From assembly GCF_001017175.1 (NCBI RefSeq), contig NZ_LCYG01000014.1:1-64000 (forward strand): a stretch of 64,000 bases of DNA, written 5' to 3'. The notes beneath the pieces were generated by a model. The model saw only the letters and a list, made by a program, of their open reading frames with translations. It made no database searches and was not told where the DNA came from. This DNA comes from Microvirga vignae. Lineage in GTDB: Bacteria; Pseudomonadota; Alphaproteobacteria; Rhizobiales; Beijerinckiaceae. Positions within the stretch are counted from its first letter, which is position 1, and each line of letters starts with the position of its first letter. The position numbers and the translations under genes are program-made. Positions 1-64,000 of the stretch are shown here, in pieces.

Positions 1-222
1 ACATGACATCCGGGCTCAACCGGTAAAATGGAGCGGCATCATGCCATGCCCTTTCAAAGGGCCTCCATAGTGCGTTTGCGATGCATCGTGCTCTTAACGT
101 CTCGCCCGTTGCATCCATGAGATGACTTATGGACGAATCACTCCTAAGCGTCAAGCACAGAAATGAAGTATTGGGCGCACTTTTATTATCAAAACGCTTT
201 TAACGATAGTAATCGGCCAGCA
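1..222. other. non-coding left edge
   Basis: I see no gene in this stretch. It holds a short perfect inverted repeat, GCCCTTT-C-AAAGGGC, at 48-62, without a T-tract on either side. Long open frames that cover it on the plus strand continue antisense through cheR and look like shadows. The che operon on the minus strand ends before it, so this is probably an intergenic gap. Confidence 0.5.
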
Positions 223-250
223 CAAAAAGGCTCCCGCTCGGCGCGGAAGC
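223..250 (-). terminator. rho-independent terminator of the flhA...cheR operon
   Basis: Read on the minus strand, GCTTCCGC (250-243) and GCGGGAGC (237-230) pair with one wobble around a 5-nt loop. The stem is followed by C and then TTTTT (228-224). It lies about 100 nt after the cheR stop codon, as expected for the end of this long leftward transcript. Confidence 0.7.
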
Positions 251-348
251 AATATGCGTGTGGCCTCACCAAAAGCGACGGTGAGCGATCTCTGCAGCTG
301 CTGGCCTCATCAGATCTTTTACAGAACCATCTGATCAGGCCAGTGCCT

Positions 349-1203
349 TCAGCGTGTTCCAGCCAAGGCCGTTCTATGAGGGGCTCCAGCAGGAAGGGCC
401 TTCGTATAGAGCCCGCGGTATGCAGGATCGAGCGACAGCGCATCACTGATGCCAAGGATCGTCTCCGATGCACCAAGCACCAGAGCTCCATCGGCTGCCA
501 TCAACTGCGCAACCCTGCGAAGGACATTCGACTTCATCGCGGTGTCGAAATAGATCAGCACGTTGCGGCAATAGACAATGTCGAACTGCCCAAGTCGGCC
601 GAAATCCTCGATGAGATTCAGATAGCGGAAATCCACCATGGAACGGATTTCAGCTGCGATCTGCCATTGATCACCCATCTGCCTGAAGTACTTGACGAGG
701 AGCCTGATCGGCAGACCGCGCTGCACTTCGAATTGGTTATAGATGCCCGCCTTCGCCTTCTCGAGCACCTCAATCGAGATATCGGTTGCAATGATCTCCA
801 CCTGCCAACCCGGCATGCGCGCAGCCGCTTCCTTAAGCAGCATTGCAAGCGAGTAAGGTTCCTGCCCCGTCGAGGCAGCTGCGCACCAGATGCGCAGGCG
901 GCGGCTGGCGGCTCGCTCCTTGAGGAACTTCGGCAGCAGAACATCCTGAAACAGGTCGAAAGGTGCCTTATCTCGAAAGAAGAAAGTCTCGTTGGTCGTC
1001 ATAGCCTCGATAGTTGCATTCTCGAGGGCAGGAGACCGGCCCGACTTGATTTCCCAAATGAGTCGGGACAAGTTCTCGACCTTGAAACGTGTGCAGACAG
1101 GAGCAAGCCGGCTCTCAACGAGGTATCGCTTATCGGGGGAGAGGGCCAACCCTGACCGGGCTTTGAGAAAAGTGCGCAGAGCTTCGAATTCAATCTCAGT
1201 CAT
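349..1203 (-). CDS. cheR: chemotaxis protein methyltransferase CheR
   Basis: This 284-aa protein is the S-adenosylmethionine-dependent methyltransferase that adds methyl groups to glutamates of chemoreceptors. The N-terminal helical domain covers about residues 1-70. The SAM-binding fold follows, with the family motif around CAAASTGQEPYSLAM and the DIVYCRNVLIYFD segment typical of CheR. The length is normal for the family. Its start overlaps the cheB stop by 4 bp, so the two adaptation enzymes are probably translationally coupled. It is the last gene of the flhA-led operon. Confidence 0.96.
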   Translation of the reverse strand: MTEIEFEALRTFLKARSGLALSPDKRYLVESRLAPVCTRFKVENLSRLIWEIKSGRSPALENATIEAMTTNETFFFRDKAPFDLFQDVLLPKFLKERAASRRLRIWCAAASTGQEPYSLAMLLKEAAARMPGWQVEIIATDISIEVLEKAKAGIYNQFEVQRGLPIRLLVKYFRQMGDQWQIAAEIRSMVDFRYLNLIEDFGRLGQFDIVYCRNVLIYFDTAMKSNVLRRVAQLMAADGALVLGASETILGISDALSLDPAYRGLYTKALPAGAPHRTALAGTR

Positions 1204-2315
1204 CGCGAGGCTCCGGCAATCAGGCCCTTCAATGAACGGCCAATAGCATTAAGAGGGAGAATCTCGTGAGCAAGGCCAGCTTTCACGATACTTCCAGGCA
1301 TACCCCAGACAATGCTCGTTGCTTCATCTTGGGCAATGACGGTCGCACCGGCCTTGACCAGATGACGGGCTCCATTCGTTCCGTCTGACCCCATCCCTGT
1401 CAGCACCGTTGCGATTGCAGCCCCTCCATAAACAGAAGCGGCCTCTCGAAACAGAACATCCACGGCAGGACGGCAGAAGTTCTCAGGAGGAGCATCGCTG
1501 AGCCGTATGATAGGCTTTCCCGACACGCAGACCATGCCCATATGACGCCCGCCCGGAGCAACAAGCACCGTGCCCGCATCGATCCCTTCTCCATCTTTCG
1601 CTTCATGGCAGGGAAGCGAGAGTAAAGTCTGCAGATGTTCGGCAAAAACAGCCGTGAACATTGCGGGCATATGCTGAACGATCAGAACAGGAATGGTGGC
1701 AAGAACAGGCTTGAGATCCTGCAGCACCCGCTCAACGGCCCGTGGACCACCGGTAGAAGAACCGATAAGAAGACATTGCGGCCGCACATTGCCCGACTTT
1801 GGCAGTGGAGACTGCGCGGGTACAGGGACAGTCGGCACAGGGACAAGACTCGGGCGGGATTGTCTCGGCTTCGTGGCGCTTAGGGCTCTCAGTTTTTCGA
1901 CGAGGTCGCGTCGGAACTCTGCCGCAGCATCCACAGCGCGTGCGCTTTCGGGCTTTGCAAGATAATCAACGGCACCCAGGGACAGACACTTCAGTGAAAT
2001 CTTTGCGTTTCGCTGTGTCAGAGTGGAGATTACGATGATTTTGCTAGCAGGGCGAGCCTTCAAGATCATCGGCAATGCCGTCAAGCCGTCGACCTCAGGC
2101 ATTTCGATATCGAGAAGAACAATCTCCGGCCTATGTCGCTCTGCAAGATCGACAGCCATCTGCCCATTAGACGCGGTGCAGACGACATCGAAGCCGCCCG
2201 CTTCCGTTACCCACCGTGCGATCATCCCGCGGATAATCGCACTATCATCCACGATCATGACGCGTGTTGGCTGAGATTGCATAGGAATAGGTTGTGTGAG
2301 GCGATCCACTGGCAT
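1200..2315 (-). CDS. cheB: protein-glutamate methylesterase/glutaminase CheB
   Basis: This 371-aa protein has an N-terminal receiver domain with acidic residues at 23-24 and phospho-acceptor Asp69 in VLLDIEMPEVDG. A linker of about 55 residues leads to the C-terminal methylesterase domain. The catalytic triad context is visible: Ser in IGSSTGGP, His in IVQHMP and Asp in GMGSDGTNG. It removes receptor methyl groups and so counteracts CheR. The start codon lies 5 bp from the cheY stop, and the end overlaps cheR by 4 bp. Confidence 0.96.
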   Translation of the reverse strand: MPVDRLTQPIPMQSQPTRVMIVDDSAIIRGMIARWVTEAGGFDVVCTASNGQMAVDLAERHRPEIVLLDIEMPEVDGLTALPMILKARPASKIIVISTLTQRNAKISLKCLSLGAVDYLAKPESARAVDAAAEFRRDLVEKLRALSATKPRQSRPSLVPVPTVPVPAQSPLPKSGNVRPQCLLIGSSTGGPRAVERVLQDLKPVLATIPVLIVQHMPAMFTAVFAEHLQTLLSLPCHEAKDGEGIDAGTVLVAPGGRHMGMVCVSGKPIIRLSDAPPENFCRPAVDVLFREAASVYGGAAIATVLTGMGSDGTNGARHLVKAGATVIAQDEATSIVWGMPGSIVKAGLAHEILPLNAIGRSLKGLIAGASR

Positions 2316-2319
2316 GGCA

Positions 2320-2703
2320 TCACACAGAAAAGGCGTCCGAAAGGAGGCCCAGCTCCTGGAACTTCGCAGCTAGAATGTCTTTGTCGAACGGCTTCATGAT
2401 ATACTCGTCCGCGCCGGCTTCCAGCGCTCGAGTAATGTGCCCCATGTCATTTTCTGTGGTGCAGAATACAATCTTGGGAGCATCACCTCCTGGAGACTTT
2501 CTCAGCTCCTTGAGAAAATTGTAGCCATCCATGACCGGCATGTTCCAATCAAGCAGAATGACATCGGGCATTCTGGCCAGACACTTCGACAGGCCAACCT
2601 CCCCGTTCTCAGCTTCCTCAACTTCGAATGCGAGGCTTTCGACGATCTCGCGAGAGACTTTCCGGATCGTCCTCGAGTCATCAACAATCAAACAATAGCT
2701 CAT
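2320..2703 (-). CDS. cheY: CheY-type single-domain response regulator
   Basis: This 127-aa protein is a receiver domain only, with Asp8/Asp9, phospho-acceptor Asp52 (LLDWNMPVMDG) and the conserved Lys in IMKPFD. It should bind the flagellar switch (FliM/FliN) when phosphorylated, or act as a phosphate sink. It sits directly upstream of cheB in the flagellar operon. A second CheY gene lies at 38777-39160 in the cheA operon, so this cell has at least two CheY proteins with possibly divided roles. Confidence 0.93.
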   Translation of the reverse strand: MSYCLIVDDSRTIRKVSREIVESLAFEVEEAENGEVGLSKCLARMPDVILLDWNMPVMDGYNFLKELRKSPGGDAPKIVFCTTENDMGHITRALEAGADEYIMKPFDKDILAAKFQELGLLSDAFSV

Positions 2704-2758
2704 GAAAAATTATCCCTAGTAACCGCGGGGCCTCAGATCGCTCTCTAACGTAGTTAGA

Positions 2759-3208
2759 TCAGGAGCGGATGTCGGATTTATCGATGAAGTTGAAATTCTC
2801 GACTAGAATTTCTTTGATGATATCGGCGCCAAGGCGCTTATTGATTTTATCTCTAACGCTGCCGATCATTTTATTCACATTGTATCGAGACAACTTCCTG
2901 AAATCGAGTGTCTCGTCTGAATAGACATAACGAAACACTTCATCCTGAATGAAGGCTTCAGGCGGTACGGAGATCTCCCGCAAAGTCTTTGCATCGGCTG
3001 TGAACACCAGATTAGCGATTACATAACCCTGAACCGCGCCTTCAGCGATGATCGGAATGTTCACGGGCGGAAGCTTCTTGTACTGCAAGCCTTCATAATG
3101 CGGCGGCTCCTCTGCTGGCGCCCTGCCGACCATCCAGGTTACGGCTGCATAGCACGAACCGAGCGTGACAGCGCAAACCCAGAAGCCGGCCATGACGTTC
3201 CTGATCAT
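2759..3208 (-). CDS. FliL-like membrane-anchored flagellar protein (tentative)
   Basis: This 149-aa protein has one N-terminal membrane segment (about residues 5-25) and a periplasmic domain. Its C-terminal part (VRDKINKRLGADIIKEILVE) resembles the helical end of FliL proteins, including the fliL product at 28672-29181 (VREDLNERAKIRSKGMIQEL). I infer a FliL-related or stator-associated role; the similarity is only by eye. It overlaps the upstream FlgN-like gene by 4 bp, so it belongs to the flagellar operon. It could be an uncharacterised conserved protein. Confidence 0.6.
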   Translation of the reverse strand: MIRNVMAGFWVCAVTLGSCYAAVTWMVGRAPAEEPPHYEGLQYKKLPPVNIPIIAEGAVQGYVIANLVFTADAKTLREISVPPEAFIQDEVFRYVYSDETLDFRKLSRYNVNKMIGSVRDKINKRLGADIIKEILVENFNFIDKSDIRS

Positions 3209-3549
3209 GCGCCGAAGCCCCCGCGCACCATATGGGCCGAATATGTGCTGTCTGACTCGGCAGCCTGAATAGCGCCTGAAATGATGCTCGAAATTTCCTG
3301 CACCGCCCGCATGTGACGTTGCAGAATTTCCTGATTTCGCTCCAGCTTGATTTTCAGCCTCTCAAATCGCTTCGCCGCAATCCCATCAAAGGCGAGAGTT
3401 TCGGCAGCTCTCACCATCCGACTGATCTCCAAAAGGCTTTGGCTTTTGCGGCGGTTGAACTCATCCAGATTCCTCAGATCACGAGACAGCAGGGCTGCTG
3501 TCTCAAGATCCAGTGTCTCCTCAAGCCGGTCCAGCGACTTCATCAACAT
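3205..3549 (-). CDS. FlgN-like flagellar chaperone (tentative)
   Basis: This 114-aa protein is almost entirely helical and charged, and looks like a coiled coil. FlgN proteins are export chaperones for the hook-associated proteins FlgK and FlgL. They have this size and make-up, with a leucine- and glutamate-rich N-terminal helix and a repeated R/K-rich middle. The window has no other FlgN candidate, although flgK and flgL are present. It lies 10 bp downstream of the rod-binding gene and overlaps the next gene by 4 bp. Confidence 0.6.
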   Translation of the reverse strand: MLMKSLDRLEETLDLETAALLSRDLRNLDEFNRRKSQSLLEISRMVRAAETLAFDGIAAKRFERLKIKLERNQEILQRHMRAVQEISSIISGAIQAAESDSTYSAHMVRGGFGA

Positions 3550-3559
3550 GCGGCTTTCC

Positions 3560-3994
3560 TTATTTCTTCACGCCCAGGATATGCTCTGCAATTCCAATAC
3601 CGCCCGCCCTCGCCACTTGCGCGCCGATCTGCTCCGCCATCATGGACTTCCAGATGGAGCCGGCATTGCCTTTTCCGTATGTATTCTCCGCATTCTTCGG
3701 GAGCATCGATTCAACAAAGCTCTGGAGAATGAAGGCTTCGAACTCCTGCGCGGTACGCTTCGATTTGGCCGCTGCCGCGGATTCGGCATCATTCCGGAGA
3801 GAGTTCCGGATCTGGTAAACGTCTGCCCCTCCCCCAATGGGACGAGAGGATACGGAGCGAACGGTCTCCTCGAAGCTTGGCCCAGACACGGGAGCTGTGC
3901 CTCGCATAAGGCTGTGGGCGGCCGCCTGGTACCGTGCAGGATCTGCCGCTCTGGCGACCTCGCTGAGAATGTCTGACGGGGGGCTGATCGCCAT
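3560..3994 (-). CDS. FlgJ-type rod-binding protein (rod domain only, rhizobial 'CheL')
   Basis: This 144-aa protein carries the rod-binding domain in its C-terminal half: AQEFEAFILQSFVESMLPK, then YGKGNAGSIWKSMMAEQIG and GGIGIAEHIL. It lacks the C-terminal peptidoglycan hydrolase domain found in enterobacterial FlgJ, as is usual in alphaproteobacteria. The separate lytic transglycosylase at 21073-21726 may supply that activity. A GGAGG motif lies 6 nt before the ATG. The protein should cap or scaffold rod assembly in the periplasm. Confidence 0.85.
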   Translation of the reverse strand: MAISPPSDILSEVARAADPARYQAAAHSLMRGTAPVSGPSFEETVRSVSSRPIGGGADVYQIRNSLRNDAESAAAAKSKRTAQEFEAFILQSFVESMLPKNAENTYGKGNAGSIWKSMMAEQIGAQVARAGGIGIAEHILGVKK

Positions 3995-4040
3995 TGCGAT
4001 CCTCCTTGTTTCACTTAAGCCAGACTCTAGTCCATGAGGC

Positions 4041-4439
4041 TTACGGGAGGCTTGTGCTGTCCCCTTGAGCCATGCTCTCGAGGATGGCGATCAGTCCCTT
4101 CTTCTCCTCACCCCGGCGACTATCCTCTTTAAGACGCGAGTAAACTTTCTCCGTGCGCTTCACCTGCAGTGCTTTTTCAACTGTGAGCGCCTTTTGCTCA
4201 ATGATGGCAGCCTGCGTTCGGCTCTCTTCCAATGACAACGTCTTCAGTCTTTTGGCCAAGATGCCGACAAAAAGGCCGTGCAGCGTATCGGATTCGCCCA
4301 TCGTTTGGAGCGTCTCTTCCTGGGCCGCCCTGAGCTCGCTCTCCTGACGGTGGAGATTGGCGAGCTTCAGCTCAGCGCTTTTGTGAAGGTGCTGCTGAAC
4401 CTTGATCAGTCTGTCGATCTTCTTGAGTCTCTGTTTCAT
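4041..4439 (-). CDS. FliJ-like flagellar export coiled-coil protein (tentative)
   Basis: This 132-aa protein is predicted to be one long coiled coil, rich in K, R, E, Q and L and without membrane segments. FliJ, the central stalk of the export ATPase, has this size and composition. It begins 6 bp after fliR, within an export-gate operon. The assignment is by size, composition and position; no diagnostic motif exists for FliJ. The export ATPase gene fliI is elsewhere in the window (12942-14261). Confidence 0.6.
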   Translation of the reverse strand: MKQRLKKIDRLIKVQQHLHKSAELKLANLHRQESELRAAQEETLQTMGESDTLHGLFVGILAKRLKTLSLEESRTQAAIIEQKALTVEKALQVKRTEKVYSRLKEDSRRGEEKKGLIAILESMAQGDSTSLP

Positions 4440-4445
4440 CGGCCT

Positions 4446-5198
4446 TCAGTTCCGCAGCCATGCCGTAAAAGCTTCGAGGAAGAGCAGCACGTAATCCTGC
4501 GCTGCAAAGTACATGACGAACAGCCCTCCGAGCATCACGAAGGGAGTTGCGATAAAGAAGACCGGTATCTGTGGCGTCAGCTTGTTGGTGAGTCCGGCCA
4601 CGAGGTTTACAATGACGGAGTAAATCAGAAACGGACTGCTGATCCGCAGGGCCAGCACGAAGGCAATCCCGACCTGGTCGATCAGCTCCGCCAAGGAGGT
4701 TTGCACGGCAAAGCCCTGCCCGACCGGCACTCGCGAGTACGAGGCGATCAGTCCGCGAAAGAGCTCCCAGTGAAGGTCGGACAGGAAGATGACGGCCGTT
4801 GCCACCATCATGATAAGGGAACTGATTGCGGGAAGTGGCTCCGCTTCGTCGATCGGAGTTCCAGGCATACCGCCATAGCCGATGGCCATGGATACGGCGC
4901 TTAGCATCGTTTGAAGGGCTAGGAAGTAGACTCTTCCAAGCAATCCTATCAGCAGCCCAACGAGCAGCTCGGAGGCGATCCAGGTGAGTGTCACTGTCGG
5001 CGCCTGCCCAGCAATGCCGGTACGTATCTTGTCCATCAGGACAGGCGCAAGGGCGAGGCTTACGGTCAGAGCCAGGAAGAGCCGGACCTGAGGCGGTATC
5101 CTGTTGCTGGAGAACGCCGGCGCGATCAGCATACATCCGCCGATGCGGCAGAAAATAAGGAAAGTCCCAAGGAGCGTGTCAGAGACCACTTGGCTCAC
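4446..5198 (-). CDS. fliR: flagellar export gate protein FliR
   Basis: This 250-aa membrane protein has about six hydrophobic segments and the FliR signature region [20 protein letters not shown] near the middle. FliR joins FliP and FliQ in the export pore at the base of the flagellum. Its start overlaps the end of flhA by 4 bp, which matches the rhizobial flhA-fliR arrangement. Length is typical for the family. Confidence 0.95.
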
Positions 5199-7270
5199 GC
5201 GACGGTACCAAGCGAGTTGACTTCGACGCCTCGGGCGATTTCCAGATGAGACAGAACCGGCAAGGACGAGAACATGCGCTCAATGATCATGCGCACATAC
5301 GGCCTCGCATCGGGCGCTGTCACGATGGCGAAGTTCTTGACCTGACCCATGCGGGTTTTGATGGCTTCCGAAGCCTCCGCACCGAATTGCTCGACAAGAC
5401 GCGGGTCAATATCGAACTCGATGACGTCGCCCTTGGCGTCGCGCTTCAGGCTTTGGTGGAACGCGATATCCCACTTGTTGCCCAGCCGCAGCACATTGAG
5501 GGCGCCTCCTTCGGCAAGATCACCACAGATCTGCTGCGCCATGCGCACCCGCACATGCTCCACCAGCTGCTCCGCTCGCCGGGCATGGGGCGCGATCTCG
5601 GCAATAGCCTCAAGGATCAGGCTCAAGTTACGAATCGAGACGCGCTCGGCCAGCAGCAGCTTCAGAACCGCCTGTAATCCGGAGTAGGAAATCTGGGAGG
5701 GGCAGATATCGTCGAGAAGACGCTTGTACTCAGGCTCAAGCCCGTCCAAGAGATTGCGAACATCCTTGTAGGAAAGGAGCTGGGGCAGGTTGTTGCGAAT
5801 AACCTCGCTGAGATGGGTGAGGAGGACAGATGCCCCGTCCACGGCCGTGAAGCCCTGGCGCTTGATCTCGCCGGCATAGGCATCAGAGACCCAGAGGGCT
5901 TTCATGCCAAATGCAGGCTCGCGCACTTCATCTCCCGGCACATCCGGAACCGGACCGTCGCCAAGGACGACAAGAAGATCACCCGGTCTGATCTCATGCG
6001 TCGCGACCACCGTGCCATGGATCTTGATCTGATAGCTCTTCGCCGGGATCATGAAACTGTCGGAGAGTTTGACGTCAGGGAGAACGAAGCCGAAATCCTG
6101 GGCAAATTTCTTCCTCATCTTCTTGACACGATGGGCGAGGTCCCCATGGGAACTCGCCAGATGAGAAGACAGGTGTTTGCCGAGGCAGAGCTCCACCTCC
6201 GCAATCTTGAGCGATTCCTTAACGGTATCGCTCGCCTCCAAAAGGTTCTTCTGCTGTTCCTGCTCCTGGTTCAGCTTTTCTTTTGCCGCCTGCTCGGCTC
6301 GGACCTTTGGAATGCTGTAGGCCACGAATCCCATGAAGCCGCCCAGCATCATGAAGGGAATCATCGGCAGACCGGGAACGATGGCGAAAATGAACATCAT
6401 TCCGGAAGCAACCATCAGAGCACGCGGGTAGGCACCAAGCTGATCCAGCACCGCCTGCTGGGCCTGCCCGCGCGTGCCGCCCTTGGAAACGAGGAGGCCT
6501 GCGGCCAGAGAAACCACGAGCGCCGGAATCTGGCTGACGAGTCCGTCGCCAACCGACAGCTGCGTGAAGACATCGGCGGCCTTTGAGAGCGGCATGCCAT
6601 GCCGTGTCACGCCGATAATGATGCCGCCGAAAATGTTGACGGCGATGGTGATCAAGCTCGCGACGGCCTCACCGCGAACGAATTTCGAGGCACCGTCCAT
6701 GGAACCGAAGAAGGCGCTCTCCTCTTCCAGTTCACGTCGCCGTCTCTGGGCTTCCTTCTCATCGATGAGCCCCGCAGAGAGGTCCGCATCGATGGCCATC
6801 TGCTTTCCTGGGATCGCATCGAGGGTAAAGCGGGCGCCCACCTCGGCGATACGTGTGGCACCCTTGGTGATCACCAGGAAGTTGACGGTAATCAGGATGA
6901 TGAAGACGACGATACCGATGACGAAATCGCCGCTCATGACGAAGCGGGAGAAGCCGCTGATCACATGGCCTGCGGCGTCGACGCCATGGTGACCGTTGGA
7001 AAGGATCAATCGTGTTGACGCGATACCGAGAGCAAGGCGAAGGAGAGTGGCTATCAGGAGTACGGTTGGGAAGGCAGAGAACTCGAGGGGCTTCTGAATC
7101 CACAGGGCCACCATCAGGATGAGAACCGACAGGGCAATCGAGAAAGCAAGCCCCATATCGATAGCCAGGGGCGGGATCGGCAGGAACAGGATCGCAAGGA
7201 TAATGACGACGCCTGCGGCGAACATCAGATCCCGGCCGCGGTCCTTTACCATCGTGTCGCTAGACGCCAT
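5195..7270 (-). CDS. flhA: flagellar export apparatus protein FlhA
   Basis: FlhA forms the nonameric export gate that receives chaperone-substrate complexes. The N-terminal half contains about eight membrane segments, and the cytoplasmic half follows from roughly residue 330. The family region [20 protein letters not shown] is present. I chose the ATG at 7270 (MASSDTMVK...), preceded by AGGGAG with 6 nt spacing, giving 691 aa. The frame also stays open to an ATG 39 bp upstream, but that one has no comparable ribosome site. It is the first gene of the operon that runs to cheR. Confidence 0.95.
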
Positions 7271-7321
7271 GTGTCTCTCCCTTCGGCGAGCCAACCATCC
7301 GTCTGACACATGCGCTATGAA

Positions 7322-7335
7322 GCTTGCGCGAAGGT
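7322..7335 (-). promoter_or_regulatory. shared motility element upstream of flhA
   Basis: Read toward flhA the sequence is ACCTTCGCGCAAGC. It matches the 14-bp element found before the other motility operons in this window and ends 51 bp before the flhA start codon. The match is seen directly; a role as regulator site or promoter part is inference. Confidence 0.55.
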
Positions 7336-7395
7336 CGCCTCGCGTCTCGCTAGCCTCTTGCTCCTTCGCAGCAGCTTCTCAGGGTCTGGATTACT

Positions 7396-7662
7396 CTAGA
7401 ACCCTGTAACAATTCGTCCGTAGACCAGTTCCGTGAAGGCATAGATCTGGGATCCAACCAGCGATCCGGTGAGAAGCGTGACGACCAAGATAGCAATAAT
7501 CTTGGGAATGAAAGTCAACGTGACTTCCTGAATCTGGGTCAGAGCCTGGATCAGGGCGATCACAATGCCAATCACCATCGCGGCCAAGACCGCTGGCCCG
7601 GAGCCGATGATGACGGTCCAAATCGCCGCACGAACCAGCTCAAGAGCGTCAATCTCGTTCAT
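7396..7662 (-). CDS. fliQ: flagellar export gate protein FliQ
   Basis: This 88-aa protein has two membrane segments, the normal FliQ architecture, with the conserved ALTQIQEVTLTFIPKI stretch between them. FliQ packs around the FliP-FliR pore. It is the last gene of the flgE-flgK-flgL-flaF-flbT-flgD-fliQ operon, in the order known from rhizobia. flgD ends 2 bp before its start. Confidence 0.95.
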   Translation of the reverse strand: MNEIDALELVRAAIWTVIIGSGPAVLAAMVIGIVIALIQALTQIQEVTLTFIPKIIAILVVTLLTGSLVGSQIYAFTELVYGRIVTGF

Positions 7663-7664
7663 TG

Positions 7665-8060
7665 TCAGCTGATCACGATGCCGGGGCCAAGCAGGATCCG
7701 GTCTCCATTCGCCAATTTGGCAACGGCGCCGTCGCTGGTGATCATTACTGATTCCACTTTTCCCTTAACGGCGCCGTCGGCCGTGGATATCGTCCGCCCG
7801 ATCACGCTGTCCGCCTGAGACAGAGCGAAGGATGAAAGAAGGGCATCGAGCTTCTCGTTGCTCTTCACGGTCTGTTCGACCTGAGAGAACGTTGCCAGCT
7901 GAGCCATGTACTCCGTCGATTTCATCGGATCCGTAGGATCCTGGTTCCTCATCTGCGTCATCAGCAGCTTCAGAAAGTTGTCGTAGCTAACGGTAGACGT
8001 CTTCTCGCTGGCAGATGTCTGCTGACTGTAAGACGCAGATGAAACGGAACTGACATTCAT
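7665..8060 (-). CDS. flgD: hook cap (hook assembly scaffold) protein FlgD
   Basis: This 131-aa protein carries the FlgD N-terminal domain: YDNFLKLLMTQMRNQDPTDP followed by EYMAQLATFSQVEQ. The C-terminal Ig-like/Tudor part of enteric FlgD (total about 230 aa) is largely missing. A short FlgD is known in alphaproteobacteria. It caps the growing hook and is shed before filament growth. It lies between flbT and fliQ. Confidence 0.93.
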   Translation of the reverse strand: MNVSSVSSASYSQQTSASEKTSTVSYDNFLKLLMTQMRNQDPTDPMKSTEYMAQLATFSQVEQTVKSNEKLDALLSSFALSQADSVIGRTISTADGAVKGKVESVMITSDGAVAKLANGDRILLGPGIVIS

Positions 8061-8074
8061 TTCTCGTCTCCGGA

Positions 8075-8497
8075 TTAAGCAGCCTTTTCGGGCATCACCA
8101 CGCTTGTGGATGCAGGTTGGGATTCCACATTCTCGAAGAGCTTCCTGATCACCTTAAGCGCTTCGAAGGTTCGCTTGCGGGCGACAAGATCTCCGACATT
8201 CTTCAACTGAGCCTTTGTGGTCTCATCGGATATGACCACGAGCAGAGCGTCATAGATCTTATGGAAGGCTATCATCCCCTGCTCCTCTTCCCGAGGATTG
8301 ATGAGGAGTGCTTGCACCACGAAGTAAAGCTGCCGCATCGGCGTCGTCGCATCTGCCAGCTGGAGCACATGGCTTTCCAGAAGAAACCGGGCATCGTTGA
8401 GAAGGCTCAAAGTGACCTTCTGGCTCACTGTCAGAACGGCACCATTGATGAAAATCCGTTCGCCGGCCTTGAGAGAGAAACGCATTTTCGCAGTCAT
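8075..8497 (-). CDS. flbT: flagellin synthesis repressor FlbT
   Basis: This 140-aa protein is a typical FlbT, with RFSLKAGERIFINGAVL at the start and the helix around ATTPMRQLYFVVQALLINP. In Caulobacter and Brucella FlbT controls flagellin mRNA translation or stability together with FlaF. It overlaps flaF by 4 bp. Flagellin genes themselves are not in this window, so they must lie elsewhere in the genome. Confidence 0.93.
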   Translation of the reverse strand: MTAKMRFSLKAGERIFINGAVLTVSQKVTLSLLNDARFLLESHVLQLADATTPMRQLYFVVQALLINPREEEQGMIAFHKIYDALLVVISDETTKAQLKNVGDLVARKRTFEALKVIRKLFENVESQPASTSVVMPEKAA

Positions 8498-8841
8498 TTC
8501 AGGCCATCCTTGATGAGGACGTTGATGTCGATAAGAGCACTGAGATTATTGTGCTCGCCGCGAACGACGAGATCGGATTCTTTCATCACCCAAAGGCCGA
8601 TTGAGATCAGCTGGCCTTTCAGTTTGTCGGGCAGTGCATTCTCGGGATGCCCAAGATCCTTGATCAGAAAGGTCCAAAGGCGCTGGAGAAAGACGATTGC
8701 GCCGAGCATCTCCGGAGATTGAGACGGATACCCCTCTGCTGCACGCAAGAGGGTGATGGCGCGTTCGAAAAGATCGTATTCGCGTTGCCGGCAGTCTTTC
8801 GGCGAATCCTCGAGAATTTCAGAGTAGGAGAACTGATACAT
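8494..8841 (-). CDS. flaF: flagellar biosynthesis regulator FlaF
   Basis: This 115-aa protein matches the FlaF family by length and by features such as the N-terminal YxYSEI region, the REYDLFERAITLL helix and LQRLWTFLIKDL in the middle. FlaF promotes flagellin synthesis or secretion and acts opposite FlbT in alphaproteobacteria. It is positioned between flgL and flbT, the usual order. Confidence 0.92.
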   Translation of the reverse strand: MYQFSYSEILEDSPKDCRQREYDLFERAITLLRAAEGYPSQSPEMLGAIVFLQRLWTFLIKDLGHPENALPDKLKGQLISIGLWVMKESDLVVRGEHNNLSALIDINVLIKDGLK

Positions 8842-8858
8842 TTACATTTTTCCTGCCG

Positions 8859-9893
8859 TTAAAGGAAACTGATCAAGCTCAGTCGATTGAGCTGCGCAGT
8901 CAGCGAATACGATGTCTGAAGCTGGGTCGAGAGCTGATCGACTCGAACCTTCGCTTCAGCTGGATCAATAGCCTCGTAGTTAGTGATCCTCTCCTCGAAA
9001 AACGTTTTCTGGAGGCTCATCCGCTCATTGGCGTCATCGATCTTTCGCTGGGCCGTTCCAAGGTCGGCCTGGAGTTCGGTCACCCCGGAAACGCCACCGC
9101 CGAGCGTCCCGACGACCCTGTCGAGCAGGTATGATCTCGTCTGGTCGTTGAGCCTTTCAATCCCGAGATCAAAGGTCATCACATAGGCCTTCGCCAACTC
9201 CCGGAAAGCGGTTTCGTTTGCGTTGGCGGATGTTTCGACCCTCTGGGTCGGAGAAATCAGGCTTTGGATGTTTTGATCCGAAGCGTTGGACCATGTGCCC
9301 TCCCACTGGTTCTCAAAGAGGTCCGCGAGAGGCCCATCAATGAAAGCCTGCATCTGGGCGGGCGTGATGTCCGCCACCCGGGGATCTGTCTGCGGAAAAG
9401 TGAAGTGGGTCAAGAACGCCCCGTTGACGGCCGTTTGAAAGCCGTCCTCATAGGCTTTGAGGGGCCCGACTTTGGAATTCACGCCACCGAACAGATACTG
9501 GCTTCCGACATTCTCATTCAGATTCGCGATCAGCTTGTTCAGGCCGGCCCGGGCCTGGCTCTGGATGAGGGGAACATCCTGCGCGCCCACATGCATTCCG
9601 ATCAGCGCATTCTTGAAATTGTCGGCCCCGCCGCGAACCTGGTCGAGAGCTGCCGAGGTCGATCTGAGCCGGAGCGTCGCCGACGTGTTGCTGTCCGTCA
9701 AGGCATCAAGAGAGGCTCTTTCCTGACGGAGGGAAAGCGACTTCCCTGTCTTGCGTCCAAGCGCCAGGCCGACATCCATATGGCGTCCGGTCACGACTTC
9801 CTTGTTGGCCTTCACGAGCTCGGACTGGAGCTTGTCGAGCGTCGATCTGGGCGAATTCCAGAGCGTGGTGGAGGAGATGAACGTTGTCTTCAT
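8859..9893 (-). CDS. flgL: hook-filament junction protein FlgL (HAP3)
   Basis: This 344-aa flagellin-like protein starts with the helical region TTLWNSPRSTLDKLQSELVK and ends with a helical tail (STQLQTSYSLTAQLNRLSLI), as expected for HAP3. It forms the second junction ring between hook and filament. It lies 3 bp downstream of flgK. Length is typical of rhizobial FlgL. Confidence 0.93.
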   Translation of the reverse strand: MKTTFISSTTLWNSPRSTLDKLQSELVKANKEVVTGRHMDVGLALGRKTGKSLSLRQERASLDALTDSNTSATLRLRSTSAALDQVRGGADNFKNALIGMHVGAQDVPLIQSQARAGLNKLIANLNENVGSQYLFGGVNSKVGPLKAYEDGFQTAVNGAFLTHFTFPQTDPRVADITPAQMQAFIDGPLADLFENQWEGTWSNASDQNIQSLISPTQRVETSANANETAFRELAKAYVMTFDLGIERLNDQTRSYLLDRVVGTLGGGVSGVTELQADLGTAQRKIDDANERMSLQKTFFEERITNYEAIDPAEAKVRVDQLSTQLQTSYSLTAQLNRLSLISFL

Positions 9894-9896
9894 ATC

Positions 9897-11345
9897 TTAA
9901 CCCACGGAATTGAGGAGCGTCTTGAGCATCTGATCGATCACGGACATCAGCTTTGCGGACGCTGAGTAGGTTTTTTCCAACTGCAGCATGAGGGCGGTTT
10001 CATCGTCCATGTTGACGTCCGTGGCGTTCGAGAGCGCCTCGGATGCCTGCGCAAGCAAGGTCTCCTGATAATCCACCTGCTGGGATGCACTCTTGCGTTC
10101 AGCCTCGAGCCAGCCAGCTGACGACGATGCGAAGTCCTGCAAGGACATCTTGTCGCCAAGTCCGAGGCTCGGATCGAAAGCACGATCAGCCTGGACGGCC
10201 TTGACCAATTGATGAAGACGGGTCGAAAACGATGCGGTTCCGTCACCATAGGTGTAATCAGCACCGTTGATTCCGCCATCGCGAATCTTCTCGAATTTCC
10301 CGCCTTTGGACGGATCGACCCTATCATCGACCTGGATCAGCCCGGCAAGACCTGCCGGCGCCATTGTCGGAATGTTTGGCCCACCGCTGTACGTGAAAAC
10401 ACCAGCCAGATTCGGTTTTCCAGCCCCGGTTTTATCGTACTCGGCAAAAGCCTCGATCAAACCACGGGCCAACTCGTCGAGCTGTTTCTGATATTGAACG
10501 GCTGCATTGTCCCGCAGCTTGACGAGACCAACGAGATTGCCGGAATTCAATGGCATCGGAGATGAGCTTCCAGTCACCGGAATCTCATCGATGAGGATCG
10601 CCCCCCCGGGTTTTCCTGCTGCCAGAGCGGTTGATTCGTATCTAACGCTGCGCGGCAATCTGTCGAAGAGCGCCACCCCGCTATCGGTATAGATGGCGAT
10701 GTCATTGTCGGTTCTCGGGACGACGGTAATTCCAATCTCTTCGGAAAGCTGCGCGATGAGACTGTCTCTCGTATCGAGAGCATCCGTCACGTCTCGCCCA
10801 AGAGCGGTTCCGCTTACCACTTCATCGTTAGCAATCTTGAATTTCGCCAGAATATCATTGATCCGGGAAACCGAGTCGGCAATCTGGACTTGCGTCTCCT
10901 GTCGGATTGCGTTGATGCTTGACGTCGCCTGATTCAAACTCGTCGCAAGATCCGACGCAGTCTTCACGAACCCGCGAGCCAGCACAGTGTCGTCAGGCGC
11001 GTTCGCATACTGCTTCAAGGCATTGTTCAAGGCACCAATGCGGGCAGCAGGAGATTCATCCAGCTCCGGATCGCCGATCGTCTGGCTCAGCCTCTGGAGT
11101 CCTTCGAGCAGCGACTTCTGAGTGGCTGCATCCGAAGTCGTCTCCAGCATCTTGTTCAAAAGCGCTCTGTCGCTGGCTCTGAGCACCGTCACGCGAGCAG
11201 CACCGCCCGTCGTGACGAGCGCGCCGATCTTGCGCGAATATGCAGGATCCGACGCTCCAGCGGTATTGCGGGAGACAATCGCCATCTGCGACTGAGATGC
11301 CTGCAACGAGGAACGGGCCGTATTATAGGCGACCGAAAGTGACAT
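9897..11345 (-). CDS. flgK: hook-filament junction protein FlgK (HAP1)
   Basis: This 482-aa protein has the FlgK N-terminus (SLSVAYNTARSSLQASQSQM then NTAGASDPAYSRK), the D0 segment of rod/hook-family proteins. The C-terminal helix contains SASAKLMSVIDQMLKTLLN. It is the first junction ring at the distal end of the hook. It sits between flgE (30 bp upstream) and flgL. Confidence 0.95.
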   Translation of the reverse strand: MSLSVAYNTARSSLQASQSQMAIVSRNTAGASDPAYSRKIGALVTTGGAARVTVLRASDRALLNKMLETTSDAATQKSLLEGLQRLSQTIGDPELDESPAARIGALNNALKQYANAPDDTVLARGFVKTASDLATSLNQATSSINAIRQETQVQIADSVSRINDILAKFKIANDEVVSGTALGRDVTDALDTRDSLIAQLSEEIGITVVPRTDNDIAIYTDSGVALFDRLPRSVRYESTALAAGKPGGAILIDEIPVTGSSSPMPLNSGNLVGLVKLRDNAAVQYQKQLDELARGLIEAFAEYDKTGAGKPNLAGVFTYSGGPNIPTMAPAGLAGLIQVDDRVDPSKGGKFEKIRDGGINGADYTYGDGTASFSTRLHQLVKAVQADRAFDPSLGLGDKMSLQDFASSSAGWLEAERKSASQQVDYQETLLAQASEALSNATDVNMDDETALMLQLEKTYSASAKLMSVIDQMLKTLLNSVG

Positions 11346-11375
11346 GTTTCGAGCTCTCGAGGATGACCTAAACCG

Positions 11376-12854
11376 TTACCGCTTCAGATTCATGAGAACG
11401 TCGAGCAGTTCGGAGCCGGTTTGGAACACTTTCGAGTTGGCCGTGTAGCTGGTCTGCGCCTCGATCATGGCCGTCAGCTCGGTGCCGATATCAACGTTCG
11501 ACCCCTCAAGTGCCCCGGAGGTCACAGATCCAAAGGCACCGGTCTCCGGGAAACCAACTTGGTAGCCACCCGAGCTTGCAGTCGTCTCGTAAACGTTGCC
11601 CGCACGAGGAGAGAGATTATCCGGACTAGGCACAGTTGCCAGGGGGATCCTATAGGCGGCGACACGCGAGCCGTCCTCGTAGACGGCATAGACGGTGCCA
11701 TCGGAGGCGAACTCGGCGCTCTTCACGGCCGATGGTCCGTTACCGTTGGCCTGGCCGGTGACCGAGTAATCGCCCGCGAGCTGCGTCATACCCGACATGT
11801 CGAGCGTAAAGGGTTGCCCTTTAGGGATGTCGAAACTCAACGATTTAGGACCGATGAGTTGCCCCAGGTCGTCGAATGTCATCGTGTTTGGTCCATCCAG
11901 CAGAGTGGAGCCGTTATAGACCGCGATTTCCCAAGTCTTCTCTCCGGTCCTCTCCAACTGGATATCGAGCTTCACCGGATTTCCGACATTGTCGAACACC
12001 TGGAGAGAGGAAATCTTTTTGGCTGGCGTCATATCCGTAAAGGAGCCTGTGACGTTCGTGGCGCCGGTCAGGTCATCGGACGTCAGCACGAGATTGCCGG
12101 TGGCCGGATCCTTCGACGCCTGAACGCCGCTGAGCGTGCCAGCGGTGACGGCTGCGTTAATCTTTGTGACCAGATCATCCACGGTTGCTTCTGTCGTCAC
12201 ATTGAAGGTCTGAGTGGGGCCGCCACCGACAGAGAACTGGATCGTGTCCCGGGGAGACAGATTCGAGATCTTGATATCGACATAGCCAGGCACCGGGGGC
12301 GCCAATGTTCCGGGATGCGCAGTACCAACCACCTCCTTAGTGGCGTATGGGAGATTCCCTTTGAATGTGCCTGCAGTCGAACCAGCGGCCTGCATGCCGA
12401 AATCGCCCATGTTGACCGGAACGACGTCGTCGAGACTGTTCAAGGACGGATCGACCCCAATCTTATAGCCCATGAGCGTGAAGCCGGCTGCATTGACGAG
12501 GTTGCCGGTTCGGCCATCGGGCACGAAGTTTCCGGCGCGCGTCAGGTAATTGGCTCCACCCGGATCCGATACGACGAAAAAGCCGTTGCCGGAGATCGCC
12601 AAGTCCGTCGCCGAGGTCGTGTAAGCGATCGGCCCCTGATCGCCGATCGTATAGCGCACCCTGCTCGTGACCGACCCCGAATTGTAGTTTCCCTCGCTGG
12701 ACGGAAGGATCAGAGACGAGAACTCAGTCGAGGCACGCTTGTAGCCAGTCGTGCTCGAGTTCTGAATATTCTCGGCAACCGTTCCCAGCTTGTTCGACTG
12801 AGCGTTCATGCCGGACACGCCGCTGCGAAGGACACCATAGAGGCTCATGTACAA
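11376..12854 (-). CDS. flgE: flagellar hook protein FlgE
   Basis: This 492-aa protein has the rod/hook N-terminal motif (LRSGVSGMNAQSNKLGTVAENIQNSSTTGYK, residues about 10-40) and the C-terminal FlgE signature with SNVDIGTELTAMIEAQ and YTANSKVFQTGSELLD. The central hook domain is Thr/Gly rich, as is usual. An AGGAG motif lies 7 nt before the ATG. It is the first gene of the hook and junction operon, preceded by the shared element at 12890-12903. Confidence 0.95.
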   Translation of the reverse strand: MYMSLYGVLRSGVSGMNAQSNKLGTVAENIQNSSTTGYKRASTEFSSLILPSSEGNYNSGSVTSRVRYTIGDQGPIAYTTSATDLAISGNGFFVVSDPGGANYLTRAGNFVPDGRTGNLVNAAGFTLMGYKIGVDPSLNSLDDVVPVNMGDFGMQAAGSTAGTFKGNLPYATKEVVGTAHPGTLAPPVPGYVDIKISNLSPRDTIQFSVGGGPTQTFNVTTEATVDDLVTKINAAVTAGTLSGVQASKDPATGNLVLTSDDLTGATNVTGSFTDMTPAKKISSLQVFDNVGNPVKLDIQLERTGEKTWEIAVYNGSTLLDGPNTMTFDDLGQLIGPKSLSFDIPKGQPFTLDMSGMTQLAGDYSVTGQANGNGPSAVKSAEFASDGTVYAVYEDGSRVAAYRIPLATVPSPDNLSPRAGNVYETTASSGGYQVGFPETGAFGSVTSGALEGSNVDIGTELTAMIEAQTSYTANSKVFQTGSELLDVLMNLKR

Positions 12855-12879
12855 CTCCTGCGAATTCGAGTGGAAGCTA

Positions 12880-12903
12880 ACACAAGGATGCTTGTGTGAA
12901 GCT
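12880..12903 (-). promoter_or_regulatory. shared motility element and dyad upstream of flgE
   Basis: The 14-bp element, AGCTTCACACAAGC when read toward flgE, occupies 12903-12890 and ends 35 bp before the flgE ATG. A perfect inverted repeat overlaps it: ACACAAG (12880-12886), GATG, CTTGTGT (12891-12897). A dimeric regulator could bind such a dyad. The stem has no T-tract, so a terminator for fliI is less likely. Confidence 0.55.
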
Positions 12904-12941
12904 GGGGGAGAGATGAAGCGCGCGTGGATGCCATGAGGACA

Positions 12942-14261
12942 TCACTGCTTGAGCGCTTGCGCGAGATCCATGAAGGCATCCCGGCTCAAGGGAGATGATG
13001 GATCCTGCCGCAGGGCTTCATAAATCTTTGGAACAAGAACGACTGCCTGATCGAGATCCTGATCCGTGCCTGGCTGGTATCCGCCCATCATGCGCAGGTC
13101 GCGCGTATCCTCATAGCGGGCGATCAGCCCGCGTAAGCGCCGGACCAGCTCCTTCTGGTCCGACGACCAGACATGGTCCGCCAGTCGCGATATGGAGCCG
13201 AGAACATTGATGGCCGGGTAGCGGCCCTGATCGGCGATCGAACGATCGAGGACGATATGGCCGTCGAGCGTGCCTCTGATATTGTCGGCAACCGGATCGT
13301 TGTGATCATCGCCATCGATTAGAACGGAGAAGATGCCCGTGATGGACCCCTTCCCTTCCTCTCCAGGGCCGGCCCGCTCCAGCAAGCGGGGCAGATCGCT
13401 GAAAACGCTTGGAGTATAGCCGCGGGCGACAGCCGGCTCCCCTGCTGCAAGCGCCACGTCACGGGCGGCGTGAGCATACCGGGTCACGGAATCGATGATC
13501 AGGAGAACCGATTCACCGCAATCCCGGAAATACTCGGCGATCGAGACAGCGGTTCTGGGCGCCTGACGCCGCATCATCGGGCTCTCGTCACCCGTCGAGA
13601 CCACCATCACGGCTCTGTGCAAGCTGGCTTGGATCGGCCCTTCCAGGAACTCCCGCACTTCTCTTCCACGCTCGCCCACGAGAGCAACCACGATCGTGTC
13701 GAAGCCCTCACATTTTGCGAGCATCGTCAGCAGGGTGGATTTTCCCACACCCGATCCGGCAAAGATGCCGATACGCTGCCCCTGGCAGATAGGCGTGAAA
13801 AGATCGATGGCCTTCACGCCCGTATGCAACGGTTTATGAACCCTCGCCCTTGTCATCGCAGAGGGAGGCTCGGCGTCGTGATGCACCGGTCTTGGGCCCG
13901 GAGCCAAGGGACCCTGCCCGTCGAGCGGCTCAGCAAGGGCGTTGATGACCCGCCCTTTCCAACTCGGATCTGGGCTCAAGCCGGCATTGCTGACCAGAAA
14001 CGCAGGCGTGCCAATCCTGGCATCGATGCGTCCATTGAAGGGTTTAATCGTAAGCCCATTGCCGTCGATGCGAACGACCTCGCCGATCTGCGTTCTTCCG
14101 TTCGCGTCGAAACCGACCTGGTCACCCAGCTTGACGAATTGGGAGAGCCCGACGACTCGATAATAGCTAGGGGTCACCTCACGAATGGTGCCGCTGATCC
14201 GCACCAGATGGCGTCCAGCACCTTCTAGAAGGAGGGTCTCAAGCTCGCAAAGGGCGTTCAT
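12942..14261 (-). CDS. fliI: flagellum-specific export ATPase FliI
   Basis: This 439-aa ATPase has the Walker A motif AGSGVGKST at about residues 168-176 and the ERGREVREF segment of the F1/FliI family. It also has LLIIDSVTRYAHAARDVALA, the Walker B-like region, and GYTPSVFSDLPRLLERAG. It energises loading of export substrates at the flagellar base with FliH and FliJ. It lies 8 bp downstream of flgF; the pair forms a short leftward operon diverging from motA. Confidence 0.97.
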   Translation of the reverse strand: MNALCELETLLLEGAGRHLVRISGTIREVTPSYYRVVGLSQFVKLGDQVGFDANGRTQIGEVVRIDGNGLTIKPFNGRIDARIGTPAFLVSNAGLSPDPSWKGRVINALAEPLDGQGPLAPGPRPVHHDAEPPSAMTRARVHKPLHTGVKAIDLFTPICQGQRIGIFAGSGVGKSTLLTMLAKCEGFDTIVVALVGERGREVREFLEGPIQASLHRAVMVVSTGDESPMMRRQAPRTAVSIAEYFRDCGESVLLIIDSVTRYAHAARDVALAAGEPAVARGYTPSVFSDLPRLLERAGPGEEGKGSITGIFSVLIDGDDHNDPVADNIRGTLDGHIVLDRSIADQGRYPAINVLGSISRLADHVWSSDQKELVRRLRGLIARYEDTRDLRMMGGYQPGTDQDLDQAVVLVPKIYEALRQDPSSPLSRDAFMDLAQALKQ

Positions 14262-14269
14262 GCCGTTGA

Positions 14270-14995
14270 TCAGCTGCTGGGACCAAGTGTCCGGATGGCA
14301 TCCATCAATGTGGATTCACTCTCCTGGATCGTCGTTGCGGCGCTTTCGAAATTCCGCTGCAGGGCGATCATCTTCGTCATCTCAAGAACAGGATTGACGT
14401 TCGACCCTTCGCTGTAGCCCTGTTGAACACCTGTCGATGTGAAGTCCTGAACGGCTTCACCGGGAATGCTGGACAGGACACCCGAACTTCCCTGCCGGGC
14501 CAGGCGGCTGTCGCCGCTCAGATTGAAGAGGCCTAGGGCCCCAACCTGATTGCCACCCTGGGTGATCGTTCCATCACGGCCGATCGTTGGAGGGCCCGCC
14601 TGAGGGTCGAGGGCGATGGGTGCCCCGCCGGCATCGAGAACCGCATGGCCATCGACAGTCACAAGGTCACCATTCTCGTTCATGGAGAAGCGTCCGTCAC
14701 GTGTGTAAACCGGGCCACTCGCTCCCTGGTAGGCAAACCATGCCTCGCCCTGGATCGCCACATCGAGGGGATTGTCCGTCTTGGTCACGGGACCGGCCCG
14801 GCGCGAGATGAAGCTCTGGCCCGAGGACGCGAAAGATACATTGTCCTTGCCGGCAAGGGAGAGAATTTCTTCGAACTTGATTTCGTCAGCGCGAAAACCG
14901 CCGGTCGCCATGTTCGCGACGTTATTGGCAATGGTTGCCAGACGCTTCTCCATGGCGACCTGCGCCGACAGTGACACATACAGGGCGGATTGCAC
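14270..14995 (-). CDS. flgF: flagellar basal-body rod protein FlgF
   Basis: FlgF is a proximal rod subunit. The N-terminus (YVSLSAQVAMEKRLATIANN) and the C-terminal segment (GSNVNPVLEMTKMIALQRNFE) are those of rod proteins. I place the start at GTG 14995 (VQSALYVSL..., 241 aa). A GGAG lies 7 nt upstream, and family members begin at this residue. A frame-open ATG at 15028 would add 11 unlikely residues. The gene pairs with fliI. Confidence 0.92.
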   Translation of the reverse strand: MQSALYVSLSAQVAMEKRLATIANNVANMATGGFRADEIKFEEILSLAGKDNVSFASSGQSFISRRAGPVTKTDNPLDVAIQGEAWFAYQGASGPVYTRDGRFSMNENGDLVTVDGHAVLDAGGAPIALDPQAGPPTIGRDGTITQGGNQVGALGLFNLSGDSRLARQGSSGVLSSIPGEAVQDFTSTGVQQGYSEGSNVNPVLEMTKMIALQRNFESAATTIQESESTLMDAIRTLGPSS

Positions 14996-15100
14996 CCGGA
15001 AACTCCATACAGTCAGACGGCCGCCCATGGCTCAGGTCGATATTCCGCTACGCGTTGGCTGGGCAGCCTGGTCAATTTCCAGTCTGCTGTACCAGGACAG

Positions 15101-15114
15101 CCTTGCATGAGGCT
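15101..15114 (-). promoter_or_regulatory. shared motility element upstream of flgF
   Basis: Read toward flgF the sequence is AGCCTCATGCAAGG, identical to the copy before flgB. It lies 105 bp before the flgF start, farther than at the other operons. It faces away from a second copy at 15130-15143 that points to motA, with 15 bp between them. Confidence 0.5.
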
Positions 15115-15129
15115 TGCCTCCCCCGTCCC

Positions 15130-15143
15130 AGCTTCGCGCAAGC
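15130..15143 (+). promoter_or_regulatory. shared motility element upstream of motA
   Basis: The plus-strand sequence AGCTTCGCGCAAGC fits the element consensus and ends 52 bp before the motA start codon. It is the only copy on the plus strand and precedes the only rightward flagellar operon. This supports a directional site rather than chance. Confidence 0.55.
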
Positions 15144-15195
15144 CTCCACGATTAGGAAATCTCCAAGAATTGATCTCTCGCGAAGGACTACAAGA

Positions 15196-16077
15196 TTGGG
15201 CGTCTTAATCGGATTGGTCGTTGCCATCGGCTCTCTCGTTAGCGGCTATGTCGCCATGGGCGGGCATCTGTCCGTGATCTGGCAGCCCTGGGAATACGTC
15301 ATCATCTGCGGTATCGCGATCGGCACGTTCATCATTGCGAACCCCATGTCGCTCGTGAAGGACACGGGACGGGCTTCCCTCGAAGCTATCAAGGGAACAG
15401 TTCCCAAGAGGGAACAGTATCTGGCGATCCTGGGCCTTCTGTATGCTCTGCTGAGAGAGCTGAAGAACAAGCCTCGCAATGAGGTTGAGGCGCATATCGA
15501 CACCCCTGAGGAATCGGAAATTTTCAGGGCGTTCCCGAGCGTTCTGAAGGACAAGGACCTGACCCTCTTCATCTGTGACTACGCTCGCCTGATCATTATC
15601 GGCAACGCGCGTCCGCATGAGATCGAAGCCCTCATGGAAGAAGAGATCGCAGCGCTCAAGCGCGACCGTACCAAACCCTACTATTCCATCTCCACCGTTG
15701 CGGAAGCCCTGCCTGCACTTGGCATCGTGGCGGCCGTGCTGGGTATCGTGAAGGCTCTCGGCGCGATCGACCAAGCTCCCTCAATTCTCGGAGGCCTTAT
15801 CGCATCCGCACTCGTCGGAACGTTCGGCGGCATCTTCATCTCTTATGCTTTTCTTTCTCCGCTCGCCAACAAGGTGAAGGCGACACGAGAGAAGCAGACA
15901 CGCGTCTACGTCATCGTGAAGCAGGCGCTGATCGCCTACATGAATGGAGCGTTGCCGCAGATCGCCGTCGAGCATGGCCGCAAGGGAATCTCGGTGGAAT
16001 ACCGCCCCACCATCGACGAGGTCGAAACGGCTACCACGACAGGTGGTCGCTCAGAAGACATGAAGGAGGCAGCTTAG
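15196..16077 (+). CDS. motA: flagellar motor stator protein MotA
   Basis: This is the proton-conducting stator subunit with four membrane segments. It has the early GYVAMGGHLSVIWQPWEYV region and the late ISTVAEALPALGIVAAVLGI and GGLIASALVGTFGGI segments. I place the start at TTG 15196 (LGVLIGLVV..., 293 aa). GAAGGA lies 8 nt upstream and MotA proteins begin at this point. The frame is open much further upstream but runs into the flgF promoter region. It heads the operon motA-fliM-orf-fliN-fliG-flhB. Confidence 0.93.
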   Translation: MGVLIGLVVAIGSLVSGYVAMGGHLSVIWQPWEYVIICGIAIGTFIIANPMSLVKDTGRASLEAIKGTVPKREQYLAILGLLYALLRELKNKPRNEVEAHIDTPEESEIFRAFPSVLKDKDLTLFICDYARLIIIGNARPHEIEALMEEEIAALKRDRTKPYYSISTVAEALPALGIVAAVLGIVKALGAIDQAPSILGGLIASALVGTFGGIFISYAFLSPLANKVKATREKQTRVYVIVKQALIAYMNGALPQIAVEHGRKGISVEYRPTIDEVETATTTGGRSEDMKEAA

Positions 16078-16079
16078 TC

Positions 16080-17009
16080 ATGAGCGGCATGCAGAATGCC
16101 AACGATATTCGAGACATGCTTCTGGACTCGGCAGGTCTGTCCATTGACCGCCTGCCCATGCTCCACGTGATCTTCGATCGCATGTCGACGAGCTGCGCCG
16201 AGCATCTGCGCCACATGGCCGCCTCGCCCATGTATTACTCGCTGAGTGGCATCGAGAGTGGCCGCATCAGCGAAATTCTGGAGATGTACGAGGCCAATGC
16301 AGTCGCCGCGATCTTTCACGCTCCGGACTGGGACAGTCATATTCTGATCGGCTTCGATCGCGACTTCATCTATACGATGGTGGAGGTGCTCTTCGGGTCC
16401 GATGGCTCCGAGCCTCCTGTCGAGGAAGCGCGAGGCTTTTCGAACATCGAGCTGCGGATGGCCCAGGTCCTTTTCGAACAGGTTGCCAAGGCGCTTCAAG
16501 CCTCCTTCTCTCTCGTATCGGATACGAAGTTCAAGTTGGAGCGTCTTGAGACCCGTATGGACTTCGCCGTCATCGGCCGCCGCAACAACCAGGCCGTCGC
16601 AGCCAAATTTCTCCTTCAGGCCCTCAACCGAGGTGGGGAGATGTTCGTCATCATCCCACAATCCGCTCTGAACCCGATGAGGAAAGTGCTGTCTCGCGTC
16701 GTATCCGGTGAATCGACAAGTCGTGATCCGCGCTGGATGAAGCAAATGGCCAGCGAGGTTCAAAAGACCGAAATCACCCTCACGGCCGTCCTTGAGGAAC
16801 GTTTCCTGTCACTTGGCGAGATTGCCGATCTGAAACTCGGACAGGTCATCGAGTTGCAGGCGACACCCAGAAGTCGGGTCAAGCTCGAAGGAAACCAGCA
16901 AGGGCTCTTCTGGTGTCACATCGGACAGGCAGATGGCTCATATGTTTTAAAGATCGATGAGCCGATCGATCAAGAGAAGGAATTTCTCGATGATGTCCTC
17001 GCTCGCTAA
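16080..17009 (+). CDS. fliM: flagellar motor switch protein FliM
   Basis: This 309-aa protein contains the CheC-like middle domain (HILIGFDRDFIYTMVEVLFG, then SNIELRMAQVLFEQVAKALQ) and a C-terminal SpoA domain (LSLGEIADLKLGQVIELQA). It links phospho-CheY binding to switching in the C-ring. The N-terminal CheY-binding peptide is poorly marked, as in other rhizobial FliM. The start lies 2 bp after the motA stop. Confidence 0.94.
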   Translation: MSGMQNANDIRDMLLDSAGLSIDRLPMLHVIFDRMSTSCAEHLRHMAASPMYYSLSGIESGRISEILEMYEANAVAAIFHAPDWDSHILIGFDRDFIYTMVEVLFGSDGSEPPVEEARGFSNIELRMAQVLFEQVAKALQASFSLVSDTKFKLERLETRMDFAVIGRRNNQAVAAKFLLQALNRGGEMFVIIPQSALNPMRKVLSRVVSGESTSRDPRWMKQMASEVQKTEITLTAVLEERFLSLGEIADLKLGQVIELQATPRSRVKLEGNQQGLFWCHIGQADGSYVLKIDEPIDQEKEFLDDVLAR

Positions 17010-17304
17010 TGCCATCCTTTTCATAGCTCTCGTCACGACGAGCACCATGGTCGCCCTCATGTACCGCAAGCTCAAGCGTCTGGATCAGTACCATGCCGAG
17101 TACAAGCGGATCTTCGACAGGACCGGAGAGGCCTTGATGGGAGCTCAGAATGCCGTCGCCAGTTTCGGTTCTGAGGGTCGTGAGACCCTCGCTCTCCTCG
17201 GCGCGCGGATTGACGAAGCCCGGGCTGCCGCTCAACGCCTGGAAGAGCTCACTCTCTCGGCCCGCGAGCTGACGCAGTCTCGTTCTCACATTCCCAATCA
17301 GTAG
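16990..17304 (+). CDS. small bitopic membrane protein between fliM and fliN (possibly PflI/DUF6468-like)
   Basis: This 104-aa protein has an N-terminal membrane segment (SLANAILFIALVTTSTMVAL) followed by a cytoplasmic coiled-coil-like region rich in E, R and A. GAAGGA lies 8 nt before the ATG at 16990, which overlaps the fliM end by 20 bp. Caulobacter PflI, a flagellar positioning protein, has a similar layout and genomic setting. I cannot verify homology, so the name is a suggestion only. Confidence 0.65.
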   Translation: MMSSLANAILFIALVTTSTMVALMYRKLKRLDQYHAEYKRIFDRTGEALMGAQNAVASFGSEGRETLALLGARIDEARAAAQRLEELTLSARELTQSRSHIPNQ

Positions 17305-17315
17305 GGGCCCGTACT

Positions 17316-17693
17316 ATGTCGAATCCGTTTGAAAATAACTTTCAGGATAAGGTTGCTTGGCAGCAGGAAAGCGAGCTTGGCAAAAGTCTCAATAACGCGG
17401 CATCGCGCGACTCGAAAGGGGATGCCGGCCGCAATCTCGACTCCATCCTGAGGATCCCCGTTACAATTCAGGTCGTTCTCGGCTCGGCCACGATGCCGGT
17501 TTCGAACCTGATGAAGCTTGGACGCGGTGCGATCGTGCCTCTAGACCACAGGGTTGGCGAGCCAGTCGACGTTGTGGTCAATGGCCGCGTGATCGCTCGC
17601 GGCGAAGTTGTCGTCGTGGAAGATGACAACTCCCGATTTGGCATCTCTCTCACTGAGATTGTTGGCCCTCCCACCAATGATATGAACGGCTGA
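17316..17693 (+). CDS. fliN: flagellar motor switch protein FliN
   Basis: This 125-aa protein has a variable N-terminal third and a C-terminal SpoA domain from about residue 43: LRIPVTIQVVLGSATMPVS, then LGRGAIVPLDHRVGEPVDV and NGRVIARGEVVVVEDD. It forms the lower part of the C-ring. It lies between the small membrane protein gene and fliG. Confidence 0.95.
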   Translation: MSNPFENNFQDKVAWQQESELGKSLNNAASRDSKGDAGRNLDSILRIPVTIQVVLGSATMPVSNLMKLGRGAIVPLDHRVGEPVDVVVNGRVIARGEVVVVEDDNSRFGISLTEIVGPPTNDMNG

Positions 17694-17706
17694 AGCGACT
17701 TTCACC

Positions 17707-18738
17707 ATGGTTGCGAACATTCCCGTGAAGACGAACAGCGGTACCAGGCCCATGAAGGGACCGGAACGTGTCGCGACCCTTCTGCTGGCGATGGGAAAGC
17801 CTGCAGCTAGTAGAATTCTGAAGCACTTCAGTGATGAGGAGATTCGCCTTGTCACGAGATCTGCTGCTCAACTTGGACCCGTATCGCCATCGCAGATAGA
17901 GACCCTGATCGATGAGTTTGCATCAAACTTCTCGTCGGGAGCCGACGTTGTCGGCAGCGTAGCCCACATTGAGAAACTCCTGGCCGGGATTTTAACGCCT
18001 GAACAGATCGCCGAGATCCTGAGCGAAGTCGCAGGGAATGCGAACAGGAGCATCTGGGAGCGCATCTCGACGGTCTCTGAAAGTGCTATTGCTTCCTACC
18101 TGATGAAGGAGCATCCCCAAACGGCGGCGCTAATTCTGTCTAAGGTGAAGCCATCCTGTGCAGCCAAGGTCATGGCTCAACTTCCTCAGCCCCTGCGCAA
18201 CAACTTGATGCGCCGCATGCTGAGCATGAAGCCGATCGTCGATGCAACGATGAAGAATATCGAGAAAACTCTCCATGAAGACTTCATGGCGAACTTCTCG
18301 AAGAATGCCGGCTCTGACACTCATGCCAAGATCGCCGACATCATCAACAAGATGGAACGCGATCACATGGAGGACGTTCTGACCAGCCTGTCCGCCGTCA
18401 GGCCGAAGTCGGCGGAGATCCTCCGAAGCCTCCTCTTCACGTTCGACGATATCGTCAAGCTAACGCCTCGGGATCGTACGACCTTGTTCGACCAGGTTCC
18501 TCCGGATCGCGTCGTCTTGGCTCTCAAGGGCACGAACGACGAGTTCCGCAAAGTCGTTCTGACTGCTCTCTCCTCACGTGTACGCCGCATGATCGAGCAC
18601 GAGTTGAGCAGCAACGAGCCGTCGTCGCAAAGAGACGTCGCCGAAGCCCGCCGCTCCATTACGGACCTTGCTTTGGATATGGCAGGACGGGGTGAAATCG
18701 TTATCAACTCAGAAGCTGACGATGAGTCCTTTATCTGA
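17707..18738 (+). CDS. fliG: flagellar motor switch protein FliG
   Basis: This 343-aa protein has the FliG N-terminal domain (GPERVATLLLAMGKPAASRI), the middle domain around EHPQTAALILSKVKPSCAAK, and the C-terminal torque domain (FTFDDIVKLTPRDRTTLFDQ). FliG couples the stator to the rotor through charged residues in the last domain. Length is typical. It follows fliN by 13 bp. Confidence 0.96.
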   Translation: MVANIPVKTNSGTRPMKGPERVATLLLAMGKPAASRILKHFSDEEIRLVTRSAAQLGPVSPSQIETLIDEFASNFSSGADVVGSVAHIEKLLAGILTPEQIAEILSEVAGNANRSIWERISTVSESAIASYLMKEHPQTAALILSKVKPSCAAKVMAQLPQPLRNNLMRRMLSMKPIVDATMKNIEKTLHEDFMANFSKNAGSDTHAKIADIINKMERDHMEDVLTSLSAVRPKSAEILRSLLFTFDDIVKLTPRDRTTLFDQVPPDRVVLALKGTNDEFRKVVLTALSSRVRRMIEHELSSNEPSSQRDVAEARRSITDLALDMAGRGEIVINSEADDESFI

Positions 18739-18754
18739 GTACCGATGATAATCG

Positions 18755-19819
18755 ATGTCTGACTCGGAAGATAAAGAAAGCAAAACAGAGGCACCTTCTG
18801 ACAAGAAGGTTAGGGATGCCATCGAGAAGGGGAATATCCCCTTCTCGAGAGAGGCGCCCATGTTCGCGTCGATCCTTAGCATTCTCATCGTTCTAACGTT
18901 CGTGACACGAAGTAACACAAAAGTTCTGACGGAGAAGCTCTCTTTGTTCGTGGATCGTCCCCAAGACTTCCGTTTGGACTCGGGTGCGGACGCAGCTATT
19001 CTGTTTCAGGCTCTTGCTCTTGAGCTAGGTCAGTTTCTTACACCGATCATTGCAATCCTTGCCGGATGCAGCCTTGCGGCTTCTATCTTCCAGAACATGC
19101 CCTCCTTCGTGTCTGAACGAATTCGGCCGCAATGGAACAGAATCTCGCCGATGGGCGGCTGGAAACGGATCTTCGGCCGTGCAGGTCTGGTGGAATTCGC
19201 CAAGTCTCTCTTCAAGTTCGGGACAATTACAATTGTATCCCTCCTGCTTCTGAAATCGGAGCAAACCAAGGTCTTCAATGCCATGTTCAGTGACCCGACC
19301 CTTATTCCGGAAATCATGCTGACCATGGCGATGCGACTCGTTTCGGCCATTGCTATTGCGACCATCGTTCTTGTAGCTGCTGACCTGGTCTGGGCCCGTC
19401 TCAAATGGCGGAACGATCTGAAGATGACGCCGCAGGAGGTCAAGGAAGAGTACAAACAGATGGAAGGCGATCCTATGGTCAAGGCGCGCATGCGCTCTCT
19501 GGCTCAGGATCGCGCCCGCAAGCGCATGTTGGCAGCCGTTCCCAAGGCAACTTTCGTGATCGCGAACCCGACGCATTATGCCATTGCGCTTCGTTATGAA
19601 CGCAGCGAGGCAAGTGCACCTGTCGTGGTCGCCAAGGGTAAAGACCTGATCGCCCTGAAAATCCGCGAGACCGCAGAAAAGCATGGCATTCCAGTCATCG
19701 AAGACAAGCCCCTGGCAAGGTCCATGTACGATCATGTTGAAGTGGATCGCATGATTCCTCCAGATTTTTACAAGGCCGTCGCTCAGATCCTGTTCTACAT
19801 CCTGACGAGATCCAAATGA
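18755..19819 (+). CDS. flhB: flagellar export apparatus switch protein FlhB
   Basis: This 354-aa protein has the N-terminal signature (KTEAPSDKKVRDAIEKGNIP), four membrane segments, and a cytoplasmic domain with the autocleavage motif NPTH in VIANPTHYAIALRY. Cleavage there switches export from hook to filament substrates, with FliK as the ruler. It lies 16 bp after fliG and overlaps the next gene by 4 bp. Confidence 0.96.
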   Translation: MSDSEDKESKTEAPSDKKVRDAIEKGNIPFSREAPMFASILSILIVLTFVTRSNTKVLTEKLSLFVDRPQDFRLDSGADAAILFQALALELGQFLTPIIAILAGCSLAASIFQNMPSFVSERIRPQWNRISPMGGWKRIFGRAGLVEFAKSLFKFGTITIVSLLLLKSEQTKVFNAMFSDPTLIPEIMLTMAMRLVSAIAIATIVLVAADLVWARLKWRNDLKMTPQEVKEEYKQMEGDPMVKARMRSLAQDRARKRMLAAVPKATFVIANPTHYAIALRYERSEASAPVVVAKGKDLIALKIRETAEKHGIPVIEDKPLARSMYDHVEVDRMIPPDFYKAVAQILFYILTRSK

Positions 19820-20316
19820 AAAGTCTTCCGCCAATCAGCGCAGCAGAGTCATTTGACAAAGAACTTGACGTGAGTGCATTTGAAGAAGTCCTAGCCTGCA
19901 ACATCAAAGATGTCATAGCGGACTTCTGCCTGACGGATGCTGATATCATCCGGTCCTATGTGAGCAAACAGTTGCACGGCAACATGAATGAGATCGTGTC
20001 GTCTTCCGCAGAGCTTTTCTTCAAAGGAGATACGCTCTCGTATGCCCGCGCAGCCGATATCAGCACAGCGCTAGGCCATCCGCCCTGCATTGTCCTCGAC
20101 ATGGAATTCGCACATGACACGGTAAGCGTGTACTTCAAGCTCGTCCTCGGCGAATTCTCTGTCGGAGTGCATATCAACAGAGTCCTGATCTCCGAGAGCC
20201 CTGAAAGCGAATTTGATCCTCGTTCATTTGCAAAGATCATCACATCGGCGCGGTTGAGGCCCCTCCCCCAACGTTTCCGCTCGTCTTACTGCCCTGCAGC
20301 TTCTCTGCGGCATTGA
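19816..20316 (+). CDS. conserved-looking hypothetical protein after flhB
   Basis: I do not recognise this 166-aa protein. It has no signal peptide and no membrane segment. It alternates acidic helices with beta-like segments (CIVLDMEFAHDTVSVYFKLV), and the last 20 residues are basic and look unstructured. It starts inside the flhB stop (4-bp overlap), so it is almost certainly co-translated with flhB. A role near the export gate or C-ring is only inferred from position. Confidence 0.7.
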   Translation: MKSLPPISAAESFDKELDVSAFEEVLACNIKDVIADFCLTDADIIRSYVSKQLHGNMNEIVSSSAELFFKGDTLSYARAADISTALGHPPCIVLDMEFAHDTVSVYFKLVLGEFSVGVHINRVLISESPESEFDPRSFAKIITSARLRPLPQRFRSSYCPAASLRH

Positions 20317-20338
20317 GAAATGATGTTGGGCCGAAGCT

Positions 20339-21049
20339 GTGATCCGATCCGCTCCCACGTTCCTTGCGCTTTCGATGGCAGGCATCCTCGCAGGCTGCAA
20401 TTCCAGGGATGATCTCTACTCGCAGGGTCCATGGGGATCACCCGGCGTGCATCGCGGCTACCCGCAATATGCATCACCTTGGGGCCGACGAAACCCGGAT
20501 ATCCGTGTCGGCACGGTCTCAGGTTCGAACCATGCTACCGAGGTTATGACTCCTTCGGGCGGTGTGGGGCCCTTGGCTGAACCCGGACCATATCAGTACC
20601 TCACTGTGCTGCCCGCAGACCCACAACCCTCTCTTTCGCCTGCTGCGACCGCCGTCCCGATTTCACCGACCGTGTCGGAGCAAGCTCCGGTTCCAAAGGG
20701 TCCTCGACCGCAAGCTACCGATCTGATGCCGACCTCAGGTGAATCGCCGCCCGGCGTCTTCAGCGCCCCCCGTCGGGCTTCATCGTATGCAGGGACATGG
20801 AAAGCGAGGGACCACAAAGGAGATTCCTGCCTTGTTCAGCTGTCCAGCGTCGCCTCTTTGGACCTTTATAAAGCATCGACTTCCAAATGCTCCAACGAGG
20901 CTCTCCGGCAAGTGAATTCCTGGAGTTTCAACGAAAACCGGGTCGTGCTCTTTTCCCGTGGTGTCGAAATAGCCCAGCTGATGGGTTCGGAAGCTGCCCT
21001 TAGCGGTGCCTTGAGCAAGGCGGGCACCTCGCTCCAGATGTCACGGTAA
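20339..21049 (+). CDS. outer-membrane lipoprotein with AprI/Inh domain (Omp19-like)
   Basis: This 236-aa protein starts with a lipoprotein signal ending in ILAGC (lipid-modified Cys20). A long Pro/Ser-rich linker follows. The C-terminal domain, from about residue 150 (YAGTWKARDHKGDSCLVQLS), matches the AprI/Inh protease-inhibitor fold with its W and paired Cys. Brucella Omp19 has the same layout and inhibits proteases. The start is a GTG without a strong ribosome site. It lies at the end of the motA operon but need not be a motility gene. Confidence 0.78.
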   Translation: MIRSAPTFLALSMAGILAGCNSRDDLYSQGPWGSPGVHRGYPQYASPWGRRNPDIRVGTVSGSNHATEVMTPSGGVGPLAEPGPYQYLTVLPADPQPSLSPAATAVPISPTVSEQAPVPKGPRPQATDLMPTSGESPPGVFSAPRRASSYAGTWKARDHKGDSCLVQLSSVASLDLYKASTSKCSNEALRQVNSWSFNENRVVLFSRGVEIAQLMGSEAALSGALSKAGTSLQMSR

Positions 21050-21072
21050 TAGACTTCTGAAGGCTTCGTGTA

Positions 21073-21726
21073 TCAACCGTCGGAGGCGGTCTGGCCTGGC
21101 CTGAGGCCCGGAGCATCCGCACAAAATGTACGGGCATTCTGCGTCCATTGCCCAAAACCCGTCGCGACCATATTGGCGATGACTCTGCAAACATAACGCT
21201 TCTGAGCCGGGTCATTATCAGGTCCGGCATGATAGCGAGCCACCGCCATTGTCCAGGTCTCATGGCGGCCTTTGAGTTCACTCAGAAAGCGCGCCGCATA
21301 TTCGACGTTGTCCCGTGGATTCAGCATGCTTTCCACCGATGTGAACTTATCCCGGTGGTAATGATGATTGATTTGCATGCAGCCGAGATCAATCAACTTC
21401 GCTCCCGCGCGGCGAGCTTCCTCGAAACGCTGAACCGCTTCAGGGAGACTACTCGAGAATACTGCTCGTCCCTCCACATTCATGGCGAAAGGCTGCAGGG
21501 AACCGCGTCGGCCGGTCTCCGTTAGACCGACTGAGTACAACATTCCAATGGGAACTCCGTATTTCGCGGAGGCCCGCAGCATCTCTTTCTCACAAAGGTG
21601 GCTGCCCGATTGAGCTTCAGCTTGGCTCGGTTTCGCTAAATTAAAGGTACACACCGCCAGGATTGCGGCTGTCCAGGGTGCGATCCTCCGCCCGGCTGTT
21701 AGGAGGCTCTGTTCCCGTGCTGGCAT
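21073..21726 (-). CDS. secreted lytic transglycosylase-like protein (SLT fold)
   Basis: This 217-aa protein begins with a signal peptide (MPAREQSLLTAGRRIAPW..., cleavage probably after SQAEA). It has the SLT features: VPIGMLYSVGLTETG with the likely catalytic Glu, then DLGCMQINHHYH and AVARYHAG. The coding start lies inside fliK (86-bp overlap). Rhizobial clusters have a similar gene after fliK. It probably opens peptidoglycan for rod assembly, complementing the short FlgJ. A longer frame start at 21849 lies upstream but would bury the signal peptide. Confidence 0.85.
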   Translation of the reverse strand: MPAREQSLLTAGRRIAPWTAAILAVCTFNLAKPSQAEAQSGSHLCEKEMLRASAKYGVPIGMLYSVGLTETGRRGSLQPFAMNVEGRAVFSSSLPEAVQRFEEARRAGAKLIDLGCMQINHHYHRDKFTSVESMLNPRDNVEYAARFLSELKGRHETWTMAVARYHAGPDNDPAQKRYVCRVIANMVATGFGQWTQNARTFCADAPGLRPGQTASDG

Positions 21727-22957
21727 ATTGCTTTTCCCGATTCCGAGAATGACCTTCCTGACTGGCTCCACCTTGCTGGAACGATTGCCCTTGAAACTGC
21801 ATGTCAGGCTGTTGTCTTTGTGTGGAGACGCGATCCTGATCAGCGACACCGTTCACCTGAATGGTGATTGCATCAGGACGGTAGCCTGATCCACGCAGAA
21901 GAGCAGACAGCTTCTCGGAATCATTGCGGAGAAGCTGTGCCGTCTCTTCTTTCTCAGTGTGCAGTTCCATTTCGAGACTGTCGCCGGCAAGTCTCATCTT
22001 GATGGTCACCACGCCCAGATCGGCAGGGTGAAGCTGCAAGTTGAGGATCCGGAGAGCGCTATCGGAAGCCTTTATGGAGAGCATCTGGAATGTCCGATCA
22101 GTCGGTGCTGCGTGCTCTGCAGCCTCATTGACCATCGAACGAACCTCAGCCCTTACCGAGTTGGCGAGACGCTGAAGCGTTGCCGGGGGAAGGCTGGCGC
22201 CCTCAGTTTGTGCCGCATTTGACGGTGCGCTCTTGCGCGCCTCCAGGTCCTCGACAGTCGCATTCAACGACTGGTCTTTGCCAGGATTTTGTTCTTCAAC
22301 CTGTTCTTCAGCAACGGGCGTCACTGCCTCCTGCGGCAGAGGATATCTTGTTAGGTCCTGCTGCTTCGGACGGGCTGCCTTGGACGGCCCGTCCACGGGC
22401 CTGCCGAAGGAGGCAAATTCTGGCGCCCTCTCCATCTGCCCCTGTCCCTCAAGGTCGGCCTCAGTGACAGATGTTTCGATAACTGGCTTGAAATGTGTCT
22501 CCTGGTGCTGGACGGCAACCGTAACCCGTTGCTGCACAGGAGAGCTCAAAAGATCACCGCTATCCTGCATTTGCTGAGTCTCTGGGAACATCAGCTGAGA
22601 AGAGGCGTCATTCTTTTGCCCGTTGCCATCTGAACCGGCTGGCGTTGCCTGCGGCAGAACGCGCGGTAGGAGCCCTTCCAGCAGCACGAAGACGGGGTTG
22701 CTGGTTTCGGAACTTGAAGCATCGGCCAGACTGGCATCCGCTATGAGATCGAGAACGTCACGCTCATCGAGAGATCGAGCGCTCTCTCCATCACGACGAT
22801 ACCGCCCGGACAGTCCGTCGAGTAACGTGTCGAAGCTGCCCGCTTCAGAGGGCATTCCATCTGCATCAACAGGTTCACTTGCAGCCGAGCCATCCCGTAG
22901 TGACTGTGGATCGACAGACCTGGGGAGACTCTTGGACAGAATGTCAATTGGACTCAT
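21641..22957 (-). CDS. fliK: hook-length control protein FliK (MotD)
   Basis: This 438-aa protein has a long, low-complexity N-terminal region rich in Ser, Gln, Glu and Pro, which fits a molecular ruler. The C-terminal FliK domain contains LNLQLHPADLGVVTIKMRLA and ELHTEKEETAQLLRNDSEKL. It is called MotD in older rhizobial work. It overlaps motC by 4 bp and the lytic transglycosylase gene by 86 bp. Confidence 0.9.
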   Translation of the reverse strand: MSPIDILSKSLPRSVDPQSLRDGSAASEPVDADGMPSEAGSFDTLLDGLSGRYRRDGESARSLDERDVLDLIADASLADASSSETSNPVFVLLEGLLPRVLPQATPAGSDGNGQKNDASSQLMFPETQQMQDSGDLLSSPVQQRVTVAVQHQETHFKPVIETSVTEADLEGQGQMERAPEFASFGRPVDGPSKAARPKQQDLTRYPLPQEAVTPVAEEQVEEQNPGKDQSLNATVEDLEARKSAPSNAAQTEGASLPPATLQRLANSVRAEVRSMVNEAAEHAAPTDRTFQMLSIKASDSALRILNLQLHPADLGVVTIKMRLAGDSLEMELHTEKEETAQLLRNDSEKLSALLRGSGYRPDAITIQVNGVADQDRVSTQRQQPDMQFQGQSFQQGGASQEGHSRNREKQYASTGTEPPNSRAEDRTLDSRNPGGVYL

Positions 22958-24219
22958 TGAACTGTCGACACCTGGTTCTTGATCAGCTTATCGATGCGAC
23001 TAAGGGCATCCTGTGCCTTCAATACCGCCTGAAGCTGTTCTGGCGCTTGCTGGCTATTGACATCCGATGGAGGTGGAGACGGCTTGCTCGAATTGTCTGC
23101 CGTCTTGTCTCCAGGCATGACGCGAATCTGTCCCGCCATTGAGAGAGCTGAATCCAGGAGTATTGCGTCGCTGGCCGCGAGCTTCGTTCTATCAATCCCC
23201 TTAAGATCTTCTACAGCCATACCAATCGTCTCGGGCGAAACGATCATTGCTGCCGCACGATACAGCTTCGCTCTTGCGGTGCTCGCGGGATCGCCTTCAG
23301 ACAGCTCTTTGGCTTTCTCGGCGAGCATGCGGGCTGAATGGGTCTGGCCCTGGTCGATAGAGGAACGAGCCGCCAGGAGGTAGATATCACGTCGGGCATC
23401 AGGCTCAAGATCCATCAGCATCTCGACGATACCGTCAAACAACGCAGGATCCTTTCCGAAGTCGGCCCGCGTCAGGGCCGAGGCGAGCCGCTGTCTGAAA
23501 TTACCGGCGTAGATCGAATGACGGTATCGGCGCAGATATCCCGAGGACAGCGCAAGAAACTTCTTCATGTCTCCGGTTTGACTTGCCACGAAGACTTGGC
23601 GCCGCAATGCTCCTTCTTCCAGAAGGGTGCCCGGAGCTTGGAGCCTGACAAGATCGAGAAGCTCGGAAGACTTCTTGGGATCCGTTCGAACAATGAGAGC
23701 GGATTGAACGAGCGCCAGTTGAGCCCCAAGCATGGGTGGCAGGGACTTGACGTTCACCGACAGGAGTTTTCCTTTCGACTCCTCCTCACGTCCTTCGACA
23801 TAGGCGAGGGTTCCCTCTACGAGCGACCGATCATCAATCGGGATAACAGGATTGCTCATTTCCAAGAGTTTCCTGAGGATCTGTGGATTGCCGCCGCTCA
23901 AGACGAATGCGATAGCGGCGCGAATGTTCTTTCCATCTTCCCAGGTCTCCGAGGGCAGATCCATGAATCGGTTGTCGAGGATCGTGAGAAGACCACGCTG
24001 ACCCATATGAGCCTCGGTCGATCCAACCGCGATCTGATCTTGCATCAGCTGAAGAGTCCGCAGCATCTGAACAGGGCTTGCGGTATTCGCAGGCTGAGAT
24101 CGCGGCTGATTATCCGTCGACTTTACTTCGGATGGATGCTCGCTTTCAGCAATGGCCGCTCCCGGCACGATAGTCAGGACGAGAGCAAGAGCAGTCTTCA
24201 GAAGACTGTTCACTTTCAT
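22954..24219 (-). CDS. motC: periplasmic motility protein MotC
   Basis: This 421-aa protein has a signal peptide (LLKTALALVLTIVPGAAIAE) and a helical periplasmic body. MotC is known from Sinorhizobium and related bacteria, where it binds the periplasmic part of MotB and is needed for torque. The order motB-motC-fliK matches that group. It overlaps both neighbours by 4 bp. Confidence 0.9.
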   Translation of the reverse strand: MKVNSLLKTALALVLTIVPGAAIAESEHPSEVKSTDNQPRSQPANTASPVQMLRTLQLMQDQIAVGSTEAHMGQRGLLTILDNRFMDLPSETWEDGKNIRAAIAFVLSGGNPQILRKLLEMSNPVIPIDDRSLVEGTLAYVEGREEESKGKLLSVNVKSLPPMLGAQLALVQSALIVRTDPKKSSELLDLVRLQAPGTLLEEGALRRQVFVASQTGDMKKFLALSSGYLRRYRHSIYAGNFRQRLASALTRADFGKDPALFDGIVEMLMDLEPDARRDIYLLAARSSIDQGQTHSARMLAEKAKELSEGDPASTARAKLYRAAAMIVSPETIGMAVEDLKGIDRTKLAASDAILLDSALSMAGQIRVMPGDKTADNSSKPSPPPSDVNSQQAPEQLQAVLKAQDALSRIDKLIKNQVSTVQ

Positions 24220-25445
24220 GACTCCTGCAGCAGAATTTCGACGCGGCGATTCTGATCGGCCTTTGGATCAGATGGAACCTTCGGATCGCGATCTGCATGC
24301 CCTTCGACCCGCACGATCCGATTCTCGTCCAAGCCTCCACGCACCAGCATGTAGAGCGCCATCTGAGCACGGGCATGTGAGAGACGCCAGTTGTCGTAGT
24401 TTGCGGACTTGAACGGACGGCTGTCCGTATGACCGCGGATGACGATCTTGCCTGGCCGCGACTGCAGAATCGCAGCGATTTTGGCCATCGCGTGGACGAC
24501 CTTCGCATGCGGTTCCGCAGAGCCGACGGTGAACATCGAGAAATCGAAATCATCGGTCAGGCTGATAAGAGTTCCAGCTCCCATCCGCCGGACCTCGATT
24601 TGAGGCTTCGGAGACTGATCCCTGGTCTCCTGGACTGCATCCAGGATCTCTATCTTCAACTCGGCGGTCTTCTGGTCGGCAGCTTTGTCCACTGGCTCGC
24701 TCGGGACCTCGGCCACTGATGGCATCTGTGTGTCCGGCGCAGTTCCCACATCCGCGGGCGCGTTTGCGCTTGCAGGCTTGGCTGCATGGCGGACGTCAGG
24801 CTGGGCTTTACGAGCAGCCGCAGCCAACGCGTCGATTTCTGCCTTGGAGGGAGCAGGTTTTGCCGTTCCAGGCTTGGGAGCCGTTTCGGCCTTCAGCTCG
24901 TCAACCGGGGCGACCTGCCAGTAGAGAGGGTCGAAGGGATCTCTGAAGACCTCGCCACCCTTGAGACCAGGAACGTCGCTTTCGCCGGGCGTAACGTCAG
25001 CTCCCAGGGTATCGTGGGGATTAGCCTCGATCTCATCCGCAATTCTTGCCAGGACGGCATAAGGATCCTGAAAGAGAGCTCCCTCTTTGAAACGAGGCTT
25101 CTGCAACTGCTGCGACTTGCCGCCTGTTCCCTCGCCGCTTCCTTTCTCCCTTCCTTCCTTATTGTTGTCTGTTTCCTTTTCAGGCTTTACGTTCTGCGGG
25201 TCTTCCAATCCTTTCTTGTTGGACGTGGACTGGGCCAGTTGAACCGGGTTGAAGTAGTTGGCCACCCCTGCTTTGGTCCTCTCATCGGTCATGCCAATGA
25301 GCCACATCACAAGGAAGAAGGCCATCATAGCCGTCATGAAATCCGCATGAGCGATCTTCCAGGCCCCACCCTTGGTGGTCTCCTCACCGCCATCGCCTCT
25401 GCGGACGATAATGATTTCATGCTTGTCTGAACTGAGCATCGTCAC
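24216..25445 (-). CDS. motB: flagellar motor stator protein MotB
   Basis: This 409-aa protein has one membrane segment (ADFMTAMMAFFLVMWLIGMT) with the essential proton-accepting Asp35. A long charged and Ala/Pro-rich linker of roughly 200 residues follows. The C-terminal OmpA-like peptidoglycan-binding domain has IVIRGHTDSRPFKS and LSHARAQMALYML. It is about 100 residues longer than enteric MotB, as in rhizobia where this extra part binds MotC. Confidence 0.95.
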   Translation of the reverse strand: MTMLSSDKHEIIIVRRGDGGEETTKGGAWKIAHADFMTAMMAFFLVMWLIGMTDERTKAGVANYFNPVQLAQSTSNKKGLEDPQNVKPEKETDNNKEGREKGSGEGTGGKSQQLQKPRFKEGALFQDPYAVLARIADEIEANPHDTLGADVTPGESDVPGLKGGEVFRDPFDPLYWQVAPVDELKAETAPKPGTAKPAPSKAEIDALAAAARKAQPDVRHAAKPASANAPADVGTAPDTQMPSVAEVPSEPVDKAADQKTAELKIEILDAVQETRDQSPKPQIEVRRMGAGTLISLTDDFDFSMFTVGSAEPHAKVVHAMAKIAAILQSRPGKIVIRGHTDSRPFKSANYDNWRLSHARAQMALYMLVRGGLDENRIVRVEGHADRDPKVPSDPKADQNRRVEILLQES

Positions 25446-26089
25446 TCTGCCTTGAGCGCCTCTTTCAGTCGGATCGACCAGGAGCTGAGCTGCGTCTGTA
25501 TCGTTGTGTCGCCGGCAACGAGAGTCACTTCCACATCGTCGCTCGGTGCGAATTCGACACCGTCGTGCAGTGCAAAGCGGGTCTGGATGGCCTTCAGCAT
25601 GTCCTCGGGCCCCGTCACTTTCAGGACGGTTGAGATCTCGCCGGACAATATCGTTCCGAGAATTTCATTGAACTCGACAAGCGCCTTCTGCTGAAGGGCC
25701 TCAGGGATGATCGGAGCGAGGATACGTGCGACCCTGTCGGAGAGAATTCGCTCGAGGTTTCCAAGAGAGCCGATGATCTGAGCCGAGAGCTTTGCAGCTT
25801 CCTGATCAACCCAGAGTGCCCGCTGAACCGCCAGCTCTTCGCAGTGTTTCTCACGCTCGGCGTCCAGCGCCTCCTTGAGCTGCTGGCGCGCTGCCTCTCT
25901 CTCTTCCGCCCTGACCCGGGCTTCGGCAGACCGTATCAGCTCGGCCTGCCGATCCGGCGCGCTTTGGACTCGCTCCGGTTCCTCTTCGACAACGGCCTTT
26001 ACGCGACGCAGCATCCCGATTCCGAACCCTTCGGGGGCGCTCGGCATGGAGAAGTCCGCGATGAGATCCGCAACTCCTCCCGACATCAT
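25442..26089 (-). CDS. fliH: FliH-like regulator of the export ATPase
   Basis: This protein of about 215 aa has a helical, Arg/Glu-rich middle (about residues 50-110) and a C-terminal domain (VARILAPIIPEALQQKALVE) of FliH/YscL type. FliH dimers bind FliI and tether it to the C-ring. The start overlaps the fliF stop: ATG at 26089 or, with AGGAGG at 7 nt spacing, the next ATG at 26086. It lies directly after fliF, the usual position. Confidence 0.82.
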   Translation of the reverse strand: MMSGGVADLIADFSMPSAPEGFGIGMLRRVKAVVEEEPERVQSAPDRQAELIRSAEARVRAEEREAARQQLKEALDAEREKHCEELAVQRALWVDQEAAKLSAQIIGSLGNLERILSDRVARILAPIIPEALQQKALVEFNEILGTILSGEISTVLKVTGPEDMLKAIQTRFALHDGVEFAPSDDVEVTLVAGDTTIQTQLSSWSIRLKEALKAE

Positions 26090-27735
26090 GCGGCCTCCTG
26101 GCTGAGCCATTGCTTGAGGATTGCGGCGGCCTGCTCTTCACTGAATTCGACGATCTGCTCGAGCTTGCGCTGCGGCGTCCGCTGGGGTCCGAGGAGGTTC
26201 GGCAGAGGATCCTCCTGCAGCGCCGGCTGCAGGGCCGGTTCGGCCCGTTCGACCTCTTGGTTGAATGTTTCGCTGGCCTCCGCCGCGGCCAATGCGGCCA
26301 CCTGCTCCCGTTGAATTTCGAGGTCAGCCTGGTGGCGGGCCACGAGCATGCGGACTGCAGGCCGCAAGCCGAACCAGATCAGCATCGCACAGAGTGCAAG
26401 AACGGTGAGCGCATTCACAACCGTGCCGAACTGGCGCATCAAGATTTCAGCGACCGAAGGCCCAGGAACCGGCTGGAGCACGCCGCCGTCGTCGACGAAG
26501 CTCACGGCAGCAACCTTGATCTGGTCACCGCGGGACTTGTTGAATCCCGCCGCGGACGAGACGAGTTGCTCAATCTCGGCAACCTTCGCGTCGATATCTG
26601 CCGGCTTTGCACCCTCGCCAAGGAGAGAAGTGATCCGAGACCTGTTGACGAGAACAGCGACGGAAAGATTTCTGATCGAATAGCCGTCGCTGATGGTCTG
26701 AATCGTCTTGGAGGAAATCTCGTAATTCGTGAGTTCCTCACGGCGCTGGTTATCTTCGCTTGAACTATCGTTCGAATCCCCGCGCACGTTTTCATCCGGG
26801 AGATTCTGCTGGACCGTCGTTGGTTTCTGGCCGCTTCTGTTCTGCGAAACTTCGGTTTCCTTCACGGTCCGCGTCGAGCGCTCGACCTTGGACTCCGGAT
26901 TGAAGATAGTCTCGTTCGTGCTCACCTTGTCGGTATTGAGGCGAGCGGCGACACTGATTTCAAAGTTTCCGATACCAAGATAGGGAGAAAGGGTTCTTCT
27001 GATGCTATCTTGGATTTCAAGGCCAACAGTCTTTTCAAGGTTGGCCATCTTGCCGGTCGACGCACTGGCGGCGTCGTCTCCGGACGCCAGGAGCGTTCCC
27101 TCGGTGTTCATGACCGTGACTTTATCGACGGCCATTCCAGGGATAGCAGCCGCAACGAGGTGGCGAATGGCCTGAGCCGAAGACGCGTCGTCGGACGGGG
27201 ACGTACGGATGACGACCGAGGCCGAGGGCGGCTGCTGCTCACGGCGGAAAGAGCCCCGATCAGGCAGAACGATGTGAACGCGTGCAGCCTTGATGCCCTT
27301 CATTCCCTGGATCGTGCGGGCAAGCTCACCCTCGAGCGCGCGCACTTTCGTGACCTCCTGCATGAAGGAGGTCAGGCCGAGGGAGCCAAGATCGTTGAAC
27401 AGCTCATAGCCGGACTTCGAGCTATGAGGGAGCCCCTTCTCGGCCAGAAGCATTCGCGCCTGGGCCGTATTCCCGTAGCTGACAAGCAGCGCGGTTCCAT
27501 CGGAACTGACGTCGAATGGAATTCCCGCATCCTTGAGGACAGCGCCCATGCGGCCCACGTCCTCGCGGTCCAGTCCGGTGTAAAGAGTCTCCTGCGCGGG
27601 CCGGCTCAGATAATAGGCGCCGAAACCTACCATCAGGAACACGGCAAGACCGATTACGGCCAAGGCCCCCAACCGGCGGGCCCCGAGCTGCATCAGGCTA
27701 GTCCACAATCTTTCGGCATGCTGACGACCGGGCAT
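26086..27735 (-). CDS. fliF: flagellar MS-ring protein FliF
   Basis: This 549-aa protein has an N-terminal membrane segment (about 22-44) and the secretin-like ring domains with LARTIQGMKGIKAARVHIVL and SVVIRTSPSDD. A second membrane segment (about residues 440-465) precedes the C-terminal FliG-binding tail (LLGPQRTPQRKLEQIVEF). The MS-ring is the base on which the whole motor assembles. It heads the operon fliF-fliH-motB-motC-fliK-LT. Confidence 0.96.
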   Translation of the reverse strand: MPGRQHAERLWTSLMQLGARRLGALAVIGLAVFLMVGFGAYYLSRPAQETLYTGLDREDVGRMGAVLKDAGIPFDVSSDGTALLVSYGNTAQARMLLAEKGLPHSSKSGYELFNDLGSLGLTSFMQEVTKVRALEGELARTIQGMKGIKAARVHIVLPDRGSFRREQQPPSASVVIRTSPSDDASSAQAIRHLVAAAIPGMAVDKVTVMNTEGTLLASGDDAASASTGKMANLEKTVGLEIQDSIRRTLSPYLGIGNFEISVAARLNTDKVSTNETIFNPESKVERSTRTVKETEVSQNRSGQKPTTVQQNLPDENVRGDSNDSSSEDNQRREELTNYEISSKTIQTISDGYSIRNLSVAVLVNRSRITSLLGEGAKPADIDAKVAEIEQLVSSAAGFNKSRGDQIKVAAVSFVDDGGVLQPVPGPSVAEILMRQFGTVVNALTVLALCAMLIWFGLRPAVRMLVARHQADLEIQREQVAALAAAEASETFNQEVERAEPALQPALQEDPLPNLLGPQRTPQRKLEQIVEFSEEQAAAILKQWLSQEAA

Positions 27736-27787
27736 AAAGGATCTCGGCGAAAGTGAATCGTGTCGAGATACCTTTCTGCTCGGTCAA

Positions 27788-27801
27788 CCTTGTGTGAAGG
27801 T
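27788..27801 (-). promoter_or_regulatory. shared motility element upstream of fliF
   Basis: Read toward fliF the sequence is ACCTTCACACAAGG, and it ends 52 bp before the fliF start. It is the centre of a perfect inverted repeat, CAACCTT-GTGTG-AAGGTTG (27785-27803 on the plus strand). The fliP stop lies 50 bp upstream, so the same stem could also affect the end of the upstream transcript, but there is no T-tract. Confidence 0.55.
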
Positions 27802-27854
27802 TGCTCCTGGACGGGCAGGTGCAATGTCGAGGAACCGCTTTTCCGAGAGGGGCG

Positions 27855-28598
27855 TCAGAAGTATGACCTGACAAGGCCGCTGACGAGGATGTTCCAACCA
27901 TCTATCAGGACGAAGAAAAGGATCTTGAACGGGAGGGCAAGGACTGTCGGCGGCATCATCATCATGCCCATCGACATCACCAATGTCGCCACGATCATGT
28001 CGATGACCAGGAAAGGAAGGGCGATGAGAAACCCGATCTCGAATCCTCTCCTCAGCTCGGAGATCATGAACGCGGGAATAAGAACGCGCAGGTCGATCTT
28101 CTCTCCTTCATTGACCTTCGGATAGCTCGCGGACGCCAGGTCCACGAATGTTTGCAGGTCCTTGGGTCGAACATGGGCCAGCATGAATTCACGGAACGGA
28201 TCCGTCGTTCTGGTGAATGCCTCTGCCTCGGTGATCCTATTTTCCGTCAGAGGGCGTACGCCATCGTTCCAAGCCCGGTCGAAAGTCGGTCCCATCACGA
28301 AGAATGTCATGAAGAGAGAGAGGCTGATCAGGAAGATGTTGGCCGGAGTGCTCTGAAGCCCTAATCCCGAACGCAAGAAGGAGAATGCGACCACAAACCG
28401 GGTAAAGCTCGTCACCATGATCAGGAGCCCAGGCGCAAGGGAAAGCACCGTCAGCAGGACGACGAGCTGAATGATCCTTCCACTTGCAGCCCCATCTCCA
28501 GCCGGCAGCAGCGCATCAAGGCCAGGAACCTGAGCATATGCGCCGGTGCCTGTCAGCAACAGGAAGAAAAGGCTCTTGGCGAGAAGGCGAACAGGCAT
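27855..28598 (-). CDS. fliP: flagellar export gate protein FliP
   Basis: This 247-aa protein has a signal-like N-terminus (LLAKSLFFLLLTGTGAYA) and four membrane segments. The FliP signatures are present: SFTRFVVAFSFLRSGLG and GFEIGFLIALPFLVIDMIVA. FliP forms the core of the export pore with FliR. I chose the ATG at 28598, with GGAAGA about 8 nt upstream; the open frame extends 96 bp further. It ends the flgB operon. Confidence 0.95.
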   Translation of the reverse strand: MPVRLLAKSLFFLLLTGTGAYAQVPGLDALLPAGDGAASGRIIQLVVLLTVLSLAPGLLIMVTSFTRFVVAFSFLRSGLGLQSTPANIFLISLSLFMTFFVMGPTFDRAWNDGVRPLTENRITEAEAFTRTTDPFREFMLAHVRPKDLQTFVDLASASYPKVNEGEKIDLRVLIPAFMISELRRGFEIGFLIALPFLVIDMIVATLVMSMGMMMMPPTVLALPFKILFFVLIDGWNILVSGLVRSYF

Positions 28599-28671
28599 GA
28601 AATATTCTTCCGTAGTAAAGATGCGCTCAAATGATGCATTATGAAATGGTTGGCTCTCTCGGCTCTTTGCC

Positions 28672-29181
28672 TTACTGAATGACAAGGGTTTCAAGAACGA
28701 GTTCCTGAATCATCCCTTTGGACCGGATCTTGGCGCGCTCATTCAGGTCTTCTCTCACATGGAGCAGGCCACTCGGTCCCTGGACTTGAGAGAGCGACAC
28801 GGTGCGAAGATAAGCCAGTACATCCTGCCTGGTCTCGGCAACCAAAACGTCCGAGTTCAAATCGTTGCCTGACTTGTAGACAATAGATGCCTCAAGCCGG
28901 ATCCAGTCGCTCTCGGAGTTGGCGAGATTGGTCACCACCGGCGCCATTTTCTTGATCGCTATATCGCCCGTGTACGGGCTTGTATTCGGAACCTTTTGAG
29001 GAATGTCTTTATACTTCTCCTCAACCCTCTTTTCGATGCTCGATACAATGGTGAGACCAAAGCCTCCACCCACTACAGCAGAGAGCAGTGTCAGAAGTCC
29101 AAGCGTCAGGATCAGGCTTTTGGCTCCCTCTTTCCCAGAAGCCTGCCCTGGAGCTGCCGGCAATGCTAGATTCGTCGCCAT
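28672..29181 (-). CDS. fliL: basal-body-associated protein FliL
   Basis: This 169-aa protein has one membrane segment (SLILTLGLLTLLSAVVGGGF) and a periplasmic FliL domain ending in VREDLNERAKIRSKGMIQEL. FliL rings surround the stator and stabilise it. It lies between flgH and fliP. A related-looking protein is encoded at 2759-3208. Confidence 0.92.
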   Translation of the reverse strand: MATNLALPAAPGQASGKEGAKSLILTLGLLTLLSAVVGGGFGLTIVSSIEKRVEEKYKDIPQKVPNTSPYTGDIAIKKMAPVVTNLANSESDWIRLEASIVYKSGNDLNSDVLVAETRQDVLAYLRTVSLSQVQGPSGLLHVREDLNERAKIRSKGMIQELVLETLVIQ

Positions 29182-29201
29182 GGACCTCCCTCTCGACCTG
29201 C

Positions 29202-29900
29202 TTAGAACGGCGTCACTGCGTCAAAGATCTGCTGCCCATAGGCCGGCTGCTGAACCTCCATCAGACGCCCGCGGCCACCATAGGAAACGCGCGCTTCGGC
29301 AATCTTGTCATAGCTGATGGTGTTCCGAGGAGAAATGTCACGAGGGCGGACGATGCCGGCGATATTGAGAATACGCAGCTCGTAATTCACCCGGACTTCC
29401 TGCGACCCACTGATGATGACGTTTCCGTTAGGCAGAACCTCGGTCACAACCGCTGCCACAGAGAGGCGCAACTTCTCGGACCGGTCGATCTTTCCCTGAC
29501 CGGTCGACGAGGACGACGAGTCAACCCCTATGTCCGCGCTGCCATCAGCCTGCCAGCCCTCGAAGTTGAAGCCGTAGCCGAGACCAGCGTCAACCGACGA
29601 TGAACGGGATCTGTCGCTCGCATTGTCAAACTGAGCCTTATCGTCGATTTGAATGTTGACCGTCACGATGTCCCCGACCTGCCGGGCCCGAGGACTGGTG
29701 AACAGATCAGCACTCGCGTTGCTCCAAGTAGAATTTGGAGTTGTGCCGGTGGTGTTCTTGAATACGTGAGGAAGGGGTTCACGTTCGACCGCAATGCCAG
29801 TTCCCACCGGCGTCATCATCGGCTCCCGCCCGATTTCCTCAGGCCGGGTCGCACATGCCGCAAGGAGGCAAAGGCTGGCGATTGCAATGATGAACTTCAC
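29202..29900 (-). CDS. flgH: flagellar L-ring lipoprotein FlgH
   Basis: This 232-aa outer-membrane lipoprotein has a signal ending in LLAAC. The conserved FlgH regions are LFTSPRARQVGDIVTVNIQI and GSQEVRVNYELRILNIAGIVRP. It forms the outer-membrane bushing around the rod. It overlaps motE by 4 bp. Confidence 0.95.
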   Translation of the reverse strand: MKFIIAIASLCLLAACATRPEEIGREPMMTPVGTGIAVEREPLPHVFKNTTGTTPNSTWSNASADLFTSPRARQVGDIVTVNIQIDDKAQFDNASDRSRSSSVDAGLGYGFNFEGWQADGSADIGVDSSSSSTGQGKIDRSEKLRLSVAAVVTEVLPNGNVIISGSQEVRVNYELRILNIAGIVRPRDISPRNTISYDKIAEARVSYGGRGRLMEVQQPAYGQQIFDAVTPF

Positions 29901-30421
29901 TCTTTCCTCCCGTTGCTCGCAACCCGCTTGGGAGCATCCGTGATGATGTTGGCCAGTTGAGCTGCCCTTGCGGGCTCCATTTCGTTCAGCACGGCGCTGG
30001 CGGACCGGGGATTGAGCTTGGCAATGACTGCCGCGGCAATCTCGTCATCCATATTGGTCAGCTGAAGAGCCGCAGCATCGGGACGCATCCGCGAGTAAAT
30101 CGCTACAATCGTCTCGTCGGCTTTCTGGAGAACCTCGTTACGGCGGCGCAGCCATTCCTCATATTCGACGCGCTTCGCCTCAAGAATCTTAAGCCGCCCC
30201 TCAAGCTCTTTTTCCATCTTGGCGAGCGCTTCTTTTTGCAACGCAAAGCGTGCGTCGGCGGCGGCATCCGCGATATTGACGCAATATGCGTTGCTCTTTG
30301 CCTCGCCTTCCTTCTCTTGAGCCATGACAGGTCCGGACATGACAGATCCGGACATGGCAAGGACGACAACCGCCCCCAACATACCTGCTCGCACTGCAAA
30401 GATTTTTTCAAACTGCGTCAT
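29897..30421 (-). CDS. motE: MotE, periplasmic chaperone for MotC (MgtE-N-like)
   Basis: This 174-aa exported protein has a signal peptide and a coiled-coil stretch (ALQKEALAKMEKELEGRLKI). The C-terminal MgtE-N-like repeat region reads IYSRMRPDAAALQLTNMDDE and KLNPRSASAVLNEM. In Sinorhizobium, MotE is a chaperone for MotC, which is also encoded here. It overlaps flgI and flgH by 4 bp each. Confidence 0.88.
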   Translation of the reverse strand: MTQFEKIFAVRAGMLGAVVVLAMSGSVMSGPVMAQEKEGEAKSNAYCVNIADAAADARFALQKEALAKMEKELEGRLKILEAKRVEYEEWLRRRNEVLQKADETIVAIYSRMRPDAAALQLTNMDDEIAAAVIAKLNPRSASAVLNEMEPARAAQLANIITDAPKRVASNGRKE

Positions 30422-31518
30422 TGGATAACCAGCTCAGCCTGAAGAGCCCCGGCCGTCTTGACTGCCTGAAGAATTGCGATCACATCCGACGGTTTCAGGC
30501 CCATTTGATTAAGCCCCCTGACCAGCGTCTGGAGATCCGAGCCTCTCACGATTGCAAGAGGAACCCGCTCTTCCTCCGCTGTCACCTGGGTGCGCGGAAC
30601 AACGGCAGTCTGTCCGTATGAGAATGGATCAGGCTGTGACACTTCCGGTGATTCGGTGATGCGGATCGTCAAGGCTCCATGGGTGATTGCAACAGTTGAA
30701 ATCTGCACGTTCTTTCCGATGACGACCGTGCCGGTTCTCTGATCAACGACAATGCGGGCGGGCGTATCAGGCTGGATTTCCAGATCGCCCAGTTCGGCAA
30801 TGAAGCGGGTTGCTGCAATATTCTTCGGCTTCCGAAGAACGACAGTGCGGAAATCCCGCGGAGCGGCGACACGCACTCCATATCGACGCTCTGCATATTG
30901 ATTGATGGCATCGGCCACGAGGGTGGCGGTCTTGTAGTCCGGGTTCTTGAGTTCGAAAGCCAGCGATCCGACTGCCTCGAAACCGCCCCGGACCTCCCTT
31001 TCGACGAGAGCGCCGTTAGCGATCCGGCCAGCGGTCGCCACTCCTGATGTCAATGTCTCCGCCTGCCCCTGGGCAGAAAAGCCTGACACGACGATCGCGC
31101 CTTGAGCCACCGCGTAAACCTGGCCGTCGCCACCCTGCAGCGCCGTCAGCATCAGAGTGCCGCCTTTGAGTGATGTCGCATCACCCATCGAGGTCACCGT
31201 CACGTCGATCCGGGACCCTGCGCCCACGAAGGGGGGCAGATCAGCGGTCACGATGACGGCCGCGACGTTTCTGGTCCGCAGGTTGATATCCCGGACGTTC
31301 ACCCCCATCCGGTCCAGCATCGATTGAAGAGCCTGCTCGGTGAACTGCGAGTTCCGAAGGGTATCGCCGGTGCCCTGCAACCCCATGACCAACCCGTAAC
31401 CGATCAGCTGATTATCTCGCACACCCTGGACGCCGGCTACGTCCTTGATGCGCGTGGCAGCCATAGCATGGGTCGACAGAATGACACCTAAAGCCAGCAG
31501 TAGCGCACGCAAGATCAT
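30418..31518 (-). CDS. flgI: flagellar P-ring protein FlgI
   Basis: This 366-aa exported protein has a signal peptide (LLLALGVILSTHAMA) and the FlgI signatures RIKDVAGVQGVRDNQLIGYG and GLQGTGDTLRNSQFTEQALQ. It forms the periplasmic bushing in the peptidoglycan layer, assembled with help from FlgA. It overlaps flgA and motE by 4 bp each. Confidence 0.96.
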   Translation of the reverse strand: MILRALLLALGVILSTHAMAATRIKDVAGVQGVRDNQLIGYGLVMGLQGTGDTLRNSQFTEQALQSMLDRMGVNVRDINLRTRNVAAVIVTADLPPFVGAGSRIDVTVTSMGDATSLKGGTLMLTALQGGDGQVYAVAQGAIVVSGFSAQGQAETLTSGVATAGRIANGALVEREVRGGFEAVGSLAFELKNPDYKTATLVADAINQYAERRYGVRVAAPRDFRTVVLRKPKNIAATRFIAELGDLEIQPDTPARIVVDQRTGTVVIGKNVQISTVAITHGALTIRITESPEVSQPDPFSYGQTAVVPRTQVTAEEERVPLAIVRGSDLQTLVRGLNQMGLKPSDVIAILQAVKTAGALQAELVIQ

Positions 31519-31976
31519 TGAATGCCGATCCTGATCTTACCGTCAGCCTGAACACGGCCCGTAATGATTCTGCCGCTGTCGACATTCTTGACCTGAACCG
31601 TTTCGCCCAGCGCACCGGATTGCAGCGGAATGCCGACACCGACTATTGACAGCGCCCCCTCTTCGAAGAGGATCGCTGTCTGAACTCCACGTGTCACGAG
31701 CTTTGGATCGTCGACGGCATTCAGGGGAATAGGCTCTCCCGGAAGCAGCGTCCGGCGTGCCGTCTTGCCGGCCAGGACGCGGGGCGACTCCACGACTGCC
31801 GTGCGGAAGCGATAATTCTCAGGGAATTTCCTGTCCTTGAGCATCGACTCGTTGATCGTGTCGCCGGGGTAGATCGTGACTGTCGGGACGGGGAGAACAC
31901 GCTCTTCACCCGCAGCCGTGTGGCACGTGGCGGCAATCATGGCAGCAGCCATTGCGAAGCGAAGCAATACATTCAT
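31515..31976 (-). CDS. flgA: P-ring assembly chaperone FlgA
   Basis: This 153-aa exported protein has a signal peptide (FAMAAAMIAATCHTAAG) and a SAF-like domain (VTIYPGDTINESMLKDRKFP). It ends in the FlgA segment GETVQVKNVDSGRIITGRV. It helps assemble the P-ring in the periplasm. It lies between flgG and flgI, a conserved alphaproteobacterial order. Confidence 0.93.
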   Translation of the reverse strand: MNVLLRFAMAAAMIAATCHTAAGEERVLPVPTVTIYPGDTINESMLKDRKFPENYRFRTAVVESPRVLAGKTARRTLLPGEPIPLNAVDDPKLVTRGVQTAILFEEGALSIVGVGIPLQSGALGETVQVKNVDSGRIITGRVQADGKIRIGIQ

Positions 31977-32000
31977 GAAAAGACCCCGACTCTCAATGAC

Positions 32001-32795
32001 TCAGCGGATGCCCTTGGAAACGGTGCCGGCCATGTCGTCGGCCGCCTGGATCACCTTGGAGTTCATCTCAAATGCGCGCTGCGCAGTGATGAGATTGGTG
32101 ATCTCCTTGATGGCATCCACGTTCGAGGCTTCAAGATAACCTTGGTGAATTTTTCCGAATCCAGGATCCGAAGGCATTCCAGGATTCGGAGCGCCGGAAG
32201 CGGAGGTTTCTCGGAACAGATTGTTCCCGATCGGCTCCAGGCCTGCATCATTTGCGAAGTTCGCGAGTGTTATCTGGCCGAGGGCGCGCGGCGTTTCCTC
32301 ACCGGCGATCTTAGCGAAGACCTCACCTGACTCATTGACGCTGATCTCAATGGCCTCGGCTGGAATATTGATCGGCCCGCCAGGATTGACCGTATAGCCG
32401 TCGAGAGTGACGAGCTGGCCCGTAGAATCCTTGTTGAAGGCGCCAGCGCGCGTATACAGGACTTCGCCATTCGGCCCCCCCACCTGGAACCAGCCGCGTC
32501 CGTTCAGCGCCAGATCGTACTGGTTCGCCGTGGCGGCCAAGGACCCCTGACGGTGCAGATTGCGGATTGCCGCCGTGCGCACGCCAAGTCCCAGCATGGC
32601 TCCTTCCGGAACCGGGCTCGCACCCGCCTGATTGGGCACAGCTTGAGCACGCTCGGCTTGATAGAGAAGATCCGAGAACTCGGCCCGAGCGCCCTTGAAC
32701 GCCGTGGTATTCACGTTCGAGATGTTGTTGGCGATGACCTCGACATTCAGCTGCTGAGCATTCATACCGGTTGCAGCAATCGCAAGCGCTCTCAT
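32001..32795 (-). CDS. flgG: distal rod protein FlgG
   Basis: This 264-aa protein has the rod N-terminus [20 protein letters not shown] followed by [18 protein letters not shown]. It ends with [20 protein letters not shown] and [20 protein letters not shown] lies 6 nt before the ATG at 32795; the frame is open 165 bp further, through fliE. The rod passes through the P- and L-rings. Confidence 0.96.
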
Positions 32796-32805
32796 TTTGC
32801 TCTCC

Positions 32806-33138
32806 TTAGATCGCCATACGAGCGATTTCTTGATAGGCTGCGACCACCTTGTCGCGGATCGCGATTGCCGTCTGAAGTGTTTGCTCGGCAGCCATAACGG
32901 CCTCGGCAACCTGCTGAACCGACGCCTTTCCTTGGATGCCGGCGATTGAGGAGGCCTCACCCGTCTTCAGCGTATCGATGGCGGACGAGGCGACTTGAGC
33001 CATCGTGTCGACGAAGCTCACCTGAGGAAGCCCGGCGACCGTTGTTCCAGCAATGGATTTGACTGCTGCCGTCGGAGCGGAAGAAACAGCAACCGGCCGT
33101 TCAATCATTGAAGAGATCGAAGATGCTGCACTGATCAT
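32806..33138 (-). CDS. fliE: hook-basal body complex protein FliE
   Basis: This 110-aa protein has the FliE C-terminal pattern [20 protein letters not shown] then [15 protein letters not shown]. FliE links the MS-ring and export gate to the rod. It lies 10 bp before flgG and just after flgC. Confidence 0.93.
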
Positions 33139-33139
33139 A

Positions 33140-33556
33140 TCAGCCTCTCATAAGGTCGATTGTTGCGGAAATCAGGGCGCGCGCCTGCTTCATCATTTGC
33201 AGGTTTGCCTGGTATGAGCGGTTGGCCTCACGCATGTCGGCCATCTCGATCAGCATGTTCACGTTCGGCTTCTTGACCATACCGTTCTCGTCCGCAGCAG
33301 GATTGCCAGGATCGTACTCGACAGGAAAAGGCGCGTCGTCCGTCCCGATCTCCTTCACCGCTACGGAAGAGGCGCCGAGGGCCCGGTCGAGCTCCGATCT
33401 GAAGGCAATCGTTTTGCGCGTATAGGGATCTGAGCCCGGCGTGCGTCCTGTCGATTGCGCATTTGCGACGTTCTCAGAAATGACTCTCAAGCGCGCGGAT
33501 TGTGCCTCCAGCCCTGAGCTCGAAAGTCTCGTTGATGCAATGAGGGGATCAATCAT
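33140..33556 (-). CDS. flgC: proximal rod protein FlgC
   Basis: This 138-aa protein has the rod signature [20 protein letters not shown] near the N-terminus and the end [20 protein letters not shown]. Length is typical. It overlaps the flgB stop by a base and precedes fliE by 1 bp. Confidence 0.95.
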
Positions 33557-33942
33557 CAGGCAGTCCTCACGCTCGACATCAGCATTCGGTGGAATGCCTT
33601 GACGATGCTGGTGTTCAATGAATGCTGCCGGTCGATTTCACCGGCCTTGATGAGTTCCTGCTCCAGGCTGACGGAGTTCTTGGAGTAGACAGTGTCCCAA
33701 GTTTCAGCCTTCTTCACCTTCGTTCCCTCGGGCCGTGCCGCATCCAGGCCGATGTGGCCGCCATTCGTGGCGACCATTGCCAGCTTGGTCTTGTCCAGAA
33801 CATCGGCAAAGGGCTCGATGTCCCTCGCACGGTATCCTGGTGTATTGGCATTCGCGATGTTCCCCGAGATCGTGGACTGACGTGCTGCAAGCCATTGAGC
33901 CTGCCGCGATGCCAAATCGAAGAGATAGACGGGTGACGTCAC
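33556..33942 (-). CDS. flgB: proximal rod protein FlgB
   Basis: This 128-aa protein has the conserved [20 protein letters not shown] and [20 protein letters not shown] place the start at GTG 33942 ([10 protein letters not shown]...), with TTGGAG 6 nt upstream and where family members begin. An ATG at 33975 in the same frame would add 11 residues. It is the first gene of the long flgB...fliP operon. Confidence 0.92.
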
Positions 33943-33980
33943 GGTGATCTCCAAGCACTCATGGTAAAGATGCATTTACC

Positions 33981-34001
33981 CATGCAACCTTGCATGAGGC
34001 T
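33981..34001 (-). promoter_or_regulatory. shared motility element and dyad upstream of flgB
   Basis: Read toward flgB the element is AGCCTCATGCAAGG (34001-33988), identical to the flgF copy, and ends 45 bp before the GTG. A perfect inverted repeat, CATGCAA-CC-TTGCATG (33981-33996), overlaps it. The octamer CAACCTTG on the plus strand is shared with the fliF copy. Confidence 0.55.
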
Positions 34002-34417
34002 GACTTGGCCAGTTCGGCACGTTGCAGGTGGAGATAAGCCAGCCCTGAATTTCTCGGTGCTCGCTGAACGGAGCACAATCGTTGAGAGAAATCGCGAACT
34101 AAGCGTTTAACGTTATATTGTTGATTTGCACTGCCCTCTATCAGGACGTTCTAGCGATGCAATGCCGCATTTCCGCCAATTGATTTTTGCCTCAATGCAA
34201 GCATGAAGGGATCTAGCGCTCAGCAAAGACGCTTAAGCCCGGGGGCCGTGCATGATGCACATCGATGCTTGTTGTGAGATCTTGAAGAAGCAGTTCAAGC
34301 TGTCTACGACCTCGACCTGAAGCGGCATGGGTGCAGGCTCCTCGGTCATCGGGCAGCCTGACCAGAGGCACTCTCTATCTTTCATCTTCGGATTTGCTGA
34401 TCAGGAGAATATGCCCA
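34002..34417. other. intergenic region between flgB and the fixJ-like gene
   Basis: I see no gene here. The left end carries the upstream side of the flgB promoter region. An AT-richer patch with TTTAACGTTATATTG lies around 34107-34121. A possible ribosome site for the downstream regulator (AGGAG at 34403-34407) is at the right end. No terminator-like stem with a T-tract is evident. Confidence 0.5.
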
Positions 34418-35038
34418 ATGTCGAGCGGGGCAATCGTTTATGTGGTCGATGATGATCTTGGTGTGCGCAAAGCGCTATCCTTTCTATTGGTCTCTGCCGG
34501 CTTGAATGTCCGCTTGTACGAGTCTGCGACCGCCTTCCTGCGAGAGGTGGCGGATCCGGGTCGGTGCTGCATTGTAACAGATGTCAGAATGCCGGGGATC
34601 GACGGGCTGGAATTTATCAGGCGCCTCAATGAGCGAGGGCTTAATGTGCCTGTCATCGTCATGACAGGTCACGCTGACATCCCTCTTGCAGTCGAAGCCA
34701 TGAAGGCAGGCGCCATCGACTTTTTGGAAAAACCGTTCCGTGAGGACCGTTTTCTTGAGGTCGTCCGTTTTGCACTCGTCTGTGATGAGAAAAGCGTTCG
34801 GCGGAGCCAGGAACTCCTCAGAACCCAAGCTCGTCTCCAGTCCCTGACGCAGCGCGAACGCCAAGTCCTTGACTGTCTGGTCGCAGGCAAGGCCAATAAA
34901 GTGATTGCCCATGAACTCAACATCAGCATCCGAACGGTTGAGATCCATCGATCCAATGTCATGGCTAAGATGGAGGCTCGAAGCCTTTCCGAGTTGATTC
35001 GGATGGCCCTGTTCATCGAAGCCACAGTGGGTAACTGA
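34418..35038 (+). CDS. FixJ/NarL-type response regulator with LuxR-family HTH
   Basis: This 206-aa protein has a receiver domain with Asp11-13, phospho-acceptor Asp55 (IVTDVRMPGIDG) and the conserved Lys in FLEKPF. The C-terminal LuxR helix-turn-helix is LTQRERQVLDCLVAGKANKV and SIRTVEIHRSNVMAKM. Length and spacing match FixJ. AGGAG lies 10 nt before the ATG. No kinase is adjacent; a FixL-like kinase lies 15 kb away at 49465-51987. Whether they form a pair is unknown. Confidence 0.85.
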   Translation: MSSGAIVYVVDDDLGVRKALSFLLVSAGLNVRLYESATAFLREVADPGRCCIVTDVRMPGIDGLEFIRRLNERGLNVPVIVMTGHADIPLAVEAMKAGAIDFLEKPFREDRFLEVVRFALVCDEKSVRRSQELLRTQARLQSLTQRERQVLDCLVAGKANKVIAHELNISIRTVEIHRSNVMAKMEARSLSELIRMALFIEATVGN

Positions 35039-35141
35039 CTGAGCACGGGAAGAACAGAGCCCGAACCTTGTAGATGATTCCGGCTCGCGGGCTGCATCAG
35101 CGTGAAAAGTTTTCCCTCAACCAGAAGAGCTGTGCCGCCTA

Positions 35142-37934
35142 ATGCCCGCTGCTAGATGCATTCTTCCGATCCCGGCCGACAATGGTGCCGATGAGCCGTC
35201 CGGGGTCGACAGCACCCAATACATTGTTTCAAACAACAACCGTTGGTCACGCATCACCCTGAACTTTGAGGGTCTCGACAGCGATGGCTGGTTTGACCTG
35301 AGCTTTCAACTCGACTGGAATCCACAAGAGGAGAACAGGGCCGTCTACGATTTTGCGGCCATCGGTTTCGATTTCCTCATGGAGGATGGATCAAGTGTCG
35401 ATTTCGCTTATGTGCCTGGACTGACAAGAAACCAGATCGATCCTCACAGCTGGTACATTGGCGGTCCGGATTGTAACGGCAGTCACAACGGCCCTGCGCA
35501 GCCTGGTAAGGTATCCTGTACGTTCTTTGTCCCTTCGCCTACCAGGAAGCTGGCCATATCGGTTCGAAGCTGGCGCAACTCCCACCCCTTCACCATTCGC
35601 GATCCGAAGCTGTTTCAGACTGCCTGTCCCGCCTCATTGCAGGATAGCGGCTTGAACGAAGCCGATCGGGCTCATCAGACGAGTGCTCCTGAATCGTTCA
35701 ACGCTCGTCGAGCATGGCGAACTCTCACTGCCGAGCCTGTCTGGTATAAATATGCAGTGCGTCCGGAACACCAACTCCTGGTGCGCGGACAGATCATCAA
35801 TGAGAATCCGGGTGGCGAAGGAGCCCTGGCCCGCATCGTTTATCGCAATGCGAAAGGAGAGGAACTGCCTCCTCCCTATCCTGATATAGCGGTAGCGCCA
35901 TCCATTGGAGCCTTCATCGACATTCCCATCCACCGACAGGCTAGGCGCTTTACGCTGGATCTCGTTCCTCCGCCGGGAGCAGCAAGCATCGAGATCGGCT
36001 TTCAGACCTGGCATGCTGAACCCAGAATGGAGCTGGTCGTCCCACTCGAAGTGTCCCTTGGAGACGAGCTTCTGCTTGAGAACATCTCAGGCGACGATCT
36101 CCCCGATGCTCGGGCCTTCGTCCATCAGGCTTTAGCGAAGCTCGGTCTCGAGCTGCCGTTCGGAGGCTCTCAAGTCAACTCTGCTATCTTCAAGCAGTGT
36201 GTCGATCCGGAAGCATTACGGTCGCCTTTCACATTTCACCACAAGCTCAAATCTGTGCAGTGGGGTGCGCGCACGACGTTCAATGCGGATGAGCTTGTTC
36301 TCAGCAACTTCCCATCATGGCGTCTCCCCGAAGCACCCAAATGGATGGAAGACCCATTCCATTCCTTGGCATGGAGACTGGAGTTTCAGTCTCTATCCTG
36401 GCTTGTCGATGTTGCAAACGGGACGGAAGCCGGAGGTCTCACGCGCGCAACCGATCTTGCGGTTTCATGGTCGCGAGCCAATCCCTGGGGACATGCTCAG
36501 GATCCGATCAGCGCTCACCCCTTGTCTCTTTCCGCCCGCACCGAAGCACTGCTCACTCTCCTTTCCTTAAGCGCGGGATCGCAACAATCCGCTGCCTTTG
36601 AAAAGAGCTTCATTCTCTTTTCCGAGATCGTGCGCCATGCCTTTGCTCTGGCCCAACTTGTGAGTCAGAACGTTTTTGCGCATTCGGTTGTTCATATCCA
36701 TGCCGCCTGTGCTCTTCTCTCAGCAGCGCGTGCACTCCCCAAGTTTCCCTTAGCTTCTTACTGGAGCTCTGTTGCCCTCCCACAAATTCAGGAAGGCTTT
36801 GACCGGCTGATCGACCGCGAGGGCGGGTTTGTTGAACAATCCCTGCACTTCCGTCTGGAGACTGTCTCACTGGGGCTCATCCTCGCTCGCATGCTCGGCG
36901 ATATGCCCGAGACGCGCGAGTTTCACGACGAGCTGATCGCTCGTCTCAGGAAAGGGCTCCAGAGCATCGTTTCTGCCACTGACCCTTCCGGATCGCTTCC
37001 ACCCTTCGGCGATGCACCGCAAGGATACCATCATGCATCATGGCTGCGACGGCTACTGTCGGTTTACGGAACGACCTTGCTCTCGGATCCGGCGCTTGCC
37101 GCAGCCCTGTCGTATCCGACAGGAAAAAAGGTATTCTCCTTACCAAATGCAGGCTTGATCACGGCGCGCCATTATGAGCGGAATGCCCATTGGAGCTATT
37201 TCTGCGCATCGTTAAACGGTCACCACTCGGAACATGGCCATTCCGATTGCACCTCCTTTGTCTACTCCGCGGGTGGTGCGAGCTGGATTGTCGACCCCAA
37301 AGGCTCGGACTTCTACGAGGCAGGATCGGCTCGTCAGTATCTCGTCTCCGCCAGGGCGCACAATCTTGCCATTCCAGATGAACGTGAACCAACCGCTGGA
37401 ACGGCCTGGATTGAAGCACATGAGACGCTTGAAGGCGCTAACCTATTCCAGATAGGCACAAATGTTCACGGTCATGACTATGATCATCGCCGCATCATCG
37501 TGTGCCTGGATAACTTGCACGCAGTCGCATTGTTCGATCATTTCACGACCCAGGCGAGGCCCGTCTCTTTCGAAGGCCTCCTGCACTTCGACCCCAAAGT
37601 CACTGCGGCCATTGCGAGTTCGCGGCTGGGGATCGGCTATCGTAAAGATGGCAGGCTGCAGATCATTCCGCATGTGCTCAAAGGCCAGTTCTCTGGCATG
37701 AGCATAGACAACGGACGAAGCGATAGACCGACCGCGCTCCAGGGATTTGTAGCACAGCCGACGGGAGGGCTGCAGCCGGCCAGCGTCCTCCGTTATCGGT
37801 TCTCTGGCCACGGAACTGTCTGCGGTGGAGTCGTGCTTGCCACCAGTGAGCGATCGGCCGGTACTCTCGCAAACCTGCTAAAAGCGACGGCTGTCAAGAA
37901 CCTGTTTCAGCGCCTGTCGACGGCAGTCTCATAA
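35142..37934 (+). CDS. heparinase II/III-like polysaccharide lyase family protein
   Basis: This 930-aa protein has an N-terminal beta-rich region of unknown type (about residues 30-340). An alpha-helical middle contains HFRLETVSLGLILARMLGD. The C-terminal heparinase II/III-like domain has YFCASLNGHHSEHGHSDCTS followed by WIVDPKGSDFYEAGSARQYL. Such enzymes cleave or modify acidic polysaccharides. I see no signal peptide, and the start ATG lacks a good ribosome site, so export is uncertain. It is flanked by motility genes but has no obvious link to them. Confidence 0.8.
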   Translation: MPAARCILPIPADNGADEPSGVDSTQYIVSNNNRWSRITLNFEGLDSDGWFDLSFQLDWNPQEENRAVYDFAAIGFDFLMEDGSSVDFAYVPGLTRNQIDPHSWYIGGPDCNGSHNGPAQPGKVSCTFFVPSPTRKLAISVRSWRNSHPFTIRDPKLFQTACPASLQDSGLNEADRAHQTSAPESFNARRAWRTLTAEPVWYKYAVRPEHQLLVRGQIINENPGGEGALARIVYRNAKGEELPPPYPDIAVAPSIGAFIDIPIHRQARRFTLDLVPPPGAASIEIGFQTWHAEPRMELVVPLEVSLGDELLLENISGDDLPDARAFVHQALAKLGLELPFGGSQVNSAIFKQCVDPEALRSPFTFHHKLKSVQWGARTTFNADELVLSNFPSWRLPEAPKWMEDPFHSLAWRLEFQSLSWLVDVANGTEAGGLTRATDLAVSWSRANPWGHAQDPISAHPLSLSARTEALLTLLSLSAGSQQSAAFEKSFILFSEIVRHAFALAQLVSQNVFAHSVVHIHAACALLSAARALPKFPLASYWSSVALPQIQEGFDRLIDREGGFVEQSLHFRLETVSLGLILARMLGDMPETREFHDELIARLRKGLQSIVSATDPSGSLPPFGDAPQGYHHASWLRRLLSVYGTTLLSDPALAAALSYPTGKKVFSLPNAGLITARHYERNAHWSYFCASLNGHHSEHGHSDCTSFVYSAGGASWIVDPKGSDFYEAGSARQYLVSARAHNLAIPDEREPTAGTAWIEAHETLEGANLFQIGTNVHGHDYDHRRIIVCLDNLHAVALFDHFTTQARPVSFEGLLHFDPKVTAAIASSRLGIGYRKDGRLQIIPHVLKGQFSGMSIDNGRSDRPTALQGFVAQPTGGLQPASVLRYRFSGHGTVCGGVVLATSERSAGTLANLLKATAVKNLFQRLSTAVS

Positions 37935-38013
37935 ATCCCAAGTCGGGCCCCTCAGAGCAACAGAAGCGCTTCGACTGCGGGCTTTCAGCCTTAATACATC
38001 CATTAATGGAATG

Positions 38014-38042
38014 GTGGATGCCCAACTGAATCGGGCATCCAC
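38014..38042. terminator. bidirectional stem-loop between heparinase-like gene and cheZ
   Basis: A perfect 10-bp stem, GTGGATGCCC (38014-38023) with GGGCATCCAC (38033-38042), encloses a 9-nt loop. It lies between two convergent genes, 80 bp after one stop and 17 bp after the other. The T-runs beside it are short, so it may act as a weak terminator in both directions. Confidence 0.6.
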
Positions 38043-38058
38043 GTTTGAAAAGCGGCAC

Positions 38059-38757
38059 TCAGCCGAACAGGGCGTCAATAGCATCCTGTGACGTGATGCC
38101 CTTGTCCGTCGAAAGCGCCGGCCCGTTGAGAAGCGCCTCGTCACCATGGCGTGCGACGTCCGCAGCCTCGACGTCCTTGAAGCTCTCAAGTCCGCCCCAG
38201 ATCTCGATCATCTCATGGACGCGCTCTTCGACGAACTTCATCGCGTTCACGACCTTGCTGATACGCTGACCCGTAATGTCCTGGAAGTTGCAGGCCTCGA
38301 AGATGCTGATGACCTGGTCGGAGATTTCCCGAGCAAAATCCTGGTCACCGCCTGAAAGACGCGCCGCCAGATTGCCCGAGAGCTCATCGATCCTTTCCGC
38401 CGCCGCCAGGATCGCGTTGGTCGCAGTCTCGGTGCCCAGCACAATGGCACCGAGCTCATCCGTGACGCGATTGATCTCCTGCCCCTGGGCTCCGGCATAA
38501 CGAAGCGTAGCAATCTCACGCTTGGTTCGCTCAATGGCCTCGTAGATCGAGTCCAGCTCGACCTTGAGACGAAGAGCCTCCTGCATGTCCTTGCGGTGCT
38601 CTTCGATGAGAGCCGCGGACAGCTCCTTTGCCGGCACGATAGCTTCCTTGATCGTCCCAAGCATGGACATGACTTCGTTATGACGATCGAGAGCTCCCTC
38701 GTCAGGAGGAGCGGAGGCCATATGAGCCTCGATACGATAGCTCTTACGTGGGTTCAT
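38059..38757 (-). CDS. cheZ: CheY-P phosphatase CheZ
   Basis: This 232-aa helical protein has the CheZ catalytic motif in ACNFQDITGQRISKVVNAMK, with Asp160 and Gln164 at the expected positions. CheZ speeds loss of phosphate from CheY. It lies 20 bp downstream of cheY, at the end of the MCP-cheA-cheW-cheY-cheZ operon. CheZ proteins of this kind occur in some alphaproteobacteria. Confidence 0.9.
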   Translation of the reverse strand: MNPRKSYRIEAHMASAPPDEGALDRHNEVMSMLGTIKEAIVPAKELSAALIEEHRKDMQEALRLKVELDSIYEAIERTKREIATLRYAGAQGQEINRVTDELGAIVLGTETATNAILAAAERIDELSGNLAARLSGGDQDFAREISDQVISIFEACNFQDITGQRISKVVNAMKFVEERVHEMIEIWGGLESFKDVEAADVARHGDEALLNGPALSTDKGITSQDAIDALFG

Positions 38758-38776
38758 GGCTCTTACCGTAATTCGA

Positions 38777-39160
38777 TCATGCGCCGAAGACAGCGCTGAT
38801 CTTGGACCGGAGAGTTTCGGCGTTGAAGGGCTTCACAATGTAATTGTTGACCCCGGCCTTCTTTGCCGCCACGACGTTCTCAGTCTTTGCTTCGGCAGTC
38901 ACCATGATGAACGGCAGAGATCCTAGTTCGGCATCCGCGCGGACCTGCTGGAGCAGCTCGTATCCCGTCATTGGGGCCATGTTCCAGTCAGAAATGACAA
39001 GGCCATACTTCTTGGATCGGAGCTTCTCCAGAGCAGCCTGTCCGTCAGACGCATCATCAACGTCGTTGAAGCCGATCTGCTTGAGCAGATTCCGAAGAAT
39101 TCTCACCATTGTCTGGTAGTCGTCGACGACAAGAACAGGGGTAGAAAGGTCTAGGCTCAC
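38777..39160 (-). CDS. cheY: chemotaxis response regulator CheY (cheA operon copy)
   Basis: This 127-aa receiver domain has Asp13/Asp14, phospho-acceptor Asp58 (VISDWNMAPMTG) and the conserved Lys in IVKPFN. MAPMTG after the Asp is the pattern of motor-binding CheY. It lies next to cheZ and cheW, so it is the likely motor regulator. A second CheY is encoded at 2320-2703. Confidence 0.95.
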   Translation of the reverse strand: MSLDLSTPVLVVDDYQTMVRILRNLLKQIGFNDVDDASDGQAALEKLRSKKYGLVISDWNMAPMTGYELLQQVRADAELGSLPFIMVTAEAKTENVVAAKKAGVNNYIVKPFNAETLRSKISAVFGA

Positions 39161-39209
39161 GGTTGCGTATCCTATTTAGTGAGATGAATGGAATTGATGA
39201 GAACGAAAT

Positions 39210-39707
39210 TTATTGAACCGGGTCCCGCTCGGCTCCGAAGGCAAGAACCGCATCCACATCGAGAACGATCATCAACTCGCCCTGGAGCTGATGCACCCCT
39301 TGGGACAGGTTCACCCAGCGGCGGTCCATATGAACAGGGTTGGGCTGCATCTCGTCAGGATCGAGCTTGAGAACCTCCCCAACCTCATCGACAAGCAAAC
39401 CGTAGGCCTCACCCTGGTTTTCGAGGCCGACCGCCATCCGGCGCCCTGCCTTGCCATCATCCTCAAGGCCCAAGCGGCTGCGCAGCGACACAGCCGTCAC
39501 GACGCGTCCGCGGAGATTGAGCAATCCGGCAATTTCTGCTTGCGCCAATGGCACCTTGGTCATCTCGCTGACCACGAACACGTCATGGACGCGGCCAATG
39601 GGAAGGCCGAGCAACTGACGCGCCACGGTGACGGTGATGAACTCCATCTCCCGAGAGAAGTTTTTGGGTGTTCCGATGGCAACCGTGTTCATGGCATTCA
39701 TGGTCAT
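39210..39707 (-). CDS. cheW: chemotaxis coupling protein CheW
   Basis: This 165-aa protein is a single CheW domain with EFITVTVARQLLGLPIGRVH, then GLLNLRGRVVTAVSLRSRLG and MIVLDVDAVLAFGAE. It couples chemoreceptors to CheA. It overlaps the end of cheA by 4 bp, so it is co-translated. Confidence 0.95.
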   Translation of the reverse strand: MTMNAMNTVAIGTPKNFSREMEFITVTVARQLLGLPIGRVHDVFVVSEMTKVPLAQAEIAGLLNLRGRVVTAVSLRSRLGLEDDGKAGRRMAVGLENQGEAYGLLVDEVGEVLKLDPDEMQPNPVHMDRRWVNLSQGVHQLQGELMIVLDVDAVLAFGAERDPVQ

Positions 39708-42493
39708 GCAGCCTCCTCAAGGGATCCACTGAGTTCCGCCAGAGCAGACAACAATCCTCGACGGTCCACTTTTGAAACGACTTCCGTAATCTTGAAGCGT
39801 CTTGCCAAAGCAATCAGCTGAGGATCGGGCCGCAACGTCAGACCGATGATGGGAATCGACCGGTACTGGGTATCAGCCCTCAGCGTTGCGATGAACGCAA
39901 ATCCGGAATTTCCCGGCAATTCAAGATCGGTCACGATGAAATCGGGCTGAGCGCCGCTCGAAAGGTAACGAGCGGCATCCTGTGCCGTCGCTGCCGTGTG
40001 CACACGATATCCCGACGCCTTGAGAACGGGCACCAGCATGTCACGGAAGAAGTTCGAGCCATCGACGAGGAGCAGCGAATTGCCCTGCTTGGCTCTCTGA
40101 TCCGTGCGAGACCATGTCTCAAGAACCAGAGGCAGGTAATGGGCGATGTTGACGATCTCCGTGGTCTTGCCCCGCACGACTGCCGATCCCACGAGATCGG
40201 ATCGTTCAGCCAGAAGCTCGACCTCGAGCCTGTCTTCGACGATGTCTACGATCTCGGCCACGGCAAGTCCCATCGATATCTCGCCATCCGAGAACACCAG
40301 AAGGGACTGCATGCCCTGCCTCCTGACCTCAAGATCCTCGTCACAGGAGACGATCGGCATGAGACGACCCCGGTATTGCACCACAGGCCGGCCGCTGGCC
40401 CACTCGATCGTCGATGCGTCGATCTCCTCAAGGCGGGTCACCAAGGACAACGGCACAGCCTTCAACGAGTTTCCGCCACCACGGAAGACGAGGAGGCTCG
40501 TCAGTTCTTCCACAGCAGCAATCGCCTGATCGAGTGTCACATCGTTCTGGAACTCGTTGTTTTGTGCCCCTGATCCAACCATTCTCGCAAGGCCATTCGG
40601 GTCGACGATCAGAACGACGGCACCATCGCCGAGAATGGTGTTGCCGGAAAAGAGCTGAATGTGCCTCAGCTTGGACGACATCGGCTTGACCACGATTTCT
40701 TCCGTGTGGAAGACGCCGTCGACAAGAATGCCGAAACGCTGCTGCGCAACCTGAGTGACGACCACAAATCCGGTGTCCACGTCCTCAATCTCAGAGAGAC
40801 GCATCACCTTCGAAAGCGGAACAATCGGCAGCAAGCGCTCACGCAGACGCAAGATCGGCGTCCCGTTGATCCGCTCGATCGAGTGTTCCGATGCGGGCGA
40901 CACTCTGACGAGCTCCGAAACCGCCACCTGCGGAATGGCAAACCTCTGGTCTTTCGACGAGACGATCAGTGCTGCGACGATCGCCAGAGTGAGAGGAATT
41001 TTGATGGTAAATGTCGTGCCCCGGCCTGGCTCGGAGCGGATATCGACCGTGCCGCCGATCAGCTCGATATTCGTCTTCACCACATCCATGCCGACACCAC
41101 GCCCGGACACGGACGTCACCGCGGCAGCTGTCGAGAAACCGGGATGGAAGATGAATTTGCCGACCTGAGCGTCGCTCATCCGCTCGATCTCAACCTCGCT
41201 GACGATGGCTCTCTCGACCGCCTTCTTTCGGATGGCGGCGTAATTCAGGCCCTTGCCGTCATCGGAGATCTCGATCGTGATCGATCCACCCTCATGATAG
41301 GCATTGAGGCGGATGACGCCTTTCTCCGGCTTTCCGGCGGCCCTGCGCTCGGCAGGGCTTTCGATCCCGTGATCCGCAGAGTTGCGGACCATATGGGTGA
41401 GAGGATCCTTGATGACCTCGAGCACCTGCCTGTCGAGTTCGGTATCGGCTCCCTGCATGACCAGATCGATCTGCTTCGAGAGCTCGTTCGAGAGATCGCG
41501 TACGACGCGGGGCAGTTTCTGCCATGCATTGCCGATCGGCTGCATGCGCGTCTTCATCACGCCGTCCTGCAACTCGGCCGTGACCTGAGAGAGGCGCTGC
41601 AGGGGCACCTTATATCCGTAGTCTTCGGAATTGCGACGAGCGATCTCGAGCAGCTGGTTACGAGTCAAGACGAGCTCGGACACCATCGTCATGAGATGCT
41701 CAAGCGTATCGACATTGACGCGGATCGTCTGGACCTTGCCGGCCACACCTTCTCCGCCTTCGCCATGCTCCGATGCTTCCGTGGCACCTTGAGCCTTCTG
41801 AGGAGGCCTGGCTTGTGCAGGTGGCGCAACGACGGCCGGCTTGGCGGGTGCGATTTGATCCGGACCCGGAGCATCTCGAAATGCACGTTCCAGTTCGTCG
41901 AGAGAAACCTCTCCGGGCTTCAGCGCTCTCTCCAGCACCTGATAAACGAGAGTGCCGCTGGTTTCCTCGCTGTCAGGTCCAGGCGCCTCCTGGAAAGCGC
42001 GCTCCAACTCATCGAGAGAGACCTCACCAGGTTTCAACTCGCGTTCAAGCACCTGATGGACAAGCGTTCCCACCGTCGTTGGCTTGGCACGATGCGCAAC
42101 GGGCTCAGGCACATAGGCCCCGGCATTCGACATTCTGTCGAGGGCCTCGATCAGATCGTCATCGGCACCTTGCGGCTCAACGCCATGGCGCTCCAGCTCG
42201 CCCAGGATGTCTTTGATGCGGTCGAGCGTCGTCAGGATCAGCGATACGGCTGACGTTGTGACCGGCATTCCATCACGGAACTTGCCCATGAGGGTTTCGG
42301 CTGCATGAGCCAGCGCCTCAAGTCGCGGGAGTCCGAGGAACCCGCAGGTTCCCTTGATGGTATGCACAAGACGGAAAATGTTGCTGAGGATCGCCTGGTT
42401 GTTCGGATCCTGCTCGAAACGAACCATCTCCACGTCGACCGTTTCAAGATGTTCGCTGGTCTCCGTAAGGAACTCAAGGAGGAGGTCGTCCAT
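39704..42493 (-). CDS. cheA: hybrid chemotaxis histidine kinase CheA with two CheW-like domains and a receiver
   Basis: This 929-aa protein has an Hpt domain with phospho-His44 (RLVHTIKGTCGFLG). No clear P2 is present; a linker with two near-identical 33-residue units follows (residues 142-174 and 180-212). Next come the dimerisation and ATPase domains (MVRNSADHGIESPAERRAAG, GRGVGMDVVKTNIE), a CheW-like P5 and a second CheW-like domain. A C-terminal receiver domain has TDLELPGNSG. The total is about 270 residues longer than E. coli CheA. It phosphorylates CheY and CheB. Confidence 0.95.
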   Translation of the reverse strand: MDDLLLEFLTETSEHLETVDVEMVRFEQDPNNQAILSNIFRLVHTIKGTCGFLGLPRLEALAHAAETLMGKFRDGMPVTTSAVSLILTTLDRIKDILGELERHGVEPQGADDDLIEALDRMSNAGAYVPEPVAHRAKPTTVGTLVHQVLERELKPGEVSLDELERAFQEAPGPDSEETSGTLVYQVLERALKPGEVSLDELERAFRDAPGPDQIAPAKPAVVAPPAQARPPQKAQGATEASEHGEGGEGVAGKVQTIRVNVDTLEHLMTMVSELVLTRNQLLEIARRNSEDYGYKVPLQRLSQVTAELQDGVMKTRMQPIGNAWQKLPRVVRDLSNELSKQIDLVMQGADTELDRQVLEVIKDPLTHMVRNSADHGIESPAERRAAGKPEKGVIRLNAYHEGGSITIEISDDGKGLNYAAIRKKAVERAIVSEVEIERMSDAQVGKFIFHPGFSTAAAVTSVSGRGVGMDVVKTNIELIGGTVDIRSEPGRGTTFTIKIPLTLAIVAALIVSSKDQRFAIPQVAVSELVRVSPASEHSIERINGTPILRLRERLLPIVPLSKVMRLSEIEDVDTGFVVVTQVAQQRFGILVDGVFHTEEIVVKPMSSKLRHIQLFSGNTILGDGAVVLIVDPNGLARMVGSGAQNNEFQNDVTLDQAIAAVEELTSLLVFRGGGNSLKAVPLSLVTRLEEIDASTIEWASGRPVVQYRGRLMPIVSCDEDLEVRRQGMQSLLVFSDGEISMGLAVAEIVDIVEDRLEVELLAERSDLVGSAVVRGKTTEIVNIAHYLPLVLETWSRTDQRAKQGNSLLLVDGSNFFRDMLVPVLKASGYRVHTAATAQDAARYLSSGAQPDFIVTDLELPGNSGFAFIATLRADTQYRSIPIIGLTLRPDPQLIALARRFKITEVVSKVDRRGLLSALAELSGSLEEAA
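41858..42070 (-). repeat. tandem repeat inside cheA (33-residue unit, two copies)
   Basis: The two units lie at 41972-42070 and 41858-41956, with a 15-bp spacer. They encode residues 142-174 and 180-212 of CheA, each built around LKPGEVSLDELERAF, and differ by only a few residues. They occupy the place where P2 usually binds CheY/CheB. Confidence 0.85.
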
Positions 42494-42553
42494 TGCCGTG
42501 TCTCTTGTCTCTCTGGAGTAACTGGTTAGCAGTCGACTGCTCGACGCCTCTCG

Positions 42554-44227
42554 CTATGCAGCCTTGATACCGGACATGAAGTTAGAGAATTCTTGCCCAA
42601 GCCTTGATGTTTGGTGGGCAAGTTCACGGGCTACGCCGAGAAGCTGATTGGCTGCAGTTCCCGTTTCACCAGCGCCCTGCTGCACCAGGACGATGTTGCC
42701 TGTCACCTGCTCGGTTCCCCGCGCCGCTTCCTGGATATTGCGGGAGATCTCGCCAGTTGCGGCTCCCTGCTCTTCCATGGCAGCTGCGATCATGGTCGAG
42801 ATCCGGGACATTTCGGTAATTGTCCTTGCAACATTCTGAATCGCGTTCACGGATTGCTGCGTTGTTTCCTGGATAGCGGCGATCTGTGCCCCGATTTCCT
42901 CGGTTGCCTTGCTGGTCTGCCTTGCGAGGTCCTTCACTTCCATGGCTACCACCGCAAATCCCTTGCCAGCCTCACCGGCGCGGGCAGCTTCGATGGTTGC
43001 ATTGAGAGCAAGCAGGTTCGTCTGGCTGGCAATCGAGTTGATCAGCTGAACAACGGTTCCAATCCGATCCGCGGCCAGCGCAAGCTCCTGAACCGTCGCA
43101 TCGGTCTGCCGTGCCGCCTGCACGGCCTCACTGGCAATTCGCGATGAGTCGGCTGCCTGACTGGCGATCTCGCGGACTGAAATCGACAACTCTTCGGTGG
43201 CAGCGGCAACAGTCTGAACATTCACCGTTGTCTGCTGAGCCGCCGACGCAACGCCGACCGACTGATGGTTTGTTTGGTCTGCAACCACGGACATGGATTG
43301 CGCCGAGACTTCCATTTGAGAAACGGCACTGGAGAGAGACTGCGTCATGGCACTCACATTGTGCTCGAACTGTCGGGTCAGCTCGTCCAGAACCTGGGCT
43401 CTCCGCGCCTTGGTGCTCATCTCCTGCAGGGCAACCTCATCGGCCTCGATTTTCGCAATCATGGCGGCTTTGAACGTCTGAACGGTCTTTGCCATGGTTC
43501 CGATTTCGTCGGGCCGCTCGGTTCCTGGAACCGCCGTCTTCGTATCGCCGGCCGCAAGCGCAGCCATCGCCGAGGTCAAGGATCGAACGGGCCGGACAAG
43601 ACCGCGAGACAGGAACCAGGCAACTCCGATCAGCACCACGATCATGAGAGCCGACCGAAGGGCCGCATTTCGTGCATTCGCCCAGAAGACCTCATCGATG
43701 TCGTCGGTGTAGACGCCCGTGCAGATGATCCATTGCCAGGGAGCAAAGTTGTAGGCATAGCCGATCTTGGGCACCGGCGTGTCCTGACCCAGACGCGGGA
43801 ACTGATAGTTGACATAGCCGCCGCCTCCCCGCCCGGCTTCGACCAGCTCTGCGTGCATATAGACGCCGTTCGCGTCCTTTACCCGTCGCAGATCCTTTCC
43901 TTCATTCTCCGGCTTGCTTCCGTGAACAATCATCCGGCCTGAGGAATCATACGCAAAAAAGTATTCGTTGCTGCCGTAGCGCATGCTTCGAAGAAGCGCC
44001 TTTGCACGCTCTTGCGCCTCCTCCTTCGTCAATCGTCCAGCTTCTGCTTGCTCGGCAAGGCCTTTCATGAGAGAGGCAGCAGCTTCCACTTGGCTGAGAA
44101 CGGAGAGCTTTCTCTCACGAACGATCGCGTTGTCCATGACGAAGAGCTGGGCAATGACCGCGAGAGCGCTGATGATGACAGCAACGGCCACAAGCAAACC
44201 GAGGCGACGGGAGATCGTGAGAGACAT
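42554..44227 (-). CDS. methyl-accepting chemotaxis protein with single Cache sensor
   Basis: This 557-aa receptor has a membrane segment (about 9-30) and a periplasmic sCache_2-type domain ([39 protein letters not shown]). A second membrane segment, a HAMP domain and the signalling domain with [11 protein letters not shown]-like hairpin features follow. Such Cache domains sense small organic acids; the ligand is unknown here. It lies 60 bp upstream of cheA in the same orientation. Confidence 0.95.
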
Positions 44228-44276
44228 AATGACAGACTAGAGTTGGACTTCAGCGTGATTGACCTTAGTGGCCGTG

Positions 44277-44290
44277 CCTTGCGTCAAGCT
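44277..44290 (-). promoter_or_regulatory. shared motility element (one mismatch) upstream of the MCP-che operon
   Basis: Read toward the receptor gene the sequence is AGCTTGACGCAAGG. It agrees with the flagellar-operon element at 13 of 14 positions and ends 49 bp before the start codon, the same distance range as the other copies. This suggests the che operon is co-regulated with flagellar operons. Confidence 0.45.
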
Positions 44291-44510
44291 GGCTTCGCTG
44301 CAGGAAAGAGGGGCTTGCGTGGGATAAGGCCCTCTAGACTTCCAGGCCAAACGTCATTCCGCTTGCGGGTCGCTTCCAGAAGCTCTGGTCCCTGGTCAGA
44401 GACCGACCGGGTGGAAGACCGCATCAGGAGAATCTGAGATTTAGAGGAGACAGGGGCATCGCAGAGCATTTCTCATGCGCATCCCCAGCACCGAGCATCG
44501 TCTTATGATC

Positions 44511-44538
44511 GTCCTCGCCGGGCGAACCCGACGAGGAC
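44511..44538 (-). terminator. strong stem-loop downstream of the ftcR-like gene
   Basis: On the minus strand a 12-bp stem forms from GTCCTCGTCGGG and CCCGGCGAGGAC with loop TTCG and one wobble pair. It lies about 88 bp after the regulator's stop and 284 bp before the MCP gene. No T-tract follows on the minus strand, so it may instead protect mRNA ends or mark a rho-dependent end. Confidence 0.5.
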
Positions 44539-44626
44539 TTTTCCATATGCCTGAAACGGGCCTTGCGTAGCCGCCGGAGCAGGATGCTATCCGTTCAGTC
44601 CGGCGAAGAGATCGTCACTCCTGCGT

Positions 44627-45313
44627 CTAGGAGACAGCGCCGGTGTAAGAGTAGCCGATATACCGCTTAGCATCGATGGGGTCATATCCCAGGCGCTGAC
44701 GCAACTTCTTGCGGAGCTTGCTGATATGCCCCTCTACGACGCTGTCTTCGACATCGTCGCTATAGAGGCCATAGACCGCATCGAAGATCTGTTTCTTCGT
44801 CAGGCGGTGCCCCTTCTTGCGCACGAGATACTCGAGGATGTGCCGCTCGCGACGCGGGAGCGTGAGGGGAATACCGTCGATCTCAGGATCGCGCCCGTCG
44901 AAAAAGACCTTCAGCCGGTCGCTGTCGTTCGAGCTCGCTTTTCCCGAGCTGGCATTCACGCGTCTCCAAACGGCTTCTGAGCGAGCAAGGATCTCTCTCA
45001 CGTGAACGGGCTTGCGGACAACGTCGTCGAACTTCGCGGTGAAGAGTTCGAGCGTCTCCTCAAGAGAGCGCACATCGCTCAAAGCGATAATGGGAGCTTT
45101 GGAGTGCCGCCGAATGCTCTCGGCATAGCTCGCGCGCTGTTCAAAGCTGCCGAGAACGAAGCCCTGAATTGCTTCCATGTCGGTGTCAGAAGCCGACTCC
45201 AGCCATTCGCTGAATTCGGTCGAATACAAGCCAATGGAAGATACACCTTCCCGCTTGAAGCTTGCTACATATCCTGACGTCACTATCTGTCGATCATCGA
45301 CAACGATATACAT
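44627..45313 (-). CDS. ftcR: flagellar master regulator of the FtcR/Rem family
   Basis: This 228-aa protein is an OmpR-type regulator that closely resembles Brucella FtcR and Sinorhizobium Rem: start YIVVDDRQIVTSGY, then DDVVRKPVHVREILARSEAV. Its C-terminal winged helix contains LPRRERHILEYLVRKKGHRL, GHISKLRKKLRQRLGYDPI and ends KRYIGYSYTG. The phospho-acceptor position is not Asp (GFVLGSFEQ, residues 51-59), so it is probably regulated by its amount rather than by phosphorylation. Unlike in rhizobia it is not beside flgE but next to the che operon. Confidence 0.9.
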   Translation of the reverse strand: MYIVVDDRQIVTSGYVASFKREGVSSIGLYSTEFSEWLESASDTDMEAIQGFVLGSFEQRASYAESIRRHSKAPIIALSDVRSLEETLELFTAKFDDVVRKPVHVREILARSEAVWRRVNASSGKASSNDSDRLKVFFDGRDPEIDGIPLTLPRRERHILEYLVRKKGHRLTKKQIFDAVYGLYSDDVEDSVVEGHISKLRKKLRQRLGYDPIDAKRYIGYSYTGAVS

Positions 45314-46209
45314 GTTTGGCCCCCAGCCATTAGTATAAATTACTTACTCAACTCAAATCACACCTTGCCGTTTCTTCGCCATATTTGACGGATACTTTTT
45401 TGTTCGGCATCTGGAAGCTATGCCTGTTCGTTTTGAGGGGCAATACGTATTGAGACAGAGGGTCAAGAGGGGGAAGGTTAATAGCTGTTAACGAATCAAC
45501 ATTTTTTCCTAGACCTGTCGCGGCCAAGACGTTTTCCTCATCCAGGAGAGGACAGAGTTAAGACAGTTCCTTACGTCGAAACGGTTTGGCAACGAGATCC
45601 TCAAGAAGCACCGGCCTGCGCCTCTTCGAGAGAGGTATGCTATGATATTCAATAACTCAGTATTTCCCGAAACGAGCCACTACGTAGTCCAGCCTAGAAG
45701 CCTACGTACTTCGTTGGGGTTATCGGGGCCAAGTTTCCTCTCGTCTTCGACTTATGATTCGCCTGCTATTCCATAGGCAGGCCGAGCCAATCGCGTTGGC
45801 GTGGCTGACCCTGTAGCGCCACAATCTTGCCCCAGTCTCTCCCCCTTTCAGGAATTGTTCGACTTTGGCGCGTGACGCCGGCGCAGTGCTGTGCCGTATT
45901 TTAAAAATATAGTTAATGTCTCCAGGGCAGCCACTCTCAAAGCATCCTTGACTCTTCTTGGGACGGCCCATACCATTTAAAGCAATGACCAAATGTTTTT
46001 GCCTTTAGGCATAAAGTCATTGAAGCACTATGGCATACCTTCTACTGAAGGTCCGGCATGATGCCCTGCCATTTTACCGGCCTGAGCCCGGATAATCCTG
46101 AACAACAGATCGAGCTTTTCTGCTTGAGGCATGACGCAATTCTGTTGGGTCGGTTGGATTCCGACATCGCTTGAGCAGATCATATTATCCCAGCCCGGGC
46201 GTATCTCGC
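45314..46209. other. long intergenic region between ftcR and the GGDEF-EAL gene
   Basis: I find no convincing gene in these 896 bp. Notable sequence includes a TATACT hexamer on the minus strand at 45332-45337 near ftcR. There is also a perfect palindrome, GTTAA-TAGCTG-TTAAC, near 45478-45493. Two TACGTA boxes lie near 45680-45712, one within the 10-bp palindrome ACTACGTAGT. A 90-aa frame at 45720-45992 on the minus strand resembles nothing I know. Confidence 0.45.
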
Positions 46210-49209
46210 ATGTCAGAGAGTTCCAACACCGATCTCTATCCGGAGCGGCGCGAGGCCGACCGACTTGCTGCGCTTCGGAGTTTCCGCATCCTGGACACCG
46301 AACCGGAGGGCTTCTTCAACGAAATTGCCAGGATCGCGGCCCATATCTGCAATGCTCCGATTGGATTGATTAGCTTTGTCGATGAGCACAGGCAGTGGGT
46401 TAAGGCAGCTTACGGAACCGAACTGAGCGAAACGCCACGCGAGTTGTCAATCTGCACTCATACGATTTGTCAGTCAGGTCTTCTCGTGATCCCAGACCTG
46501 AGGAAAGATTCTCGTTTCAAAAACAATCCTCTTCTGGATATCAAGCCTCGCATCTCATTGTATGCCGGCATACCCCTGAGAACGAAGGATGACCTTCCCC
46601 TCGGCACATTGTGCGTGCTGGATTACAAGGCGCGCCGGCGAGGTCTCACGGAACAGCAAGCAGAAGCCCTCCAGAGCCTCGCTCAAGCTGTCTTGAACCA
46701 GCTCCATCTCAAGCAATCAGATCGAGCACTCGCAGAAGCCGAGACATTCAAGCAGCATCTTCTCGCGAGTTGCGGGGATTGCATTGCCGTTTTGGATCTT
46801 GATCTCCGCCTCCTCTATATGAATGAGAATGGCATGCGTGCCATGGAAGTGGAGAGCCTCGACTCGATCCAGGGACAGAGCTGGATTGATCTCTTTGCCG
46901 CCCGGGACGCCGAGGAGGCCGCTCAGGCCATGGAACGCGCAAGGACCGGGAGCGTCGGACGCTATAAGGGCTATTGCCCTGTGCATTCTGGAACGCCGAA
47001 GTGGTGGGACATCGTCGTCACGCCCATCATGAACGACGCTGGAGAACCTCAGACACTGTTGTGTGTGTCGCGTGACATAACGGAGATCCAGCGAACCGAA
47101 GAAAGCCTCCGTCAGAGCGAAGGCCGGTTCCGGACACTCGTAGATGTGATGCCGCTCTCATTCCTCTCGCCACAGGCTGTCTGGTTCAGCGACAGAACTG
47201 GTGCTTTTACCTACTGCAACGAGTACTGGTACGATTACACGGGCCTGGAGCGTGACAAGCGCAACAGCCATGGATGGGCATCCATCGTCCATCCGAGCCG
47301 GCGAGACGACGCCCTCAACCTCTTGAAGGAGGCCTTCTCGAAGAAGAACTCCTTCGAGGTTGAGATCCCCATACGTCGTGCATCCGACGACACCTATAGG
47401 TGGTTTATCGTTCGAGGCCAGCCGCTCAAGAATGAAGCAGGCGAAATCGAACAATGGTTCGGGATCGCAATGGATATTCACGAGCGCAAGCAGTCGGAGG
47501 AAGCTCTTCGTGACAGCGAAGAGCGCCTTCAGCTCGCGCTCAAGGCCGCCCATATGATGGCATGGGAGTTCAATCCCACAACAAGACTGACCAAACGTTC
47601 GGAGAATTCCCTTTCCCTCTCTGGAATTGCCGCTCGAGACAATGTGGAGATCTTTGGAGCTGTCCATCCGGCGGACCGGCCGAAGATCAAGCATTTCTTT
47701 GATCGCATTGAGATATATGGCTCTGACTCTGTCGAATGCCGTATCATCCAGCCGAGCGGCGACCTGCGATGGGTAAGGGCACGTGCTGAGAAAGCCGGGC
47801 CGAACAGAATTGTCGGGGTGACCTTCGACATAACCGACCATAAGGAAGCCGAAGAGGAGATCTGGCGCGCCGCCAATCATGACCCTCTGACCGGCCTGCC
47901 CAATCGCAGCCTGTTTCTACGTCGCCTTGAAATGGCATTATTTAATGCTCGTCAGAATGGCACCAGTGTCAGCTTGCTGATGATCGACCTTGATGAATTC
48001 AAGGACATCAACGATACCTTGGGACATGACGCCGGCGACGCTCTGCTGAAAGAAACGGCCACGCGCCTCTCAAGCATGGTGCGCGATTGCGACACGGTTG
48101 CGAGACTTGGAGGCGACGAGTTCGCCCTCCTCGTGGTCGAGCCCTTAAAGCTGGAAAACTCGGCCCGGCTCGGCTCCCTCATCCTGGAGACACTGCGTCA
48201 GCCCTTCACCTATCAAAAGCGCACCTTGATCAGTCGCGTCAGCATCGGAGTTGCTGCTTTCCCGGATCATGACGGTGAACCGGCAGAACTGATGAAGGAT
48301 GCCGACATCGCGCTCTACCAGGCCAAGTCACAGGGGCGGAATCAGGTCGTCACGTATTCACCCCAAATGCGCCGGGTGACCGAGCAGCGGGTATCTCTGG
48401 GAAGAAGCGTGCGTGAAGCGATTTCCAACCATGAGATCCTCCCCTTCTATCAGCCGAAGGTTTGCCTCAACACGGGTCAGATCGTGGGCTTCGAGGCTCT
48501 TGCGCGTTGGCGTCATCCTGCTCGGGGCATATTGACACCGGCAACCTTTGGCGCCGCTTTCGAAGATCACGAGCTCGCGTCGGAGATCGGCAAGCTGCTG
48601 ATGTCGACTGTCGCCACGGACTTGCGTCAATGGCTCGACGACGACGTTCCCTTCGGCCGCGTCGCATTAAATCTCTCGCCTGCAGAGTTCATCCAGCCTG
48701 GCATGGTCGACAACATGCTCAGAACGCTCGACTGGATAAAGGTATCACCCAAATTCCTTGAGGTTGAAGTCACGGAAACGGTTCTTCTCGGGCGGAACTC
48801 CGACAATGTTTCCAAGCTCCTGCAGGAATTCCGTCAGCATGATATCCACATCGCCTTGGATGATTTCGGCACCGGCTACGCATCCTTGACGCATTTGAAG
48901 CAGTTCCCGGTCAATCACATCAAGATCGACCGCAGCTTCGTTCAAAACCTCGAAAACGATCCTGACGACGAAGCAATCATTGCTGCCGTCATTGGCCTTG
49001 GAAAGAGCTTAAAGCTGAAGGTAACAGCTGAAGGTGTCGAGACATTCGGACAAGCGCAACGTCTGCATAATCTCGGCTGCGATCATGTCCAGGGCTACTT
49101 TTATGCAAAGCCGGTACCGGCTTGTGAGATTCCCGGCCTGCTGGCCCAGTGGAACCAAAAAGCCGTCCACCGCAGGCCGGTGGGAAAAGCATTCCTCCGG
49201 GCACATTGA
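46210..49209 (+). CDS. GAF-PAS-GGDEF-EAL cyclic-di-GMP signalling protein
   Basis: This protein of 999 aa starts with a GAF domain (about residues 20-165: LISFVDEHRQWVKAAYG). Several PAS domains follow, including YRWFIVRGQPLKNEAGEIEQ. A GGDEF domain has GGDEF at 634-638 with an upstream RxxD inhibitory site (RDCD, 625-628). An EAL domain has EAL at 762-764 and DDFGTGYASL. Both catalytic motifs are intact, so it could make and break c-di-GMP. I chose ATG 46210; a TTG 39 bp upstream is in frame. Confidence 0.9.
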   Translation: MSESSNTDLYPERREADRLAALRSFRILDTEPEGFFNEIARIAAHICNAPIGLISFVDEHRQWVKAAYGTELSETPRELSICTHTICQSGLLVIPDLRKDSRFKNNPLLDIKPRISLYAGIPLRTKDDLPLGTLCVLDYKARRRGLTEQQAEALQSLAQAVLNQLHLKQSDRALAEAETFKQHLLASCGDCIAVLDLDLRLLYMNENGMRAMEVESLDSIQGQSWIDLFAARDAEEAAQAMERARTGSVGRYKGYCPVHSGTPKWWDIVVTPIMNDAGEPQTLLCVSRDITEIQRTEESLRQSEGRFRTLVDVMPLSFLSPQAVWFSDRTGAFTYCNEYWYDYTGLERDKRNSHGWASIVHPSRRDDALNLLKEAFSKKNSFEVEIPIRRASDDTYRWFIVRGQPLKNEAGEIEQWFGIAMDIHERKQSEEALRDSEERLQLALKAAHMMAWEFNPTTRLTKRSENSLSLSGIAARDNVEIFGAVHPADRPKIKHFFDRIEIYGSDSVECRIIQPSGDLRWVRARAEKAGPNRIVGVTFDITDHKEAEEEIWRAANHDPLTGLPNRSLFLRRLEMALFNARQNGTSVSLLMIDLDEFKDINDTLGHDAGDALLKETATRLSSMVRDCDTVARLGGDEFALLVVEPLKLENSARLGSLILETLRQPFTYQKRTLISRVSIGVAAFPDHDGEPAELMKDADIALYQAKSQGRNQVVTYSPQMRRVTEQRVSLGRSVREAISNHEILPFYQPKVCLNTGQIVGFEALARWRHPARGILTPATFGAAFEDHELASEIGKLLMSTVATDLRQWLDDDVPFGRVALNLSPAEFIQPGMVDNMLRTLDWIKVSPKFLEVEVTETVLLGRNSDNVSKLLQEFRQHDIHIALDDFGTGYASLTHLKQFPVNHIKIDRSFVQNLENDPDDEAIIAAVIGLGKSLKLKVTAEGVETFGQAQRLHNLGCDHVQGYFYAKPVPACEIPGLLAQWNQKAVHRRPVGKAFLRAH

Positions 49210-49464
49210 CCATCAAGCGCTCTCGATGCTCAGCAGCAGGGAGCGCTCACTGCTGGTCCTCTCAAGCGAACAGCATCTCGCACCTGCCGGTGAGATGTCA
49301 GAGGTCATAGATATGATATTTTGTACCATAAATGGGCCGTGCCCTTCGGACCCATAGACGGACAAGCTTGTCTATAACCATGTTTATATTGAATTTTACA
49401 TTTCACTTTGGTAGCCGGGCCAGTCAATCTGACACAACCAACAGCACGCCTCGGCTGGCCATTC

Positions 49465-51987
49465 ATGACCTCCACCACAACCAGGGACGGTTTCTCCGAA
49501 AGGACAGAGGCATCAGGCTTTTCTATTCTGCGTCAATTGCAGATTCTGGATACGGCGCCTGAAGCGGCCTTTGACGATATCGTCCAACTCGCTGCCGATA
49601 TTTGTGGGTGTCCGGTCGCAGCAATAGGCTTCTTCGACGAAGAAAGACATTGGCTCAAAGCCAAGCTCGGCAATATCCCAAGCGAGATCCCTTTAGCGGA
49701 CTCGATCTGTGTCCGTGCTCTCCAGCCGACAGGATCAGTCAGCATAGGAGATCTCTCTCACCATCCCGAGTTCAGCGAGAACCCCTTTGTCGTAGGTGAA
49801 CCGCATCTGCGGTTTTATGCTGCGGTTCCCATTACATTCGAAAGCGGCCCCATTCTCGGCTCGCTCTGCATCTTTGACCACACACCCCGTCCTGCGGGAC
49901 TATCGTCGAAACAGTCACGGGCACTGCTTGCCCTCTCGCGCTTCGCGACCCGCGAGATCAAGCTCAGGCAAACGAGCCTTGCCCATGCTGACCGGGGCAA
50001 CCCATGCAAGGTTGAGCAGCAGGCTGATACAAGCGCCGATACTCATCCGCAAAAACCTGCTGCTGAAGATCTGCGCGTAAGCGAGCAGCGGTATCGCGCA
50101 TTGATTGAAACCAGCACGGCTATCGGCTGGCGCGCGAATGCGGAAGGTTCATACATCGAGGGCTGGGGCTGGCATGAGTTCTGCGGCCGAGAGCCGGTGG
50201 TTGGCGCACCGCTTGGCTGGATGGACATCATTCACCCCGAAGATCGTGAGCACGCCATCACCGCTTGGAAGAAAACCGTCCATGCGGCGCAACCGGTGAA
50301 GATTGTTCACCGGATCCTCGGACGCGACGGCGATTACCGATGGGTGTCCTGCAGGGCCGTACCGCTCCTGGACGAAGCTGGAAAAGTTCAGGAATGGGCT
50401 GGCACCATTTCTGACATCCACGACCGCAGAATAGCCGAGGACAAGCTGCGTGACAGCGAAGAGCGCCTGCGCTTGGCTGTTGAAACCACCGGCTTGGGCA
50501 TCTGGGACTTCGATATCCTGACGGGCGAGCATCAATGGACGCTCGAAGCGTACGAGCTTCTCGGTCTGAACCCAGACGCAATCATCTACAAGGATGCTAT
50601 TCTGTCCCTCGTTCATCCTGAGGACCGAGACCGTATCGAACGAAAGTTCTTCGCCCATCCGGCCAATAGCGATCTCACATACAGCTGCACCTTCCGCATT
50701 CTTCGTGCAGACACCGGTGAAGAGCGTTGGATTTCGGCGACAGGCCGAACCGTGCTGGACGTCGGTGGGAAGCCCGTCCGTAGAATCGGCACTGCTCAAG
50801 ATGTCACCAGCCGTAAACTGGCGGAGCTCGCTCTTAAATCGAGCGAGGAGCAGTTGAGCCGAAGCGAAGCCCATCTGCGGTCCATTCTCGAAACCGTTCC
50901 CGATGCCATGATCGTGGCGGACGAGAAAGGGATCATTCGTTCATTCAGCGCCACGGCTGAGCATGTCTTCGGCTACCAGCCCGATGAGGTGATCGGTACC
51001 AACGTCAAGTTTCTGATGCCTCTGCCCTACCGCGAGCAGCATGATGCTTATATCGGCCGTTATCGTGCGAGCGGCGAGCGCCGGATCATCGGCAGCAGCC
51101 GCGTGGCCGTGGCACAGCGCAAGGACGGATCAACCTTCCCAATGGAAGTTCAGGTCGGCGAGATGCGCTGGGAAGGCGAGCGCTTCTTCACGGCGTTCAT
51201 CCGGGATCTGACAGAGCGCCAATACACCGAGATGCGGATGCAGGAGTTGCAGTCCGAACTCGCCTATATGTCCCGTCTTACGGCCATGGGCGAGATGGGC
51301 TCGACACTGGCGCATGAGATCAATCAGCCATTGACAGCCATAGCCAGCTACCTGAAGGGGTGTGGCCTCATCCTGGATCGCATGGAAGGCGAACAGGTCG
51401 ACATGGTCAGGATGGCCGTCGACGAGGCAGCCGAGGAAGCCCTGCGGGCGGGCGAGGTCATACGACAGCTGAGGGAGTTCGTTGCGCGCGGCGAAAGCGA
51501 GCATCGAGTCGAGGAATTGCAGCGGCTGATCGAGGAGGCAGGCGCTCTTGGGCTCGTTGGGGCCAAGGAGAAAGGCGTTCAGGTCGAGTTCGACTTTCCA
51601 CCGAATGGACTTCATGTCATCGTCAATCGTGTGCAAATCCAGCAGGTCTTGATCAATCTTCTCCGCAATGCGGTTGAGGCCATGCATGACGTCCAGAATC
51701 GCAGCTTGAGCATCCGCGCCAGATTGGTGCATGACGAAACGGTGGTTCAGATCAGTGTGCAGGACACAGGCCCAGGCATTGCGCCGGAAGTCTTGAGCAA
51801 GCTCTTCAAGCCGTTCACGACGACCAAAAAAAGCGGCATGGGTGTCGGCCTCTCGATCTGCAGGACGATCGTGGAATCCCACGGGGGAAAGATCTGGGCA
51901 GACTCGACCCGAGGTGAAGGAACCACGTTCCATTTCACCCTAAAGACCGTCGACACTGATGAGGTCGCCCATCCTGAAGCCTACTGA
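49465..51987 (+). CDS. GAF/multi-PAS histidine kinase with FixL-like haem PAS domain
   Basis: The protein is 840 aa from the ATG at 49465. It has a GAF domain ([20 protein letters not shown]...), two PAS domains, then a PAS very like FixL ([40 protein letters not shown]). Residues matching the FixL haem ligand His200 and Arg206 and Arg220 are kept (His526, Arg532, Arg546); the His214 position is Arg. The kinase core has His617 in [20 protein letters not shown] and [19 protein letters not shown]. The start lacks a clear ribosome site. An oxygen-sensing role is inferred. Confidence 0.87.
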
Positions 51988-52200
51988 TCAGGCCGCGATC
52001 AGCACGAGGTTGAACGATCGTTCGCCAGAGCGAAAGCTTCTCCTGAACCAATCACTGCTCATGACAACGGAAGAGCCATCTCGACGAGAGGAAGATGCCC
52101 CATTGCTCATTTTTTGAGCTTTGCCAAGAGCTCTGCCGGATTCATCATGCAGAGATTGCAGAGTCCCAGGTTCTCCAGCCTCGCAGAAGGAGCCTTGCTC

Positions 52201-52338
52201 ATGGTGGGTGTTGAGAAGAAAGCCACTCAGGATGGCACATTTACGGTTTATCGCGACAACAATGCTGTGGCCTGGGGGCTTACCAGTTCGGCCGCCGATG
52301 CGCTGATCGAGAAGCTGCTCGGCGGTCGACGCTTATGA
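52201..52338 (+). CDS. small protein of 45 aa, unknown function
   Basis: This short gene begins at ATG 52201 (MVGVEKKATQDGTFTVYRDN) with AAGGAG 8 nt upstream, and ends in ALIEKLLGGRRL. It has a beta-hairpin-like start and a helical end. The good ribosome site is the main support. The frame stays open upstream but without a site. I do not recognise the family. Confidence 0.45.
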   Translation: MVGVEKKATQDGTFTVYRDNNAVAWGLTSSAADALIEKLLGGRRL

Positions 52339-52544
52339 TCGGCTCATGGGAGCTTTGCGCGTGCATTTCGTATTCCGCGACACCATCCGCTCAATGAGGA
52401 TCGAGCATGCGCTTGCGGAGATGTGGCACTCGGAGAGAGAATCATAGCGGTTGGTTCAAGCACGACCTTCAAAAGCAGTCCGTCGATGGCGGCCAACTCG
52501 CGGCTCTGGACGACAACTCTCCATTTGATCCGCAGGTTCATTCC

Positions 52545-53164
52545 CTAAGCAGCATCATCATCCGGAAGAAGGAGAACATCTTCCCGCGCAAAGCAGACTG
52601 TCGCCGGTTGGCCTCGCTCGAGTGGCTGAGTGCTCGCATTGTTGAAAGTATCGACGGTGATGACTTTTTGCTCCGTTCGCACCTTGATGCGAATGATTGG
52701 ACCGAGGAAATTCACCTCCTCGGCGACACCTTCGAGGCGACCATCTCGCAGCCTGACGCTGCCGATGGAGATGAGTTCCGGCCGCACGTCCAGCATGCAT
52801 GATGAGCCGGCAGCAGCATTCGACAGAGCATCCAGGAGGATGGTGCTCTATCCGTCGAGGCTCACGCGCCCGGTTTTCGATCGACAATTGTCGCCTGCAA
52901 CAGGTTCAACGTGCCGATAAAGGATGCAACAAACCGTGTGGCTGGACGGTTGCAGATGTTGGAAGGAGCGCCGATCTACTCGACCCGGCCATCGTGCATC
53001 ACGACGAGGCGATCGGACATCGAAACGGCCTCTTCCTGGTCGTGAGTGGCATAGATCGTCGTGATGCCCAGTTCGCGCTGCACCGCACGAATCTCATCCC
53101 GCAGCGAGATGCGGATTTTCGCATCAAGCGCGGACAGCGGCTCATCCGGCAGCAGTATCCGTGG
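52545..53164 (-). pseudogene. ABC-transporter ATP-binding protein remnant
   Basis: Read on the minus strand, the region encodes the second half of an importer ATPase. It has Walker B and D-loop ([20 protein letters not shown]), the H-loop ([20 protein letters not shown]), and then the C-terminal TOBE-like domain (MLDVRPELISIGSVRL). The frame is broken by an amber codon at 52976-52978, a frameshift near 52880 and a further stop. The Walker A half is missing. It is clearly non-functional. Confidence 0.82.
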
Positions 53165-53283
53165 CTATGGAGCCAAGGCGCGATCGCATGCTGTCGGACG
53201 GCGGCAAGATTGTCCAACATGAGGCCCGTAGGATCGGGATACAGCCGGCGTCCATCGGAGAGATCGAAGTAGTAGTGCTGCAT
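53165..53283 (-). pseudogene. truncated DUF6894-like gene fused to the ABC remnant
   Basis: Translation from 53283 gives MQHYYFDLSDGRRLYPDPTG followed by LMLDNLAAVRQHA, the typical start of small DUF6894 proteins of rhizobia and methylobacteria. At about 53165 the sequence switches abruptly to ABC ATPase sequence in another frame. This marks a deletion or recombination junction. Confidence 0.6.
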
Positions 53284-53537
53284 GCTGGCTGTTTAGGAAA
53301 GTCATCTGGCATCCATATGACAACCGCACCATTCCTCCGAAGTTTTTTGAAAATTCTCGATCGCACAGAAGCCTGGACGAGCAAAAGCAATCAAGAAGGA
53401 CGGGCCAGAACGTTCCGATCACACGGCATGTCGTAGGCAAGTTGACAGAAATAACTTTCTAGACGGCCAGGTTTAACTTCCAGGCAGGAAGTTGCACGCC
53501 TCAAGCTCCAGAGCAATCACTGCTTGGAGCAAAACTC

Positions 53538-54291
53538 ATGCTGTTCAGCTTGCGTAGCAAGTTGGCTGCGGTCGTCGGCCTGGTGGGCCTTGCAGCGCTC
53601 GGCCTTGCTGGGTTTACTTCCGTACAAATGATCAAGACCACGCGACGGCCGTGGCTGTAGAAGCTGCGTGGAGTGGCGCGTTGCAGGCCCAAACTCTCGG
53701 TCGCGCAATCGAGCATGCCGTCGTGGCGTCTCACGCCATCTATACGACTGAGGATAAAGAGGACGCAAAGCAGGAATTTCGGTCGCTCGCTAATGGCCCA
53801 CCGTCTGCAGGAGTTCATCGCATATCAGAAGGACACCGCCCAGCTTGGCATGAATGTCCCGCCAAAAGTCGCGCTGATTCAGGCGACGGATGAAGCGACG
53901 ATCAAGGGCCGCGAGGTGATGATCAAGGCGATTTGCCGTCGTGGCTCATGAAGTCAAAGAGTTGGCAGGCCGGACAAGTCGGGCGACGGACCGGATCTCT
54001 GAGCAGATCCGCGCCATCCAGGGCGCAGCCGATGTAACGGTCATGGCAATTACGAAGGCCGGTGATACCATCCGGGAGATCAACTCCATTGGCAACGTCG
54101 TTGCAACGGCAGCGGGCGAGCAACAGGAAGCCACGCGGCGGATCGCTGAAAGCATTGCAGGTGCGGCCGCCATTACTCGGGACATGGCAAGCGGGATCGT
54201 GTCGGTGCAAACTGCAGCGACGTCGAGCGGAGCCACGGCAGAAAATGTTCTAGAGGTTTCGCTCATCTTGCAGAACTCTCCCACAAGCTGA
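53538..54291 (+). pseudogene. methyl-accepting chemotaxis protein remnant
   Basis: The start encodes MLFSLRSKLAAVVGLVGLAA, a membrane-anchor N-terminus, and stops at TAG 53658. Other frames then give AVEAAWSGALQAQTLGRAIE and RLQEFIAYQKDTAQLGMNVP from a receptor sensor domain. After a junction near 53931-53935 the frame continues as FAVVAHEVKELAGRTSRATD, which is inside the signalling domain. HAMP and most of the signalling domain are deleted, and at least two frameshifts are visible. Confidence 0.82.
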
Positions 54292-54996
54292 GCAACGAGA
54301 TCACTGATTTTCTGTCCCGAGTACCAGCAGCATAGTGGCGGTCGAGAGCAATCCGGCTCCGCTGTGACTGTTCGATCCGGAAGGACTGCGCATTCTTCGT
54401 GTCAGCGACGCCGTCTCCCATGACGGATATCCGCATGAGCGGTCCAAGAGGATGACGTTGCTCCATATCCGGCCACGTGAATGGAGCAGGACGACGCTCA
54501 TTCGTCCATAGGAGCGCTCATCTGGGGGAACGTGACAACGAGCTGATTACCCTTCCATTCGAGCCGGAGGTGATCTGTCTCCGGCGTGATCATCCGCGCT
54601 GTCGTCTTGCTGAGTTTGCGTGCATCAACTCATCCTCGCGACCACTCAGACAGCCAGTATGAAGCTAGGCACGAGGAACCCCGCTTCCACCATCACGTTG
54701 GCTACACCAGCACGCAGGAATTAAGGCCACGCTCATGATCCGCCAATTCTGCCATCAGGACGTGGACGATCCTTGTCACAACACTCAGGAAGTCCGGCAG
54801 CGGGCCGCGAGCCACATCAGCCGTTGTGAGAACTCTCTCGAGAGCCTGCACGGTGCCGGATTCGGCGCTCATCGGCAAGACGTTCAGAGCGGCAGCAGAC
54901 ACTGATCTCGCTTAAGGCTTCACGCGGCTTCGCGTGCACGCACAGAGGCCGCACCTACGTCAATGCCTCTCACGGCAGGTTCATAGGAGACGCGAA
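54292..54996. other. degenerate accessory stretch without a supported gene
   Basis: Short frames exist on both strands (for example 54477-54662 plus and 54702-54902 minus), but none has a good ribosome site or a family I recognise. Base make-up resembles coding DNA, so eroded gene fragments are likely. No repeats or transposase motifs are apparent. Confidence 0.4.
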
Positions 54997-55164
54997 ATGC
55001 CACAGAATGCAGGTCACAACCAGGGCGGTGTCAACAAGACCCGCGACAAGAGCGCGGATAAAAAGCGCCGGGGTGAGAACACCTCAGGCGCAGGCCGCAC
55101 CGAGGCAAACCCTCTCGATCCCGGAACCCGCACGGACGGCGGAGCGCCAGACAGACAACGCTGA
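54997..55164 (+). CDS. small hydrophilic protein (55 aa), unknown function
   Basis: ATG 54997 is preceded by AGGAGA with about 7 nt spacing. The product, starting MPQNAGHNQGGVNKTRDKSA, is rich in Gly, Lys, Arg, Asp and Asn and lacks hydrophobic segments, so it is probably disordered. Such small proteins are common near stress genes of rhizobia; the role is unknown. Confidence 0.55.
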   Translation: MPQNAGHNQGGVNKTRDKSADKKRRGENTSGAGRTEANPLDPGTRTDGGAPDRQR

Positions 55165-55226
55165 GTCTACCAGGCGCGACTGATAGATCAGGGTCTAAAC
55201 GCTGAATTGCAAGAAGAAGCTACGCT

Positions 55227-55391
55227 ATGGCGAGGGAACCCAAGAAAGGCCCATCAGGCCAGCAGAACGCTCCCGATGTCGGCAATCCGAGTCTGGGTGG
55301 CGGCACAGGCAACCAGACAACAGGTGGAATCGGCAGCCGGAACACGGGGCCGGGCCATAAGATGGAGAAGCAGAGCAACTGGAAGCATTGA
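55227..55391 (+). CDS. small Gly/Asn/Gln-rich protein (54 aa), unknown function
   Basis: ATG 55227 opens a 54-codon frame, MAREPKKGPSGQQNAPDVGN and on to NWKH. It is low in hydrophobic residues like the neighbour at 54997-55164, and it follows that gene by 62 bp. The ribosome site is weak (GAAGAAG). The similar make-up and shared direction make a real gene plausible. Confidence 0.4.
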   Translation: MAREPKKGPSGQQNAPDVGNPSLGGGTGNQTTGGIGSRNTGPGHKMEKQSNWKH

Positions 55392-55658
55392 CCCTGCCGA
55401 AGGCCACACCCTTGGGTGATCAGGGCAATGCGGTTGCTGTCATCATTTTTCCTATCGACTTGCGGGATTTTGCGGTGAAGCCCGATGGGCTCTGCTCCGT
55501 CTGATCCTTCCTGTGCTTCACCGGTTGTGCCGGCCATCATCGCGCCTCTCGTACCCTGTATCAGACAATGGAGAGATCAGCGTCGGTTCCACCGATGGGA
55601 ATCCCCGGGAGGACCAATAGACGTTCATCTCAGGTCCTGCTTGAGCGCGGAGGCATCC

Positions 55659-55994
55659 ATGAATGTTCGAAAACTTGAGAAGAGTGAATGGCAGGGATTT
55701 TGTGACCATCTCTCGAGAATTTTGACCGGGGCTCGCACAGAGATCCGTGTCCAGTCCCTGACTTTGGGCGATCAGGTCGAAGCTGAATGGTTGCCTCTGC
55801 TCGGGATGGTTTATGATGCAAAGGACGACATGATCGAAATTGCCATGGAAGGACTCGATCACATGATCCGCCACCCCCGAGAGATCTCTGTCGAAGAGGG
55901 AAGCAACGGCATCATCAGCGTACGGGTGATCGACGGCGACGGCAGACAGCAGATCGCTATGTTTCGTGAGCCGCTGATGCTACCTGGACCATGA
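55659..55994 (+). CDS. DUF5335-like protein
   Basis: This 111-aa protein starts at ATG 55659, with GGAGG 6 nt upstream. It contains VRKLEKSEWQGFCDHLSRIL, then WLPLLGMVYDAKDDMIEIAM and GLDHMIRHPREISVEE. These features match the DUF5335 family of small alphaproteobacterial proteins with unknown role. The frame is open further upstream without support. Confidence 0.75.
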   Translation: MNVRKLEKSEWQGFCDHLSRILTGARTEIRVQSLTLGDQVEAEWLPLLGMVYDAKDDMIEIAMEGLDHMIRHPREISVEEGSNGIISVRVIDGDGRQQIAMFREPLMLPGP

Positions 55995-56187
55995 GCCACT
56001 CAAACGAGAGCAGTCGGTAAGGGTGGTGCCTGTGATCGGACGTGAGGATACGTGCGTTGTGAAAGGCCGATCAATGCCAAGACGCGCAGAAAACTCCCGC
56101 CGATGATGAGACGTGGAAGATCTCGTCGTGACACGCGCGTCACAAGCAGGTTGGCTTCGTGAGATTTTGTATTTTCAAGGAGAAGAA

Positions 56188-56264
56188 TGGCGCGCCCGAA
56201 AGGATTCGAACCTCTGACCCCCAGATTCGTAGTCTGGTGCTCTATCCAGCTGAGCTACGGGCGC
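56188..56264 (-). tRNA. tRNA-Arg (anticodon ACG)
   Basis: The minus strand folds as a 77-nt tRNA. The acceptor stem is GCGCCCG (56264-56258) with CGGGCGC (56198-56192), followed by G and an encoded CCA. The D-arm is GTAGCTCAGCTGGATAGAGC, the anticodon loop is CTACGAA (anticodon ACG) and the T-arm contains GGTTCGAATCC. The 3' end faces the decayed accessory region at 52-54 kb. Confidence 0.96.
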
Positions 56265-56370
56265 TTGGTCGGCAGGTCGTTGCGAGAAGCAACATCAGCC
56301 GAGGCGGGTGACTTAAAGGGTTCTGACGCGCTTGGCAAGCCTCCTTTGAAGAGATTTTGCACAAAGCTCA

Positions 56371-57807
56371 TTATGTCTCCTGAACGGAGGCACGATCCGG
56401 GATCGTGATCCGGAAACAGGTGTGGCCCTCGCCCTCATCGAGACTGATCGTGCCGCCATGAAGCTGGATCAGCTCCGCCGCAATCGTGAGCCCTAAGCCC
56501 GTGCCGCCCTTGTGGGCGGAGCTCTGGAAGGGTGTGAAGAGATCGGCCTTCACCCGCTCCGGGATTCCAGGGCCGTTGTCCTCAACGAGAATGGTAACTG
56601 TATTCCCTTCTCGGCTGGCCTTGATGTCGATGCAGGGCTGGCCCTGGCTGGGTCCGGTCTGGCTCAAGGCCTGCACGGCGTTGCGCACGAGATTGACGAG
56701 CACCCGTGAGAGCTGGTCCTTGTCCGCGTCGACCATCAAGCCCTCCGGCACATGGGCCTTGAAGGCGATGCCGACTTCCGGCGCGAGATCCGTCAGATTC
56801 GACAGGTCCTCGACCAGCGGCGCAAGGGGAATCAGCCGGCGCTGCGGCAGTGGCTCGGTGGCGCGGCCATAGGCGAGCGTCGTTTCGCAGAAGGCGATGG
56901 CGCGGTCGAGGGTGGCCACGAGCCGGGGCGCGACCCGCTGCGCGGTCTCGTCGTTCACCCGCTCGAGACGATCCGTCAGAAGCTGGGCCGTGGTCAGCAT
57001 GTTGCGCAATTCGTGATTGATCTTACTGACCGCAAGGCCGAGCTGCGCGAGGCGCCGCTTCTGGCGAAGCTCGTCGGCCAAGGTCGTTTCCATGCGCGCC
57101 AGGGCCTGCTCGGCAAGGCCGATCTCATCCGCCCGGTCCGTCGGCTGGATGACGCGAGAGGCGTCCTCCGGATTGCCGGAAAATTCCGCGATGTTGCCGG
57201 TCAATCTCCGCACGGGCCGAACGATGACCCATTGCAGGGTGAGATAGACCAGACTCGCCGTGATGAGGGAAATGAAGAGCGACAGAAGCAGGATGTTGCG
57301 GGAGAAATCGAGCATGGCGGCCCGCAAGGGGCGCTGATCGAGAATGATCTCGACGAAATCGACCCCCATGCCGTGGCCGATCACCCGAATCGGCTTGTCG
57401 GCCGGATAGAACAGGGCATCGAAAGCATCGCTCACGAGATCGATCCATTTCGCATCCCGCAAATCGATGCTCTTGCTCACCTCGGGCGGAACATCGCTGA
57501 TGGCCAGGAGGCTCCTGCGCCCTCCGCCGCGCAGCGCGATGGCCTGAGCCCCGACGCCTTGGAGGAGGCGCAGTTCGAGGTCTTCTGGCAAACTCTCTTC
57601 GGGCGCGGCATCGAGCACCATGGCCGCGATCTGCGCCGCGGCGATGCGGTCGTTCAGCCAGGTCTGGCGAAAATTGGCGATCGAAGGCACATAGATCAGC
57701 ACCTCCGCGATCATCACGAAAAGGATGGTCAACAGCAGCAGGCGCGCGGAAAGCCCGAACTGGCTCAGGATTCGCCATGCCAATGATTGCGGCCGCTCGA
57801 CGTCCAT
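56371..57807 (-). CDS. two-component sensor histidine kinase
   Basis: This 478-aa kinase has an N-terminal membrane segment (about 20-45), a sensor region of about 130 residues and a second membrane segment (LLLSLFISLITASLVYLTLQ). A HAMP domain (VRPVRRLTGNIAEFSG) and the His region (VSKINHELRNMLTTAQLLTD) follow. The ATPase core has VLVNLVRNAVQALSQTG and GGTGLGLTIAAELIQLHGG. No response regulator is adjacent in the window, so the pathway is unknown. Confidence 0.9.
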   Translation of the reverse strand: MDVERPQSLAWRILSQFGLSARLLLLTILFVMIAEVLIYVPSIANFRQTWLNDRIAAAQIAAMVLDAAPEESLPEDLELRLLQGVGAQAIALRGGGRRSLLAISDVPPEVSKSIDLRDAKWIDLVSDAFDALFYPADKPIRVIGHGMGVDFVEIILDQRPLRAAMLDFSRNILLLSLFISLITASLVYLTLQWVIVRPVRRLTGNIAEFSGNPEDASRVIQPTDRADEIGLAEQALARMETTLADELRQKRRLAQLGLAVSKINHELRNMLTTAQLLTDRLERVNDETAQRVAPRLVATLDRAIAFCETTLAYGRATEPLPQRRLIPLAPLVEDLSNLTDLAPEVGIAFKAHVPEGLMVDADKDQLSRVLVNLVRNAVQALSQTGPSQGQPCIDIKASREGNTVTILVEDNGPGIPERVKADLFTPFQSSAHKGGTGLGLTIAAELIQLHGGTISLDEGEGHTCFRITIPDRASVQET

Positions 57808-57813
57808 GCCCGC

Positions 57814-58684
57814 CTATCCCAAGCGGCGAAGCAATCCGATCGCTCGCCGCAACCAAGGATTCTGAGCCGAAGGCTTCAGAAACTCCACCGCCGTGCTCTT
57901 TGTCACCTCGGAGAAGGTGGGGTACGGATAGACCAAGCCGGCAAGATCGGAAACCGTCAATCCTTTCGTCAAGGCGAGGACCCACGGCATGATCAGCTCG
58001 TCGGCATGAGCCCCGGCGATCGTGCATCCCAGGATTCTCCCGCGCGGCGTCACAACGGCCTTCACATGACCCTCGGTTGTCCCCTCGGCCCAGGCCCTGT
58101 CGTTCTCCGAAAAGCTGCAGCGCAGGATCTGGATGGCTCCATGCCTCTCTCGGGCCTCGGCCTCGGTGAGCCCCACGGCGGCCAGTTCCGGATCGGTGTA
58201 GAGCACACGGGGGATCGGTGCCTGCCCGACCCTGGCCGGCAAGCGGAACAGCGCATTGCGGATCACGAGCCCGGCATGATGATTCCACCTGGGTGAAGCG
58301 CGCTCCCGCCCCTGCTCCACCGGCGCAATCGCCGATGGCATAGACCCTCCTGTTGGTCGTTTGCAGCCGCCGGTCGGCCACGATGCCGGATGCATCGATC
58401 TCGATGCTGGCCCCTCCAGGCCAAGGCCCTCGACCACGGCCTGTCGGCCAGCCGCAATCAGCAGATGGCTGCCTTCGATGGGCTCGGGCTCGCCTTGAAG
58501 GAAGACGGCCACACGCCCGCCCTCCCTCGGCTCGACCCTCTCGACGGCCCGGCCGGCGCGCAGGGCGATCCCCTCCCATCTTGCCCTTCTCGATCAGCAC
58601 GACGGAGACCCCGAAGGCCGCGGCCATGGCCGCCACCGACAGGCCGGCGGATCCGGCCCCGATCACGCAGAGTCGGGCTTCAAC
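57814..58684 (-). pseudogene. broken pyridine nucleotide-disulphide oxidoreductase (mercuric reductase/LPD-like)
   Basis: The start keeps the FAD-binding motif (VIGAGSAGLSVAAMAAAFGV, then EKGKMGG). About 200 residues are missing at a junction near 58572, which removes the redox-active CxxxxC. The sequence resumes at RAGRAVERVEPREGG and reaches the C-terminal dimerisation domain (RVLYTDPELAAVGLTEAEAR, YPYPTFSEVTKSTAVEFL). Two compensating frameshifts lie between GLGLEG and HHAGLVIRNALF. It lies directly downstream of a TVP38-type gene, its usual partner. Confidence 0.85.
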
Positions 58685-58690
58685 GGCTCA

Positions 58691-59500
58691 TCAGGCTTTT
58701 CTTTCTTTGTCTTCATGGCTGCCCCCTGTTCGCCGATATCTGACCACAATGGGAGCCAATGCCAAAGTTCCTAGGACCGCCAGGGCCCCCATCAGCTCGG
58801 GCGTCAGCAGGCTCTTGGCATCGAAGTCGACAGCGCAATCTGCCCCACCGGCCGCAAGGCATTGCTGGCGGACCCTTTCATGCTTGGCAATGACTTCATC
58901 GAGCCCGGACCCGGCAAAGGCAAAGGCGAACGAGACCGGGAGCATCCCGATATAGGTTGCAAGCACATAGTATTTCAGCCGCATGCCGAAGAAAGCGGCT
59001 GCCAGATTGGTCAGCCAGAAGGGCATGACGGGCATCAGTCTCAAGAAAAGGAGATAGGAGAAGGCCCGCCTCTGGAAGCCTTCCGCCAGACTCTGGATCC
59101 GGGAGCCCGCCCGCTCCAGGAGAGGCCGCCCGAGGGAGGTACGGGCGATCAAAAAGATGCTCGTCGCTCCCAGGGTCGCCGCCATGGAAGCAACCGTGCC
59201 GCCCAGGAGCCAGCCGAAGAGATAGCCACCGATGGTCGTCAGAAAGGCGGAGGCCGGCAGGGACAGGGTCACGGCGGACACATAGACGAGCACATAAAGC
59301 CCCAGCATCGACAGGCGATGCTCCGCCACCATCTGCCGGAGCTGAACCTGGTAATGGACGAAGGTTTCGAAGCTCAGCGACCGGTGGAGGCCCGTGGCGA
59401 AGACCGCCCCGATCGCGATCAGGAGGATCGCAAGGGGCAGATATCTCCAAAGTTCAAGGCTCGTTGCCTCCCCTTCAGGTGTATCATTCTTGTCTGCCAC
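58691..59500 (-). CDS. TVP38/TMEM64 family membrane protein (VTT domain)
   Basis: This 269-aa membrane protein has about five hydrophobic segments and the VTT/SNARE-associated core: LPASAFLTTIGGYLFGWLLG, RRAFSYLLFLRLMPVMPFWL and YVLATYIGMLPVSFAFAFAG. Such proteins often sit next to mercuric-reductase-like oxidoreductases, as here with the broken gene. Function is unsettled; lipid scrambling or metal handling have been proposed for relatives. Confidence 0.88.
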   Translation of the reverse strand: MADKNDTPEGEATSLELWRYLPLAILLIAIGAVFATGLHRSLSFETFVHYQVQLRQMVAEHRLSMLGLYVLVYVSAVTLSLPASAFLTTIGGYLFGWLLGGTVASMAATLGATSIFLIARTSLGRPLLERAGSRIQSLAEGFQRRAFSYLLFLRLMPVMPFWLTNLAAAFFGMRLKYYVLATYIGMLPVSFAFAFAGSGLDEVIAKHERVRQQCLAAGGADCAVDFDAKSLLTPELMGALAVLGTLALAPIVVRYRRTGGSHEDKERKA

Positions 59501-59618
59501 GCTTCCTCCCGGCCAAGAGCCTCTATATAGCGCCTCCCATTCTCGCGCCTACAGGCTCCCGCCCGGGACAATGTGAGGGGCCGAGCAGCCTGATTGCCGC
59601 ATGAAGGCCAGAGCAGCG

Positions 59619-59647
59619 TTGACTTTGCCCCTCCGTTCCGTCATAAG
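59619..59647 (+). promoter_or_regulatory. sigma-70-type promoter of rpmH-rnpA-yidC
   Basis: A -35 hexamer TTGACT (59619-59624) and a -10-like CATAAG (59642-59647) are separated by 17 bp. They lie about 130 bp before rpmH. A CAGCGC...GCGCTG inverted repeat lies between promoter and gene. Confidence 0.55.
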
Positions 59648-59777
59648 CCCGCAAGCTGACAGCGCTCTTCTTGGGGCGCTGATCGTTTTTTCGAGACAGT
59701 TTCGGGGGCAACCCCTTATCTAACCAGACGGGCGCGAGCCTTCGAGCACCGCTGCCCCTTTCGACCGGAGATGTGCC

Positions 59778-59912
59778 GTGAAGAGGACGTATCAACCGAG
59801 CAAGCTGGTTCGCAAGCGCCGCCACGGCTTCCGTGCGCGCATGGCGACCAAGGGCGGCCGTAAGGTCATTGCTGCTCGCCGCGCCCATGGCCGCAAGCGC
59901 CTGTCGGCGTAA
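59778..59912 (+). CDS. rpmH: ribosomal protein L34
   Basis: This 44-aa protein starts at GTG 59778. The sequence [20 protein letters not shown] continues to [20 protein letters not shown] and ends RLSA, a textbook L34 of the large ribosomal subunit. It lies just before rnpA, the conserved bacterial order. Confidence 0.97.
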
Positions 59913-59931
59913 GCAGCCTTAAGGACCCCCG

Positions 59932-60381
59932 ATGCGCGAGCCTCGCGCACATGTGACCATCGGGCGTCTGACGAAAAGACCTGACTTCGTCGCGGCGGCC
60001 TCCGGCCGCCGCTTTCATACGGAGCGGATGACGGTGCAGGCCCGCCTGCGCGAGCCTTCGGATCCCGACACCTCGGGAACCGGCCTTCGGGTCGGTCTGA
60101 CCGTCACGAAACGGGTTGGCCACGCCACCGAGCGCAACCGGATCAAGCGTCGGCTCCGTGCTGCCGTTCCCGTGGCAGCACAGGACTTCGCAACCATCAA
60201 TGCGGACGTCGTCATCATCGGCCGGCGCGATATTCTGACCGCGGATTACGACGTGCTCATCGACGATCTCCGGCGTGCGCTACGGGTTGTAACCAAGCCG
60301 AAAAGCGCCCACCTCTCTGATCGCCCTCTCCCCTCCTCACCTCCCCTTAAAGGCGAGCGTCGCGGACATTCCCATGCGTGA
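59932..60381 (+). CDS. rnpA: ribonuclease P protein component
   Basis: This 149-aa basic protein has the RNase P signature region [20 protein letters not shown] followed by LRAAV. With the RnpB RNA it matures the 5' ends of tRNAs. It lies 19 bp after rpmH and overlaps yidC by 8 bp. The last 30 residues (Pro/Ser-rich) are an unconserved extension. Confidence 0.95.
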
Positions 60382-62230
60382 AGATAACAAAAACCTGATC
60401 CTCGCCATCGCCCTCTCGCTGGCGGTTCTGCTGGGCTGGCAATATTTCTTTGCAGCTCCCGAGGCTGAAAGGCAGCGCCAGGCTGCGCAGCAGCAGCAAT
60501 CCACGCAGGTGAACCCCGCCGCACCGAACCCGCCTCCGAGCCCGAGCCAGGCCGGCGGCGCCTCGCCGACGGTGCCCGGAACGGTGCCGAGCACGCCGGC
60601 AGCCCCCACGATCGTGTCCCGTGAGGCTGCTCTTGCCAATTCGAAGCGCGTCGCCATCGACACGCCCGCCATCGCGGGCTCGATCAACCTGCGCGGCGGC
60701 CGCATCGACGACGTGGCGCTGAAGAACTATCGCGAAACCGTCGATCCCAAGAGCGCCAATATCGTGCTCCTGTCTCCGGAAGGCACGCAGAACCCCTATT
60801 ATGCGGAATTCGGCTGGCTCGGCGGCCAGGCAGGCAGCCTGCCCAACGCCGGCACCGAGTGGACTGCCGACCGCGACCGCCTCACCCCTTCCACACCGGT
60901 GACCCTCACCTGGGACAACGGCCAGGGCCTCGTCTTCCGCCGCACGATCTCGGTGGACGACAAGTTCATGTTCACGATCAAGAGCACGGTCGAGAACCGT
61001 GGCTCCACGGCCGCGGCTTTGCAGCCCTACGGCCTCGTGTCCCGTCACGGCAAGCCGACGACGCTGGGCTATTACGTGCTGCACGAGGGCCTGATCGGCG
61101 TTCTGGGCGACAGCGGTCTCCAGGAGATCAAATACGACGCTCTCGACAAGGAGACGCCTGTTGCAGGCTCCAACGTGTCCCAGAAGACATGGGACGGCGT
61201 GCAGGGCGGCTTCCTCGGCATCACCGACAAGTATTGGGCCGCCACCGTCATCCCGGATCAGGCGATGACCTATCAGGGCGCCTTCACCTCCCAGCAGAGC
61301 CAGGCGGGCCGCACCTATCATGCGATCATGCAGGGCGCAGCGCAGACCATCCAGCCGGGCAGCACGGTCGAGTCCACGCAGCGCTTCTTCGCCGGCGCGA
61401 AGGAAGTGGCGACCGTCGATGCCTATCAGAGCTCGCTCGGCATCAAGAACTTCGACCTCATGATCGACTGGGGCTGGTTCTACTTCATCACCAAGCCGCT
61501 CTTTAAGGTGCTGGACTTCTTCTACAAGCTGTTCGGCAATTTCGGCATCGCGATCCTGCTCGTGACCGTGATCCTGAAGATCCTGTTCTTCCCGCTCGCC
61601 AACAAGTCCTACGCCTCCATGGCGAAGATGAAGGCGGTGCAGCCGGAGATGGTCTCGATCCGCGAGCGCTATGCCGACGACAAGATGAAGCAGCAGCAGG
61701 CGCTGATGGAGCTTTACCGCAAGGAGAAGATCAATCCGGTCGCGGGCTGCTGGCCGGTGCTGATCCAGATCCCGGTGTTCTTCGCGCTCTACAAGGTGCT
61801 CTTCGTCACCATCGAAATGCGCCACGCGCCGTTCTTCGGCTGGATCCGTGACCTCGCGGCACCCGACCCGACCTCCATCTTCAACCTGTTCGGTCTCATC
61901 CCCTACAACCCGGGCGCGGTGCCGGTGCTGGGGCCGTTCCTCATGCTCGGCGTGTGGCCGATCCTGATGGGCATCACCATGTGGCTGCAGATGAAGATGA
62001 ACCCGGAGCCGCCGGACCCGGTGCAGAAGCAGGTCTTCGCCTGGATGCCGGTGATCTTCACTTTCATGCTCGGCTCGTTCCCAGCCGGTCTCGTGATCTA
62101 CTGGGCCTGGAACAACCTGCTCTCGGTCACCCAGCAGGCCTTCATCATGAAGCGCAACGGCGTGAAGATCGAGCTGTGGGAAAACCTGCGCAAGACTTTC
62201 AACCGCAGAAGCAGCCCCGCACAGGGCTAG
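60374..62230 (+). CDS. yidC: membrane protein insertase YidC
   Basis: This 618-aa protein has an N-terminal membrane anchor ([20 protein letters not shown]), a Pro/Ala-rich linker and the large periplasmic domain. The C-terminal insertase core includes [20 protein letters not shown] and [20 protein letters not shown]. It inserts proteins in the inner membrane with or without SecYEG. Length is typical for alphaproteobacteria. The start lies within the end of rnpA. Confidence 0.97.
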
Positions 62231-62256
62231 AATGCGGCGCCACTTGTGAAATGATC

Positions 62257-62287
62257 ATCCCCGGGCTTGTCCCGGGGATTTTCTTTT
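62257..62287 (+). terminator. rho-independent terminator after yidC
   Basis: A perfect 9-bp stem, ATCCCCGGG (62257-62265) and CCCGGGGAT (62271-62279), has loop CTTGT and is followed by TTTTCTTTT. It lies 27 bp after the yidC stop codon. Confidence 0.9.
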
Positions 62288-62302
62288 GGGCATGCTCACG
62301 GC

Positions 62303-62413
62303 ATGACGACAACCGGGCCGAATCCCAACATTCCTCACCCGATTCCCGCGCACCCCCGCGTCGGCTTTCTCAAAGCCCTGGTGAACCAGCCCGACATCGA
62401 GGTCGGCGACCCG
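62303..62413 (+). pseudogene. N-terminal fragment of a xenobiotic (CatB/Vat-like) acetyltransferase
   Basis: The frame from ATG 62303 encodes MTTTGPNPNIPHPIPAHPRV followed by GFLKALVNQPDIEVGD. It resembles the start of hexapeptide O-acetyltransferases of the Vat/CatB type (GPNP...HPRVxFLK...IEVGDYTYY). The hexapeptide body is missing and the sequence becomes unrelated right after VGD. It is a truncated relic. Confidence 0.65.
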
Positions 62414-62552
62414 CAATCTCGATGCCGTTCGAGGCGCGGACATGGCCGTCTTGAGGGCTGCCGCCTGAGGGCAGCGCTCACGGGAATGCTGTTTCCGCCG
62501 GCGTTCCAGCGCCTATATGATGAGGGCGTGGCGACAACGCAGTGTTTCCGGC

Positions 62553-64000
62553 ATGAAAGCCCCCAAGAAACGGTCGAGCGGGACATCGGCTTCGAATCAG
62601 CAGCCGCGTGAGATCGAGCTCAAGCTGGAGCTCGCCTCCGGGGGGAGCGATGTGCTGCTCGAACATCCTGCTCTCGCCCATGCCCATCCCCTGCCCGATC
62701 AGAGCGGCCATCTGCACGCCGTCTATTACGACACGGACGACCGGGCCTTACGACGTGCCGGCGTCAGCTTGCGCATCCGCAGCAAGAACGGGCGCGCCAT
62801 TCAGACCGTCAAGGCCGAGTCCGGAGAGCGCGGCCTCACCATGGATCGCGGCGAATGGGAGACTCCTGTCGACGATGCGCTCGACTTCGCGGCGATTGCT
62901 GAAACGCCGCTCGGCTCCCTGCTGCCGGACGAAGCGGCCCGGAAAGCAATCAAGCCTCTTTTCACCGTCGAGACGGAACGCAAGGCATTCGAGATCGAGC
63001 ACGATGGGGCCGTCATCGAGATGGCCCTGGACCAGGCGGAGGCTTCGGCAGCCGGACGCTCTCTCCCCTTCTCGGAAGTCGAGCTCGAGTTGAAACAGGG
63101 GGAGGCTTCGGCTCTCTTCGCGCTCGCTCGCGCTCTGAGCGAGACCGCTTCACTGCGCCTCGCCCTCGTTGCGAAATCCGAGCGGGGCTACCGCCTCCTG
63201 GAGGACGGCTCCATCTGCTCCTTCAAAGCAGAGAAGATCACGCTGCCGCAGGACGCATCCTGCGCCGCGGCCTTCCGGATCATCGGGCGGAACTGCTTGT
63301 CCCAGATGATGCTGAACGAAGCCCTCGTTCGGCAAACGCAGAATCCCGCAGCCCTGCACCAGATGCGGGTGGGCCTGAGACGGCTGAGAGCGGCGATCTC
63401 CCTGTTCAAGAGCCAGTTGCTGGCCGATGGGGAAAGCGCCGAGATCAGGGACGCTCTCCGCTGCGCAGGCCAACCCTTGGGGGAAGCCCGCGACCTCGAC
63501 GTACTTCTCGAGCGGCTGCGCGCCGCGGACGAGGCCGGGCATGATTCGTCCGACCTGCATGATTCGTCCGACCGGCATGTTTCGTCCGACCCGCATGTTT
63601 CGTCCGACCTGGAGGAGATCGAGCAGCGGCGCAGCCAGGCCTATCGCAACCTGCTCGACACCCTGGAATCGCCGCGCTTCATGGACGTGGTCCTGCGAAC
63701 TGCGGCCTGGATCGAGGCAGGAGCCTGGAGCATCGGGCATGAGGGCGGACAGAAGAAGGCCCTGAAGCGCCCCGCCAGGGACTTCGCCGGCACCGAGCTG
63801 TCGCGGCGATGGCGGCGCATCCGCAAGCTCGCCAGGCACATGCGCGACGTCGATGACGCGGAGCGCCACGAATTGCGGATCCGTATCAAGAAGCTTCGCT
63901 ATGGAGCCGAGTTCTTCGGCTCGCTCTTTGCTTCCGACAAGGCACAGAAGCGTCGCAAGAAGCTTTTGGAACCCCTGGAGGACCTGCAGGAGCTGCTGGG
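62553..64000 (+). CDS. CYTH-CHAD domain protein (cut by the window end)
   Basis: The frame runs from ATG 62553 past the window edge with 482 codons. The N-terminal CYTH (triphosphate tunnel) domain has the ExExK motif at Glu20-Lys24 (EIELK) and many charged tunnel residues. The CHAD domain follows from about residue 225, with LHQMRVGLRRLRAAISLFKS and IRIKKLRYGAEFFGSLF. These proteins bind or cleave triphosphates and polyphosphate. A short tandem repeat interrupts CHAD at residues 330-353. The end of the gene is not in the window. Confidence 0.88.
   Translation, partial: MKAPKKRSSGTSASNQQPREIELKLELASGGSDVLLEHPALAHAHPLPDQSGHLHAVYYDTDDRALRRAGVSLRIRSKNGRAIQTVKAESGERGLTMDRGEWETPVDDALDFAAIAETPLGSLLPDEAARKAIKPLFTVETERKAFEIEHDGAVIEMALDQAEASAAGRSLPFSEVELELKQGEASALFALARALSETASLRLALVAKSERGYRLLEDGSICSFKAEKITLPQDASCAAAFRIIGRNCLSQMMLNEALVRQTQNPAALHQMRVGLRRLRAAISLFKSQLLADGESAEIRDALRCAGQPLGEARDLDVLLERLRAADEAGHDSSDLHDSSDRHVSSDPHVSSDLEEIEQRRSQAYRNLLDTLESPRFMDVVLRTAAWIEAGAWSIGHEGGQKKALKRPARDFAGTELSRRWRRIRKLARHMRDVDDAERHELRIRIKKLRYGAEFFGSLFASDKAQKRRKKLLEPLEDLQELL
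63541..63612 (+). repeat. 18-bp tandem repeat, four copies, inside CHAD
   Basis: Four 18-bp units with consensus ATG(A/T)TTCGTCCGACCnGS follow each other without gaps. In frame they encode six-residue units H(D/V)SSD(L/R/P), residues 330-353. As the period is a multiple of three, copy-number change keeps the frame. Confidence 0.9.

Follow-up and report, generated by a model that had tools for sequence, protein, structure and literature searches.

A 14-bp core element precedes the motility operons of the window

The window, that is, the whole 64-kb stretch of Microvirga vignae DNA that was analysed, contains a flagellar cluster with operons headed by flhA, flgE, flgF, motA, fliF and flgB, an MCP-che operon and genes for two regulators (Table 1). 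An earlier note on this DNA described a 14-mer, A[GC]C[TC]TC[AG][CT][AG]CAAG[GC], pointing towards these operons. We recovered the six exact copies at the coordinates and on the strands given there, and no further exact match exists in the window. As the note stated, the copy before the che operon (44290-44277) has a single mismatch, C6 to G. In contrast, the TA dinucleotide described 9 nt after the element at five of seven sites is found at exactly that distance at four (flgF, motA, flgB and che); at flgE it lies one base later, and at flhA and fliF this position is occupied by CA.

Table 1. Features of the motility region, with profile scores and conservation in Microvirga
Feature	Position	Strand	Score (bits)	Remarks
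flhA operon box (14-mer 7335-7322 plus flanks)	7319..7338	-	24.3	-10-like hexamer 7312-7307; 27/27 genomes with alignable flhA start, at most one mismatch to the 14-mer
flgE operon box	12887..12906	-	18.8	-10-like position shifted by one base; 11/11 genomes with alignable gene start
flgF/fliI-facing box	15098..15117	-	19.8	27/27 genomes
motA/fliM/fliG/flhB-facing box	15127..15146	+	23.9	divergent from the flgF box; 29/29 genomes
fliF operon box	27785..27804	-	21.3	30/31 genomes
flgB operon box	33985..34004	-	23.5	29/30 genomes
FixJ-like NarL-family response regulator gene	34331..35038	+		divergent from flgB; rejected as binder of the box
MCP-cheA-cheW-cheY-cheZ variant box	44274..44293	-	7.1 (E 0.57)	first half-site ends in G; 20-base matrix score 17.6
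Rem/FtcR/LafR-type OmpR-family regulator gene (228 aa)	44627..45313	-		Trans_reg_C above cut-off
Degenerate box, about 515 bp before the regulator gene	45822..45841	-		second half-site and -11-spaced A kept in the 8 closest genomes

In 200 dinucleotide shuffles of the window, the exact 14-mer occurred 0.045 times on average and at most once. When up to two mismatches were allowed, 29 matches were found in the window versus 17.1 ± 4.4 expected; therefore, the loose 14-mer is only weakly specific. The 6.47-Mb genome has 13 exact matches, six of them in the flagellar cluster, and with one mismatch 168 matches versus 100 for the pattern read backwards. At least three of the seven exact matches outside the cluster (L001, L010 and L013) lie in open frames of more than 280 codons, L012 having been left out of this check on its own strand. 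Thus, the full element described below is the more specific of the two; the bare 14-mer was abandoned as a genome-wide predictor, and a 35-column sequence profile was used for genome scans.

The full element is a 20-bp direct repeat with a downstream -10-like hexamer

The conserved element comprises 20 bp and a -10, and is therefore longer than the 14-mer, which forms its core. It consists of two 9-bp half-sites arranged head to tail with an 11-bp period, GCAAGSYTS-NN-GCAAGSYTS, and a -10-like hexamer, NANNNT, is located six bases downstream of the repeat. The pooled profile matches itself best at lag 11 (0.606), while the next lag reaches 0.438 and the best palindrome 0.526. In 19 unique fliF promoters from other genera, lag 11 gave 4.89 of 9 identities and other lags no more than 2.68, although the matrix used to locate these sites is itself biased towards the repeat. 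This set was obtained from 26 fliF loci by removal of five (L240, L241, L248, L250 and L252), and L249 was retained. Two positions not covered by the matrix are conserved as well: all 19 of these promoters have A at base 25, and 17 have T at base 29.

From the fixed spacing to the conserved -10-like hexamer, the repeat would extend from about -38 to -19 and so cover the -35 region, when +1 is assumed to lie 11 nt after the conserved A. Two direct half-sites with a period of 10-11 bp, overlapping the -35 region at a fixed distance from a -10 (for an assumed +1), are the arrangement of an OmpR/PhoB-type operator, and such anatomy is typical of activators of this family. Accordingly, the suggestion in the earlier note that an activator site overlaps the -35 region gains support from the conserved hexamer and its spacing. 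The 11-bp tandem repeat had been overlooked in that note, as had the Rem/FtcR-type regulator gene beside the che operon. In the pho box of PhoB, two direct half-sites likewise lie over the -35 region with an 11-bp period. The layout is the same in other OmpR/PhoB-family operators; however, the half-site here differs (GCAAGSYTS), and the regulator encoded in the window has no phospho-acceptor aspartate.

The element is conserved in Microvirga and specific for flagellar promoters

The earlier note had proposed a comparison with relatives, and in as many as 30 Microvirga genomes the same operons carry the element upstream (Table 1). The footprint sample covered 30 of the 41 FliF-bearing Microvirga relatives; the counts exclude sites with more than two mismatches (fliF in G001 and flgB in G048), and genes that aligned from beyond residue 30 or with less than 50% identity were excluded, hence the 11 flgE rows.

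The full profile also answers the proposed genome scan, since it puts flagellar promoters first in its own genome. Among 17 matches at E ≤ 10 in the 6.5-Mb genome, the top seven are the six window sites, which had themselves trained the profile, and a site beside fliJ; the E-values rest on a shortened calibration. Within the genus, all 42 FliF-bearing genomes have a match at E ≤ 0.02 (13 of these gave training sites), and five of six genomes without FliF have none. In the wider sample of genomes, matches at this threshold were found in 18 of 26 genomes with lateral-type FliF, the other 8 having no match in the whole genome, in 4 of 5 other regulator-bearing genomes and in 1 of 20 regulator-less genomes, which were picked by hand from a longer list. 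The single match in a regulator-less genome, G088, has E 0.004. Where the regulator occurs without lateral FliF, the profile matches lie close to various genes, among them a DUF2336 and a GGDEF gene, and were kept as leads.

Copies at other genes vary among lineages

Of the seven copies, that of che is the weakest. A variant of this type persists in the 8 closest of the genomes examined, and in 18 other genomes none was found up to 700 bp from cheA. G003 and G042 have partial matches before cheA; these resemble the sequence encoding the recognition helix of the regulator and were not counted. Upstream of the regulator gene, the second half-site of the degenerate box, GCAAGATTG (or GCAAGGTTG or GCAAGATTC), is accompanied by the -11-spaced A in 8 of 8 closest genomes; at 10 other Microvirga loci, no such box was found within 700 bp. 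The profile missed this box among its 30 matches at E ≤ 10, and the 20-base matrix gave it a score of 0.5. It is possibly an autoregulatory site.

An exact copy of the 14-mer is present between ctrA and fliJ in the M. vignae genome. A second repeat directly before ctrA (L009, score 17.9) was set aside: its distance to the start codon is 23 nt, and a score above 4 was reached at this place in just 4 of 19 genomes. For flagellin genes, where the earlier note had suggested looking, the outcome was divided. The box precedes 4 of 7 flagellins in one Microvirga group and none of 13 in the other; this test covered 20 upstream regions from 19 genomes, a subset of the flagellins listed. In G092, G124 and G190, the box precedes a flagellin gene.

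The window encodes a Rem/FtcR-type regulator next to che

The C-terminal region of the regulator is a winged-helix domain (Trans_reg_C, PF00486; E 2.6e-14, 53.5 bits against a cut-off of 26.2), and its profile matches solved OmpR-family regulators. The receiver domain (Response_reg) scored below the cut-off. There is no aspartate at the phospho-acceptor column: the position of Asp53 in 1kgs, which we take to be the phospho-acceptor, is occupied by Phe52, which is at least 90% conserved in A3. Because a canonical receiver aspartate is missing, we assigned the protein to the aspartate-less relatives of the OmpR/PhoB family, like Rem. It is 54.5% identical to the Sinorhizobium meliloti protein in the Rem position, with 97% of the query covered. 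This relation and its location among lateral-type flagellar genes agree with membership of the Rem/FtcR/LafR group.

A homologue is present in 27 of 27 sampled genomes with lateral-type FliF versus 5 of 123 others (Fisher 5e-25, with genomes treated as independent). Because the regulator and the lateral flagellum co-occur almost perfectly, co-occurrence does not single out this regulator from other proteins tied to the flagellum.

The box precedes most sampled lateral-type fliF genes of the order

FliF proteins were labelled as lateral or polar type by similarity (E ≤ 1e-110 versus E ≥ 6e-78), without a tree, and with reference to PMC6406911 (this and the other papers cited here are drawn on through the parts of their text that were available). 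In other genera, the box is located upstream of 21 of 26 lateral-type fliF genes (p < 0.01), one of which (L250) has it at an odd distance and without a -10. Two promoters (L249 and L252) are borderline, and the remaining three (L240, L241 and L248), all in regulator-bearing genomes, have no box. In contrast, the box was found before none of 20 polar-type fliF genes picked by hand from a longer list (lowest p 0.018).

In S. meliloti, the box is present before motA and, in weaker form, before the flgF operon, flgE, fliF and flgB, the last being weak. With the calibrated profile, only motA passes E 0.01 (0.0012); the flgF operon, fliF and flgE range from 0.12 to 0.41. The record scanned is labelled pSymB (3.7 Mb) yet bears the flagellar cluster, and was taken as deposited. 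No box was found in it before flaA, flaB, flaC, flaD, visN or rem. Boxes at motA, the flgF operon, flgE, fliF and flgB, with none at the flagellins, visN or rem, are what the Rem hierarchy predicts (PMC8429497). A further S. meliloti match (L426, 37660, minus strand, score 12.0) lies between flagellin genes and is a misfit. In Phyllobacterium, a match as good as the best one (L427, 5868, minus strand; E 0.0018, score 20.4) is located inside coding sequence.

Proposed mechanism and alternatives

We are confident that the box is the operator of the Rem/FtcR-type regulator encoded in the window, although binding is predicted from sequence. The box would be the operator part of a class II promoter shared by the operons of the lateral-type flagellum. 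A head-to-tail dimer of the regulator would bind the two half-sites over the -35 region and recruit sigma-70 RNA polymerase. One protein may thus switch on flhA, flgE, flgF-fliI, motA-fliM-fliG-flhB, fliF and flgB, and in some lineages it may also act on che, fliJ, flagellin or its own operon. The analysis establishes the anatomy of the sequence, its conservation, its specificity for these operons and its co-occurrence with the regulator; binding, activation, the sigma factor and autoregulation are all matters that we infer.

The fixed orientation towards the gene and the fixed spacing to the -10-like hexamer would also suit the core promoter of an alternative sigma factor, with a long -35 and a -10 and no need of an activator. 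We regard this as very unlikely: the information resides mostly in the 20-bp tandem repeat with its 11-bp period, which exceeds the length of a -35 element, and in the -10 little more than one A and one T is conserved, as is expected of an activator-dependent sigma-70 promoter. Some copies, such as that of fliF, are near-perfect dyads, and the pooled dyad score of 0.526 might suggest that another dimeric regulator binds an inverted repeat, CCTT-N5-AAGG. However, in the fliF promoters the right arm is fixed and the left arm is variable, and sites outside the genus score 3.95 of 9 as dyads against 4.89 as direct repeats. The inverted-repeat reading of the 14-mer, which scores below the direct repeat, was therefore rejected, and a regulator of this kind seems extremely unlikely.

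Two further candidates are encoded close to copies of the box, and each of them we consider extremely unlikely. The FixJ-like response regulator divergent from flgB has its gene inside the cluster, as in the clusters of most relatives, and the 14-mer core holds a dyad, CTT-N5-AAG, of a kind that NarL-family dimers can bind. Nevertheless, no homologue was found within the 40-kb clusters of G034, G048 and G057 (the clusters only), where box sites are kept, and direct-repeat symmetry outscores dyad symmetry. CtrA, another OmpR-family regulator tied to alphaproteobacterial flagella, has a consensus, TAA-N7-TTAAC (PMC3616915), which likewise implies an 11-bp period; an exact 14-mer lies between ctrA and fliJ, and flagellar promoters in Rhodobacter are CtrA-driven (PMC6180460). 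However, TAA-N7-TTAAC does not appear in the pooled logo of the box. Moreover, Microvirga G002, G010 and G018 possess ctrA without fliF and without a box match at E ≤ 0.02, and the S. meliloti motifs predicted before flaA, flaC, flaD and mcpE (PMC3616915) fall where the box is missing or poor.

Relation to known flagellar regulators

The Rem/FtcR-type regulator may be compared with three studied proteins. Rem, the class IB flagellar activator of S. meliloti, also lacks key aspartates (PMC9812332), and its gene is likewise in the flagellar cluster. The rem gene is under VisNR control (PMC8429497) and has no box, in contrast to the possible autoregulatory site here. LafR of Bradyrhizobium diazoefficiens, a Rem homologue that is active without phosphorylation, controls the lateral and not the polar flagellum (PMC8429497), in agreement with the split between lateral and polar fliF. 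For neither Rem nor LafR was an operator sequence found in the available text of the literature searched. In S. meliloti, a direct repeat, TTCA-N7-TTCA, has been proposed for the response regulator FeuP (PMC3616915).

FtcR, an OmpR-type master regulator of the flagellum in Brucella, controls both fliF and its own gene, and its ChIP-seq motif is the 8-mer TGTGGGCA (PMC9456535). When this published 8-mer was compared with the pooled consensus of the box, the motif was absent from the latter. Thus, the box conflicts with TGTGGGCA, the sole ChIP-derived motif found in print in the available sources. Whether one 20-bp operator marks the lateral flagellar regulon throughout Hyphomicrobiales, Sinorhizobium included, is evenly balanced in our judgement. 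If so, gains and losses of copies would have rewired the hierarchy, flagellin would be a direct target in some lineages and not in others, che, fliJ, the regulator and possibly a GGDEF gene would join in some, and the flagellar operator would be something other than the FtcR 8-mer.

In this order, the master regulators Rem, FtcR and LafR govern flagella in bacteria that live as plant symbionts or in association with animals, and in the literature searchable here no operator of such form was found. An operator defined by sequence would make the regulon predictable across the genomes of the order, and would make direct versus indirect control of flagellin testable.

The element in the window

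The pattern A[GC]C[TC]TC[AG][CT][AG]CAAG[GC] matched the window exactly six times, each time at a place reported in the earlier note, namely before flhA, flgE, flgF, motA, fliF and flgB (operon gene names were verified against profile libraries). When the window was shuffled 200 times with the dinucleotide content kept, the mean number of exact matches was 0.045 and the maximum was 1. The MCP-che operon is indeed preceded by a one-mismatch copy. A TA dinucleotide 9 nt downstream, which had been counted in five of the seven copies, is present in four. The TA of flgE is shifted downstream by one base, and CA replaces it in flhA and fliF. The longest reading frame of flhA begins at a GTG inside the predicted -10 region; its real start probably lies 13 codons downstream, at the ATG.

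Coordinates of features in the window and elsewhere in the M. vignae genome (G000; C80 and C125 are contigs)
Feature	Sequence	Position	Strand	Remark
Contig end	window	1-1000		base 1 is the start of contig C46
GTG of flhA	window	7309		
Hook-associated flagellin-family gene	window	8859-9893		
Heparinase II/III-like protein	window	35142-37934		930 aa, among motility genes
Regulator gene	window	44627-45313	-	OmpR family
Second regulator copy (L400)	C125	76967-77632		61% identical
Eighth-best profile match (L401)	C80	2284-2308		16.3 bits, E 0.06
Region of ctrA-upstream repeat (L359)	C80	19350-20350		repeat lies 23 nt before ctrA start codon

Conservation and specificity in Microvirga

A lateral flagellar system is present in Microvirga, according to the accessible part of PMC6406911. 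Clusters were fetched from 30 of 41 FliF-bearing relatives and gene starts were placed by tblastn. Among genomes with an alignable gene start, and with up to two mismatches to the pattern allowed, the same gaps carry the element before flhA (27/27), flgE (11/11), flgF (27/27), motA (29/29), fliF (30/31) and flgB (29/30). Upstream of fliF, the element is kept while the flanks diverge. The variant che copy and a degenerate one, which lies upstream of the regulator gene at a distance of about 515 bp, are kept in the same eight closest genomes (G000, G015, G016, G037, G041, G044, G052 and G053); the che copy was not seen near cheA in 18 other genomes. Of 19 genomes examined for a copy on the fliJ side, six (G000, G015, G004, G013, G008 and G016) have a clear one, two (G011 and G006) have a weak one and the other 11 have none. 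The box-like repeat before ctrA is kept in few relatives only (ctrA and fliJ were named by profile libraries).

For the whole-genome scan that the earlier note had proposed, we used a calibrated, sequence-only profile built from 65 sites of 13 genomes. Flagellar sites came first: of 17 matches at E<=10 in the M. vignae genome, the best seven were the six window sites, which belonged to the training set, and a site between ctrA and fliJ that points to fliJ (E 0.002). The eighth-best match has a divergent open frame about 90 nt away and precedes a second one by 368 nt. Across the genus, 43 of 48 genomes have a match at E<=0.02. The five without one (G002, G004, G010, G018 and G031) all have no FliF in the assembly, and a sixth genome without FliF, the fragmented G051 (780 contigs), has three matches. 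Training sites came from 13 of the 42 FliF-bearing genus genomes and from none of the other 29. FliF may merely be missing from the assembly of G004, since this genome has a completeness of 89%, a flagellin at the edge of a contig and a fliJ-side copy that scores 20.8 with the simple matrix.

Anatomy of the element

Conservation in the pooled Microvirga profile exceeds the 14-mer, covering bases -2 to 17 and an A at base 25 (numbered along the element). Compared with itself, the profile matches best at lag 11 (0.606 over 9 bases, against 0.438 at the next lag) with a repeat unit of GCAAGSYTS, so that the site is GCAAGSYTS-NN-GCAAGSYTS. This repeat is clearest in the flgF copies, and perfect repeats occur in other members of the order, such as GCAAGCTTC-gc-GCAAGCTTC in the genomes G092 and G163. 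In 21 fliF sites from outside Microvirga, 19 of them unique, 4.89 of 9 bases are identical at lag 11 and at most 2.68 at other lags, a result that is not fully independent because the finding matrix itself favours the repeat. Two further features of the 19 unique sites do not depend on the matrix: all 19 have A at base 25, and 17 have T at base 29. A25 and T29 would fit a sigma-70 -10 hexamer at its -11 and -7 positions, in which case the repeat would cover about -38 to -19. OmpR-family regulators usually bind 11-bp direct repeats that lie over the -35 region. In Rhodobacter, an invariant A at -11 is also a feature of flagellar promoters that depend on CtrA, as far as the accessible text of PMC6180460 describes them.

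The regulator and its co-occurrence with the box

In the window regulator, the winged-helix domain is good and the receiver degenerate; a 98% identical protein occurs in Microvirga sp. KLBC 81, followed by those of further Microvirga. In an alignment of 23 homologues, Phe52 occupies the column of the Asp of a typical regulator, which we take to be the phospho-acceptor. The window protein resembles Rem in having no such Asp, since Rem is also described as aspartate-less in the available portion of PMC9812332. A second regulator copy that shares 53-56% identity with the window protein is present in several other Microvirga; in 7 kb around the second copy of M. vignae, no profile match exceeds 7.8 bits.

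Among 150 evenly sampled genomes of the order Hyphomicrobiales, FliF was divided into two types, here called "lateral" (close; E<=1e-110, 27 genomes) and "polar" (distant). Of the 150 genomes, 32 carry a regulator homologue, and each of the 27 with lateral-type FliF is among them (Fisher 5e-25, genomes taken as independent); the FliF and regulator surveys were two draws of 150, whose genome handles agree as far as listed. The box was detected at E<=0.02 in 18 of 26 lateral-FliF genomes, 4 of 5 others with the regulator and 1 of 20 chosen without it, the target gene being checked for part of the matches.

Outside Microvirga, the box precedes lateral-type fliF at p<0.01 against shuffles in 21 of 26 cases, which include several congeners and one oddly placed box (locus L250). 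It reaches p of about 0.05 at two loci (L249 and L252) and is absent upstream of lateral-type fliF at three (L240, L241 and L248). For polar-type fliF, 0 of 20 pass p<0.01 (lowest p 0.018); four of these come from genomes that also have the lateral type.

Among 34 regulator loci scanned (32 from other genera, 2 from Microvirga), 24 have a match at E<=5, most at 0.001 to 0.12. In Methylobacterium, both fliF and motA have a match before them; in Pannonibacter motA does, and in an unclassified member (L193) flgB. Ancylobacter, Aquabacter, Xanthobacter, Prosthecomicrobium and relatives account for 13 loci at which a match lies before the cheY gene preceding the regulator. G163, which has the regulator and no lateral-type FliF, has strong boxes near a GGDEF/GAF gene (L394) and before a DUF2336 gene (L383), hinting at possible targets outside the flagellum.

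Flagellins, Sinorhizobium meliloti and Phyllobacterium

Flagellin genes, where the note had suggested looking for the element, gave a divided answer in 20 upstream regions: the box is in 0 of 13 from genomes whose FliF is at least 77% identical and in 4 of 7 from genomes whose FliF is at most 74% identical. Profile matches precede flagellins in G092, G124 and G190. M. vignae and its closest relative, G015, show no flagellin-family gene besides the hook-associated one. Other relatives, G052 and G044 among them, have a flagellin about 10 kb past the hook-associated gene; in M. vignae this position would fall just off the contig end, probably an assembly break.

The S. meliloti record contains a flagellar cluster, two LuxR-type genes, which presumably stand in place of visN/visR, and, presumably in place of Rem, a protein that shares 54.5% identity with the window regulator. 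Within 300 bp upstream of genes, matrix scores were 25.0 for motA, 14.3 for the flgF operon, 14.2 for flgE and 12.2 for fliF, and lower for fliN (6.6), the mcp/che operon (3.3), flgB (2.3) and flhB (1.3). The four flagellin genes scored -6 to -12, visN -1.3, fliI -7.3 and rem -18; the motB operon scored -14, with a site of 11.1 just past 300 bp. With the calibrated profile, motA alone passes E 0.01 (flgF operon 0.12, fliF 0.34, flgE 0.41). In Phyllobacterium, scores were 22.8 for the flgF operon, 19.3 for flgE, 15.9 for fliF, 15.0 for flgB, 11.5 for motA and 7.7 for flhA, and were below zero for flagellin (-1.8), the regulator (-9.3) and flaF (-11.2); a site of 20.4 lies within coding sequence and does not fit this pattern. 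Of the sites scoring at least 2, A25 and T29 occur together in 7 of 15 from S. meliloti and 4 of 19 from Phyllobacterium, versus 0 of 14 in reversed sequences. The S. meliloti motA site has A25 and not T29.

Rem switches on flagellar assembly and motor genes, and flagellins follow later, according to the accessible text of a review (PMC8429497). The predicted box distribution in S. meliloti matches this split. Before flaA, flaC, flaD and mcpE, the motifs predicted in the accessible part of a start-site study are CtrA motifs and not the box, and none of its three new motifs is the box in that text (PMC3616915). The sole FtcR motif that we found in print is TGTGGGCA (PMC9456535, seen in part). 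In the literature searched, partly accessible, we found no account of the box for Rem, FtcR or LafR; an earlier description is possible. This kind of element is already known, and the present member is newly defined as far as we could check. Judged from the sequence comparisons, we are highly confident that the element is real, specific and widely conserved in lateral flagellar regulon promoters, where it is most likely the operator of the Rem/FtcR/LafR-type regulator.
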